From Candidatus Rokuibacteriota bacterium (GTDB lineage Bacteria > Methylomirabilota > Methylomirabilia > Rokubacteriales > CSP1-6): a DNA stretch of 38,639 nucleotides. The stretch lies in assembly GCA_016193045.1 (NCBI GenBank), contig JACPSW010000066.1:1-38639 (forward strand), in the 5' to 3' direction. Made by a program: the position numbers and the translations under genes. The number at the start of each line of letters is the position of its first letter. Position 1 is the first letter of the stretch. Of the stretch, positions 1 to 38,639 are shown one piece after another. The notes under the pieces are model-generated. The model saw only the letters and a list, made by a program, of their open reading frames with translations, did not search any database and was not told the DNA's origin.

Positions 1-1079
<1,079 letters not shown>

Positions 1080-1116
1080 TCACGAACCATGGTCGAGTGT
1101 AGCGGGCGGGGCCTGT

Positions 1117-1237
1117 CGCAGGGCGCAGCCCCCGTGGGTCCGGCTCCGTCACCCGCTCGCCCGAACGCCGCGCTACGCGCGGCGCACGGGACGAGGGGGG
1201 CCCACTGCGCGCGGCCCCGTTGGGGCTGCACCCTGCG
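1117..1237. repeat. Large imperfect inverted repeat between ricT and metG
   Basis: The 204-bp gap 1077-1280 holds no gene. Arms at 1117-1132 (CGCAGGGCGCAGCCCC) and 1222-1237 are reverse complements with one mismatch in 16. Between them is a perfect 8-bp stem, CGCCGCGC at 1166-1173 against GCGCGGCG at 1177-1184. In RNA this would give a long hairpin with an inner hairpin. It could be an interspersed repeat or a processing signal between two cotranscribed genes; no terminator-like T run follows on the minus strand. Confidence 0.5.
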
Positions 1238-1280
1238 CCACCCGCCCGGTCGCGCTATCGCCGTTCGCGAATAATGCGCG

Positions 1281-2150
1281 CTAGAGGGGTTTGATATGGG
1301 GCCGGCCCTCCCACGTCACCAGCTCCAGGGGCACCTCCGCCTCCGTGCCGTCCTGGAAGCCGACCACGACGGTCTGCTTCAGCACGCGGATGGACTTGAC
1401 GACGCCCTGCATGCAGCCCCCGCCGCCGCACTCGGCCTGGCAGGCCCGGCCGACGCGCGGGAGATAGGCGCGAAGCTGCTCGTACGTGGAGAACTCGTAG
1501 AGCAGGCAGCACTTGAGCCTGCCGCAGTTCCCCAATAGCCGGTTGTCGGTCAACGGCATGTCCTGGGTCTTCGCCATCTTCACCGAGATGGGCTCGAACT
1601 TTTTGAGCCAGGAGGAGCAGCAGAGCTGGCGGCCGCACGGGCCGATCCCATCCATCACCTTGGTGGTGTCGCGGGCGCCGATCTGACGCATTTCGATGCG
1701 GGCGCGGAACTCGTGGGCCAGGTCCCGGACGAGCTCCCTGAAATCCACGCGGTCCTCCGCGTTGAACAGGACGGTCACGCGCCGGCCGTCGGGCTGGATG
1801 TCCACGTCCACCACCTTCAGGTGGAGGTGCTTCTGCCGGGCGCGCTCCTGGCAGGTCGCGACCGCGCGCCGCTCGCGCTCGCGGCGCTCTCGCCAGTCGT
1901 TGGCCTCGGAGGTCGTCGCCTTCCGGATTACCTTCCGGAAGAGCCGGTCCCGCTTCGACTCGGGGAGGGGACGCTTGGGGCGGCGGACCTCGCCTACGGC
2001 GGTGCCGGTGGCTGTCTCGACGATGCAGAAGTCCCCCACGTGGAGGTCGAACTCCTCCACCAGGTACTCCTCGGCCTGGAGGGGCTCACGGAGCCTGACC
2101 CCGATCAGGGCCCGCTGAATCGCGTCAACGATCTCGCTCGATGTCTCCAT
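1281..2150 (-). CDS. ricT: PSP1-domain protein, RicT/YaaT family
   Basis: Member of the PSP1 C-terminal family. The Bacillus homologue RicT (YaaT) forms a complex with RicA and RicF that affects RNase Y-dependent RNA maturation. Family hallmarks are the cysteine-rich stretches CGRQLCCSSW and GRLKCCLLYE in the C-terminal half, with the GRACQAECGGGGCMQG segment after them; these cysteines are candidate metal or Fe-S ligands. Two in-frame ATGs exist, at 2156 and 2150. The second is preferred because AAGGA lies 5 nt upstream of it, giving 289 aa beginning METSSEIVDA. It follows holB after 95 bp and precedes metG, the same order as in Firmicutes. Partners RicA and RicF are not in this window. Confidence 0.93.
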   Translation of the reverse strand: METSSEIVDAIQRALIGVRLREPLQAEEYLVEEFDLHVGDFCIVETATGTAVGEVRRPKRPLPESKRDRLFRKVIRKATTSEANDWRERRERERRAVATCQERARQKHLHLKVVDVDIQPDGRRVTVLFNAEDRVDFRELVRDLAHEFRARIEMRQIGARDTTKVMDGIGPCGRQLCCSSWLKKFEPISVKMAKTQDMPLTDNRLLGNCGRLKCCLLYEFSTYEQLRAYLPRVGRACQAECGGGGCMQGVVKSIRVLKQTVVVGFQDGTEAEVPLELVTWEGRPHIKPL

Positions 2151-2210
2151 CGCCATCCTTTAGCCTCCCCTCGAGCGCCGGCTCCGCCGACGCAACCCCC
2201 CGGGGGAGGT

Positions 2211-2239
2211 CCGGAATGGGGGCGTCAGCCCCCCTCCGG
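2211..2239 (-). other. Hairpin in the holB-ricT gap
   Basis: CCGGA (2211-2215) pairs with TCCGG (2235-2239), and GGGGGC (2218-2223) pairs with GCCCCC (2228-2233) around a GTCA loop. It lies just after the holB stop on the transcribed strand. No T run follows, so an mRNA stability or processing element is more likely than an intrinsic terminator. Confidence 0.45.
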
Positions 2240-2245
2240 GTAGAA

Positions 2246-3310
2246 TTACGCCGCCCCGAGGGCGAGACGGCTCAGCATCACCTCGAGGGTAAGCCGGGGG
2301 GTGACGTTGCGCTGGAGCGCCTGCCAGGCGTCGCGGCAGGCCGCGAGCCCCTCGACGAGGCCCTCCCAGGAGCGGGCCGCGGCCTGCCGGGTCAGCTCGG
2401 CCGCTCGGTCGCCGTGAAGCAACAACCGGGGATCCCCGCCGGCCTTGGCGCAGAGGAGATCCCGATGCCAGAGCCACCAGGTCTCGATCAGCTGCTCCAT
2501 CCGGGCCCGGTCCCGCCCCAGGGTCTCGCCCCACTTGAAGATCGCGGCGGCGCCATCGGCCCCCACCTCGGCCAGGATCGCGAGCGCCAGCTCGCGCCGC
2601 TCCAGCCACGCCGCCGGATCCTGCGCAAGCGCGACCCCCGGACGGCCCTGGCTCGCGCGCGCCAGGAGCCGAGCCGTGTCCTCGTCCATCCCGCGCGCCT
2701 GGAGGAGCGCGACGGCCTCCTCCTCGCGGAGCGGCATGAAGCGCACCACCTGGCAGCGCGAGAGCACCGTCGCCGGGAGCTCCCGCGCGTGGGCGAGGAT
2801 CAGGATGATCACCGTGTGCGCCGGCGGCTCCTCCAGGGTTTTCAGAAAGGCCTGAGGCGCCTCCGGCGTCATCCGCCCCGCGTCATCGACGATGAAGACC
2901 TTCCAGGCGCCCTCGGCGGGGCGGAGCGCCGCGCGCTGCTCGAGCTGGCGGATCGCCTCGATCCGGATCAGAAGGGTCCCGCTCGTCCTGCCCTCGGGGG
3001 GCGTCGGCGCGATCAGCATGTAATCGGGGTGGGTGCCGGCCTCGACCCTCCGGCAGGCGGGACACGAGCCGCAGGCATTCACGCGAACCATTCCCCCCTC
3101 ACCCTGCTTCTCCCCCCCGGGGAGAGGAGAAGAGGTGAGGGGCATCGGGTGGGGGCACAAAAGCGCCTTGGCGAACTCGACGGCCGTCAATTTCCGGCCG
3201 ACGCCCGGCGGGCCCACGAAGGCGTAGGCGTGGGCCACCCGCCCCGAGGCGAGCGCCCGGGTCAGCACATCCACCGCGGCGGGTTGGCCCCGGACGGCGT
3301 CAAACGCCAC
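2246..3310 (-). CDS. holB: DNA polymerase III subunit delta-prime
   Basis: Clamp-loader delta-prime subunit, about 354 aa, which helps load the sliding clamp at replication forks. The AAA+ core shows HAYAFVGPPGVGRKLTA (a degenerate P-loop, usual for delta-prime), a four-cysteine zinc module (LLC ... CGSCPAC), the Walker B-like VFIVDDAGRM and the sensor-1 region VIILILAHARELPATVLSRCQ. The likely start is the GTG at 3310, overlapping the end of tmk by 11 bp; the open frame continues upstream only inside tmk. The zinc module is odd. E. coli HolB has 8 residues between the first and second cysteine, whereas here there are 27, and the extra segment is translated from a GC-rich palindrome (separate entry). 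Frame and downstream conservation are intact, so the protein should be functional. Confidence 0.94.
   Translation of the reverse strand: MAFDAVRGQPAAVDVLTRALASGRVAHAYAFVGPPGVGRKLTAVEFAKALLCPHPMPLTSSPLPGGEKQGEGGMVRVNACGSCPACRRVEAGTHPDYMLIAPTPPEGRTSGTLLIRIEAIRQLEQRAALRPAEGAWKVFIVDDAGRMTPEAPQAFLKTLEEPPAHTVIILILAHARELPATVLSRCQVVRFMPLREEEAVALLQARGMDEDTARLLARASQGRPGVALAQDPAAWLERRELALAILAEVGADGAAAIFKWGETLGRDRARMEQLIETWWLWHRDLLCAKAGGDPRLLLHGDRAAELTRQAAARSWEGLVEGLAACRDAWQALQRNVTPRLTLEVMLSRLALGAA
3093..3142. repeat. Palindromic repeat copy A, in frame inside holB
   Basis: The 50-bp block starts CCCCCCTCACCCTGCTTCTC and ends AGAAGAGGTGAGGGG, folding on itself around CCCCGGGG. It shares the CCCTCACCC...CTCTCCCCC...GGGGAGAGG design with blocks at 18603-18648 and 37729-37808. 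Here it is translated as part of the holB zinc module (PLTSSPLPGGEKQGEGG) without breaking the frame. Confidence 0.75.
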
Positions 3311-3932
3311 GCGCCTGTCCCCGCCGCCGCACGAGGTCTCCCACGGCCTTTCTAATTTCCCCCTGCAGCCGGTCTTCGGGCTGCCCGGCGTCAAGCACCA
3401 CGATCCGGTTCTTCTCCTCGCGGGCCAGCTCGAGATACCCTTGCCGGACCTTGCGATGGAAGGCGAGATCCAGCCGCTCGAAGGCGTCCCGCGCGCGGCC
3501 GCCGAGCCGCTCCAGGCCCACGCCGGGGTCCAAGTCCAGGAGAAGGGTCAGGTCGGCAACCACGCCGCCCGTCGCCAGGGCGTTCAGCTCCCGGATCGTC
3601 TGGAGATCCAGACCGCGCCCGTACCCCTGGTAGGCCAGCGTGGCGTCGGCGTACCGGTCGGAGATCACGATCTCCCCCCCTTCGAGCGCGGGCCGGATCA
3701 CCTGGGCCACGTGCTGCTGGCGGGCGGCCATGAAGAGCAGCGTCTCGGTGAGCGGCGTGAGGCCGTCCTGCTCGAAGATGGCGCGAACCGCCGCACCGAT
3801 GGGGGAGCCGTCAGGCTCGCTGGTTTCGCTGACCCGGTACCCCTGGGCTCTGAGCCAGTCCGCAAGCAGCCGGCAGTGGGTCGTTTTTCCCGACCCCTCG
3901 ACCCCTTCGACGGTGATCAGCAACCCGGCCAT
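3300..3932 (-). CDS. tmk: Thymidylate kinase
   Basis: Phosphorylates dTMP to dTDP with ATP, an essential step of dTTP synthesis. The length of 210 aa is normal. The P-loop is GVEGSGKTT (residues about 8-16), the DR[YH] motif appears as SDRYADATLAYQGYGRG, and the LID-type region RLGGRARDAFERLD carries arginine. The start is the ATG at 3932, 23 bp after the acuC stop. The 3' end overlaps holB by 11 bp, indicating coupled expression. The tmk-holB order is the common bacterial arrangement. Confidence 0.96.
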   Translation of the reverse strand: MAGLLITVEGVEGSGKTTHCRLLADWLRAQGYRVSETSEPDGSPIGAAVRAIFEQDGLTPLTETLLFMAARQQHVAQVIRPALEGGEIVISDRYADATLAYQGYGRGLDLQTIRELNALATGGVVADLTLLLDLDPGVGLERLGGRARDAFERLDLAFHRKVRQGYLELAREEKNRIVVLDAGQPEDRLQGEIRKAVGDLVRRRGQARGV

Positions 3933-3955
3933 GGCTCACTGTAACACGGGCGAAT

Positions 3956-5089
3956 TCAGCCGACCAACCCGTGGACCGGGAAGATGCTCCGGCGAATGGC
4001 GTCCACCTGGCGCCGGGCGAACTCCTGGGCCCTGCCGCGGACCGCCGCCGGGACTTCGGACGGGGGATCCCATAAGGATGGTGACCGGAAGTCGAAGCTG
4101 CGCATGTCGTCGGCGAAGGAGGCAGGCAGGTCCGGCCCCAGCTCCACGCCGTTCATGACGGCCCAGGCGGCGGTCCACGCCCGGGCCACGTTCGTCAGAT
4201 CGTAGCCGCCCCCGCCGAGCGCCACCAGCCGCGGCGACAGCTCGACGATCCGCGCCACCGCGCGCGCGAACCCCTGAACGGAGAGAGAAAGGTGGGTCAG
4301 CGGATCCGTGTGGTGGGAGTCGATGCCGAGCTGGGCCACCACGACGTCCGGCTTGAAGGCCCCGAGGAGCGGGGGAACCACGGCCTCGAACGCCTCGTGA
4401 TAGACGGGGTCGTCGGTGTACGGCTCGAGCGGGACGTTGACCGCGTAGCCCTGGCCCGCGCCCTCGCCGTGCTCCTCGACGAAGCCGGTCCCGGGGAAGA
4501 GCCGGTCCCCGCGCTCGTGGGTCGAGATCGTCAGCACGTTCGGGTCGGCGTAGAAGGCGAACTGGACGCCGTCGCCGTGGTGGGCGTCGATGTCCACGTA
4601 GCAGACGCGCCAGCCGCGCTCGCGCAGGGCGAGGATGGCCAGCACCGGGTCGTTGACGTAGCAGAAGCCCGAGGCCCGATCGGGCATCGCGTGATGGAGC
4701 CCGCCCGCGAAGTGGAACGCGCGCTCCACGTCGCCCTCGGCCACGAGTCTGGCCGCCAGGAGCGAGCCGCCCGCCACCAGGCAGGAGGCCTCCCAGAGCC
4801 CGGGAAAGACGGGGTTGTCGCCGGGGCCGAGGCCGTAGCGGTACGCCCCCGGCAGATGGAGCCCGCCGCTGACGGCCTTCAGGACCTCCAGATACGGGCG
4901 CGCGTGAAAGCGCGCGAGGGCGGCCTCGTCGGCCGGCTCGGGTGCCCACACCTTGGCGCCGGCCAAGGCCGTGAGGCCGTAGGCCTCCATGAGCCGCCAG
5001 GTGAGCCCGAGGCGCTCCATCCTGAGGGGGTGGTCGGGGCCGTAATCGAAGCGGGTGTACTGATCCGAGTGGATGAGCGCCGTCTTCAC
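3956..5089 (-). CDS. acuC: AcuC-type deacetylase (histone deacetylase superfamily)
   Basis: Zinc-dependent amidohydrolase of the class I HDAC fold, about 377 aa. Visible hallmarks: the GLHHAM histidine pair, the charge-relay and zinc region DIDAHHGDGV, the third ligand region GIDSHHTDPL, and the catalytic tyrosine loop GGGGYDL. B. subtilis AcuC deacetylates acetyl-CoA synthetase; acetoin utilisation gave the family its name. The longest frame begins at GTG 5107, but the GTG at 5089 is better: it shares GTGA with the moaC stop, has GGAG 6 nt upstream, and gives VKTALIHSDQY at the usual N-terminal position. It lies between moaC and tmk, with no aco genes nearby. A link to the three acyl-CoA ligases in this window is possible but only inferred. 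Confidence 0.9.
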   Translation of the reverse strand: MKTALIHSDQYTRFDYGPDHPLRMERLGLTWRLMEAYGLTALAGAKVWAPEPADEAALARFHARPYLEVLKAVSGGLHLPGAYRYGLGPGDNPVFPGLWEASCLVAGGSLLAARLVAEGDVERAFHFAGGLHHAMPDRASGFCYVNDPVLAILALRERGWRVCYVDIDAHHGDGVQFAFYADPNVLTISTHERGDRLFPGTGFVEEHGEGAGQGYAVNVPLEPYTDDPVYHEAFEAVVPPLLGAFKPDVVVAQLGIDSHHTDPLTHLSLSVQGFARAVARIVELSPRLVALGGGGYDLTNVARAWTAAWAVMNGVELGPDLPASFADDMRSFDFRSPSLWDPPSEVPAAVRGRAQEFARRQVDAIRRSIFPVHGLVG

Positions 5090-5601
5090 CGACGTCTCCG
5101 CCGCCACACCCCGCTCTTCCCGCCGGACTTTTCGAGAAGGCAGAGGTCGGTCAGGACCACGCCCTTGTCCACCGCTTTCACCATGTCGTACACCGTCAGC
5201 CCCGCCACGGCCGCTGCCGTGAGGGCCTCCATCTCCACGCCCGTCTTGTCCACCGTCCTCACGCGCGCCTCGATCCCGAGCGTCGAGGCCTTCTCGTTGA
5301 GCCGAAAGGCGACTTCCACACCCGTGATCCTGAGCGGATGACAGAGGGGAATCAAATCCGGGGTCCGCTTCGCCGCGAGGACGCCGGCCGTGCGGGCCAC
5401 GCCGAGGACGTCCCCTTTGGCCAGCTGGCCCGCCTTGATGGCGGCGAGGGTGGAGCGCTTCATCCGGAGCACGACCCGGGCCACGGCCTCGCGGGCGGAC
5501 TCCGGCTTGGCGGTGACGTCCACCATGCGGGCTTCGCCCTCTGGGGTGAGGTGGGAGAGCCCCTTGAGCGGGGACTCCCCCCGCGGCGGCCGGGTACCCA
5601 C
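5086..5601 (-). CDS. moaC: Cyclic pyranopterin monophosphate synthase
   Basis: Second step of molybdenum cofactor synthesis: converts the MoaA product 3',8-cyclo-7,8-dihydroguanosine triphosphate to cyclic pyranopterin monophosphate. Family motifs are SHLTPEGEARMVDVTAK, LIPLCHPL (catalytic His) and TVDKTGVEMEALTAAAVAGL with AVDKG (catalytic Glu, Asp and Lys region), ending in the usual EKSGGKSG. The frame is open upstream to 5733, but that part overlaps the DUF465 gene. No ATG precedes the conserved SHLTPEGEARM stretch, so I place the start at GTG 5601, 27 bp after the DUF465 stop (about 171 aa). The ATG at 5526 would delete the first strand. moaA and moaD/E are not here; molybdate/tungstate transport genes follow upstream in a separate unit. 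Confidence 0.9.
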   Translation of the reverse strand: MGTRPPRGESPLKGLSHLTPEGEARMVDVTAKPESAREAVARVVLRMKRSTLAAIKAGQLAKGDVLGVARTAGVLAAKRTPDLIPLCHPLRITGVEVAFRLNEKASTLGIEARVRTVDKTGVEMEALTAAAVAGLTVYDMVKAVDKGVVLTDLCLLEKSGGKSGVWRRRRR

Positions 5602-5627
5602 TGGGTGCGCGGCGCCCGGCGCCGGGA

Positions 5628-5870
5628 TCAGGCCGGGGCCTGGGAGGAGTGGGTCGGGCTGGCCTGGCGGATGAGGGCCTCCATCCGATCCTTGGCCATC
5701 AGCTTCAGCTTCTTGACCTCGCTGACCCGCCACTGCTGATCGGCGGACAGGAAGGGGCGACCCTTCAGCTCTTCCAGTTCCTTCTCGTACCCTTGGTGTT
5801 CCTGACGGAGCTTCCTGAACTCCTCGCTGTCCGCTAGCAGTCGCGTAATGAGGGCGTCGCGATCGGACAT
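5628..5870 (-). CDS. DUF465/YdcH-family small protein
   Basis: 80-residue charged protein: MSDRDALITRLLADSEEF, then a long helix rich in Lys, Glu and Arg (about residues 19-67) with the LKLMAKDRMEALI ending typical of DUF465/YdcH. These proteins are predicted helical hairpins or coiled coils of unknown function. The start is firm: AAGGAGGG lies 4 nt before the ATG at 5870. It is the first gene after the promoter at 6003-6031 and is followed by moaC, with which it shares the transcript. Confidence 0.88.
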   Translation of the reverse strand: MSDRDALITRLLADSEEFRKLRQEHQGYEKELEELKGRPFLSADQQWRVSEVKKLKLMAKDRMEALIRQASPTHSSQAPA

Positions 5871-5898
5871 CGGACCCTCCTTAGGATGAATGGCTCAT

Positions 5899-5936
5899 AA
5901 AACAACACAAGCCAGCGCCGTGTCGGTCGCTGGCTT
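5899..5936 (-). terminator. Terminator-like hairpin in the leader of the DUF465-moaC operon
   Basis: On the minus strand, AAGCCAGCG and CGCTGGCTT form a perfect 9-bp stem (5909-5917 with 5928-5936) and are followed by GTGTTGTTTT (5899-5908), an intrinsic-terminator layout. It lies downstream of the promoter at 6003-6031 and about 30 bp before the DUF465 start codon. It could end the upstream hydrolase transcript with readthrough, or act as an attenuator for the DUF465-moaC-acuC-tmk operon. Confidence 0.7.
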
Positions 5937-6002
5937 TCCGTGACGAACCGCGTTTCCTGCACCCGGGCCCCGTTGTCAGTTCGGCCTCCTCAGGCTGGCC
6001 CT

Positions 6003-6031
6003 TTTATAGCAAAGCCGCGGGTCACTGTCAA
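6003..6031 (-). promoter_or_regulatory. Sigma70-type promoter for the DUF465-moaC-tmk-metG operon
   Basis: Read on the minus strand: TTGACA (6026-6031), a 17-nt spacer, TATAAA (6003-6008). This is nearly consensus. It lies between the stop of the hydrolase gene (6039) and DUF465, so it gives the housekeeping run its own start, with a leader of about 125 nt. Confidence 0.8.
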
Positions 6032-6038
6032 TCGCATG

Positions 6039-6887
6039 TCAGCGATGACACCGACGCACGAAGGCCCCCAGGTCCCGGTTGAACTGATCGGCGACCTCGA
6101 AGAACGGCGCGTGCCCGCAGCGCGGGTAATCGACCCGGGCCGCGTGGGCGACGTGGCGGGCGATGAAGTCCGCGGCCGTCGGAAGGACGAGCTGGTCTTC
6201 CCGCCCATGCGTGATGAGCACCGGGACCTTGAGGCCCCGGAGCACCTCCCGGTTTTCGAGCTTGCGGTCGAACAGCGCCTGGCGAACGTGAGGCGGCACC
6301 GCCGCATTGAACCCGAGAAAGAAATAGAAGTCGTGGGGATCGAGCTCGGCGTGCGTCAGCAGATCGACGAGGCTCTGAAGGGCGAGGCTGCTCTCGGCGG
6401 CATTGTTCGAGAGAAGCGCGGGCGCCAGGGCCAGCAGGGCGGGCCCGAGCATCTTGGACGCGTCATCGGACCCGAGCTCCGTCGCCGCGTCGACGAAGTG
6501 GAGGCCGCCGATGGGCTCCTGCCCGTAGTGACGCACATAGTCGCACATGATATGGCCACCATAGGACCACCCGCTCAGCACCGGCCGCTTCAGGCCCAGC
6601 GCCTGGATCACCGCGTGGACGTCGTCGGCCCAGTGCTTGCCGTTCTGGTACGCCGCCGCCTGCTGCGGCTTGTCCGACAGGCCGTGGCCGCGGAGGTCGA
6701 GCCTGGCGAGGTGGAACTCGGCGGCCAGCGGGCTCTCGAACTGCCGGTCCCATGCGAGCCGGCACTGGCTGAACCCGTGAATGAACAGGATCGGGGGGTT
6801 CGCGGGGTCACCGGCCGTCTCGACGAACACCTTGACGCCGCCGCCGCCCTCGACGAAACGTCCGTGGAATCTGGGATCCGGCTTCAT
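6039..6887 (-). CDS. Alpha/beta-fold hydrolase
   Basis: 282-aa alpha/beta hydrolase of unknown substrate. The catalytic triad is visible: nucleophile elbow SGWSYGGH (Ser about 108), acid in GREDQLVLP (Asp about 231) and His in CGHAPFF (about 259); the oxyanion-hole HGF is at about 37-39. No signal peptide is seen, so it should be cytoplasmic. The start is the ATG at 6887, which overlaps the TGA of the upstream ABC ATPase gene (ATGA) and has GAGGAG 7-8 nt upstream. It is therefore the last gene of the tup/mod/chrA operon and ends before the promoter at 6003-6031. Nothing in it binds metal or oxyanions obviously, and its role in that operon is unclear. Confidence 0.88.
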   Translation of the reverse strand: MKPDPRFHGRFVEGGGGVKVFVETAGDPANPPILFIHGFSQCRLAWDRQFESPLAAEFHLARLDLRGHGLSDKPQQAAAYQNGKHWADDVHAVIQALGLKRPVLSGWSYGGHIMCDYVRHYGQEPIGGLHFVDAATELGSDDASKMLGPALLALAPALLSNNAAESSLALQSLVDLLTHAELDPHDFYFFLGFNAAVPPHVRQALFDRKLENREVLRGLKVPVLITHGREDQLVLPTAADFIARHVAHAARVDYPRCGHAPFFEVADQFNRDLGAFVRRCHR

Positions 6888-7978
6888 CGCAAGTCTCCTC
6901 TGGGGATGACGTGGGGGGCGCTGGCCTTGAAGGCGGCGATGACCGGGGCGCCTTCCCGGAGCCCGAGTTCCTCCACCGAGCGGTGGGTAACCAGCGCCAC
7001 GAGAGGAAAGCCGCAGTCGATGACCGCCCGGACGTAGGGCCCGACCGCGACGAGTCGGCCGACGGCCCCCGCCAGGTGATTGCGGACGCTCGAGGCGGGA
7101 TGCGGGGTCCCCGGAGCGAGCAGCGTGACGTCCTCCGGTCTGAGGCAGATCCTGAGCTGGGCGCCCGGCGGGGCCTCCGTCGCCACCTCGATCTTCTGCC
7201 CTCCCGCGTCCAGGACGGCCAGGCCCGCCTGGCTCGACAGCACCCGGCAGTCCAGGATGGTCTCCACCCCGACAAACCGGGCGACCTCCTCGGAGACCGG
7301 CGCCCTGAAGAGGCGCCCCGCTTCGTCCACCTGGAGAACCTTCCCGCCCATCATCAGCGCCACTCGGTCGCCGAGCGCCAGCGCTTCCCATCGATCGTGA
7401 GTGACCAGCACGGTGGTGATCCGGTCCTCGCGGAGGATCCCTCCCAGCTCGGCGATCAGCGCCTCTCGCGTCGGCTGGTCCAGCGCCGAGAACGGCTCGT
7501 CCAGGAGGAGCAGCTCGGGCTTCAGGACGAGCGCGCGGGCGAGCGCCGTCCGCTGGGCCTCGCCGCCCGAGAGCGTCCGCGCCCGGCGGTCGGCCAGCGC
7601 CCCGATCCCGAAGCGATCGAGCCACGCGCGGACCCGCGAGGCGATCTCCGCCGCCGCGACGCGCCGGAACCGGAGCCCGAGGGCGACGTTCGCGAAGACC
7701 GTGTCGTCCACGAGGAGCGGATCCTGAAAGACGGTCGCCATCCGGCGCCGGGCCCCGAGAACCCCGCTTCCCTCCACCGTCCGGCCCCTGAAGCGGACCG
7801 CGCCCGCCGTGGGCTCCTCGAGCAGCCCGATCACCCGGAGCAGGGTGGACTTGCCCGCGCCGTTGGGGCCGATGACCGCCAGGATCTCTCCCGCCTGGAT
7901 CTCGAGGCCGGGCACCTCCAGCACCGCGGCGCCGCCGTAGGCGACCCGCACCCCCGAGAGCGTGACGACGGCGCTCAT
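6884..7978 (-). CDS. tupC: Tungstate/molybdate ABC transporter ATPase with TOBE domain
   Basis: 364-aa ATP-binding subunit on the cytoplasmic face of an oxyanion importer. Walker A GPNGAGKST (about residues 37-45), Q-loop FQDP, signature LSGGEAQR, Walker B LLLLDEP, H-loop VTHDR, then a C-terminal TOBE-like oxyanion-binding region (about 290-355). The ATVFQDPLLVDDTVFANVALGL stretch resembles TupC proteins more than ModC, hence the assignment, which is less certain than the family. The start is the ATG at 7978, overlapping the preceding ATPase stop as ATGA; its own stop overlaps the hydrolase start in the same way. The frame is open far upstream, but that part is a shadow of the neighbouring ATPase gene. 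Confidence 0.85.
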   Translation of the reverse strand: MSAVVTLSGVRVAYGGAAVLEVPGLEIQAGEILAVIGPNGAGKSTLLRVIGLLEEPTAGAVRFRGRTVEGSGVLGARRRMATVFQDPLLVDDTVFANVALGLRFRRVAAAEIASRVRAWLDRFGIGALADRRARTLSGGEAQRTALARALVLKPELLLLDEPFSALDQPTREALIAELGGILREDRITTVLVTHDRWEALALGDRVALMMGGKVLQVDEAGRLFRAPVSEEVARFVGVETILDCRVLSSQAGLAVLDAGGQKIEVATEAPPGAQLRICLRPEDVTLLAPGTPHPASSVRNHLAGAVGRLVAVGPYVRAVIDCGFPLVALVTHRSVEELGLREGAPVIAAFKASAPHVIPRGDLR

Positions 7979-9102
7979 GCTCCCTCCGAGGGGAGGACCT
8001 GGATGGAGCCCCGGTGAATGGAAATCTGCCAGCGCCGGTCGCGGGCCATGTCGAGGATCTCGTAAACGAGCTTCGGCACCTCGATCTCCAGGTCGTAGAT
8101 CCCCTGGCCGGGATCGCCCGCGACGCCGAGACGGAAGAACAGGGTCCACGTCGTTCCCTGGTCCACCTCCCCGACGATCTCGCCGTCCATCAGGTTCATG
8201 TGGTGGTGGGCGTCGGGGCCCGGGCGGTCCTTCCGGATGAGGCGCACGTACTCGGGGCGGATGAAGAAGGGGAGCGCCGCGCCCGGGGGCGGCAGGAACA
8301 GGCGCGAGGGGGAGTTGACGGCCTCCAGCGTCTGCTCGCGCCAGCGGAGCTGGATGACCTCGGGCGTCGATTTCAGCACGGCGCCCTTCAGGAGGTTGCG
8401 CACGCCGATCAGCCGCGCGACCCGCTCGGAGGTCGGCTGCCAGAGCAGCTCCGACTTCGGCGCGGCCTGAAGCACCCGGCCGCTCTCGTACACGACGATC
8501 CGGTCGGCGAGCTGATAGGCCTCGGCCAGGTCGTGGGTCACCAGCACCGTCGCCTTGCCCCACTCGCGGATGATCCGCCCGAGCTCCTCGCGGAGCTGCC
8601 GGCGGAGCGGGGCGTCGACGGCCGAGAGCGGCTCGTCGAGCAGGAGGAGATGCGGATCGACGGCCAGCGCGCGGCCCAGGGCGACGCGCTGCTGCTGGCC
8701 GCCCGACAGCTCGCGCGGATACCGCGCCTCGAGGCCGGCCAGGCCGAGACGCTCGAGCAGGATCCGCGCGCGCTCTCGGCGCTCCTCCCGGGAACGGCCC
8801 GTGAGGCCGAAGGCGACGTTCTCCTCCACGGTCAGATGGGGGAAGAGCGCGTAGCCCTGAAAGACGTACCCGAGCCGCCGGTCCTGAGGCCGGAGGTCCA
8901 CCCCGGCGGCGCTGTCGAAGAAGACCCGGTCGCCGAGCGTGATGCGCCCCCGGTCCGGGCGCACCAGGCCCGCCAGGCACTGGAGCGTCAGCGTTTTGCC
9001 GGCGCCGTTGGGGCCGAAGAGGGCGACGACCTGGTCGCCGGCCTCCCAGCGGACATCGAGCGAGAACCCGGGCAGGCGCTTGGCGATGGAGAGGGAGACC
9101 AT
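7975..9102 (-). CDS. modC: Molybdate-type ABC transporter ATPase
   Basis: 375-aa ATPase. Walker A GPNGAGKT (about 31-38), Q-loop FQGYALFPHLTVEENVAFGL, signature LSGGQQQR, Walker B LLLLDEPLSAVD, H-loop VTHDLAEAY. The last 140 residues form a regulatory extension that contains PEYVRLI and a HHHMNLMDGEIVGEV segment instead of an obvious ModC TOBE motif, so specificity is not certain (sulfate/molybdate CysA-ModC-PotA branch). The start is the ATG at 9102, 1 bp after the chrA stop. It probably partners ModA/ModB upstream; the second ATPase follows with a 4-bp overlap. Confidence 0.85.
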   Translation of the reverse strand: MVSLSIAKRLPGFSLDVRWEAGDQVVALFGPNGAGKTLTLQCLAGLVRPDRGRITLGDRVFFDSAAGVDLRPQDRRLGYVFQGYALFPHLTVEENVAFGLTGRSREERRERARILLERLGLAGLEARYPRELSGGQQQRVALGRALAVDPHLLLLDEPLSAVDAPLRRQLREELGRIIREWGKATVLVTHDLAEAYQLADRIVVYESGRVLQAAPKSELLWQPTSERVARLIGVRNLLKGAVLKSTPEVIQLRWREQTLEAVNSPSRLFLPPPGAALPFFIRPEYVRLIRKDRPGPDAHHHMNLMDGEIVGEVDQGTTWTLFFRLGVAGDPGQGIYDLEIEVPKLVYEILDMARDRRWQISIHRGSIQVLPSEGA

Positions 9103-9103
9103 C

Positions 9104-10261
9104 TCACCCCCCCCAGCGGGCCAGCACCCAGCCCGCCACGGCCCCGCCCACGATCAACCGGCTCGGGTCCACCTTCCAGCCCACCCCGAGGGCGGCGGCG
9201 CCGGCGGCGATGAGCCAGGCCGGCCAGGCCGTGAGGGTGGACTGGGCCAGCTTGAGGGTCACCGCCGCCATCAGCGCGATCGAGCTCACGTTGACGGCGT
9301 CGAGAAACGCCGCCGTCCACGGGGACCGGCGGAGGCGGGGGACGAGCGGGTTGAGCGCGGCGACGAAGCAGAAGGAGGGCAGGAAGATCCCCGCCGTCGC
9401 CACCCAGGCGCCCGGCGCGCCCGCGACCAGATAGCCCACGAACGTCGCGGTCGACAGCACCGGTCCCGGGGTGAACTGGCCGATGGCGATGGCGTCCAGG
9501 AGTTGCTGGCGGGTGAGCCAGGCATAGTCGTGGACCAGCCCGCCCTCGAGGAACGCCACCAGCACATAGCCGCTCCCGTAGAGGACCGCCCCCACCTTCA
9601 GAAAGAAGGCGCCGAGCTTCCACAGCGAAACCGTCACCGCCGGGCCGGCCGCGCCGGCCGCCGGCGCCGCCCCGAGCGCGGCGCCCCCCGCGAGGACCGC
9701 CAGGAGCCAGGCGCGCTGCCGGGCGCTCAGGTTGGGCAGGCGCAGCCAGAGCATCCCGAGCGCGCCCCCGACGAACAGCGCCAGCACCTCGTTCACTCCC
9801 CCGAGCGACGCCACGACGACGCCCAGGCCGACGACCCCGAGCCGCCAGCCCTTCAGGGCCGTCCGCCCCAGCCGCACGGTTGCGGCCAGGATCACGGCGA
9901 GCACCGCCGGCTTGATCCCGTAGAAGAACGGGGCGACCTGAGGCAGGGACCCGAACGTCACGTACGCCCAGGCCAGGCCGGCCGTGATCAGGACGGCTGG
10001 GAGGATGAAGCAGAGGCCGGCGGCCACCAGTCCCGCCCAGCCGGCGCGGATGAATCCCACGTGAATCGCCATCTCGGTCGAGTTCGGTCCGGGGATCAGG
10101 TTGGTGGCGCCTACGAGGTCCAGGAAGTACTCGCGCGAGAGCCACCGGCGCCGCCCCACCACCTCCGCCTCCATCATCCCGATGTGGACGGCGGGGCCGC
10201 CGAAGCCGAGGGTGCCCAGCTTCAGGAAGACCGCCGCGAGCTCGCCCAGGCGCCCGAGCAT
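9104..10261 (-). CDS. chrA: Chromate ion transporter, CHR family (two-domain)
   Basis: 385-aa membrane protein with two homologous CHR halves. The N-half has LGTLGFGGPAVHIG and NLIPGPNSTEMA (about residues 15-65); the C-half has FLKVGAVLYGSGYVL and GQFTPGPVLSTATFVGY (about 220-275). Each half has several hydrophobic helices, about ten in total. ChrA proteins export chromate, probably using the proton motive force; some family members move sulfate or other oxyanions. The start is the ATG at 10261, just 2 bp after the modB stop, and the stop is 1 bp from modC. This places a chromate-type transporter in the middle of a molybdate/tungstate ABC operon (see findings). The frame is open upstream, but only over modB. 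Confidence 0.92.
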   Translation of the reverse strand: MLGRLGELAAVFLKLGTLGFGGPAVHIGMMEAEVVGRRRWLSREYFLDLVGATNLIPGPNSTEMAIHVGFIRAGWAGLVAAGLCFILPAVLITAGLAWAYVTFGSLPQVAPFFYGIKPAVLAVILAATVRLGRTALKGWRLGVVGLGVVVASLGGVNEVLALFVGGALGMLWLRLPNLSARQRAWLLAVLAGGAALGAAPAAGAAGPAVTVSLWKLGAFFLKVGAVLYGSGYVLVAFLEGGLVHDYAWLTRQQLLDAIAIGQFTPGPVLSTATFVGYLVAGAPGAWVATAGIFLPSFCFVAALNPLVPRLRRSPWTAAFLDAVNVSSIALMAAVTLKLAQSTLTAWPAWLIAAGAAALGVGWKVDPSRLIVGGAVAGWVLARWGG

Positions 10262-10263
10262 CC

Positions 10264-10917
10264 CTAGTACTTGAGCCGGCCCAGCCGGCTCACGCCGAAC
10301 AGGAGGACGGCCACGCCGCCGACGGCGATCAGGGCCAGCGCGTTGGCCTCCCCCATCGCGTTCGCCTGGACGCGGTCGTAGATCGCCAGGGGGAGCGTCT
10401 GGGTCTTCCCCGGAATGTTCCCCGCCACCATCAGCGTGATCCCGAACTCGCCCACGGCGCGGCAGAAGGCGAGCACCGTTCCGGCCAGCACGGAGCGCCA
10501 CGCCAGCGGGAGAGTCACGGACCAGAAGACGCTCCACTCCGACCGGCCCAGGGTCCGCGCCGCCTGCTCAAGCCGCGGGTCCACCGTCTCGAACCCCGCC
10601 TGGGCCGACTTGACGAGGAGCGCGATGGAACCGACGGCGGCGGCCAGGACGGCGGCGCGCCAGGTGAAGGCCAGCTCGAATCCGGCGACGGCCAGCCCCC
10701 GGCCCACCGGCCCCTGGCGGCCGATCACGAGGAGCAGGTAATACCCGAGCACCGTCGGCGGCAGGATCAGCGGGAGCACGACGAGCGCTTCGAGCAGGTC
10801 CCGGCCGGCAAAGCGCCGGCGCGCCAGAAGCCACGCGAGCGGCACGCCGGCGAGCAGCGTCAGCGCGGTCGCGGCCAGAGAGACGCGGAGCGTGAGCCAG
10901 ACCGGGAAGAAATCCAT
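10264..10917 (-). CDS. modB: Molybdate ABC transporter permease
   Basis: 217-aa inner-membrane permease with five to six hydrophobic segments: [44 protein letters not shown], the [20 protein letters not shown] region and the C-terminal [14 protein letters not shown]. The ABC-ATPase docking (EAA) loop reads [21 protein letters not shown], and the [21 protein letters not shown] motif is characteristic of ModB. The start is the ATG at 10917, overlapping the modA stop as TGATG; an in-frame TTG one codon earlier is unlikely. The next gene is chrA after 2 bp. Confidence 0.93.
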
Positions 10918-11675
10918 CAAAACTCACCCGGAAGGCGGAAGCCGTAGCGCTTCATGATGGGCCGGCCCTCGGGCCCGTTGACGAACTGGATGAAGGCCAG
11001 GCCCAGCTCCGGCCGGGGCGTTCGCTTCACCACGGCGGCAGCCTGGACGAGGGGCGCGTGGAGGCCCGGGTCGATCAGCGTCCACTCTACGTCCGGCACG
11101 TTCGCCACGGACAGGGCGACGATCCCCGCCTCGGCAGCGCCGCTCTGGATGAATTGGAGAGCGTGGCGGATGTTCTCGCCATACACGAGCTTGGGCTTCA
11201 CGATTTCCCAGAGACCAACCTTTCTCAGAACTTCCTCGGCAGCCCGGCCGTACGGCGCGTGGAGCGGGTTGGCGATGGCCACGTGAAGGATCCGCGCCTC
11301 GCCGAGCTGGCGAAGATCCGTCAGCCTGGACCCGAAACTCTTGGCGGTCGCCAGGACGATCCTCCCCTCGGCGTAGACGGCCCGGGTCTGGGCGATCACG
11401 GCGCCCCGCTGAGCCAGGCGATCCACAAAGGCCTGGTCGGCGGAAAAGAAGACATGCGCGGGGGCTCCGTGCTCGATCTGCGTGGCCAGGTTGCCGCTCG
11501 AGCCGAGCACCAGCGAGACCTTTGCCCCCAGGGCCTTCTCGAAGCGCGGCACGATCTCCTTGAAGGCGAAGCCCAGGTCGGCGGCCGCGAACACCGTGAG
11601 GGAAGAAACCTCCGCTCCCGCCGCCGGCATCGCTCCGACGAGGGGGAGCCACGCGGCCAGCAGCCACCGCTTCAT
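10917..11675 (-). CDS. modA: Molybdate ABC transporter periplasmic binding protein
   Basis: 252-aa solute-binding protein. An N-terminal signal peptide (residues 1-21, ending AAGA) is followed by the ModA-type [20 protein letters not shown] start, the oxyanion-contact stretch [20 protein letters not shown], the [10 protein letters not shown] region and a late [19 protein letters not shown] tail. These fit class II binding proteins for molybdate; tungstate may also bind. The start is the ATG at 11675, 1 bp after the tupB stop, so the Tup and Mod modules are joined without a gap. modB follows with an overlapping start. Confidence 0.93.
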
Positions 11676-11676
11676 T

Positions 11677-12372
11677 CTACACGCGCCGGCGCTGCTGAAT
11701 CCACGTGAGCGCCCAGTTCACGAGAAACGTGAGCAGCAGGAGCAGGAGCGACAGCGCGATGGCGACGTCGAAGTTCCCCTTGCCGGTCTCGAGCACCGTG
11801 GCCGTCGTGAGCACGCGCGTCTGGCCCCGGATGTTGCCGCCCACCATCATCGAGGCGCCGACCTCCGAGATGACGCCGCCGAAGCCTGCCATCACCGCCG
11901 CCAGCAGGGGCAGCCGCGCTTCCCGGAGCAGGACCCAGAGGAGCTGGACCCGCGAAGCGCCGAGCCCCAGGATCTGGAGACGGAACTGGGGCGGGATCTG
12001 CTGGACGGCGGCCAGGGTCAGCCCCGTCACGATGGGGGCGGCGATGACGAACTGCGCGATCACGATGGCCGTCGGCGTGTAGAGCAGCTCCAGCAGGCCC
12101 AGGGGCCCGCTCCGCCAGAGGAGGATCGAGACGAAGAGGCCCACCACGACCGGGGGAAGCCCCATACCCGTGTTGATCAGGCTGACCACGAGGCTGCGCC
12201 CCGGGAAGCGGCCGAGGGCGATCAGGGTCCCCAGCGGGATGCCGACGAGCAGCGAGACACCCGTGGCCACGCCGGAGACCTGGAGGGAGAGCCACGTGAT
12301 CCCGAGAACCTCCGGGTCACCGCTGAGGAGGAGCCGGACGGCCTGCTTGATCCCTTCCCAGATCAGTTCCAT
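11677..12372 (-). CDS. tupB: Tungstate ABC transporter permease
   Basis: 231-aa integral membrane permease. It has five or so transmembrane stretches and the TupB-like sequence LINTGMGLPPVVVGLFVSILLWRSGPLG. The EAA coupling loop is near ILGLGASRVQLLWVLLREARLPL, followed by GFGGVISEVGASMMVGGNIRGQTRVLTTA, the conserved TupB/CysT segment. It follows tupA after 25 bp and precedes modA by 1 bp. TupB normally pairs with TupA and TupC; the matching ATPase seems to be the gene at 6884-7978, five genes later. Confidence 0.92.
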   Translation of the reverse strand: MELIWEGIKQAVRLLLSGDPEVLGITWLSLQVSGVATGVSLLVGIPLGTLIALGRFPGRSLVVSLINTGMGLPPVVVGLFVSILLWRSGPLGLLELLYTPTAIVIAQFVIAAPIVTGLTLAAVQQIPPQFRLQILGLGASRVQLLWVLLREARLPLLAAVMAGFGGVISEVGASMMVGGNIRGQTRVLTTATVLETGKGNFDVAIALSLLLLLLTFLVNWALTWIQQRRRV

Positions 12373-12397
12373 CAGCAGGTCCGCTTGGCGAACTCTG

Positions 12398-13225
12398 TCA
12401 TGTGCCCGGCTTGGGCTTGCCGGCGTCGGGGAAGAAGAGAGGTGCCCCGTACTTCTCGACCCCGAAGGTCCTGATCACCGCCTGCGCCTCTGCGGACACG
12501 ATGAAGTCGGCGAAGGCCCTGCCCCCGGCGGCATTGACCCGCGGGTGCCGGGCGGGATTCACTTCCATGACGTGATAGACGTTCAGGAGCGGGGTGTCTC
12601 CTTCGAGCAGAATGGCGAGCCGAACTCGCTTCTGCATGGCCCGGTACGTGCCCCGATCCGTCAGCGCATAGGCGCCTTTTTCGGAGGCGATGATGAGCGT
12701 GGCACCCATTCCCTGGCCCGATTCGATGTACCAGCGTCCCTTCGGCGCGACCCCCGTGGTCTTCCAGAGGGATCGCTCCGTGTTGTGGGTGCCGGAGTTG
12801 TCTCCCCGCGAGACAAACGTCCCCCGAGTCTCGGCGATCTTCTTCAGCGCGTCGGCCGCTTTCCTGACTCCCTTGATCCCCGCCGTGTCGGCGGCGGGCC
12901 CCACCAGGATGAAATCGTTGTGCATCACGAGCCGCCGATTGATCAGATTTCCCTTCGCCAGATACTCTAGCTCGAGTTTGGGGGCGTGGACCAGTACCAC
13001 ATCGGCCTCGCCACGATCCCCCAGCGCCAGGGACTGCCCGGTCCCCACGGCGATCGTCTTTACCGTGTGACCGGTGTTCTGCTCGAAGAGCGGAACCACG
13101 ACGTCCAGCAGCCCCGAGTCCTGGGTGCTCGTGGTGGTGGCGAGGATGACGGCAGCACGCTGCGCTTCCGCCGGCACCGCGACCAGAAGGCCCCCCAGCA
13201 CATAGGCGACCCACGCACGTCCCAT
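12398..13225 (-). CDS. tupA: Tungstate ABC transporter periplasmic binding protein
   Basis: 275-aa binding protein with a signal peptide (residues 1-21, PAEA end). The tungstate-binding motif TTTST is at residues 30-34, followed by QDSGLLDVVVPLF. Other TupA features are VGTGQSLALGDRGEADVVLVHAP, the VGP segment and the SRGDNSGTHNTE loop, which supplies further oxyanion contacts. The start is the ATG at 13225 with GGAG 7 nt upstream. It is the first transporter gene after the ModE-like regulator, separated by 40 bp that include the inverted repeat at 13254-13277, the presumed Mo/W operator. Confidence 0.95.
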   Translation of the reverse strand: MGRAWVAYVLGGLLVAVPAEAQRAAVILATTTSTQDSGLLDVVVPLFEQNTGHTVKTIAVGTGQSLALGDRGEADVVLVHAPKLELEYLAKGNLINRRLVMHNDFILVGPAADTAGIKGVRKAADALKKIAETRGTFVSRGDNSGTHNTERSLWKTTGVAPKGRWYIESGQGMGATLIIASEKGAYALTDRGTYRAMQKRVRLAILLEGDTPLLNVYHVMEVNPARHPRVNAAGGRAFADFIVSAEAQAVIRTFGVEKYGAPLFFPDAGKPKPGT

Positions 13226-13253
13226 GACCGTCTCCTTCGCCGATCGCAGCCGC

Positions 13254-13277
13254 CGTTATGTCAATTCAGACATAACG
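13254..13277 (-). promoter_or_regulatory. Perfect inverted repeat: probable ModE-type operator
   Basis: CGTTATGTC (13254-13262) and GACATAACG (13269-13277) are perfect 9-bp reverse complements with a 6-nt spacer. ModE of E. coli binds palindromes with CGTTAT/ATAACG-like half-sites, so this fits the adjacent ModE-like regulator. It ends 28 bp before the tupA start codon and overlaps the last codons and stop (13266-13268) of the regulator gene. A TTGACA hexamer occurs within it, but no good -10 follows at normal spacing. Confidence 0.75.
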
Positions 13278-13634
13278 ATGCCCCAAAAAAGAGCCGCCGA
13301 ACGCGCGGGCAAACGCCCGGTCGGCGGTCCGGTTCACGCGGACCTTCACCCTGCGGTATCGAGCCACCAGGTCGAAGGCCGCCGGCGTCAAGGTGGCCCC
13401 GCCGCCGCCGCTCCCTCCGATCGTCACTTCCAGCAACCGCACCCCCAGCGCGGCTTCGGTAACCTTCAGGAGCCCCCACGCCGCGCGGTAGGATATCTCC
13501 AGGCGCTGCGCGGCCCGGCGAAGGGAGCCGAGCTCCGCGACGGCCTCGAGGAGCGCCAGCCGCCCGTCCGAGAAGATGAGGCGCCCGTCGGCCTCCACCC
13601 ACACCTTCGATCTGACCCTCAGCCGCCTGGCCAT
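13266..13634 (-). CDS. ModE-like DNA-binding regulator (HTH only, no TOBE domain)
   Basis: 122-aa protein matching the N-terminal winged-helix domain of ModE/LysR-type regulators: GRLALLEAVAELGSLRRAAQRLEISYRAAWGLLKVTEAALGVRLLE (about residues 24-69), then the GGSGGGGATLTPAAFDLVARYR wing typical of ModE. The molybdate-binding TOBE domains of full ModE are absent, as in short single-domain ModE-type and tungstate-responsive regulators. How it would sense metal is therefore open; the TOBE-containing ATPase or a partner could be involved. It is transcribed from a promoter at 13644-13673 only 9 nt before the ATG. Its last codons form half of the palindrome at 13254-13277, directly upstream of tupA. 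Confidence 0.88.
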   Translation of the reverse strand: MARRLRVRSKVWVEADGRLIFSDGRLALLEAVAELGSLRRAAQRLEISYRAAWGLLKVTEAALGVRLLEVTIGGSGGGGATLTPAAFDLVARYRRVKVRVNRTADRAFARAFGGSFLGHRYV

Positions 13635-13643
13635 GTGCGGCGG

Positions 13644-13673
13644 ATTCTAGCAGCCGCCGGCGCGGCCTGTCAA
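13644..13673 (-). promoter_or_regulatory. Sigma70-type promoter of the ModE-like gene, probably leaderless
   Basis: Read on the minus strand: TTGACA (13668-13673), an 18-nt spacer, TAGAAT (13644-13649). The start codon ATG is at 13634, only 9 nt after the -10 box, so transcription would begin within a few bases of the start codon. No Shine-Dalgarno sequence fits in that space. Confidence 0.7.
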
Positions 13674-13685
13674 ACACCCGGCGCC

Positions 13686-14015
13686 TCACCTGGGCCAGTA
13701 CATCATGACGGCGACCCCCGCCAGGCACAGCGCCCCGCCCAGAACGTCGAAACGGTCGGGCGCTATGCGATCGGCGGTCCATCCCCACAGCAACGATAGG
13801 ACCACGAAGATCCCCCCGTATGCCGCATAGACGCGGCCGAAGTGCGCCGGCTGATACGTGGGAACAATACCGTACAAAGCGAGGATCGCAGCCCCAAGCA
13901 GGCCGAGAAGCCACGGTGCCCCGTTCCGCCACCACTGCCAGACCAGATAGCCACCTCCGATCTCGCAGAGACCGGCGAGCACGAACAGCATGAATGACTT
14001 GACGACCAGACTCAT
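13686..14015 (-). CDS. YnfA-family (UPF0060) small membrane protein
   Basis: 109 aa, four hydrophobic helices (about residues 4-25, 34-52, 61-80 and 88-106), with the family features [48 protein letters not shown] and [17 protein letters not shown]. YnfA proteins are small-multidrug-resistance-like. The start is the ATG at 14015, with GGGAGGG upstream. It follows the metE-like gene by 15 bp, so it may end the long operon, and lies 51 bp before the ModE-like gene, which has its own promoter. Function here is unknown. Confidence 0.9.
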
Positions 14016-14030
14016 GGGGTATCCCTCCCC

Positions 14031-15053
14031 TCACCCGCCCAGCTCCTTCCTCACGACGGCGGCGCCGGCGACCAGCACCCGGATCTTCTGGTTGCACATA
14101 TAGCGCGGCGACCAGCCAAAGCCGCAGTCGGGATTCACGTAGAGCTTCTCGGGCTTCGAGATCTTCAGGACCCGCCGGATCCGCCCGGCCACGTCCTCGG
14201 GGGTCTCGGGATGGAACCCCTTCACGTCGATGACGCCGGCGCCCAGCTCCCGCCCATCGTTGTACTGCTGCCAGAGGTCCAGCTCGGAGAGCTCGCGGCC
14301 GGCAAACTCCAGCACAAACTGATCGGCCCGCGCCTTGAGGAGGCCGGGAAAGTAGGGGCGGTACGTCCGGTTGAAGCGCGAGCGGCCGAAGCGGTTGCCG
14401 AAGCAAACGTGGAAGCCGAGCTTGGCCCGGACGCCCTCGGTCGCCAGGTTGAAGAGGCGCGCCATCTCCTCGCCCGACACGTTGCCGCGCGCGGGCTCGT
14501 CGATCTGGATGAAGTCCGCGCCCGCCGCGGCCAGCCCCTTGAGCTCGGCGTTGATGACTTCGGCGAAACGCTCGGCGACGTCCACGACCCCCTTGTACAC
14601 CTTGCCCGGGTGGATGCGCGAGCCGAAGGTGAGCGGCCCCGCGCACGTCGCCTTGGTGCGCCGGGTCGTGTGCGCCTTCAAATACTCGAACTCCTTCACG
14701 ATGCCCAATCCTCCCGGCGGAGTCTCGATCCGCCCGACCGCCTCGTAGCGCGTCTGCTGATCGTAGCCCCACGGGCCGGCCTTGCGCCTCACCGGGAGCG
14801 CCTGGATCCCTTTGATGATGGCATAATAGGAATCCACATAGCCGTCGAGCCGCCGCACCTCGCCGTCAGTGATGACGTCGAGCCCCGCCCGCTCCATGTC
14901 GCGGATCGCCGTGTCGGCGGCGTCGTCGAACATCTCCTCCAGGTCGGCGGGGCCCCACTCGCCGGCCTCCCAGGCCTTGACGGCCGCGTACCACCAGCCG
15001 GGCTTGCCGTGAGAACCGACGACGGTGGCCGGAATCAGCGGTAGGTCTGCCAT
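14031..15053 (-). CDS. Core-MetE-like zinc methyltransferase 1
   Basis: 340-aa protein corresponding to the C-terminal catalytic barrel of cobalamin-independent methionine synthase, without the N-terminal half. Zinc ligands are recognisable: HVC (His215, Cys217), Glu249 in VLEF and Cys310 in NPDCGF. The homocysteine-side motifs are TVVGSHG near the N-terminus and IQIDEPA (Asp185). The loop that carries the active-site His in canonical MetE (YDIHSP) reads IDVKGF here, with Lys278 in the His position by eye alignment. Stand-alone core MetE proteins use other donors than methyl-THF-polyglutamate, and relatives transfer other alkyl groups, so 'methionine synthase' is not safe. It starts at ATG 15053 overlapping the livF stop (TGATG), tying it to the ABC transporter operon. 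Confidence 0.87.
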   Translation of the reverse strand: MADLPLIPATVVGSHGKPGWWYAAVKAWEAGEWGPADLEEMFDDAADTAIRDMERAGLDVITDGEVRRLDGYVDSYYAIIKGIQALPVRRKAGPWGYDQQTRYEAVGRIETPPGGLGIVKEFEYLKAHTTRRTKATCAGPLTFGSRIHPGKVYKGVVDVAERFAEVINAELKGLAAAGADFIQIDEPARGNVSGEEMARLFNLATEGVRAKLGFHVCFGNRFGRSRFNRTYRPYFPGLLKARADQFVLEFAGRELSELDLWQQYNDGRELGAGVIDVKGFHPETPEDVAGRIRRVLKISKPEKLYVNPDCGFGWSPRYMCNQKIRVLVAGAAVVRKELGG

Positions 15054-15763
15054 CAGGGTGTCCCTCCTATCACTCTCAGGACGGCCGGATCCCTCTGCAC
15101 CTCGCTCGGATGTCCGGAAAAGATGATCTCGCCCCGCTCGATGACGTAGAGGCGCGTCGTATACTCCGGGACGTGGTGGATGTTCGACTCGGCGATCAGG
15201 ATCGCGTGGCCCAGCTTCGTGATCTCGAAGATGCCGCGGCCGATCTCGGGGATGATCGCCGGCGAGAGCCCCTCGAACGGCTCGTCCAGGAGGAGCATGG
15301 TCGGGTCCAGGGCCAGGGCGCGGGCGATCGAGAGCATCTTCCGCTCGCCCCCGCTGATCTGGGTCCCCTTCCGCGCCGCGTAGCGGCGGAGGACGGGAAA
15401 GACGGCGTACGCCTGGGCCAGCCGGTCCTCGGCGGAGCGCCCCGTCCGCCGCGTCCACGTGGCGACCTCCACGTTCTCAGCCACCGTGAGGTCGGCGAAG
15501 ATCGCGCCGTCCTCGGGGGCGAAGCCCATGCCCAGCCGGGCGATCGCGAACGGCCGCATCCCCCCGATCTCCCGGTCGAGGAAGCGGATCCGCCCCGCGC
15601 GCGGCGCCTGGTAGCCCATCACGGTCCTGAGGGTCGTCGTCTTTCCCGCCCCGTTTCTGCCGACGAGGCAAACGACCTCCCGCTCCCCCACGGCGAGCGA
15701 GACGTCGCGCAGGATGTGGCTCGCCTCGATGTAGACGTGCACGCGTTCGACGGAGAGCATCAT
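15053..15763 (-). CDS. livF: Branched-chain-type ABC transporter ATPase LivF
   Basis: 236-aa ATPase of a HAAT-family importer. Walker A GRNGAGKTT, Q-loop region MGFAPEDGAIFADLTVAENV, signature ISGGERKM, Walker B MLLLDEPFEGLSP, then AESNIHH in place of the usual H-loop (the expected His appears as Ser-Asn, a common LivF variation around EQN). The C-terminal YVIERGEIIFSG is typical. The start is the ATG at 15763 overlapping the livG stop. The transported compound cannot be read from the ATPase; the family imports branched-chain amino acids but also amides, urea and aromatic acids. Confidence 0.93.
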   Translation of the reverse strand: MMLSVERVHVYIEASHILRDVSLAVGEREVVCLVGRNGAGKTTTLRTVMGYQAPRAGRIRFLDREIGGMRPFAIARLGMGFAPEDGAIFADLTVAENVEVATWTRRTGRSAEDRLAQAYAVFPVLRRYAARKGTQISGGERKMLSIARALALDPTMLLLDEPFEGLSPAIIPEIGRGIFEITKLGHAILIAESNIHHVPEYTTRLYVIERGEIIFSGHPSEVQRDPAVLRVIGGTP

Positions 15764-16530
15764 CCCCCCCCATCGGGCGTTACGGTTCTCCGGCCCACGA
15801 CGGTGTTCACGACCTCCTCGTTCGCCTTGATCTCGTCCGGCGTGCCGCCGGCGAGCACCCGGCCCTGATGGAGCGCGATGATCCGGTCGGAGTAGCCGAA
15901 CACGATGTCCATGTCGTGCTCGACCTGGATGATGGACTTGATGCCGAGCTGCCGCGAGGCCGAGACGAGGATCTCCATGATGGCATGCTTGTCGCGAGTG
16001 CTGACGCCACTGGTGGGCTCGTCCAGCAGAATGATCTCCGGGTACAGCCCGAAGGCGGAGGCCACGTCCAGGAGCTTCTTGTCCCCCTGCGGGAGGTGCT
16101 TGGACGGCGTGTGGGCCTTCCCCGCCAGCCCGAACAGCTCGGCGATCGCCAGCGCCCCCTCCTGGACCTCCCGGTCACGCGAGAGGCCCCCGAAGAGGCG
16201 GCTCCCCCGGTTAAGTCGCGACACCACCGCCACCTGCAGCGTCTCGAGCACCGTGAGGTCCGGGAAGATCTGGACGAGCTGGAAGCTCCGGGCCATCCCG
16301 AGGCGCGCCAGGCGGACGGGACCGATGCCGCTGATGTCGCGCTCCTTGAAGCGGATCGTGCCCGCGCTCGGACGGAGCGCCCCGGTCAGCACGTTGATCA
16401 GCGTGGACTTGCCCGCGCCGTTCGGGCCGATGATGGAAACGAACTCCCCCGCGTTGACCGCGAGGCTCACGCCGTCCAGCGCGCAGAAGTCGCCGTAGAA
16501 CATCCGCACGCCCTCGGCCCGCAGGATCAT
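15760..16530 (-). CDS. livG: Branched-chain-type ABC transporter ATPase LivG
   Basis: 256-aa ATPase. Walker A GPNGAGKST, the RSFQLVQIFPDLTVLETLQVAV region, Walker B IILLDEPTSGVS, and the H-loop region VEHDMDIVFGYSDRIIALHQG typical of LivG. The signature motif is atypical: LPQGDKK instead of LS(Y/G)GxQR, with the serine and second glycine replaced. The frame runs upstream to 16671, but the ATG at 16530 (MILRAEGVRMFYGD) matches the family N-terminus. It overlaps livF by 4 bp and is separated from livM by 121 bp of hairpin-rich sequence. Confidence 0.92.
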   Translation of the reverse strand: MILRAEGVRMFYGDFCALDGVSLAVNAGEFVSIIGPNGAGKSTLINVLTGALRPSAGTIRFKERDISGIGPVRLARLGMARSFQLVQIFPDLTVLETLQVAVVSRLNRGSRLFGGLSRDREVQEGALAIAELFGLAGKAHTPSKHLPQGDKKLLDVASAFGLYPEIILLDEPTSGVSTRDKHAIMEILVSASRQLGIKSIIQVEHDMDIVFGYSDRIIALHQGRVLAGGTPDEIKANEEVVNTVVGRRTVTPDGGG

Positions 16531-16535
16531 ACCTC

Positions 16536-16598
16536 GGAGGGGGGCTCCGCCCCCCTTCCGATACCTCCCCCCAGGGATTGCGCTGGCAAAGCCAGCGC
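16536..16598 (-). other. Two hairpins in the livM-livG gap
   Basis: The 121-bp gap 16531-16651 holds no gene. Stem 1: GGGGGGC (16539-16545) with GCCCCCC (16549-16555), loop TCC. Stem 2: GCGCTGGC (16580-16587) with GCCAGCGC (16591-16598), loop AAA. A third short stem, GACAC/GTGTC, lies at 16639-16651. They separate membrane-protein and ATPase cistrons and may set relative mRNA levels; no T run marks a terminator. Confidence 0.55.
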
Positions 16599-16651
16599 TC
16601 GATCGAGGGCGCGGTCGCGCATCGGTTGGATGCGGGTTGACACGGGGTGTC

Positions 16652-17611
16652 TCATACGCGCGACACCTCACCGGGACGGCGACCCGCGAAGAGTCCCATG
16701 AGGCCGCCCGGAGCGAAGATCACCAGGAAGGCCAGGAGGGCGCCGAAGACGAGCCGCCAGTACGGCACCACCGACATCACGGTGTCCTGGAGGAAGATGA
16801 ACACGAACGCCCCCAGCACGGGCCCGAAGAAACTGGCAAAGCCTCCGAGCAGCGTCATGAACACGATGTTGCCCGAGTGGGTCCAGTAGGCGAGGGTCGG
16901 ATCCACGTTGCCCGTCGGCGGCCCCAGGAGCGCGCCGCCCGCCGCCGCGTACACCGCCGAGATGACAAACGCGTACCAGCGATAGCGCGCGATGCTGATT
17001 CCGAGCGCCTCGGCCTTCGCCGGGTTGTCGCGAATGCTGCGAAGGCAGAGGCCGAAGGCCGAGTGGACGATGCGCCACATGACGAGCGCCGCGAGCGCCA
17101 GCACCCCCAGCGAGTAGTAGTAGTACGGCCCCGCCAGATAGTCGATCTTCGCCAGCGCCTCCAGGTCGAAGCCCAGCAGCGACGGGCGGAGGACCCGGAT
17201 CCCCTCGTCGCCGCCGGTCAGCCGGTAGAACTTCAGGAGGAAGGTGTAGAAGAGCATCCCGAAGGCGAGGGTGAGCATGCTGAAGTAGATCTTCACGTAG
17301 CGGACGCAGAGGGCCCCCACCGGGGCGGCGACGAGCGCCCCCAGCGCGGCTGCGGTCAGGAGGATCAGCTCCAGCGAGCGCACACCGAAGTGCGTGGTGA
17401 GGACGGCGCCGGTGTAGGCGCCGATCCCCATGAAGAGGGCGTGACCGAAGGAAACCAGGCCCGTGTAGCCGAAGAGCAGGTTCAACCCCAGCAGGATGAC
17501 GGCGTAGGCCATGAAGGGGAGCATCAGGAGGACGTGGTAGACGGGGGCCGCGAGCGGCAGCGCGAGAACGGCGGCCGCGGCCACCCCCAGCACCAGGCGT
17601 CCTCGGCTCAA
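16652..17611 (-). CDS. livM: Branched-chain-type ABC transporter permease LivM
   Basis: About 319-aa permease with eight to nine hydrophobic segments. LivM hallmarks: LGLNLLFGYTGLVSFGHALFMGIGAY near the N-terminus, the RSIRDNPAKAEALGISIARYRWYAFVIS coupling region, and TLLGGFASFFGPVLGAFVFIFLQ near the end. The frame is open to GTG 17677, but the TTG at 17611 has a strong GGAGGG 7 nt upstream and removes a non-family N-terminal tail (MARVGAKPALEQ...), so TTG is the likely start. livH lies 97 bp upstream, with a strong hairpin in between. Confidence 0.9.
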   Translation of the reverse strand: MSRGRLVLGVAAAAVLALPLAAPVYHVLLMLPFMAYAVILLGLNLLFGYTGLVSFGHALFMGIGAYTGAVLTTHFGVRSLELILLTAAALGALVAAPVGALCVRYVKIYFSMLTLAFGMLFYTFLLKFYRLTGGDEGIRVLRPSLLGFDLEALAKIDYLAGPYYYYSLGVLALAALVMWRIVHSAFGLCLRSIRDNPAKAEALGISIARYRWYAFVISAVYAAAGGALLGPPTGNVDPTLAYWTHSGNIVFMTLLGGFASFFGPVLGAFVFIFLQDTVMSVVPYWRLVFGALLAFLVIFAPGGLMGLFAGRRPGEVSRV

Positions 17612-17666
17612 AGGAATACCCTCCAAAGCACGACTCCGGCCTTGTTCGAGCGCGGGCTTCGCCCCG

Positions 17667-17693
17667 ACCCGCGCCACCTCAAGTGGCGCGGGT
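17667..17693. other. Perfect 11-bp stem hairpin between livH and livM
   Basis: ACCCGCGCCAC (17667-17677) and GTGGCGCGGGT (17683-17693) pair perfectly around CTCAA. It sits in the 97-bp livH-livM gap, just before the Shine-Dalgarno of livM. Without a T run it is more likely an mRNA stability or processing hairpin, or a REP-like palindrome, than a terminator. Confidence 0.6.
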
Positions 17694-17708
17694 ACCCGCC
17701 GAAGAAGC

Positions 17709-18596
17709 TCAAACCGCCACCCGCCCGAAGAGGCCCCGCGGCCGCAGGACCAGGACGGCGATCACGATCAGATAGATCATCAGCATTTCCAGTTCCGGGT
17801 AGACGGCGATGGCGACCGCGCGGAAGACGCCCACCACCAGCGCGCCGACGAAGGCGCCGCGCATGCTGCCGAGGCCGCCGATCACCACGACCGCGAAGGC
17901 CTCCACGATCAGCTCGATCCCCATCTCGCTCATGGCGGCGGTGGCGGGGATGACGAGCGCGCCGCCGAGCGTCCCCAGCGCCGTCCCGAGCGTAAAGACT
18001 TTCGCGTAGACCCAGCGCATGTCCACGCCGAGCGCCTCCGCCATCTCGCGGTTGTCGGCGGCAGCGCGGATGATCCGGCCGAACGCCGTGCGGGCCAGGA
18101 GCCAGCCGATGCCGAGCGCGATGGCGAGGCTCGCCCCGATGACGATGAGGTTATAGACGGGCACGGTAGCGCCGAGCAGGTTGACCTGGCCGTAGGTGAG
18201 GTAGAGGGCGGAGGTGGAGTAGGGCGCCGTGCCCCAGGTCAGGCGAACCACGTCCTCGAGCATCAGGACGAGCGCGAAGGTCAGCAGGAGCTGGAAGGTC
18301 TCGTCTCGATCGTAGACGAAGCTCAAGAGCCCGCGCTCGACCACGACCCCCACGACCCCGACGAGGAGGCCCGCCAGGGCCAGGGGGAGAATGAACAGAG
18401 CCGGGGGGCCCCCGGCGGCCGTGAAGGCCTGTACCGCCGAGACCCCCACGTAGGCGCCGAGGGCGTAGAACGACCCGCACGCGAGGTTGAAGATCCGCTG
18501 GACCCCGAACACCACCTGGAGCCCCGCCGCGACCAGAAAGAGGATCGCGGCGTGGAAAACCCCGCCCATCAAGATGTTGACCAGGTTCGCGGCCAT
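17709..18596 (-). CDS. livH: Branched-chain-type ABC transporter permease LivH
   Basis: 295-aa permease, about eight hydrophobic helices. Features: GLQVVFGVQRIFNLACGSFYALGAYVG (LivH entry motif), the RAAADNREMAEALGVDMRWVYAKVFTLGTALGTLGGAL coupling loop, and VVIGGLGSMRGAFVGALVVG near the C-terminus, all standard for the family. I prefer the ATG at 18596 over the GTG at 18608, because the latter runs into the upstream palindromic repeat. The binding-protein gene livK lies 52 bp upstream, with a repeat copy in the gap. Confidence 0.92.
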   Translation of the reverse strand: MAANLVNILMGGVFHAAILFLVAAGLQVVFGVQRIFNLACGSFYALGAYVGVSAVQAFTAAGGPPALFILPLALAGLLVGVVGVVVERGLLSFVYDRDETFQLLLTFALVLMLEDVVRLTWGTAPYSTSALYLTYGQVNLLGATVPVYNLIVIGASLAIALGIGWLLARTAFGRIIRAAADNREMAEALGVDMRWVYAKVFTLGTALGTLGGALVIPATAAMSEMGIELIVEAFAVVVIGGLGSMRGAFVGALVVGVFRAVAIAVYPELEMLMIYLIVIAVLVLRPRGLFGRVAV

Positions 18597-18602
18597 GCTC
18601 GG

Positions 18603-18648
18603 CCCCACCCCTCTCCCCCGGAGGGGAGAGGGTAGGGTGAGGGGTGAG
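18603..18648. repeat. Palindromic repeat copy B, between livK and livH
   Basis: CCCCTCTCCCC and GGGGAGAGGG pair around CGGA, with a flanking TAGGGTGAGGGGTGAG arm. The design matches copies at 3093-3142 and 37729-37808. Here it fills the livK-livH gap, where it may also act as an mRNA hairpin protecting the binding-protein message. Confidence 0.7.
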
Positions 18649-19941
18649 CTAGCCCTTCAGCGGGAAGGTGGCGTTGATCCAGTCCAGGAGCTTGGTGCTC
18701 GTCGTCGGCTTCATGATCTTCGCCGTGGGCAGCACCTCCACCGGATCGATCGTCACGAAGTCGAACGCGTTCTTGTGCGTCGTGATCCCCTGGAAGAAAT
18801 TGCACATCTGGACGTGGTCGGCGCGCCAGCTGCGCTTGCCCGACAGGGACTCCACCTCGATCCCCTCGAGCGCCTTGGCGACCTGCTCCTTGGACGGCCA
18901 CTCGCCGGCCGCCTTGTAGGCCTTCTCCACCCCGGCCTTGTACGATTCCACCGTGAAGTAGCCGTGGTCGCACTCGTAGGGCGGGTACTCCCCGTACTTG
19001 GCCTTATACTCGCGCACGAACTGCTTCAGGAGGGGGCTCGCGCCGGCGTGGTTGAAGTACATGCTGTTGTAGCCCAGGATCAGCCCCTCCGGCGTGAACT
19101 CTTTCTTCAGCGAGTCGTGGACCCCGCCGCCGGTCGTGAAGCACGCCTTCATCGTCTTGAAGAGGCCCACCGCCGCAGCCTGCTTCATGAGGATCGTCGT
19201 GTCCCCCGACCAGAAGCTCGTCATCAGGAGGTCGGGCTTGGCCTGCTGGATCGCCGCGATGTGAGAGGTGAAGTCGGTCACGCCCAGCTTGGGGAAGAGC
19301 TCCAGGACGGACTTGACGCCCGGCGTGTAGCGCTTGAGGACCGCCTGGTAGGTCTCCCAGCAGTCGTGGCCGTAGGAGTAGTCGTTGTTGATGCCCGCGA
19401 TCGTCTTGACCCCCTTGAAGTACTTGGCCGTGAGGAGCGCGCCGCCGATCGCTTCCACCTCGTTGTCCACGCTCCGGAAGGCGTAGGTCGGGTTCGGCAT
19501 CGTCTCCTCGACGCCCTTCTGCGTCGTGCCGTCCCACGACAGCCAGAGCATCTTCAGCTCCTCGGCGGCCGGACCCAGGGCGAGGCCGACCGCGGTGGAG
19601 ATCCCTCCGACGATGACATCCACCTTCGCCTGCAGCGCCAGCTTCCGGAAGCGCTCGAGGGTGTCCTTCGGGTTGGACTCCTCCTCGAAGACCAGCTCGA
19701 CCTTCCGGCCCAGAATGCCGCCCGCCTTGTTGACCCGCTCGGCCCACCACTCGACGCCCCGCTGGCCGGCCGCCCCTACCGGCGCCGCCACCCCCGCGCG
19801 GATCGGCATGACGCCGATCTTCACCGGACCCGACGGGACGCCTTTGCGCGCCTGGGCGCTGACCACGGCGGGAAACCCCACCGCGCTGCCTGCCGCCGCC
19901 ACTCCCACTCCCTTGAGGAACTCGCGCCTGCTCGTCTCCAT
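18649..19941 (-). CDS. livK: Branched-chain-type ABC transporter binding protein, Tat signal
   Basis: 430-aa periplasmic binding protein of the Leu/Ile/Val (type I) fold. The N-terminus carries a twin-arginine signal, TSRREFLKG, followed by a hydrophobic Ala/Gly stretch to SAQA (about residue 31). The mature part starts VKIGVMPIRAGVAAPVGAAG and contains the family segments VELVFEEESNPKDTLERFRK, VDVIVGG, INNDYSYGHDCWETY and the C-terminal VEVLPTAKIMKPTT. AAGGAGG precedes the ATG at 19941. Substrate is unknown; the neighbours (CaiC-like ligase, crotonase, FAD oxidoreductase) argue for an organic acid or betaine-like compound rather than an amino acid, but this is inference. Confidence 0.9.
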   Translation of the reverse strand: METSRREFLKGVGVAAAGSAVGFPAVVSAQARKGVPSGPVKIGVMPIRAGVAAPVGAAGQRGVEWWAERVNKAGGILGRKVELVFEEESNPKDTLERFRKLALQAKVDVIVGGISTAVGLALGPAAEELKMLWLSWDGTTQKGVEETMPNPTYAFRSVDNEVEAIGGALLTAKYFKGVKTIAGINNDYSYGHDCWETYQAVLKRYTPGVKSVLELFPKLGVTDFTSHIAAIQQAKPDLLMTSFWSGDTTILMKQAAAVGLFKTMKACFTTGGGVHDSLKKEFTPEGLILGYNSMYFNHAGASPLLKQFVREYKAKYGEYPPYECDHGYFTVESYKAGVEKAYKAAGEWPSKEQVAKALEGIEVESLSGKRSWRADHVQMCNFFQGITTHKNAFDFVTIDPVEVLPTAKIMKPTTSTKLLDWINATFPLKG

Positions 19942-19965
19942 GCCCCCCTCCTTAGTCTGGTTGTT

Positions 19966-21516
19966 TTATGGTTTCGACCCCCGCAGCAGGTGCTTCTGAA
20001 TCTTTCCCACGGACGTGCGCGGAAACGTCTCCCTGAACTCGACGATCTCGGGGACCTTAAACTTGGACAACCGGGCCCCGCACCACTCGATCAGCTCCTC
20101 GGCGGTGGCGCGCCCGCCCTCCCGCAGGATGACGAGGGCCTTGATCGCCTCGTCCCGGACGGGATCGGGCACCCCGATCACCGCCGCATCGGCGACCGCC
20201 CCGTGCTGCCGCAGCACCGCCTCGACCTCGCCCGCGGCGACGTTCTCGCCGGCCCGCTTGATGATATCCTTTTTGCGGTCCACGAAGTGAAAGTACCCCT
20301 CTTCATCCATCCAGGCCAGGTCTCCCGTGTAGAGCCATTCGCCGCGGATGGCCTCCGCCGTCGCTTCCGGGTTCTTGAAGTAGCCCTTCATGAGGCTCAC
20401 CCCCGGCACACCCCGGAGCACCAGCTCGCCGACGGTGCGCGGGGGGACCTCCTGCCCGGCGTCGTCCACGACCCGGAGCTCCGCGCCGAGGGCGGGCATC
20501 CCCATGGAGAGCGGCTTCGAGGGCAGGTCGAGGGGGTTGATGAGGGGCAGGCTCATGCTCTCGGTCATCCCCCAGAGCTGCATCAGGCGGACCCCGAAGC
20601 GCGCGTGCCAGGCCTCGAACTCTTCCGGCGTCACGTTCTGGGCGTAGGTCACCAGCCGGAGCCGGTGCTGCCGGTGGTGGGGGCGGTCTGGCTGGTTGAG
20701 CAGCATCCGCACCGGGGCCGCGAAGAGGGCGGCCAGCGTCGCCCCGTAGGCGATCGCCTGGTCCCAGAAGCGGGAGGCGCTGAAGCCTTCCATCACCGCG
20801 GCGCTGGCGCCCGCGAGCAGCGTCGGGACGAAGGCGTGGATATGGGCCCCCGCGTGGAAGAACGGCAGCACGATCAGATGGCGGTCGTCGGGGGCGACCC
20901 GCATCGCCTTGGCCATCATCTCGCCCCCGTGGAGGTAGTTGGCGTGGGTGATGAGGACGCCCTTGGGCTTGGACGTGGTGCCCGACGTGTACATCATGGC
21001 GACCTCGTCGAGCGGTCCCAGGGACGCCTCGGGCGGGTCGGCGGGCTGGCGCTCGACGACCTCGGCGAGGGCGCGCGCGCCTTCCACCGGACCCTCGCGC
21101 GTCGCCACGACCTCCTGGAGACCGGGGCAGCGGCCGCGGCAGGCCAGCACCGCGGCGGCCGACGAGCCCTGGACAAAGGAGACCTTCGCCTCGGAGTGGC
21201 CCAGGATGTACGCCATCTCGTCGGGTGTCGAGTCCGGGTGGGTCGGCACCATCACGGTGCCGGTCTTGGCCGCCGCAAACCAGCAGAAGAGGAACTCGGG
21301 CGAGTTGCGGAGGTGGAGGTTGAACTTGTCGCCCCGGGCGAGGCCCAGCTTCCCGAGGGCGTGAGCGACCTGGTTCACGCGCCGGTCGAAGGCGTCGTAC
21401 GTATAGCGCTCGACGTGGCCCGTCCGGTCCTCGAAGAGGACGAAGGTCTTCGCGGGGAAGCGGCGGGCCTTGTCCTCCAGGGCCGACTTGAGCGTCCGGT
21501 TGCCGACGATGTTCAT
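19966..21516 (-). CDS. Acyl-CoA ligase, CaiC-like (AMP-binding family)
   Basis: 516-aa adenylate-forming CoA ligase. P-loop-like MMYTSGTTSKPKG (about residue 170), the QLWGMTES acyl-site motif, hinge EWLYTGDLAWMDEEGYFHFVDRKKD and C-terminal catalytic Lys in TSVGKIQK. It resembles crotonobetaine/carnitine-CoA ligases (CaiC) in RAGENVAAGEVE and overall length, but substrate specificity cannot be read. The start is the ATG at 21516 overlapping the crotonase stop (ATGA). The frame runs further upstream only as a shadow. livK follows 24 bp downstream, suggesting that import and CoA activation are coexpressed. Confidence 0.9.
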   Translation of the reverse strand: MNIVGNRTLKSALEDKARRFPAKTFVLFEDRTGHVERYTYDAFDRRVNQVAHALGKLGLARGDKFNLHLRNSPEFLFCWFAAAKTGTVMVPTHPDSTPDEMAYILGHSEAKVSFVQGSSAAAVLACRGRCPGLQEVVATREGPVEGARALAEVVERQPADPPEASLGPLDEVAMMYTSGTTSKPKGVLITHANYLHGGEMMAKAMRVAPDDRHLIVLPFFHAGAHIHAFVPTLLAGASAAVMEGFSASRFWDQAIAYGATLAALFAAPVRMLLNQPDRPHHRQHRLRLVTYAQNVTPEEFEAWHARFGVRLMQLWGMTESMSLPLINPLDLPSKPLSMGMPALGAELRVVDDAGQEVPPRTVGELVLRGVPGVSLMKGYFKNPEATAEAIRGEWLYTGDLAWMDEEGYFHFVDRKKDIIKRAGENVAAGEVEAVLRQHGAVADAAVIGVPDPVRDEAIKALVILREGGRATAEELIEWCGARLSKFKVPEIVEFRETFPRTSVGKIQKHLLRGSKP

Positions 21517-22271
21517 CGCTTCCGCCTCCGCTCCAGGAAGCTCCGGAGGCGCCCCTGAGCCTCGTCGCCGGCCAGGCAGCCGGCGAAAGCCTGGGGCTCC
21601 CCCCCGCGCACCGGCCCCACGATGTCGGCGAGCACGCGCTTCGTCGCTTTGATGCCGCCCGCGGGAAGCCGCGCGAGCTCGCCCGCCCACCGGAGCGCCT
21701 CTTCGAGCAGCCGGTCGGCAGCCACCACGCGGTTGACGAGGCCGATCCGCCGCGCCTCGGTTGCGTCGAAGGTGGCGCCGGAGAGGATCAGCTCCCGCGC
21801 CCGGGCCTCCCCGACCAGGCGCACCAGCCGGTGGATCCCGTAGGCGGGGGGCCACCCCAGCGTGATCTCGGGAAGGCCGAAGCGGGCCCCGTCGGCCGCC
21901 AGGCGGAGGTCGTGGGAAGCGGCCAGCACGAGGCCACCTCCGAGGGTGACGCCGCCGACGGCGGCGAGCGTGATCAGCGGGAGCGCCGCCCAGCGATCGA
22001 GGAGCAGCCCCTGGGTGGTCGCGAGCGCCTCGGCCTCGCGCGGCGTCAAGGCGGCCGTCTCCTTGAGGTCGTTGCCGGCGCAGAAGGCCCGGCCCGCGCC
22101 GCGGGTCACCACCACCTTGAGGCCCGGCTCGCTCACGAGCCGCTCGGCGACCCGGCCGAGCTCGGCGGTGAGCCCGCGGTCCAGGGCGTTCAAGGCGTCC
22201 GGCCGGTTCAGCGTGACGAGCGCCACCGCCCCTCGAAGTTCCACCTCGACGAGCGCGCCGGCCACCGTCAT
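21513..22271 (-). CDS. Enoyl-CoA hydratase/isomerase (crotonase) family protein
   Basis: 252-aa crotonase-fold protein acting on acyl-CoA thioesters. The oxyanion hole is formed by AFCAGNDLKE and GGVTLGGGL, and GLPEITLGWPPAYGIHRL carries the second catalytic Glu. The first hydratase Glu, normally in GGGCE, is replaced (GGGLV), so this is probably not an ordinary 2-enoyl-CoA hydratase; isomerase, dehydratase or hydrolase activity is possible. It overlaps both neighbours by 4 bp: the metE-like gene upstream and the CaiC-like ligase downstream. The mix of a CaiC-like ligase and crotonase resembles carnitine-type CoA pathways, but there is no CaiA/CaiB here. Confidence 0.9.
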   Translation of the reverse strand: MTVAGALVEVELRGAVALVTLNRPDALNALDRGLTAELGRVAERLVSEPGLKVVVTRGAGRAFCAGNDLKETAALTPREAEALATTQGLLLDRWAALPLITLAAVGGVTLGGGLVLAASHDLRLAADGARFGLPEITLGWPPAYGIHRLVRLVGEARARELILSGATFDATEARRIGLVNRVVAADRLLEEALRWAGELARLPAGGIKATKRVLADIVGPVRGGEPQAFAGCLAGDEAQGRLRSFLERRRKR

Positions 22272-23305
22272 GCGATCCCGAGCTCCTTACGGGCGAGCTT
22301 CGTGCCGGCCACCAGGCGCTTGAGCTTTTCCGCCGCGAGCCACCGGGGAACGGGGAAGAACCCGCAGTCGGGAATGGCCGAGAGCTTCTCGACCGGAATG
22401 GACTTCGCGCAGGCCCGCAGGCGCTCCGCCACATCCTCCGGCGTCTCCATGTAGAAGGACTTGACGTCCACCACCCCGCAGGCGACCTCCCGGTCCACCC
22501 CGATCTCCTTCCACATCTCGATCTCGGCCATCTCCCGGTTCGCGTACTCGAACACGAACTGGTCGCACTTCGCCTCGAGCAACGCTGGAAACAGCGGCCG
22601 GTAGGTGCGCTTGCCGCGAGGGCGCGACATCAGGTTACCGAAGCAGATGTGATAGCCCACCTTGGCCTTCACGCCCTCGACGCACGCGTTGAAGAGCTTG
22701 ACGTACTCCGCCGCCTGGCCGGGCACGATGGCCGCCGACGGCTCGTCGATCTGGACATAGTCGGCGCCTGCCTCCACGAGCGCTTTCAATTCCCGGTTCA
22801 CCGCCGGCGCCAGATCCCAGCAGAGGGCGAGGCGGTCGTTGTTGTACACGTCGCCCGGACGGAGCTGGATGTGGATCGACAGCGTCACGGGCCCCGGGAT
22901 CGTGGCCTTGACCGGCTTGTCGGTCTGGGTCTTGAGGTACTTGAACTCCTGGACGACGCCGAGCCCTCCCGGCACCTGGATCCGCTCGGTGGGGCGGTAG
23001 CGCGGCGGACTGTCGTAGGCATAGAGCCCCGTCTTCCTGAGCGGCTCGATGTGCTCCAGGCCCGCCATCTTGCCGTAGAAGGTCTGGACGAAGAAGAACC
23101 GCCGCATCTCCCCGTCGCAGATCACGTCCACCCCGGCCCGCTCCTGGTCCCGGATCGCGAGCTGGGTGGCGTCATCGAAGGTCTCCTTCTCATCCGTGGC
23201 CCCGTACTCGCCGGCCTTGATCTTGTCGAGCGCGGCCCAGAACCACCCCGGGAAGCCGTGGCTCCCCATGACGTGCGTGTAGAGGGTCGGCAGCTTCGGT
23301 CCCAT
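22268..23305 (-). CDS. Core-MetE-like zinc methyltransferase 2
   Basis: 345-aa catalytic-domain-only MetE relative. Zinc ligands: HIC (His219, Cys221), Glu253 in VFEY and Cys314 in IPDCGF; IQ(I)DEP motif present (VQIDEPS). The canonical DIH loop is again DVK (Lys282 in VVDVKSF). It shares MGSHGFPGWF, TFDDATQLAIRDQERAGVDV and CDGEMRR with the other two copies, so they are clear paralogues. The start is the ATG at 23305 behind AAAGGAGAC, 2 bp after the FAD oxidoreductase stop. It overlaps the crotonase gene by 4 bp. The gene is therefore locked between an oxidoreductase and acyl-CoA enzymes, away from homocysteine or methionine genes. Confidence 0.87.
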   Translation of the reverse strand: MGPKLPTLYTHVMGSHGFPGWFWAALDKIKAGEYGATDEKETFDDATQLAIRDQERAGVDVICDGEMRRFFFVQTFYGKMAGLEHIEPLRKTGLYAYDSPPRYRPTERIQVPGGLGVVQEFKYLKTQTDKPVKATIPGPVTLSIHIQLRPGDVYNNDRLALCWDLAPAVNRELKALVEAGADYVQIDEPSAAIVPGQAAEYVKLFNACVEGVKAKVGYHICFGNLMSRPRGKRTYRPLFPALLEAKCDQFVFEYANREMAEIEMWKEIGVDREVACGVVDVKSFYMETPEDVAERLRACAKSIPVEKLSAIPDCGFFPVPRWLAAEKLKRLVAGTKLARKELGIA

Positions 23306-23307
23306 CG

Positions 23308-24966
23308 TCAGTCTCCTTTCTCGATAGACCAGTCGAGCGGAATCCCCTCCTCCAGGAGGCGGCCCTGGAGCCGCTTCACGAGCGAGAGGTCCCCGTGGAT
23401 CGCGTGCGGTGTCCGCTTCGCCTCGACGGCGAACGCGGCGAGCAGCCCCGCCGCCTCGCCGATGTTCCATTCCACCGGGTGCAACCGGTAGCAGCCGTTC
23501 GTGATGTGCGTTGTGCCGAGGTTCTTGCCCGCCGCCAGCAGGTTCGCGAGCCGGACGGGAATCAGCGCGCCGAGTGGGATCTGGAACGGCCTGGTCCGGC
23601 AGCTCACCCCCACGTCCGCCTCCCCCGCCCGGTGGATGTCGATCGGGTACCATCCGACTCCCACCGAATCCGGGAAGTGGACGGCGCGGGGACCCGGCTG
23701 GGAGTCCGCGGAGACCTCTTGCTCCACGATCGTCTTGAGCGCCTTGATCCGCCGCGCTTCACGGATGTAGGGGTGCTTGGAGAGGCCGTCGGCGCTCCCC
23801 ATCACGTCGGGGCGGAGCCTGAGCTCGGGGAACCCCGGCTTGCCGCCGGGGTGAGGCGCCTCGGTCTGGAGCCAGTAGAGAAACCCCAGGCTCACCCGCT
23901 TGGCGTCCTGAAGGGCCCGGGCCACCTCGGCGGGCGAGCGGTCCAGGATGCTCATGTCGCGATAGTCGTTGCCCGGCCAGTTGAACATCGAGATGTCGTG
24001 AGGGAAGCCCTCGGGGAAGTGCTCCCGGTCGATGAGCCGCCGGTAGGTCCAGAGGGAGCCTTTGGTCCCCGGGGCGCGCTCGAACACCTGGTAGTCGAGC
24101 CAGCCGCTCTCCTCGGAGTAGATCTCGCCGCCGTGGACCTGGATCCGGAGCGTGTAGGGCTGCCCGTCCCGGTAGCGCTCGTACTTGTCCGGCTTCGGGA
24201 TCACGTGTCGCTCCCCTGCGGGGCGGCGCTCCAGGGCGAAGGTGTAGGTGAAGCTCTGGACGCAGTGGGGCTTGGGCTCCACGGGCTGAGCGTGGGGCTC
24301 GCCGGTCTCGTGCTTGGCCTCGGCGCCCACCGCGTGCTCGGCGCCGGTCAGCGGCAGGAGGTCCCCGAACTCAGTCGCGTCGAGCACGTACTCGGGCCGA
24401 AAGCGGATCGCGCGGCCGTCCTCGAGGTTCACCGCGAGGACGGAGACCACGCGGTCGTCCCGCGCCTCGGCCGCCACCGCTTTGGTCCGGAGGAAGATCG
24501 TCAAGCGCCCGGCCGCGATCTCCGGCGCCAGGAAGGCTTCCAAGGTCCGCAGCGCGACCCTCGGCTCGAAGGCGAGCCGGGTGACCCAGCAGCTTCCGGG
24601 GTTCAGGTGGGCCGCCCCGGCGCGGGCCAGAGGGCGGTAGTGGTCGCGGAGCGCTTCCCGGAGGCGGTAGTAGGTGCGCGTGCCGCCGAAGGCCTCGATG
24701 TGCTCGTGCTCGTCGAGGGCCGACACGCCCTGCGCCGTGAGCTGGCCGCCGATCCAATCGGTCTCCTCCACGAGGCAGACGGAGCGCCCGCTCCGGGCCG
24801 CGGCCCACGCCGCCGCGACGCCCCCCGTGCCGCCGCCGACGACCAGCACCTCGCACTCGACCTCGCGGCTCTCTCGAACGCCGCCCACCTCCACGACGGC
24901 GCGCGCGGGGTCGCCCGTCGCCCCCACCCGCATCACGTCCACCAGCGCCCCCGCCCTACGCTCCAC
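23308..24966 (-). CDS. FAD-dependent oxidoreductase (FAD_oxidored type)
   Basis: 552-aa flavoprotein. An N-terminal Rossmann motif VLVVGGGTGGVAAAWAAARSG (about residues 41-61) binds FAD, followed by LVEETDWIGGQLTAQGVSALDEHEH, a hallmark of the FAD_oxidored (PF12831) family. The C-terminal part carries ANLLAAGKNLGTTHITNGCYRLHPVEWNIGEAAGLLAAFA, the second FAD contact region. There is no four-Cys iron-sulfur motif and no signal peptide. The start is the GTG at 24966, with AAGGAGG 8 nt upstream, so it overlaps the ligase gene by 11 bp. The substrate is unknown. Its place directly ahead of metE-like 2 suggests oxidative handling of a methylated compound. Confidence 0.9.
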   Translation of the reverse strand: MERRAGALVDVMRVGATGDPARAVVEVGGVRESREVECEVLVVGGGTGGVAAAWAAARSGRSVCLVEETDWIGGQLTAQGVSALDEHEHIEAFGGTRTYYRLREALRDHYRPLARAGAAHLNPGSCWVTRLAFEPRVALRTLEAFLAPEIAAGRLTIFLRTKAVAAEARDDRVVSVLAVNLEDGRAIRFRPEYVLDATEFGDLLPLTGAEHAVGAEAKHETGEPHAQPVEPKPHCVQSFTYTFALERRPAGERHVIPKPDKYERYRDGQPYTLRIQVHGGEIYSEESGWLDYQVFERAPGTKGSLWTYRRLIDREHFPEGFPHDISMFNWPGNDYRDMSILDRSPAEVARALQDAKRVSLGFLYWLQTEAPHPGGKPGFPELRLRPDVMGSADGLSKHPYIREARRIKALKTIVEQEVSADSQPGPRAVHFPDSVGVGWYPIDIHRAGEADVGVSCRTRPFQIPLGALIPVRLANLLAAGKNLGTTHITNGCYRLHPVEWNIGEAAGLLAAFAVEAKRTPHAIHGDLSLVKRLQGRLLEEGIPLDWSIEKGD

Positions 24967-26605
24967 CCGGCGACCCTCCTTGCCGGCCCGCCCCCTGGGC
25001 GCGGAGCTCCGAGCGCTTGATCTTCCCCGTCGCCGTCCGCGGAAAGTCCTCCACGAGCTCGACCTCGCGCGGGTACTGGTGGGCGGCGAGCCGCCGCTTC
25101 ACGGTCTCCTGGATCTCCTTGACCAGGCCGGGCGAGCCGACCGCGCCCGCCTTGAGCCGGACGAAGCCCTTGACGATCTGCCCGCGCACCGGGTCGGGGA
25201 TCCCGACCGCCGCCGCCTCCGCCACGGCCGGATGGGCCAGCATGGCCGCTTCCACTTCGGCCGGGCCGATCCGATACCCGGCGCTCTTGATCAGGTCGTC
25301 GTTGCGCCCCTGAAACCACAGGTAGCCGTCGGCGTCGAGCCGCGCCGTGTCCCCGGTGCGGAACCAATCCCCGGCGAACTTCCCCCGCGTGGCGTCGGGG
25401 TCCTTCCAGTAGCCCAGGAGGACGCTCGGCGCCTCGCGGTGAACGCCGATCTCGCCCACTTCGCCGACGGGAACCTCCTCCCCTGCCTCATCCATGATGA
25501 GCACGCGATAGCCCGGGAAGACCCGCCCCATGGAGCCCGGGCGCACCGGAAAGAGCGCCGAGCAGTTGCCGACGTAGAAGGTGGTCTCGGTCTGGCCGTA
25601 GAACTCGTGGACCGGCGCGCCCAGGGACTCCCGCGCCCACGCCACGATCTCGGGGTTGACCGGCTCGCCGCCGCTCGTGATGGTCCGGAGCGCCAGCCCG
25701 AACCGCCGCGGGTCCGGCACCTCCATCATCAACCGGAGCGCGGTGGGAGGCAGGAACACCCCCGTCACCCGATGGCGGGCCATCAGGGCGAAGGCCGCCT
25801 CGGGATCGAAGCGCTCGCGCGCCGTGCCCACCACCGGGCGCCCGCACCACCACGCCGTCAGGAGGAGGTCGAAGAGCCCGCCGACCCACGCCCAGTCGGC
25901 AGGGGTCCAGAAGACGTCGTCCGGCCGGGGGGCGAAGTTGTGGAGGAGCTGGAACGGGGGGACGAACCCGATCAGCTTCCGGTGGGCCTCGAGCGACCCC
26001 TTGGGCGGCCCGGTGGTCCCCGAGGTGTAGAGGATCATGGCCGGATCCTCGGCCCGGGTGGCCGCGCCGGGATGCCGATCGGCGGCGCGGTCGAGAAGCC
26101 CGCGCAGATCCCGGTCGGGCGGGGCGCCGGGGTCGGCGACGAGGACGCGACGCAACTCGGGCAAGCGGTCCGCGATCTCGGCCACCTTGGCGGCATTCGG
26201 CGCGTCGGCGACGACGACGGCCGTTCCGCTGTGGGCCAGCCGGTATTCGAGGGCGGGCGCCGCGTAGAGCCGGGAGAGCGGCACCGCGACGGCGCCGAGT
26301 CTGTGGATCCCCAGGTGCGCCACGAGCACCTCCGGGCGCTGGGGCATGATCAGCGCCACGCGGTCGCCGCGCCCGATGCCGAGCCCCGCCAGCACGTTGG
26401 CGCAGCGGCAGCCGAGGCGGTCCAACTCGGCGAAGGTGTAGGGGCGGGCCCGGCCCGCGGCGTCCTCGTAGATCAGCGCGACGGCGGCCGGATCTCCGGC
26501 GTGGCGGCCGCACACCGCCTCGGCCAGGTTATAGCGCTCCGGCACGTTCCAGCGGAACCGCGCGCGCGCATCTTCGAAGGACGCGTACTCTCCCGCGCGG
26601 ATCAT
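24956..26605 (-). CDS. Acyl-CoA synthetase (ACSM-like AMP-binding family)
   Basis: 549-aa acyl-adenylate/CoA ligase. Motifs: ILYTSGTTGPPKG (about residue 190), HEFYGQTET acyl/adenylate motif, hinge WFRTGDTARLDADGYLWFQGRNDDLIKSAGYRIGPAEVE and C-terminal ATGKIKR with the catalytic Lys. N-terminal FRWNVPERYNLAEAVC is typical of medium-chain or aromatic-acid synthetases (ACSM/benzoate-type). The start is the ATG at 26605, 22 bp after the dctM stop, so it is the first enzyme gene behind the TRAP transporter. It is a paralogue of the ligase at 34882-36528 (shared FNxxxDxxDxWAxDP-type layout and GYRIGPxEVE). Confidence 0.92.
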   Translation of the reverse strand: MIRAGEYASFEDARARFRWNVPERYNLAEAVCGRHAGDPAAVALIYEDAAGRARPYTFAELDRLGCRCANVLAGLGIGRGDRVALIMPQRPEVLVAHLGIHRLGAVAVPLSRLYAAPALEYRLAHSGTAVVVADAPNAAKVAEIADRLPELRRVLVADPGAPPDRDLRGLLDRAADRHPGAATRAEDPAMILYTSGTTGPPKGSLEAHRKLIGFVPPFQLLHNFAPRPDDVFWTPADWAWVGGLFDLLLTAWWCGRPVVGTARERFDPEAAFALMARHRVTGVFLPPTALRLMMEVPDPRRFGLALRTITSGGEPVNPEIVAWARESLGAPVHEFYGQTETTFYVGNCSALFPVRPGSMGRVFPGYRVLIMDEAGEEVPVGEVGEIGVHREAPSVLLGYWKDPDATRGKFAGDWFRTGDTARLDADGYLWFQGRNDDLIKSAGYRIGPAEVEAAMLAHPAVAEAAAVGIPDPVRGQIVKGFVRLKAGAVGSPGLVKEIQETVKRRLAAHQYPREVELVEDFPRTATGKIKRSELRAQGAGRQGGSPGGA

Positions 26606-26627
26606 GTGGGGCCTCTGCGGCGCGCCG

Positions 26628-27947
26628 TCACTTGCCGATCATGGTGTTGGGGAGCCAGAGGGCGATCTCCGGAAATGTCATGACCAGCGCGAGGCCGACG
26701 ATCTGGAGGATCAGGAACGGCCAGATGGAGTGGAAGATGTCGCCGATGGTGATCTCGGGCGGGGTGACGCCCTTCAGGTAGAAGACCGCCGGGCCGAAGG
26801 GCGGCGAGAGATAGGAGATCTGCATGTTCATGCAGAACAGGACGCCAAACCAGACCGCGTTGAAGCCCAGGCTCTCGACGATGGGGACGAAGATCGGCGC
26901 GGTGAGCAGGAGGATCCCGATCCAGTCGATCAGGCTGCCGAGGATGATCCAGACGATCTGCATGAGAATCACGATCCCCCATGGGCCCACCGGCAGGGCC
27001 GTGATCGTCTGCTTCATGAAGTCCGTGCCGCCCGCGAGGGTGTAGACGCCGATCAGCGCCGAGGCCCCGAAGAAGAGCCAGTAGAGCATGCACGTCACCT
27101 TCGTCGTGTCCCTGACGGCGCCGACGATGTTGGGCCAGGTGAGGCGCCCGTGAACCGTGGCCGAGACCAGGGCGCCGAGCGCGCCGACGCCTGCCGCTTC
27201 GCTGGGCGTCGCGAAGCCGAGGTAGAGCGAGCCCAGCACGCCGAAGGCGACCAGGCCCGGGAGGACCAGCCCCTTCAGGAGCGCGAGCTTGGCCAGCAGA
27301 GGGATGCTCCGCTCCTCCTCGCTGGCCGCCGGGGCCAGCTCCGGTTGGACATAGCACCGGATCGTGATGTAGGTGACAAACAGGCTGGCCAGAATCAGGC
27401 CGGGCATCACCCCCGCCATGTAGAGCCGGCCGACCGAGACCCCCGCGGTGAGGCCGTACATGATCAGGACGACGCTCGGAGGGATCAACGTGGCGAGCCC
27501 GCCGCCGGCGCAGATGCTGCCGAGCGCGATATCCCTGTCATACTTGCGGCTCAGCATGGCCGGCAGCGCCACCACCCCCATCGTGACGACCTCCGCCCCG
27601 ATGACGCCCACCATGGCCGCCATGATCGCGCACGAGATGATGACGGCGATGGCCAGGCCGCCGCGCAGCCGCCCCGACCAGACGTGGACGGCCCGGAAGA
27701 GCTCCTCGGCGACGCCCGCCCGCTCCAGCACGCACGCCATGAAGATGAAGAGCGGCACCGCCACGAGGACGTAATTGCCCATCAGCGTGAAGATGCGGCT
27801 GACGACCAGGGTCAGGCTTTGCGGCCCGAAGAGGGCCACGGCGAAGATCACGGCCACGGCCCCCGTGGCGAAGGCCAGCGGGAGGCCGGCGCCCAGCACG
27901 GTGACGAAGGAGACGATCATCAAGACCGTGATCCATTCGATACTCAC
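26628..27947 (-). CDS. dctM: TRAP transporter large permease DctM
   Basis: 439-aa membrane protein of the DctM (12-TM type) family. Family features: VAVPLFIFMACVLERAGVAEELF, AVIISCAIMAAMVGVIGAEVVTMGV, the GGGLATLIPPSVVLIMYGLTAGVSVGRLYMAGVMPGL signature and LLTAPIFVPIVESLGFNAVWFGV. It uses an ion gradient to drive uptake with DctQ and DctP. The start is the GTG at 27947, sharing GTGA with the dctQ stop; the open frame upstream is a shadow of dctQ. Confidence 0.94.
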   Translation of the reverse strand: MSIEWITVLMIVSFVTVLGAGLPLAFATGAVAVIFAVALFGPQSLTLVVSRIFTLMGNYVLVAVPLFIFMACVLERAGVAEELFRAVHVWSGRLRGGLAIAVIISCAIMAAMVGVIGAEVVTMGVVALPAMLSRKYDRDIALGSICAGGGLATLIPPSVVLIMYGLTAGVSVGRLYMAGVMPGLILASLFVTYITIRCYVQPELAPAASEEERSIPLLAKLALLKGLVLPGLVAFGVLGSLYLGFATPSEAAGVGALGALVSATVHGRLTWPNIVGAVRDTTKVTCMLYWLFFGASALIGVYTLAGGTDFMKQTITALPVGPWGIVILMQIVWIILGSLIDWIGILLLTAPIFVPIVESLGFNAVWFGVLFCMNMQISYLSPPFGPAVFYLKGVTPPEITIGDIFHSIWPFLILQIVGLALVMTFPEIALWLPNTMIGK

Positions 27948-28444
27948 GGCCGCGTCCCCGCGCGCGCGGCATAGAAGTCCCGGACCACGTTCGCCAGCCC
28001 CTGAAGCAGCACCAGCGCCCCCGCCACGGGGATCGCGAGCTTGACGGGATAGATCGGAGGGTTCCACGGTGTCCCGGCCGTCTCCCGTTCGAGGATGGAG
28101 CCCCACGCGAAGAGCCAGCCGACCCAGATCAGCGTCAGCATGTAGATGACGAAAAACAGGAATGTCACCAGATCGAGGCGGGCGCGCGTTCGGGGCGACA
28201 GCCGCTGGTAGACCACGTCCACGATGACGTGGCGCCGGTACAGGAGCGTGTACCCGCCGCCCAGGAGGTAGGCCATCGCGGTGACGTACACCATCGTCTC
28301 GTTCGCCCAGAGCGTCGGCCGGCCGAACACGGACCGCATCACGACTTCATAGACGACCACCCCCACGATGAACACGATCTGGAACCCGACGATGCGCCCC
28401 GTCCACTCGTTGAGCGCGTCGATCGCCCCGAAGAGTCGCCGCAT
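27944..28444 (-). CDS. dctQ: TRAP transporter small permease DctQ
   Basis: 166-aa four-helix membrane subunit. Features: VVVYEVVMRSVFGRPTLWANETMVYV (family motif in helix 2 region), MAYLLGGGYTLLYRRHVIVDVVY, and the terminal LVLLQGLANVVRDF. The start is the ATG at 28444. A 60-bp gap with a 13-bp hairpin separates it from dctP, and it overlaps dctM by 4 bp, so Q and M are translationally coupled. Confidence 0.93.
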   Translation of the reverse strand: MRRLFGAIDALNEWTGRIVGFQIVFIVGVVVYEVVMRSVFGRPTLWANETMVYVTAMAYLLGGGYTLLYRRHVIVDVVYQRLSPRTRARLDLVTFLFFVIYMLTLIWVGWLFAWGSILERETAGTPWNPPIYPVKLAIPVAGALVLLQGLANVVRDFYAARAGTRP

Positions 28445-28454
28445 GCCCGATCAT

Positions 28455-28483
28455 TCAGAGGGGGCCGAACCGGCCCCCTCTGA
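28455..28483. other. 13-bp hairpin between dctP and dctQ
   Basis: TCAGAGGGGGCCG (28455-28467) and CGGCCCCCTCTGA (28471-28483) pair perfectly with loop AAC. It sits in the 59-bp gap between the TRAP binding-protein and permease genes. No T run follows on the minus strand. Such hairpins often stabilise the upstream binding-protein mRNA or attenuate downstream permease expression. Confidence 0.75.
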
Positions 28484-28503
28484 TCCCTCCCGCGTCAACG
28501 GGT

Positions 28504-29553
28504 TCACGCCAACAGGCCCAATTCCTTCAGCCAGGCCTTCTGCGAGTCCACCGCCTTCTTGGCCAGCGGGCTCTTCTTCGCCCACTCGTCCCAGGTCGCC
28601 TGGGCGAGCGCCCGGAGCTTGCGGAGCTCGTCCTCCTGCCAGCCGACGAACGTCACCCCGCCCTTCTTCTGGAGCTCTTCGACCACGCGGATGTCGTCGA
28701 TCGCCACCCGCTCGACCTGGGTCCACGCCCACTCGCGGACGGCCGCCTCCAAGATGCCCTTGATGTCGTCCGGCAGGGCCTTCCACGCGCTCATGTTCAC
28801 CGCGAACTCGTGGATGGGCATGGAGTGGAAGCCCGGATAGATGGGGTACTTCGCCACTTCGTGGAATCCCATCCGCTGATTCATCGAGATCGTCGCCCAA
28901 TCGGCCGCGTCCACCACGCCCTTATCGAGGGCGGAGTAAACCTCGCCGCCCGGCAGGACGACCACGGATGCCCCGAGCTTCGTGAGGATCTCGGCGGTCA
29001 TGCCATGCGGGGCGCGGAACTTCACCCCCTTGAAGTCTCCCATCTTTCGGATCGGCTTCTTGGACGGGATGGACTCGACCCCCCACCAGGCGACACCGAC
29101 GGGATAGACGTTGTACTTGGCGTAGGCCTCTCGGAGCATCTCGAGCCCGCCCTTGTAGTGGAACCAGGCATCGTGCTGCCAGGGATGCGTGTAGCCGAAG
29201 ACGAAGTCGCTGATGACGGCGAGCCCCGGGTCCTTGCCCGTCCAGTAGCCGGGCCAGGAGGACTGCGCCTGGAGGACCCCCGCGCTGACCGCGTCCAGGG
29301 TCTCGAATGCTCCGGTCACGGCCCCGGCCGAGAACGGGGTGATCTCCAGCCGGCCGTTGGTCAGCTTCTTGACCCGCGCGCAGAACTCCTCGAAGATCTT
29401 GTAAGTCAGCTCCGCCGAGCTCCAGAGCGACTGCGCCTTCCACTTGTGGACCTGCTGCGCGCGGACGATGGCGGGGCCCCCCACAATGGCCGCGCCGGCG
29501 GCGGCCGCGGCTGTCCCCGCCGCCTTCACGAACTCACGCCTGCTCTTCTCCAT
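28504..29553 (-). CDS. dctP: TRAP transporter binding protein, TakP-like, Tat signal
   Basis: 349-aa extracytoplasmic binding protein. Twin-arginine signal KSRREFVKAAG then an Ala-rich hydrophobic stretch to VRAQQ (about residue 33). The mature part has the DctP fold motifs FKGVKFRAPHGMTAEILTKLG (conserved ligand-binding Arg in KFRAP), PGGEVYSALDKGVVDAADW and PGFHSMP. The VVLPGGEVYSAL...DAADW pattern resembles the subgroup binding alpha-keto acids (TakP-like) more than C4-dicarboxylate DctP, but the ligand is not settled. The start is the ATG at 29553, behind GGGGAGGA. A weak promoter at 29643-29671 precedes it, making it the likely head of the operon that runs down to the liv genes. Confidence 0.92.
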   Translation of the reverse strand: MEKSRREFVKAAGTAAAAAGAAIVGGPAIVRAQQVHKWKAQSLWSSAELTYKIFEEFCARVKKLTNGRLEITPFSAGAVTGAFETLDAVSAGVLQAQSSWPGYWTGKDPGLAVISDFVFGYTHPWQHDAWFHYKGGLEMLREAYAKYNVYPVGVAWWGVESIPSKKPIRKMGDFKGVKFRAPHGMTAEILTKLGASVVVLPGGEVYSALDKGVVDAADWATISMNQRMGFHEVAKYPIYPGFHSMPIHEFAVNMSAWKALPDDIKGILEAAVREWAWTQVERVAIDDIRVVEELQKKGGVTFVGWQEDELRKLRALAQATWDEWAKKSPLAKKAVDSQKAWLKELGLLA

Positions 29554-29642
29554 GCCGTCCTCCCCTTTCCGTTACCGGGTGAACTGCCGCGTGGCTCCGT
29601 CCTGATGAGCGGGTTCCTTCCACCCCCTTCCCAAGCCCTCCG

Positions 29643-29671
29643 ACCTTACGTCCGTGTGGCAGTCGCGTCAA
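29643..29671 (-). promoter_or_regulatory. Possible sigma70-type promoter of dctPQM
   Basis: TTGACG (29666-29671), 17-nt spacer, TAAGGT (29643-29648) on the minus strand. The -35 is good, the -10 matches consensus at only three positions. It begins at the metF-fusion stop codon and lies about 90 bp before dctP. Nothing else is seen in the 114-bp gap. Confidence 0.4.
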
Positions 29672-31107
29672 TGGCCGGGTCCCCGCGCCGGCGGCGCCGG
29701 GGCCCGCTCGAGGAAATAGTTGATCCAGGAGCTGCTCCCCTGCAGATGGCGGTCCGGGGCCGGGAGGTACGCCCGGAGGTCCACGAGGCGGTTCGCCGCC
29801 TTGGCGCGCTCGTACACCTGACCCCAGATGCACGGCTTGTCCACGACCTCGCACCGGCCGAGGTGGGCGCCGCCGCACGGGCCGTTGCGCATCTGCTTGG
29901 GGCAGGTCTGGGGGCAGACGTACTCCATGTGCCCCAGGACGCAGTTGCCGCAGGCCTGGCAGCCGAACGCCGGTCCCTTGATCGCCATCTCGACGCGCTC
30001 GAGTCCCCGCGCCAGCAGCGGGAACCGATCCACCCACCCGAAGAATCCGCGCAGGAGCCGGCGGAGCCAGCTCTCCCGCTGCACGGGAAACAGCCGCCCG
30101 AGCGCGTCCAGGGCGACGGGAATCGCGTGGCGCCGTCGGCTCACGCTCCGCGCGCCGCCCTCATAGAGGTAGAAGCCGTCCCGCGGCGCGTACGTCGGCT
30201 CCGCGGCGAACTCTTCCCAGCGCGGGGCGAGCGCCTCGGCCCGCTGGATGATCCACGCGATCTGCCCTGCGTCGTGGGTGCCGCCGAGGTACGCGCCGGC
30301 GTACCCCAGGCCGCGGAGAACCGCCACCATGCGCGCGGCCCGCTCGAGCCGCGCCGCCTGGCCGCCGTCCCCGGCCGCGCTCTCGCGGCGCACCGCTTCG
30401 AGCAGCTCGGGCGCCACCCAGCAGCCGGGCGGCTCGCCCTTCGCCATTTTTTCGGCCCCGCGCAGATTCAGGAGGTACACGTTCCCCAGGACCGGCGTGC
30501 GGACCCCGCCCTCGTGGAGGTAGCGCATGAGCTCGCGGAACTTGCGGGCGTCGTACCCGAGCTGGGTGATCGCCACATCCGCGCCCGCGGCGATCTTCTT
30601 CTCCAGCTTGAGGTACTGGTAGAAGCAGTCCGCCTCCGTGTACTTGAAGGGCGAGACCGCCACCGCGACGTGGAACGGCATCCCCGCCCGCCGGAGCTCG
30701 CTGATGAGGGCCACGAGCTGCACCGAGTCCAGGTCGAAGACGGCGGGCGGGCGGTCCTGTCCCACCGGCGCCGTCGGGTAATCGCCGGTCATCGCGAAGA
30801 CGTTCTCGATGCCGAGGGCGTGGAGGTCCTCCAGCGTCTTCCGGAGCCCGTCACGGTCCTGGCTCACGCAGGTCAGGTGGATGTTGGGGGTGAGGCCGCG
30901 CGCCCGGGCGGCGGTGCCCACCCGGATCGGATCGTGCCCCGGCGCGCCCCCGGCGTAGCTCGTGACGCTCCCGGCCACGACGCCCGGGCACGAGGCCAGG
31001 CGCGCCGCCACATCCAGGAGCCGGGCTTCGCGCGCCAGGCGCGAGGCCACCAGCTCCACGACGTAGCAGAAGCGCCCCGCGGCGAGCGCCTCCCTGAGCG
31101 GGTTCAC
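29668..31107 (-). CDS. Methylenetetrahydrofolate reductase fused to an MTHFR_C (MetV-type) domain
   Basis: 479-aa two-domain protein. Residues about 1-290 form a MetF-like barrel (PF02219 type): YVVELVAS with the catalytic Glu18, GSVTSYAGG, AMTGDYP with Asp109, and FPFHVAVAVSP-type strand. Residues about 375-440 carry eight cysteines (383, 386, 389, 398, 402, 411, 419, 426) in the CQACGNC...CPQTCPK...NGPCGG...GRCEV...PCIW pattern of MTHFR_C (PF12225, MetV). In acetogens MetV is a separate subunit that helps MetF; here both are in one chain. It should reduce methylene-THF to methyl-THF, or run in reverse in an oxidative pathway; electron partner unknown. Start GTG 31107 behind GGAGG, 3 bp after metE-like 3. 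Confidence 0.88.
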   Translation of the reverse strand: MNPLREALAAGRFCYVVELVASRLAREARLLDVAARLASCPGVVAGSVTSYAGGAPGHDPIRVGTAARARGLTPNIHLTCVSQDRDGLRKTLEDLHALGIENVFAMTGDYPTAPVGQDRPPAVFDLDSVQLVALISELRRAGMPFHVAVAVSPFKYTEADCFYQYLKLEKKIAAGADVAITQLGYDARKFRELMRYLHEGGVRTPVLGNVYLLNLRGAEKMAKGEPPGCWVAPELLEAVRRESAAGDGGQAARLERAARMVAVLRGLGYAGAYLGGTHDAGQIAWIIQRAEALAPRWEEFAAEPTYAPRDGFYLYEGGARSVSRRRHAIPVALDALGRLFPVQRESWLRRLLRGFFGWVDRFPLLARGLERVEMAIKGPAFGCQACGNCVLGHMEYVCPQTCPKQMRNGPCGGAHLGRCEVVDKPCIWGQVYERAKAANRLVDLRAYLPAPDRHLQGSSSWINYFLERAPAPPARGPGH

Positions 31108-31110
31108 CCC

Positions 31111-32112
31111 TCAGGCCTCCAATTCTTTCCGGACCAGGCGCGTGCCCTCGACCATGGCGCAGAGCTTGGCGAAGGCCACGTCCCGCGGCAGATGGAGGCA
31201 CCCGCAGTCGGGGTTGACGTAGAGCCGCTCCGCCGGCACGATCTCGAGCGCCTTGCGGATCCGCTCCGCCACCATGTCGGGCGTCTCGACGGTGGGATTC
31301 TTCACGTCGATCACCCCGAGCCCGAGCTCGAAGGGGGCCTTGAACTCGCGGAAGAGGGCCACATCCTCTTCGCCCCGCCGCGCGAATTCCAGCGTGAGCT
31401 GCTGCACCCGGGCGTCGAGGATCGCGGGGAACAGGTAGCGGTAGCTCCCCTCCCACGTGGGCTTGCCGTAGCGGTTCCCGTAACAGATGTGGAGCCCGAT
31501 CTTCGCGTCCACCCCCTCCGTCAGGACGTTGAGCACCTTCACGCCCCAGCCCACGTCCTCCGGGAAGCCCGAGTAGTACGGCTCGTCGATCTGGAGGTAC
31601 GTCGCCCCGGCCTTCACCAGCTCGCGGAGTTCCAGGTTCATCACGCGCGCGATGTCCAGCGCGAAGGCCTCCTCGCTCGGGTAGTACTCGTTCCGGATCC
31701 GCCGGACCAGCGAGTGCGGGCCGGTGATGGAGAACTTCGTCGGCCGCTCCGTGAACCGGCGCAAGAACTTGAAGTCGTCCACGAGCCCCAGCGGTGCCGT
31801 CGGGAGCTTCCCCCGGACCACGCTGTCGAAAAAGTCGTAATAGAACTTCTTCGAGGCGTGGTCGATCTGCACTCCGGGAAGGCGGCCGGCGAAGTAGTCG
31901 ATCATGTTGTCCCGCCGCAGCTCGCCGTCGGTCACGATGTCGATCCCGGCCATCTCCTGGTCCTTGATCGCGGCCTTGACCGCCGTATCGTGGATCTCCT
32001 CGAGGTCGTGCCGGCTGATCCGGCGGAGGAAGTAGTCGGTTTTGAGCCGCTCCAGCCAGCCGGGCATAGAGTAGCTGCCGACGACGGTGGTGGGCAGGAG
32101 CATCAGGCCCAT
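31111..32112 (-). CDS. Core-MetE-like zinc methyltransferase 3
   Basis: 333-aa catalytic-domain-only MetE relative. Zinc ligands: HIC (His208, Cys210), Glu242 in TLEF and Cys302 in VNPDCGC. N-terminal TVVGSYSMPGWL and LQIDEPYYSGFP (Asp-Glu) match the homocysteine-site region. The canonical DIH loop is DVK again (Lys271 in VIDVKNP). The start is the ATG at 32112 with GGAGGGGAG upstream. It forms a pair with the MetF-MetV fusion (3-bp gap), the one place in this window where folate supply and methyl transfer are directly coupled, so this copy may be the best methionine-synthase candidate; the substrates of all three remain unproven. Confidence 0.87.
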   Translation of the reverse strand: MGLMLLPTTVVGSYSMPGWLERLKTDYFLRRISRHDLEEIHDTAVKAAIKDQEMAGIDIVTDGELRRDNMIDYFAGRLPGVQIDHASKKFYYDFFDSVVRGKLPTAPLGLVDDFKFLRRFTERPTKFSITGPHSLVRRIRNEYYPSEEAFALDIARVMNLELRELVKAGATYLQIDEPYYSGFPEDVGWGVKVLNVLTEGVDAKIGLHICYGNRYGKPTWEGSYRYLFPAILDARVQQLTLEFARRGEEDVALFREFKAPFELGLGVIDVKNPTVETPDMVAERIRKALEIVPAERLYVNPDCGCLHLPRDVAFAKLCAMVEGTRLVRKELEA

Positions 32113-32127
32113 GGCTCTCCCCTCCTA

Positions 32128-32252
32128 GTGGCGGGCCAACTAACGTCGCCATACTGCGTTCTCGGTCGTCGCCGGTCCTCAACGTACAACCGCGTACGCC
32201 TCCGGCCGGCTCCTCCCTCGGGCCTTGTCTGGCTCGTCATTTGTCCCGCCAC
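32128..32252. repeat. Inverted-repeat-bounded 125-bp segment upstream of metE-like 3
   Basis: The 185-bp gap 32113-32297 has no gene. GTGGCGGG (32128-32135) and CCCGCCAC (32245-32252) are perfect inverted ends, and similarity extends inward (GGCCAACTAACG against the complement of CGTCATTTGTCC, about 14 of 18 matching). Short elements with such ends may be MITE-like, but I see no clear target-site duplication. No convincing promoter found in it. Confidence 0.4.
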
Positions 32253-32297
32253 GTTAAAGCACCACGTGCCGTGTAGGTGCGATTCGTTGGAGGTCCA

Positions 32298-33737
32298 CTA
32301 GTCCCGCTGAGTCGTGTAGAGGATGGAGGTGCGCGACCCCTCCCGGTACCGGAACGGCGCGAAGTGCACGTCGTAGCCGGCGCGCGTCCCCACCTCTCGG
32401 AGCAGCGGCCCGTTGACCCAGTTCACCACGGAGCCGTCCAGCTTCCCGGGCCCGCGAAAGCCCTGGCGGTACTCCTCCATCTGCGTCACGAAGATGTCCT
32501 GGACCTGGAGGTAGCCGCGCGGGTGGAGCAGCGGGAGGGTGTTGACGAAGCTCTCGGCGGCGCCCGAGGAGAGGTGGAAGCGGATATCGTCGGGCGCGCC
32601 GCGCAGCATCTCCTCCAGCGCGACGGCGTCCACCCCGCCGGGCAGGGGCGCCTCGGCCAGGTCCGCCAGCGCCACGAGGCGTTCCTCCAGCCGCAGCCCG
32701 CTCCACACGTCCCGCCACCAGGCCACCCCCCGCCGTCGATCGCCGAAGTAGTCCGGGCCGATATCCAGGAGCTTCCCGGCGATCTGCGCGAGCTCGCCGG
32801 GAGGGAACCCGAGGGCCCCAGCGATCCGGTCGGCGTCGGGAAGGTAGGCGCGCACCTCGACGAGGTAGAAGCGGCCGTCCCGGCGCACGATCTCGTCGTG
32901 GGGGAGGTTGTCGTACACGTTGGTGAGGTGGATGTGGAGGATCTTGTAGCGCAGGAACGCGAGCGTCTTGATCGGGTTCAGCGCGTCCATGGCGATGAAG
33001 CTGACCTCGGGATGGTCCCTCACCGCCGCGCCGGCGCGGTCCAGGATCGGCGTCGAGTAGTCCCCCAGGAGGAACCGCAGGCGCGGGTAGAAGCCCGTCC
33101 CGCGCTCGACGTCCAGCTCGCGAAAGCGGTCGAGCCAGAGGGCCGCGCGCGTCCCCGTCCCCACGCCGATCTCCAGGATGAAAATCTCCGGCGGCAACTG
33201 CCCGTGCTTGTCGAGGTCGCGGAGCAGCGTCCAGAAGTCGGCCACCGAATCGGCGACGGCGACGGGGTGGTTCGCGTCGGACCGACTGCCCGGCAACGCC
33301 TGCTCGAACCCCCGCCCCGACACCTCCTCCCACGCCGCCAGGTGCTGCCAGAAGAGGCGGTTGAAGCGCCAGATGAGGCTCTGCCTCAGGGGAACGAACT
33401 CCTCCAGCGGGACGTGCTGCCCGGGCTCGTCGCCCTCCGCCGTGGCGGCCGACAGGGCGCGGGCCAGGTCCTCCCGAAGCGTTTCGGGTCGGACCTGGCG
33501 GAGGTCCACCGCCACCTCCGCCAGCGCCAGGGGATCGCCGCGGGGATCGATCGCCCGCCGCACGGTCACGGCTTCGCGGAAGTTCTGCCGGTACTGGATC
33601 CAGTCCACGTGCACCCTGAGGTGCGGGAGGAGACGAGGATCCGCCCGCCCCTCTTCCAGGAGGTCGAACAGGACCGACACGAGCCCGCCCGCGCCCGCGG
33701 CCTGCCCCCGCTGGAGGTGGTTGAGGTGGACGATCAT
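32298..33737 (-). CDS. SAM-dependent methyltransferase of unassigned family
   Basis: 479-aa protein I do not recognise as a named family. A class I SAM motif I, IFILEIGVGTGTRAALW (about residues 185-201), is followed by YPRLRFLLGDYSTPILDRA (motif II region) and FIAMDALNP (acidic loop). Residues 1-180 form a non-catalytic N-terminal region (MIVHLNHLQRGQAAG, RVHVDWIQYRQNFREAV), and residues about 330-440 a C-terminal region. No signal peptide or membrane helix. The start is the ATG at 33737 sharing ATGA with the acyl-CoA dehydrogenase stop, so it is cotranscribed with CoA ligase and dehydrogenase. The substrate is unknown; the methyl acceptor could be a small molecule made by that operon. Confidence 0.75.
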   Translation of the reverse strand: MIVHLNHLQRGQAAGAGGLVSVLFDLLEEGRADPRLLPHLRVHVDWIQYRQNFREAVTVRRAIDPRGDPLALAEVAVDLRQVRPETLREDLARALSAATAEGDEPGQHVPLEEFVPLRQSLIWRFNRLFWQHLAAWEEVSGRGFEQALPGSRSDANHPVAVADSVADFWTLLRDLDKHGQLPPEIFILEIGVGTGTRAALWLDRFRELDVERGTGFYPRLRFLLGDYSTPILDRAGAAVRDHPEVSFIAMDALNPIKTLAFLRYKILHIHLTNVYDNLPHDEIVRRDGRFYLVEVRAYLPDADRIAGALGFPPGELAQIAGKLLDIGPDYFGDRRRGVAWWRDVWSGLRLEERLVALADLAEAPLPGGVDAVALEEMLRGAPDDIRFHLSSGAAESFVNTLPLLHPRGYLQVQDIFVTQMEEYRQGFRGPGKLDGSVVNWVNGPLLREVGTRAGYDVHFAPFRYREGSRTSILYTTQRD

Positions 33738-34885
33738 AACGGCAGCCGCTTGGCGATGATCTCGCGCATCACCTCGGAGGAGCCCGAGGCGATGGGGTAG
33801 AGGCGGACGTCGCGATAGAACCCCTCCACCGGGAACTCGCGCATGTAGCCGTAGCCCCCGTGGAGCTGGACCGCGTGGTAGGCGACCCGGTTCGCCACCT
33901 CCGTGGCGTAGAGCTTCGCCATGGAGACCTCCATCACGCACTCGGCGTCCTCGGCGAAGAGGGCGGCCGCGTGATAGACGAGCTGGCGGGCGGCCTCCAG
34001 CTCCGTGGCGAGGTCGGCCACCCGGTGACGAAGCGCCTGCCGGCTCGCCAGAGGCTCGCCGAACGCCTGGCGCTCGCGCAGATAGGCGACGGTGTCGTCC
34101 AGGGCCTGGGCGGCGCCCGAGAGCGCGAGGATCGCGGCCACCAGTCGTTCGCGCTGGAGCCCCACGGCCAGCTGGTGAAATCCCCGGCCCGCCTCGCCCA
34201 GGAGGTTCTCGACCGGGACGCGACATTCCTGGAACGCCAGTTCGGCGGTGTCGGAGGCCCGCATCCCCATCTTGTCGAGCTTCCGGCTCACCTGGAGCCC
34301 CGGGCTCCCGCGCTCCACGAGGAACATCGAGATCCCCTCGTGCCGGCGCTCCGGCGTGCCGGGACCCGTCCGCGCGGCCAGGAAGTAGAGATCCCCGTAG
34401 ACCCCGTTCGTGATGAAAATCTTGTTCCCGGTGATCAGGTAGTGGTCGCCCGCCCGGACCGCGCGGGTGGCGATCCCCGCCATGTCGGAGCCGGCCCCGG
34501 GCTCGGTGATCCCCAGCGCGCACACGGTTTCACCACTGATGATTCCGGGCAGGTATTTCCGCTTCTGAGCCTCGGTCCCGTAGCGGGTCAGCCACGGCGA
34601 GGACATGTCCGTGTGGACCAGGACGCTGAACGCCACCCCGCCCGAGCGGCAGCGCGCCATCTCCTCGGCGAAGACCACGGTCGAGACGAAATCGCCGCCG
34701 CCCCCGCCGTACTCGGCGGGAAACTCGAGCCCCAGGAACCCCACCTCGCCGAGCCGGCGCCAGAGGGCCTTCGGAATCCGCCCCTCCTCCTCCCACTCCC
34801 CGGCGTGAGGCACGATCTCCTTTTCGACGAAGGCGCGGATCGACTTCCTCAGGAGCTGATGCTCGGACGTGAAGAGCTCTCTCAC
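33734..34885 (-). CDS. Acyl-CoA dehydrogenase
   Basis: 383-aa flavoprotein that oxidises an acyl-CoA to its 2-enoyl-CoA. It shows CALGITEPGAGSDMAG (ACAD signature 1), ITGNKIFITNG, the QLHGGYGYMREFPVEGFYRDVR signature 2 with the likely catalytic Glu350, and the FAD/CoA region of the middle domain. Electrons would pass to ETF; no etf genes are in the window. The start is the GTG at 34885, sharing GTGA with the ligase stop. Ligase, dehydrogenase and the methyltransferase form one overlapping operon. Confidence 0.93.
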   Translation of the reverse strand: MRELFTSEHQLLRKSIRAFVEKEIVPHAGEWEEEGRIPKALWRRLGEVGFLGLEFPAEYGGGGGDFVSTVVFAEEMARCRSGGVAFSVLVHTDMSSPWLTRYGTEAQKRKYLPGIISGETVCALGITEPGAGSDMAGIATRAVRAGDHYLITGNKIFITNGVYGDLYFLAARTGPGTPERRHEGISMFLVERGSPGLQVSRKLDKMGMRASDTAELAFQECRVPVENLLGEAGRGFHQLAVGLQRERLVAAILALSGAAQALDDTVAYLRERQAFGEPLASRQALRHRVADLATELEAARQLVYHAAALFAEDAECVMEVSMAKLYATEVANRVAYHAVQLHGGYGYMREFPVEGFYRDVRLYPIASGSSEVMREIIAKRLPL

Positions 34886-36528
34886 CGTTTCGCCCGCTCG
34901 CGCTCGAGGGCGCGGAGTTCCGTCCGCCGGATCTTGCCGCTGATGGTCTTGGGGAGGTCGGGGACGAACTCGACCTCGCGGGGGTACTTGTAGGGGGCGG
35001 TGACGGTCTTGACGTGCTCCTGGAGCTCGGCCACGAGCGCCTCGGACGGCGCATGGCCGGGGGCCAGGACGACGAAGGCCTTGACGATCTCCCCGCGCAT
35101 CGCGTCGGCCTTCCCCACGACGGCGGCTTCAGCCACGGCCGGGTGCTCCACCAGCGCCGACTCCACCTCGAAGGGGCCGATCCGGTAGGAGGCGCTGTTG
35201 ATGACGTCGTCGGTGCGTCCGACGAACCACAAGTAGCCGTCCCGGTCCATGGAGGCGCGGTCGCCGGTGATATACCACTCCCCCCGGTGGCACTTGGCCG
35301 TCGCCTCCGGGTTCTTCCAGTACTCCTTGAACATCCCCACGGGCCGCGCCGGGACGACCTTGATGGCGAGGTCGCCTTCCTCGCCGCGCGGCAGCTCCCT
35401 GCCCTCCTCGTCCACGATCCCCAGCGTGTGCCCGGGAGCCGCCGGCCCCATGGAGCCCGGCTTCCATTGAGTCGTCCGGAAGGTGCCGGCGACGAGGACC
35501 GACTCGGTCTGGCCGTATCCCTCGTAGATGTGGTGACCGGTCCCTTCCTTCCACGCCTCGATCACCTCGGGGTTCACGGCCTCGCCCGCCCCCACGCAGT
35601 GGCGGAGAGTCGGGAACTTGTACTTCCTGAGCGGCTCGAGCACGAACATCCGGTACGCGGTGGGCGGGGCGAAGAACGTCGTGATCGGGAAGCGCTCGAA
35701 CATCTCGAGCGCCGCGGCCGGCTCGAACTTTTTCCCGCGCGCGTCCCAGACGAAGAGGGCCGCCCCCGCGTTCCAGGGGGCGAAGAAGCAGGTCCACGCC
35801 GCCTGGGCCCAGCCGGTGTCCGAGATCGTCCAGTGGAGGTCCTCAGGGCGGTTGTCGAGCCAGAACTTCCCCGTGATGATGTGGCCCAGGGGGTAGGAGG
35901 CATGGGTGTGGAGGACCATCTTGGGAAACCCCGTGGTCCCCGAGGTGAAATAGATCATCATGGGGTCCTGGCTCGAATTGCCGGGGTGCACCATCTCCGC
36001 CGAGGCCTTGGCCATGAGCGGCTCATGTTCCTGCCAGCCCCGGCCGGCGCGCCCCACCACGATCCGGTGCTTCACCGACGGGCAGTCGCCGAGCACCTGG
36101 TCCACCTTCCAGGCGTTCTCCTCATCGGTGATGACGACCGAGGCTTCCGAGACGCCGAGGCGATACTGGATATCCTTGGTGGTGAGGAGCGTCGTGCCGG
36201 GAACCGAGACTGTCGAGGCGCGGAGGCAGCCGAGGACGATCTCCCACCACTGATAGACGCGGGGAAGCATGATGAAGACCCGCTCGCCGGGAACGACCCC
36301 GAGACCGCGCAGGAGGTTGGCGAAGCGCCTGGAGCGGTCGGCCAGCTCCCGGAACGTGAAGCGACGGGGCTGGCCATCGGGGGAGACCCAGAGGAGGGCG
36401 AGCTTGGCGGGATCCTGGGCCCAGCTGTCGAAGGTGTCAAACGCCCAGTTGAACCTAGCCGGGACCTCGAGCCTGAAGGTCCGGCAGGTCTCGGCGTAAT
36501 CGGCCATGTTGGGCGGGACAGAGTGCAT
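34882..36528 (-). CDS. Acyl-CoA synthetase (ACSM-like AMP-binding family)
   Basis: 548-aa adenylate-forming CoA ligase. Motifs: IYFTSGTTGFPKM, GYGQTES, hinge WYITGDRASMDRDGYLWFVGRTDDVINSASYRIGPFEVE and catalytic-Lys ISGKIRR. The N-terminal half, FNWAFDTFDSWAQDPAKLALLWV, matches ACSM/benzoate-type ligases, and it is a paralogue of the enzyme at 24956-26605. ATGs at 36528 and 36507 are both possible; the first (MHSVPPNMADYAETC) is used because it leaves a normal 17-nt leader from the promoter at 36552-36580. It is the first gene of the ligase-dehydrogenase-methyltransferase operon. Confidence 0.92.
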   Translation of the reverse strand: MHSVPPNMADYAETCRTFRLEVPARFNWAFDTFDSWAQDPAKLALLWVSPDGQPRRFTFRELADRSRRFANLLRGLGVVPGERVFIMLPRVYQWWEIVLGCLRASTVSVPGTTLLTTKDIQYRLGVSEASVVITDEENAWKVDQVLGDCPSVKHRIVVGRAGRGWQEHEPLMAKASAEMVHPGNSSQDPMMIYFTSGTTGFPKMVLHTHASYPLGHIITGKFWLDNRPEDLHWTISDTGWAQAAWTCFFAPWNAGAALFVWDARGKKFEPAAALEMFERFPITTFFAPPTAYRMFVLEPLRKYKFPTLRHCVGAGEAVNPEVIEAWKEGTGHHIYEGYGQTESVLVAGTFRTTQWKPGSMGPAAPGHTLGIVDEEGRELPRGEEGDLAIKVVPARPVGMFKEYWKNPEATAKCHRGEWYITGDRASMDRDGYLWFVGRTDDVINSASYRIGPFEVESALVEHPAVAEAAVVGKADAMRGEIVKAFVVLAPGHAPSEALVAELQEHVKTVTAPYKYPREVEFVPDLPKTISGKIRRTELRALERERAKR

Positions 36529-36551
36529 GCTCTTTCCCGGCGGTGCCGCCG

Positions 36552-36580
36552 ATCATATGCCGCTGGCCCTCAGGTGTCAA
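36552..36580 (-). promoter_or_regulatory. Near-consensus sigma70 promoter of the ligase-dehydrogenase-methyltransferase operon
   Basis: TTGACA (36575-36580), exactly 17 nt, TATGAT (36552-36557) on the minus strand; 5 of 6 -10 bases and 6 of 6 -35 bases fit consensus. It lies in the 62-bp gap after the orphan binding-protein gene, about 24 nt before the ATG at 36528. Confidence 0.85.
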
Positions 36581-36590
36581 GAAGGCGGGC

Positions 36591-37571
36591 CTACTGGATC
36601 ACCCGGTCGGCGCGGATTAGGACGGACTGGGGGATCGCCAGCCCGAGGTCCTTGGCCGTCTTGAGGTTCACCACGAACTCGAACTTGGCCGGCTGCTCTA
36701 CAGGGAGATCTCCCGGCTTCCTCCCCTTCAGAAGCTTGTCAACGTACCAGGCCGCGCGCCGCCAGATCGTCGGCACGTGCGGAGAATAGGACAGGAGCGC
36801 CCCGCTCTCAACGAAGGCCGAGCCGACGCCCGCCACCGGCAGGCGCTGGGTCGCGGCGAAGTCCAGGATCCGCCGCCGCTGGGATCCGATGAGACCCTCG
36901 GGCGCCAGGTGCATTGCATCCACGCGCTCCCGGGCCAGGGCCGCGAAGACCCGGTCGAAGTCGTCCGGCCGGGTCACCTCAACCGGCCTGATCGTGACTC
37001 TCAGCTGCGGGGCGACGCCCTGCAACGCCTCGAGGAACGGCGCCGCCCCGGGGTTGGTCGGGTTGACGAACACCGCCACCCGCTCCGCCCTGGGTACCGC
37101 CTCCTTCAGGAGCTCAAGCAGCTTGACCCCTACCTCGTTGACGAGGAACGACAGGCCGGTGACGTTGGCCTCGGGGCGGGCGAGGTTAGTGACGAGGCCG
37201 TAGCGGACGGGATCACCGTTGCCGACCATCACGATCGGAATCGTGCTCGTCGCCTGCTTGGCGGCGATCGTCGAGGGTGACTGGACCGTCAGGATGACGC
37301 GCACCCGGAGGTCTACCAGCTCGCGCGCCATCGGGGCCAGCCGCTCATAGCGCCCCTCGGCGATCCGGTGCTCGACGACGACGTTCTCGCCGTCCCTCCA
37401 GCCGAGCTCTCTCAGCGCCTCGCGAAACTCCTGAAAGACGCCGGCGCTCTGCGCGCCGCCCCAGAGGATGCCGATCCGGCGCACCTCCTCCTGCGCCTCT
37501 GCGGTAGTGGTCACCGGCGTCCCGAGGAGCATGAGACCGAGGGTGAGGAGCGGGCCAGCTCGGAGCTTCAT
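36591..37571 (-). CDS. ABC-type substrate-binding protein (PF04392/COG2984 family), orphan
   Basis: 326-aa periplasmic binding protein with a signal peptide (residues 1-26, TTTAEAQ end). Family features: RRIGILWGGAQSAGVFQEFREALRELGW, GENVVVEHRIAEGRYERLAPMARELV, PIVMVGNGDPVRYGLVTNLARPEANVTGLSFLV and the C-terminal FVVNLKTAKDLGLAIPQSVLIRADRVI. Members are often annotated as sugar or tryptophan-binding, but specificity here is unknown. There is no permease or ATPase beside it. The start is the ATG at 37571 behind AAGGAGGTAG, 14 bp after the prpF stop, so it is cotranscribed with prpF. Confidence 0.9.
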   Translation of the reverse strand: MKLRAGPLLTLGLMLLGTPVTTTAEAQEEVRRIGILWGGAQSAGVFQEFREALRELGWRDGENVVVEHRIAEGRYERLAPMARELVDLRVRVILTVQSPSTIAAKQATSTIPIVMVGNGDPVRYGLVTNLARPEANVTGLSFLVNEVGVKLLELLKEAVPRAERVAVFVNPTNPGAAPFLEALQGVAPQLRVTIRPVEVTRPDDFDRVFAALARERVDAMHLAPEGLIGSQRRRILDFAATQRLPVAGVGSAFVESGALLSYSPHVPTIWRRAAWYVDKLLKGRKPGDLPVEQPAKFEFVVNLKTAKDLGLAIPQSVLIRADRVIQ

Positions 37572-37585
37572 GGCAGCTACCTCCT

Positions 37586-38639
37586 TCAGGGGACGCGGAT
37601 GAAGCCTTCCATCAGGCGGCGGGCTGTGCGGTAGACGGTGACCTGGCGAGCCACGGAGGCGCCCCTACTATCGCGCTCGACGAGGGCGGCGATCGGCAAG
37701 ACGCCCGAAGGGTGACCGAGACGGAGGTCCCCCTCACCTGTTCTTTCCCCCTCACCCTGCACGCTCCCCCTCACCCCAACCCTCTCCCCCGGTGGGGGAG
37801 AGGGGGCCACGCACTCGGAAACCACGGTGCCGTCGAGGCGGGCGGCGACGGCAAGGCACATAGCCGCGGTCAGCGCGAAGGCGCGGTGGCACTTGCCCAT
37901 GGACATGACGCGCGCCGCCAGGTCCACCTCGCGCGCGGCGATCTCACGACCATCGAGGGTCCGATACGAGGCCGCGGGCGCGACGAATGCCACCTTGGGG
38001 ATCGCAGGGCTGCCCGGAATTTCCATGAGCGCGGCGCCGGCGACGCGGATGGCTTCCAGCCGTTTCGTCAAGGCGGCGTCCCGATCCACCACTTCCGGCG
38101 ACTCGGTGCCGAAGAGCCCCAGGTCCTTGGCGCGGACAAAGACCATCGGATTGGTGGCGTCCACCAAGGAGGCTTCGATGGTGCCGAATCCCGGCACATC
38201 CAGCGTGTCGCGCGGGTGGCCGGTGGGAAGCAGTTTGCCCGTGACGGCGCCTCCCGGGTCGAGAAAATCGAGGGCGATCCGGGCGCCCCGTCCCGGCACG
38301 CCTTGGAGCTCGAAGTCGCCCTCAACCGCCGCTTCCCCCCCGGCGACGGAAATGCGCGCGACGACCAGCTTCTTCGTGTTCGTGTTGTAGAGGCGGACCG
38401 TCGTGATCGGCTCCACGGCGGGCACCAGCTTCTCGTCAATGGCGAAGGGTCCGACAGCGCTCGTGCAGTTGCCGCAGTTACCCTTGTAGTCCACCAGCGG
38501 CTTACTCACGTCCACCTGGGCGAACGTGTAGTCCTCGTCGGCCTGGGGATGACTCGATGGTCCCACGATCACCGCCTTGCTGAGCGACGAGATGCCGCCG
38601 CCGAGGCCGTCGAGCTGGCGGCCGTAGGGGTCGGGGCTG
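37586..38639 (-). CDS. prpF: PrpF-type isomerase, N-terminal part missing (window edge)
   Basis: About 351 visible codons of a PrpF (2-methylaconitate cis-trans isomerase) family protein; the frame is open past base 38639 with SPDPYGRQLDGLGGGISSLSKA, typical of residues 50-70 of PrpF. Hallmarks: DYKGNCGNCTSAVGPFAIDE (active-site Cys), the DATNPMVFVRAKDLGLFG segment and LRLGHPSGVLPIAA near the end. PrpF-fold enzymes also isomerise other unsaturated diacids (4-oxalomesaconate). The C-terminal segment contains an in-frame insertion, VAPSPPPGERVGVRGSVQGE onward, from the palindromic repeat at 37729-37808, between GTVV and LRLGHPSG, which normally are closer. The frame is intact. Confidence 0.88.
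   Translation of the reverse strand, partial: SPDPYGRQLDGLGGGISSLSKAVIVGPSSHPQADEDYTFAQVDVSKPLVDYKGNCGNCTSAVGPFAIDEKLVPAVEPITTVRLYNTNTKKLVVARISVAGGEAAVEGDFELQGVPGRGARIALDFLDPGGAVTGKLLPTGHPRDTLDVPGFGTIEASLVDATNPMVFVRAKDLGLFGTESPEVVDRDAALTKRLEAIRVAGAALMEIPGSPAIPKVAFVAPAASYRTLDGREIAAREVDLAARVMSMGKCHRAFALTAAMCLAVAARLDGTVVSECVAPSPPPGERVGVRGSVQGEGERTGEGDLRLGHPSGVLPIAALVERDSRGASVARQVTVYRTARRLMEGFIRVP
37729..37808. repeat. Palindromic repeat copy C with tandem units, in frame inside prpF
   Basis: About 80 bp: three units starting CCCCCTCACC at 18-20-bp spacing, then CCCTCTCCCCC and GGGGGAGAGGG, which pair around GGT. It shares the CCCTCACCC...CTCTCCCCC palindrome with 3093-3142 and 18603-18648. It is translated inside prpF (PSPPPGERVGVRG and three GEG-type repeats) without a frameshift. 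Confidence 0.75.

Follow-up and report, generated by a model that had tools for sequence, protein, structure and literature searches.

Among the described systems closest to the locus analysed here is MesD/MesX, a folate-independent methionine synthase (PMC7857596) in which MesD is a core MetE protein lacking the folate domain and MesX (DUF1852) is the product of an adjacent, unrelated partner gene. MesA, MesB and MesC share the core MetE architecture, and the same report gives Gln at position E484 for MesA and MesC, His at position C643 for most MesC proteins and Asp at position E665 for the characterised MesB. MesB is associated with CoFeSP, a protein of the Wood-Ljungdahl pathway. Canonical MetE carries an N-terminal folate barrel in addition to its catalytic barrel, and another study assigns a pterin-stacking (folate-stacking) role to its Trp539 (PMC539065). 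Epoxyalkane:CoM transferase (EaCoMT) of Xanthobacter (L135) belongs to the same fold family. Demethylation of methylated compounds linked to methionine or thiol chemistry is represented by mtgBCD, a glycine betaine/methionine system (PMC12478193), and by the mlp clusters (PMC10418091), both of which are described as corrinoid-based.

The window, by which we mean the whole 38,639-nucleotide stretch of Candidatus Rokuibacteriota DNA that was analysed, holds three core-MetE genes (MetE1 to MetE3, or copies 1 to 3) in one co-directional run. It comprises two conserved modules: module A, with the order MetE2 - LivKHMGF - MetE1, and module B, with the order unk_MT - MetE3 - MetF/MetV. PF01717 matches and alignments confirmed the three open reading frames and the intact zinc ligands (HxC/E/C) reported in a preliminary description, and its account of the neighbours (a liv-type ABC transporter, a PF12831 oxidoreductase, a crotonase, AMP-forming CoA ligases, a TRAP transporter and a MetF-MetV fusion) likewise held. 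That description omitted the unnamed gene at 32298-33737 (minus strand), directly upstream of copy 3. The features are as follows.

14031..15053, minus strand: MetE1 (copy 1), core-MetE enzyme, last gene of the Liv operon, overlapping LivF by 1 nt; 340 aa; PF01717, 85.3 bits
15053..15763, minus strand: LivF, ABC ATPase; PF00005; UrtE/LivF-type models, all below cut-off
15760..16671, minus strand: LivG, ABC ATPase; PF00005; PF12399 weak
16652..17677, minus strand: LivM permease; PF02653
17709..18608, minus strand: LivH permease; PF02653
18649..19941, minus strand: LivK substrate-binding protein with Tat signal; PF13458; TIGR01409 above cut-off
19966..21513, minus strand: AMP-forming CoA ligase C; PF00501
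21513..22271, minus strand: enoyl-CoA hydratase/crotonase; PF00378
22268..23305, minus strand: MetE2 (copy 2), core-MetE enzyme; 345 aa; PF01717, 112.4 bits
23308..24966, minus strand: FAD-dependent oxidoreductase, 2 nt from MetE2; PF12831, 311.7 bits
24956..26605, minus strand: AMP-forming CoA ligase B; PF00501
26628..28106, minus strand: DctM, TRAP large permease, from sequence and a 39% match to a PF06808 DctM protein in L010; the true start probably lies inside this reading frame
27944..28444, minus strand: DctQ, TRAP small permease; PF04290
28504..29553, minus strand: DctP, TRAP binding protein; PF03480
29668..31107, minus strand: MetF-MetV fusion, module B; PF02219 and PF12225
31111..32112, minus strand: MetE3 (copy 3), core-MetE enzyme, module B; 333 aa; PF01717, 152.1 bits; tree
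32298..33737, minus strand: unk_MT, uncharacterised partner of MetE3 with a MidA/COG1565-like SAM-methyltransferase fold
33734..34885, minus strand: acyl-CoA dehydrogenase; PF00441/PF02770/PF02771
34882..36528, minus strand: AMP-forming CoA ligase A, of ACSM / 4-hydroxybutyrate-CoA ligase type; PF00501

Each of the three copies consists of a single PF01717 domain (cut-off 21 bits) of 333-345 amino acids with no N-terminal folate-binding barrel, PF08267 matching weakly over the same stretch, and none matches PF02574, the model for BHMT/MmuM homocysteine S-methyltransferases. Copies 1 and 2 are 49% identical, and copy 3 is 41% identical to copy 1 and 39-40% identical to copy 2. As in MesD and canonical MetE, all three have the zinc ligands H641, C643, E665 and C726 and the homocysteine contacts S433, E484 and D599. 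This seven-residue set is kept across the alignments of MetE1 (142 rows; one gap at S433), MetE2 (135 rows; R for C726 in one) and MetE3 (164 rows; three gaps at S433). The E, C and E found in these rows at E484, C643 and E665 set the copies apart from MesA, MesC and the characterised MesB by published residue features. The catalytic barrel is also that of canonical MetE, but the position of Trp539 holds R in MetE1, Q in MetE2 (where a short insertion lies nearby and the matched residue rests on the alignment) and R or K in MetE3, in all 441 rows; the split MetE of the same genome keeps W there. In a tree that included known MesX-MesD loci, the three copies fall outside the MesD clade.

The preliminary description had proposed that the methyl group might move to another thiol. 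The copies indeed resemble EaCoMT in the zinc ligands, D599 and a catabolic gene cluster, and MetE1 shares 32% identity with the 2-hydroxypropyl-CoM lyase of Xanthobacter. However, S433 and E484 correspond to N and R in the CoM enzyme, whereas the three copies are of the homocysteine type and keep S and E, the residues for the amino acid part of that substrate. The tree also separates them from the CoM transferase, although the latter is long-branched and its place unsure. Action on a non-amino-acid thiol is thus highly improbable.

Besides the window trio, the genome has four more PF01717 genes, a split MetE, and a homocysteine methyltransferase with B12-binding proteins that read as parts of a split MetH; two PF02574 proteins lie on contig C77. 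The split MetE and split MetH parts are read from their sequences as candidates for other methionine synthases. A query for the N-terminal half of the split MetE (splitN) matched the core enzymes themselves in survey loci. The MesX query found no match in the genome, as was equally the case for 14 control genomes, and no MesX is among the profiled window genes. A search of the window and 82 survey loci for relatives of the genome's own corrinoid protein gave none, a difference from mtgBCD and mlp as those reports describe them. A search of seven sources (134,806 bases) for riboswitches and other RNAs gave none at gathering score.

These data bear on the possibility that all three copies serve ordinary methionine biosynthesis, with methyl-folate or a methyl-corrinoid protein as donor, beside transporters that are incidental or import methionine precursors. 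Such a role would agree with the intact zinc and homocysteine residues, with the MetF/MetV genes after MetE3 and with the many relatives named methionine synthase in databases. It agrees poorly with the missing folate domain and pterin Trp, with the lack of relatives of the genome's corrinoid protein in the loci, with the conserved order of MetE1 and MetE2 with Liv genes, and with copy 1 queries that yield up to 21 matches per genome among the matches listed, here alongside apparent split MetE and MetH parts. We consider it rather unlikely. The preliminary description had named a genome with no other methionine synthase together with an unconserved gene context as evidence that would count against its proposal; other synthase genes are present as read, and a neighbourhood survey found the context conserved, as two modules.

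For module A, the host-family survey covered 57 genomes, with MetE1 and MetE2 counted among the matches listed. A MetE2 ortholog occurs in at least 27 of them (26 nearly full, one partial), and MetE1 accompanies it in 27/27 (two MetE1 partial), with 20 of these 27 pairs no more than 12 kb apart on one contig; MetE1 occurs without MetE2 in about 23 family genomes. LivF immediately precedes MetE1 (within 170 nt) in 24/30 ortholog loci, and LivK follows MetE2 in 20/26, at a gap of at most 947 nt and with no reference gene in between; LivK is absent from the remaining six within the available stretch. In G025, the interval between the two enzymes yielded LivF and a piece of LivK but not H, M or G. 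With MetE4 as a paralog control, the window's Liv genes were found at 60% identity or more in 0/12 loci (3.6-20 kb each). Module A with MetE2 was seen in one family only; in G038, from another family, the MetE1 ortholog adjoins MetF/MetV instead of LivF (L064). MetE1 and MetE2 differ from MesD in having a transporter rather than a partner of the MesX kind.

An acyl-CoA enzyme lies directly upstream of MetE2 in 13/26 loci: acyl-CoA dehydrogenase in six (orthologs of 77-80% identity), CoA ligase C in four and hydratase in three. The nearest gene is the FAD oxidoreductase in two others and MetF/MetV in one, and ten have no reference gene there. Relatives of CoA ligase C (63-87%) occur in L041, L042 and L052; the FAD oxidoreductase adjoins MetE2 in L041 too and lies upstream in L052 with a CoA ligase between. 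These acyl-CoA genes are of common types and differ among genomes, and among solved structures the ligase and dehydrogenase matched no methyl-compound enzyme in particular. The best solved relatives of LivK (8tg1, 3i45, 3i09 and 4ey3; E about 1e-16) are too distant for naming a ligand, and the FAD oxidoreductase gave four weak matches, each of at most 60 residues near its N-terminus.

Because homocysteine residues are kept, the folate Trp is missing and other methionine synthases appear to be present in the genome, module A is likely a demethylation system. The conserved Liv and CoA gene context and the missing folate features make import, methyl transfer and CoA-linked catabolism its best reading, and for copies 1 and 2 this part of the preliminary description stands. 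Our overall explanation, which we hold tentatively and at slightly less than an even chance, is that the window carries two core-MetE modules with zinc and homocysteine residues kept and the folate barrel and Trp missing, A likely serving import-coupled demethylation and B likely being a separate methionine-forming unit. From the gene order of module A, its conservation and that of the residues, we infer the likely acceptor, donor and fate of the acid. A methylated carboxylic compound would enter through LivKHMGF; MetE2 and MetE1 would each use zinc-bound homocysteine as nucleophile, so that methyl groups pass directly from the imported compound to homocysteine, giving methionine; and the nearby ligase, acyl-CoA dehydrogenase and hydratase would convert the residual acid to its CoA ester and oxidise it. 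A zinc thiolate does not readily accept a methyl group from a small molecule that lacks activation, so the donor might be expected to be a sulfonium, a quaternary amine or a compound activated in some other way. Genes elsewhere may also supply module A with a donor protein or a corrinoid.

Alternatively, module A might salvage methionine-like thioethers or sulfoniums (methionine, S-methylmethionine), with methyls exchanged between homocysteine and the imported amino acid. Amino-acid-binding residues are kept in the enzymes, and Liv-type binding proteins often transport amino acids; even so, the CoA ligases, acyl-CoA dehydrogenases and hydratases beside MetE2 indicate a carboxylate degraded as a CoA ester, which would not be expected for such salvage, and we judge this alternative fairly improbable. 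The ligase, dehydrogenase and hydratase resemble the DmdB-C-D set of the DMSP route. No case for that route emerged, since the best solved relatives of the ligase include ACSM2A and 4-hydroxybutyrate-CoA ligase, and those of the dehydrogenase are general acyl-CoA dehydrogenases. Aromatic O-demethylation is no more than a lead: the relatives on plasmids that adjoin ring-cleavage dioxygenase genes (L129, L131) form another clade, sister to MesD, and a query of the window and 43 loci with these two dioxygenases gave no relatives at E 1e-8.

Orthologs of unk_MT and MetE3 occur in the same 14/57 family genomes, adjacent every time, and their adjacency extends to 42/42 loci from Rokubacteria and Acidobacteriota (gaps of 6-168 nt), paralleling MesD and MesX. 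MetF/MetV directly follows MetE3 in 28/42 loci, a count that leaves out a 33% match in L120, which is not an ortholog beside MetE3; nine of the 42 have no MetF/MetV downstream within at least 2.4 kb of sequence. The unk_MT protein scores above no Pfam or NCBIfam cut-off. Its predicted fold (model mean pLDDT only 73) resembles MidA/NDUFAF7 (COG1565) and thereby differs from MesX, but it falls below the PF02636 cut-off (13.7 bits against 23.3) and is tied to MetE3. In module B, the methyl group that MetE3 uses to form methionine would come from or via unk_MT, its constant partner, and MetF/MetV would feed methyl-folate nearby, as MesX is proposed to serve MesD.

The preliminary description had instead joined all three enzymes in a single pathway, with TRAP and ABC import, methyl transfer to a thiol or folate, oxidation by MetF/MetV and degradation of the acid as a CoA ester. 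One co-directional run does hold all three here, one locus has the order unk_MT - MetE3 - MetFV - MetE2 - LivK (G010, L044), and 1.5 kb separates the MetE1 ortholog of G038 from the MetE3 unit (L064). Against this, 28 Acidobacteriota MetE3 loci have no orthologs of the Liv transporter, MetE1 or MetE2, and MetE3 is present in 14/57 family genomes compared with at least 27/57 for MetE2, placing copy 3 in another module. MetF/MetV accompanies copy 3 and adjoins MetE2 in 1/26 loci, which speaks against its proposed oxidative role. TRAP orthologs are also few: the 20 loci from L041 to L060 contain one (DctM, 82%, L052), and in 2/42 MetE3 loci MetF/MetV is followed by distantly related TRAP genes (25-33%). 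A single pathway is therefore improbable.

A broader proposal, which we regard as possible but doubtful, is that Rokubacteria carry out a corrinoid-free and folate-free catabolic demethylation of an ABC-imported methylated carboxylate, in which two flanking zinc enzymes pass methyls successively to homocysteine and methionine is the methyl exit, and that Rokubacteria and Acidobacteriota share a core methionine synthase family with an obligate MidA-like partner protein as methyl donor. No paper on these modules was found among the matches listed in the open literature, searched by title and abstract start. If the proposal is true, environmental methyl groups would enter metabolism by cofactor-free methionine formation in uncultured phyla, and some of the numerous genes annotated 'methionine synthase' would in fact encode demethylases. 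A second case open to testing, a core MetE linked to an unrelated partner, is provided by module B and bears on the methyl-donor question. As a separate observation from the alignments alone, made with an aromatic cage for cationic donors in mind, group-specific invariant aromatic residues include W21, Y72, Y76 and W95 in MetE1 and F18, F22, F71 and Y95 in MetE2, with others in each group.

All three core-MetE genes named in the preliminary description exist in the window and are complete. The window is contig C153 of the host assembly (3.86 Mb in 181 contigs), and its named genes, which run from 38.6 kb to 14.0 kb, all lie on the minus strand, overlapping or separated by short gaps, the largest intergenic gap among them being the 185 nt between unk_MT and MetE3. 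The genes central to this analysis are as follows:

14031-15053, minus strand: MetE1, core-MetE gene
22268-23305, minus strand: MetE2, core-MetE gene
31111-32112, minus strand: MetE3, core-MetE gene
32298-33737, minus strand: unk_MT, uncharacterised partner of MetE3 with a MidA-like fold

A gene for a YnfA/UPF0060 membrane protein (13686-14015) starts 15 nt past MetE1.

The strongest of the new findings are the MetE2-LivKHMGF-MetE1 array (module A) and the unk_MT-MetE3 pair, which forms module B with MetF/MetV; no publication among those listed by literature searches covers either. In relatives, of which close ones carry the names Candidatus Rokubacteria or Methylomirabilota, the LivK-H-M-G-F operon ends with MetE1, and MetE2 is found a short way upstream of LivK. 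MetE1 gave at least 44 full-length matches in 43 genomes of the host's family, and 30 loci were fetched. LivF is directly upstream of MetE1 within 120 nt in 22 of these 30 and within 170 nt in 24; no directly upstream LivF was found within the covered stretch in six, two of which (genomes G004 and G030) have a Liv set 1.4-3 kb upstream. Among 26 MetE2 loci that are nearly full-length, 20 have LivK downstream on the same strand at a distance of up to 947 nt (up to 150 nt in 15), and four show no LivK after MetE2 within the covered stretch, one of them ending at a contig end. A CoA ligase separates the two genes in the window and in locus L041, accompanied in the window by a hydratase, and the only Liv genes found between MetE2 and MetE1 in genome G025 are LivF and a piece of LivK.

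MetE1 is present in at least 50 of the 57 family genomes (43 full-length, 7 partial) and MetE2 in at least 27 (26 nearly full, 1 partial). Among the matches listed, all 27 MetE2-bearing genomes also carry MetE1 (partial in two), and the pair falls within 12 kb on one contig in at least 20 of them. MetE2 orthologs of at least 80% identity occur only in the host's family among the 60 relatives listed. The sister paralog MetE4 served as a control: none of its 12 loci contains module A Liv genes at 60% identity or above, and one has a distant Liv set (30-35% identity). In the host, MetE4 has as neighbours on contig C66 a TRAP transporter and a 364-aa unnamed protein (L009:3758-4813 and 8693-9787 for the two genes of interest, MetE4 and this protein). 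The protein has no Pfam or NCBIfam match and may be of the UGSC type; in loci L073 and L079, its relatives (41-48%) are 7-8 kb away from MetE4.

Modules A and B are linked in the window, in G010 (L044: unk_MT-MetE3-MetFV-MetE2-LivK) and in G038 (L064), where a MetE1 ortholog is 1.5 kb from the MetE3 unit. However, most family genomes carrying MetE1 or MetE2 lack module B, and in Acidobacteriota loci module B occurs with no orthologs of Liv, MetE1 or MetE2, the only matches being distant ones of ~30% or less. The preliminary interpretation was half right: import-coupled demethylation is retained as the likely role of module A, but a single system of all three enzymes is not, and we read A and B as two modules that are at times co-located. 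In the same-genus genome G002, the MetE3 unit occupies a 4372-base contig whose gene order is that of a contig from Rokubacteria bacterium CSP1-6. A same-order relative and several Acidobacteriota (L064, L087, L089, L092, L097, L103 and L105) carry a further, distant core-MetE gene (23-30% identity; PF01717 at 66.7 bits in L089, a partial match in L087) a short distance upstream of unk_MT.

In a tree of 56 rows, from which MesA, MesB and MesC are absent, MetE1 clusters with MetE2 and MetE4 (100/100), and the MetE3 rows join this clade (98/92). References for the published core methionine synthase MesD form a separate clade (100/100) with the host's own copy on contig C22 (L010:6864-7916). A clade that includes proteins of Aminobacter, Roseomonas and Nonomuraea is sister to the MesD clade (99/92), a joining that the tree program flagged as possibly false, as it flagged the unsure placement of the long branches of EaCoMT, the CoM-using Xanthobacter relative, and the split MetE halves.

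Active-site residues were compared in 142 MetE1, 135 MetE2 and 164 MetE3 rows drawn from the window, survey loci and database homologs, near-identical ones among them. The four zinc ligands and three homocysteine contacts, as given in PMC7857596, are intact except for one row with R at C726 and four gaps. EaCoMT keeps the zinc ligands and D599, but its S433 position is N and its E484 position R, so the residue test can separate acceptors, here favouring homocysteine as the methyl acceptor of these enzymes. In T. maritima MetE, Trp539 stacks on the pterin, according to PMC539065. This position is R in all MetE1 and Q in all MetE2 rows (where a short nearby insertion makes the exact partner residue alignment-dependent), R in 163 and K in one of the MetE3 rows, P in 15 MetE4 and W in the host's split MetE. 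The Met468 position is Met in the window's MetE3, Tyr in MetE1 and Phe in MetE2. We infer that the methyl group does not come directly from methyl-folate.

PF01717 has seven matches in the genome, and two gene sets on other contigs resemble methionine synthases:

Contig C115: adjacent pair of 328 aa and 333 aa, which reads as a split MetE
Contig C77: PF02574-PF02219 fusion, second PF02574 protein, B12-binding protein and protein with a sub-threshold Met_synt_B12 match, which read as MetH in pieces

The first C115 protein matches PF08267 strongly (87.9 bits), and the second matches PF01717 most strongly (281.3 bits). In alignments, this C half (L008:1444-2445) has Ala at the zinc-ligand Glu665 position and keeps the remaining ligands and the pterin Trp. 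Because both sets are present, methionine synthesis is probably covered without the window's core-MetE copies.

MetE1 and MetE2 sit on both sides of the transporter, and relatives of the host's corrinoid protein, the sole corrinoid query, were found neither in the window nor in 82 survey loci. These observations suggest, less firmly than the acceptor assignment, that the compound imported by LivKHMGF might be the methyl donor. For module B, unk_MT may have a MesX-like donor role or a plain SAM-methyltransferase role. MesX, the partner of MesD, has been proposed to act in a donor role (PMC7857596). No MesX gene was found in the host genome, in a search equally silent in control genomes.

Directly upstream of MetE2 in the 26 loci are acyl-CoA dehydrogenase (six), CoA ligase C (four), hydratase (three), FAD oxidoreductase (two), MetF/MetV (one) or no reference gene (ten, some covering little upstream sequence); a CoA-ester enzyme immediately precedes MetE2 in 13. 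The acyl-CoA dehydrogenase and ligase A, upstream of module B in the window, are ~80% identical across genera, and the closest solved structures to ligase A are 3etc (AMP-binding protein), ACSM2A and 4-hydroxybutyrate-CoA ligase. These neighbours indicate that the module A substrate is probably a carboxylate; most tentatively, the demethylated acid could pass to the neighbouring CoA enzymes. Upstream of the array, L045:3-5530 holds three tandem TrpX-type ABC binding-protein genes and a fourth past a CoA ligase. In L050, L053, L057, L058 and L060, recurrent genes ahead of either the Liv array or MetE2 encode a hydratase and a protein cluster whose L050 member is of the creatininase family.

Core-MetE enzymes of another clade also recur next to uptake and degradation genes. 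An Aminobacter plasmid has the order TRAP, hydrolase, core MetE, citryl-CoA lyase, CaiB and LigB-type dioxygenase, and a Roseomonas plasmid has catechol-type dioxygenase, Liv set, dehydrogenase, NTF2-like and core MetE. In the same-genus genome G001 (L125:7397-12638), a DAO-family oxidoreductase precedes a core MetE of the Aminobacter/Roseomonas clade, with a GcvT-family gene 1.6 kb on, a stretch reminiscent of N-methyl amino acid breakdown.
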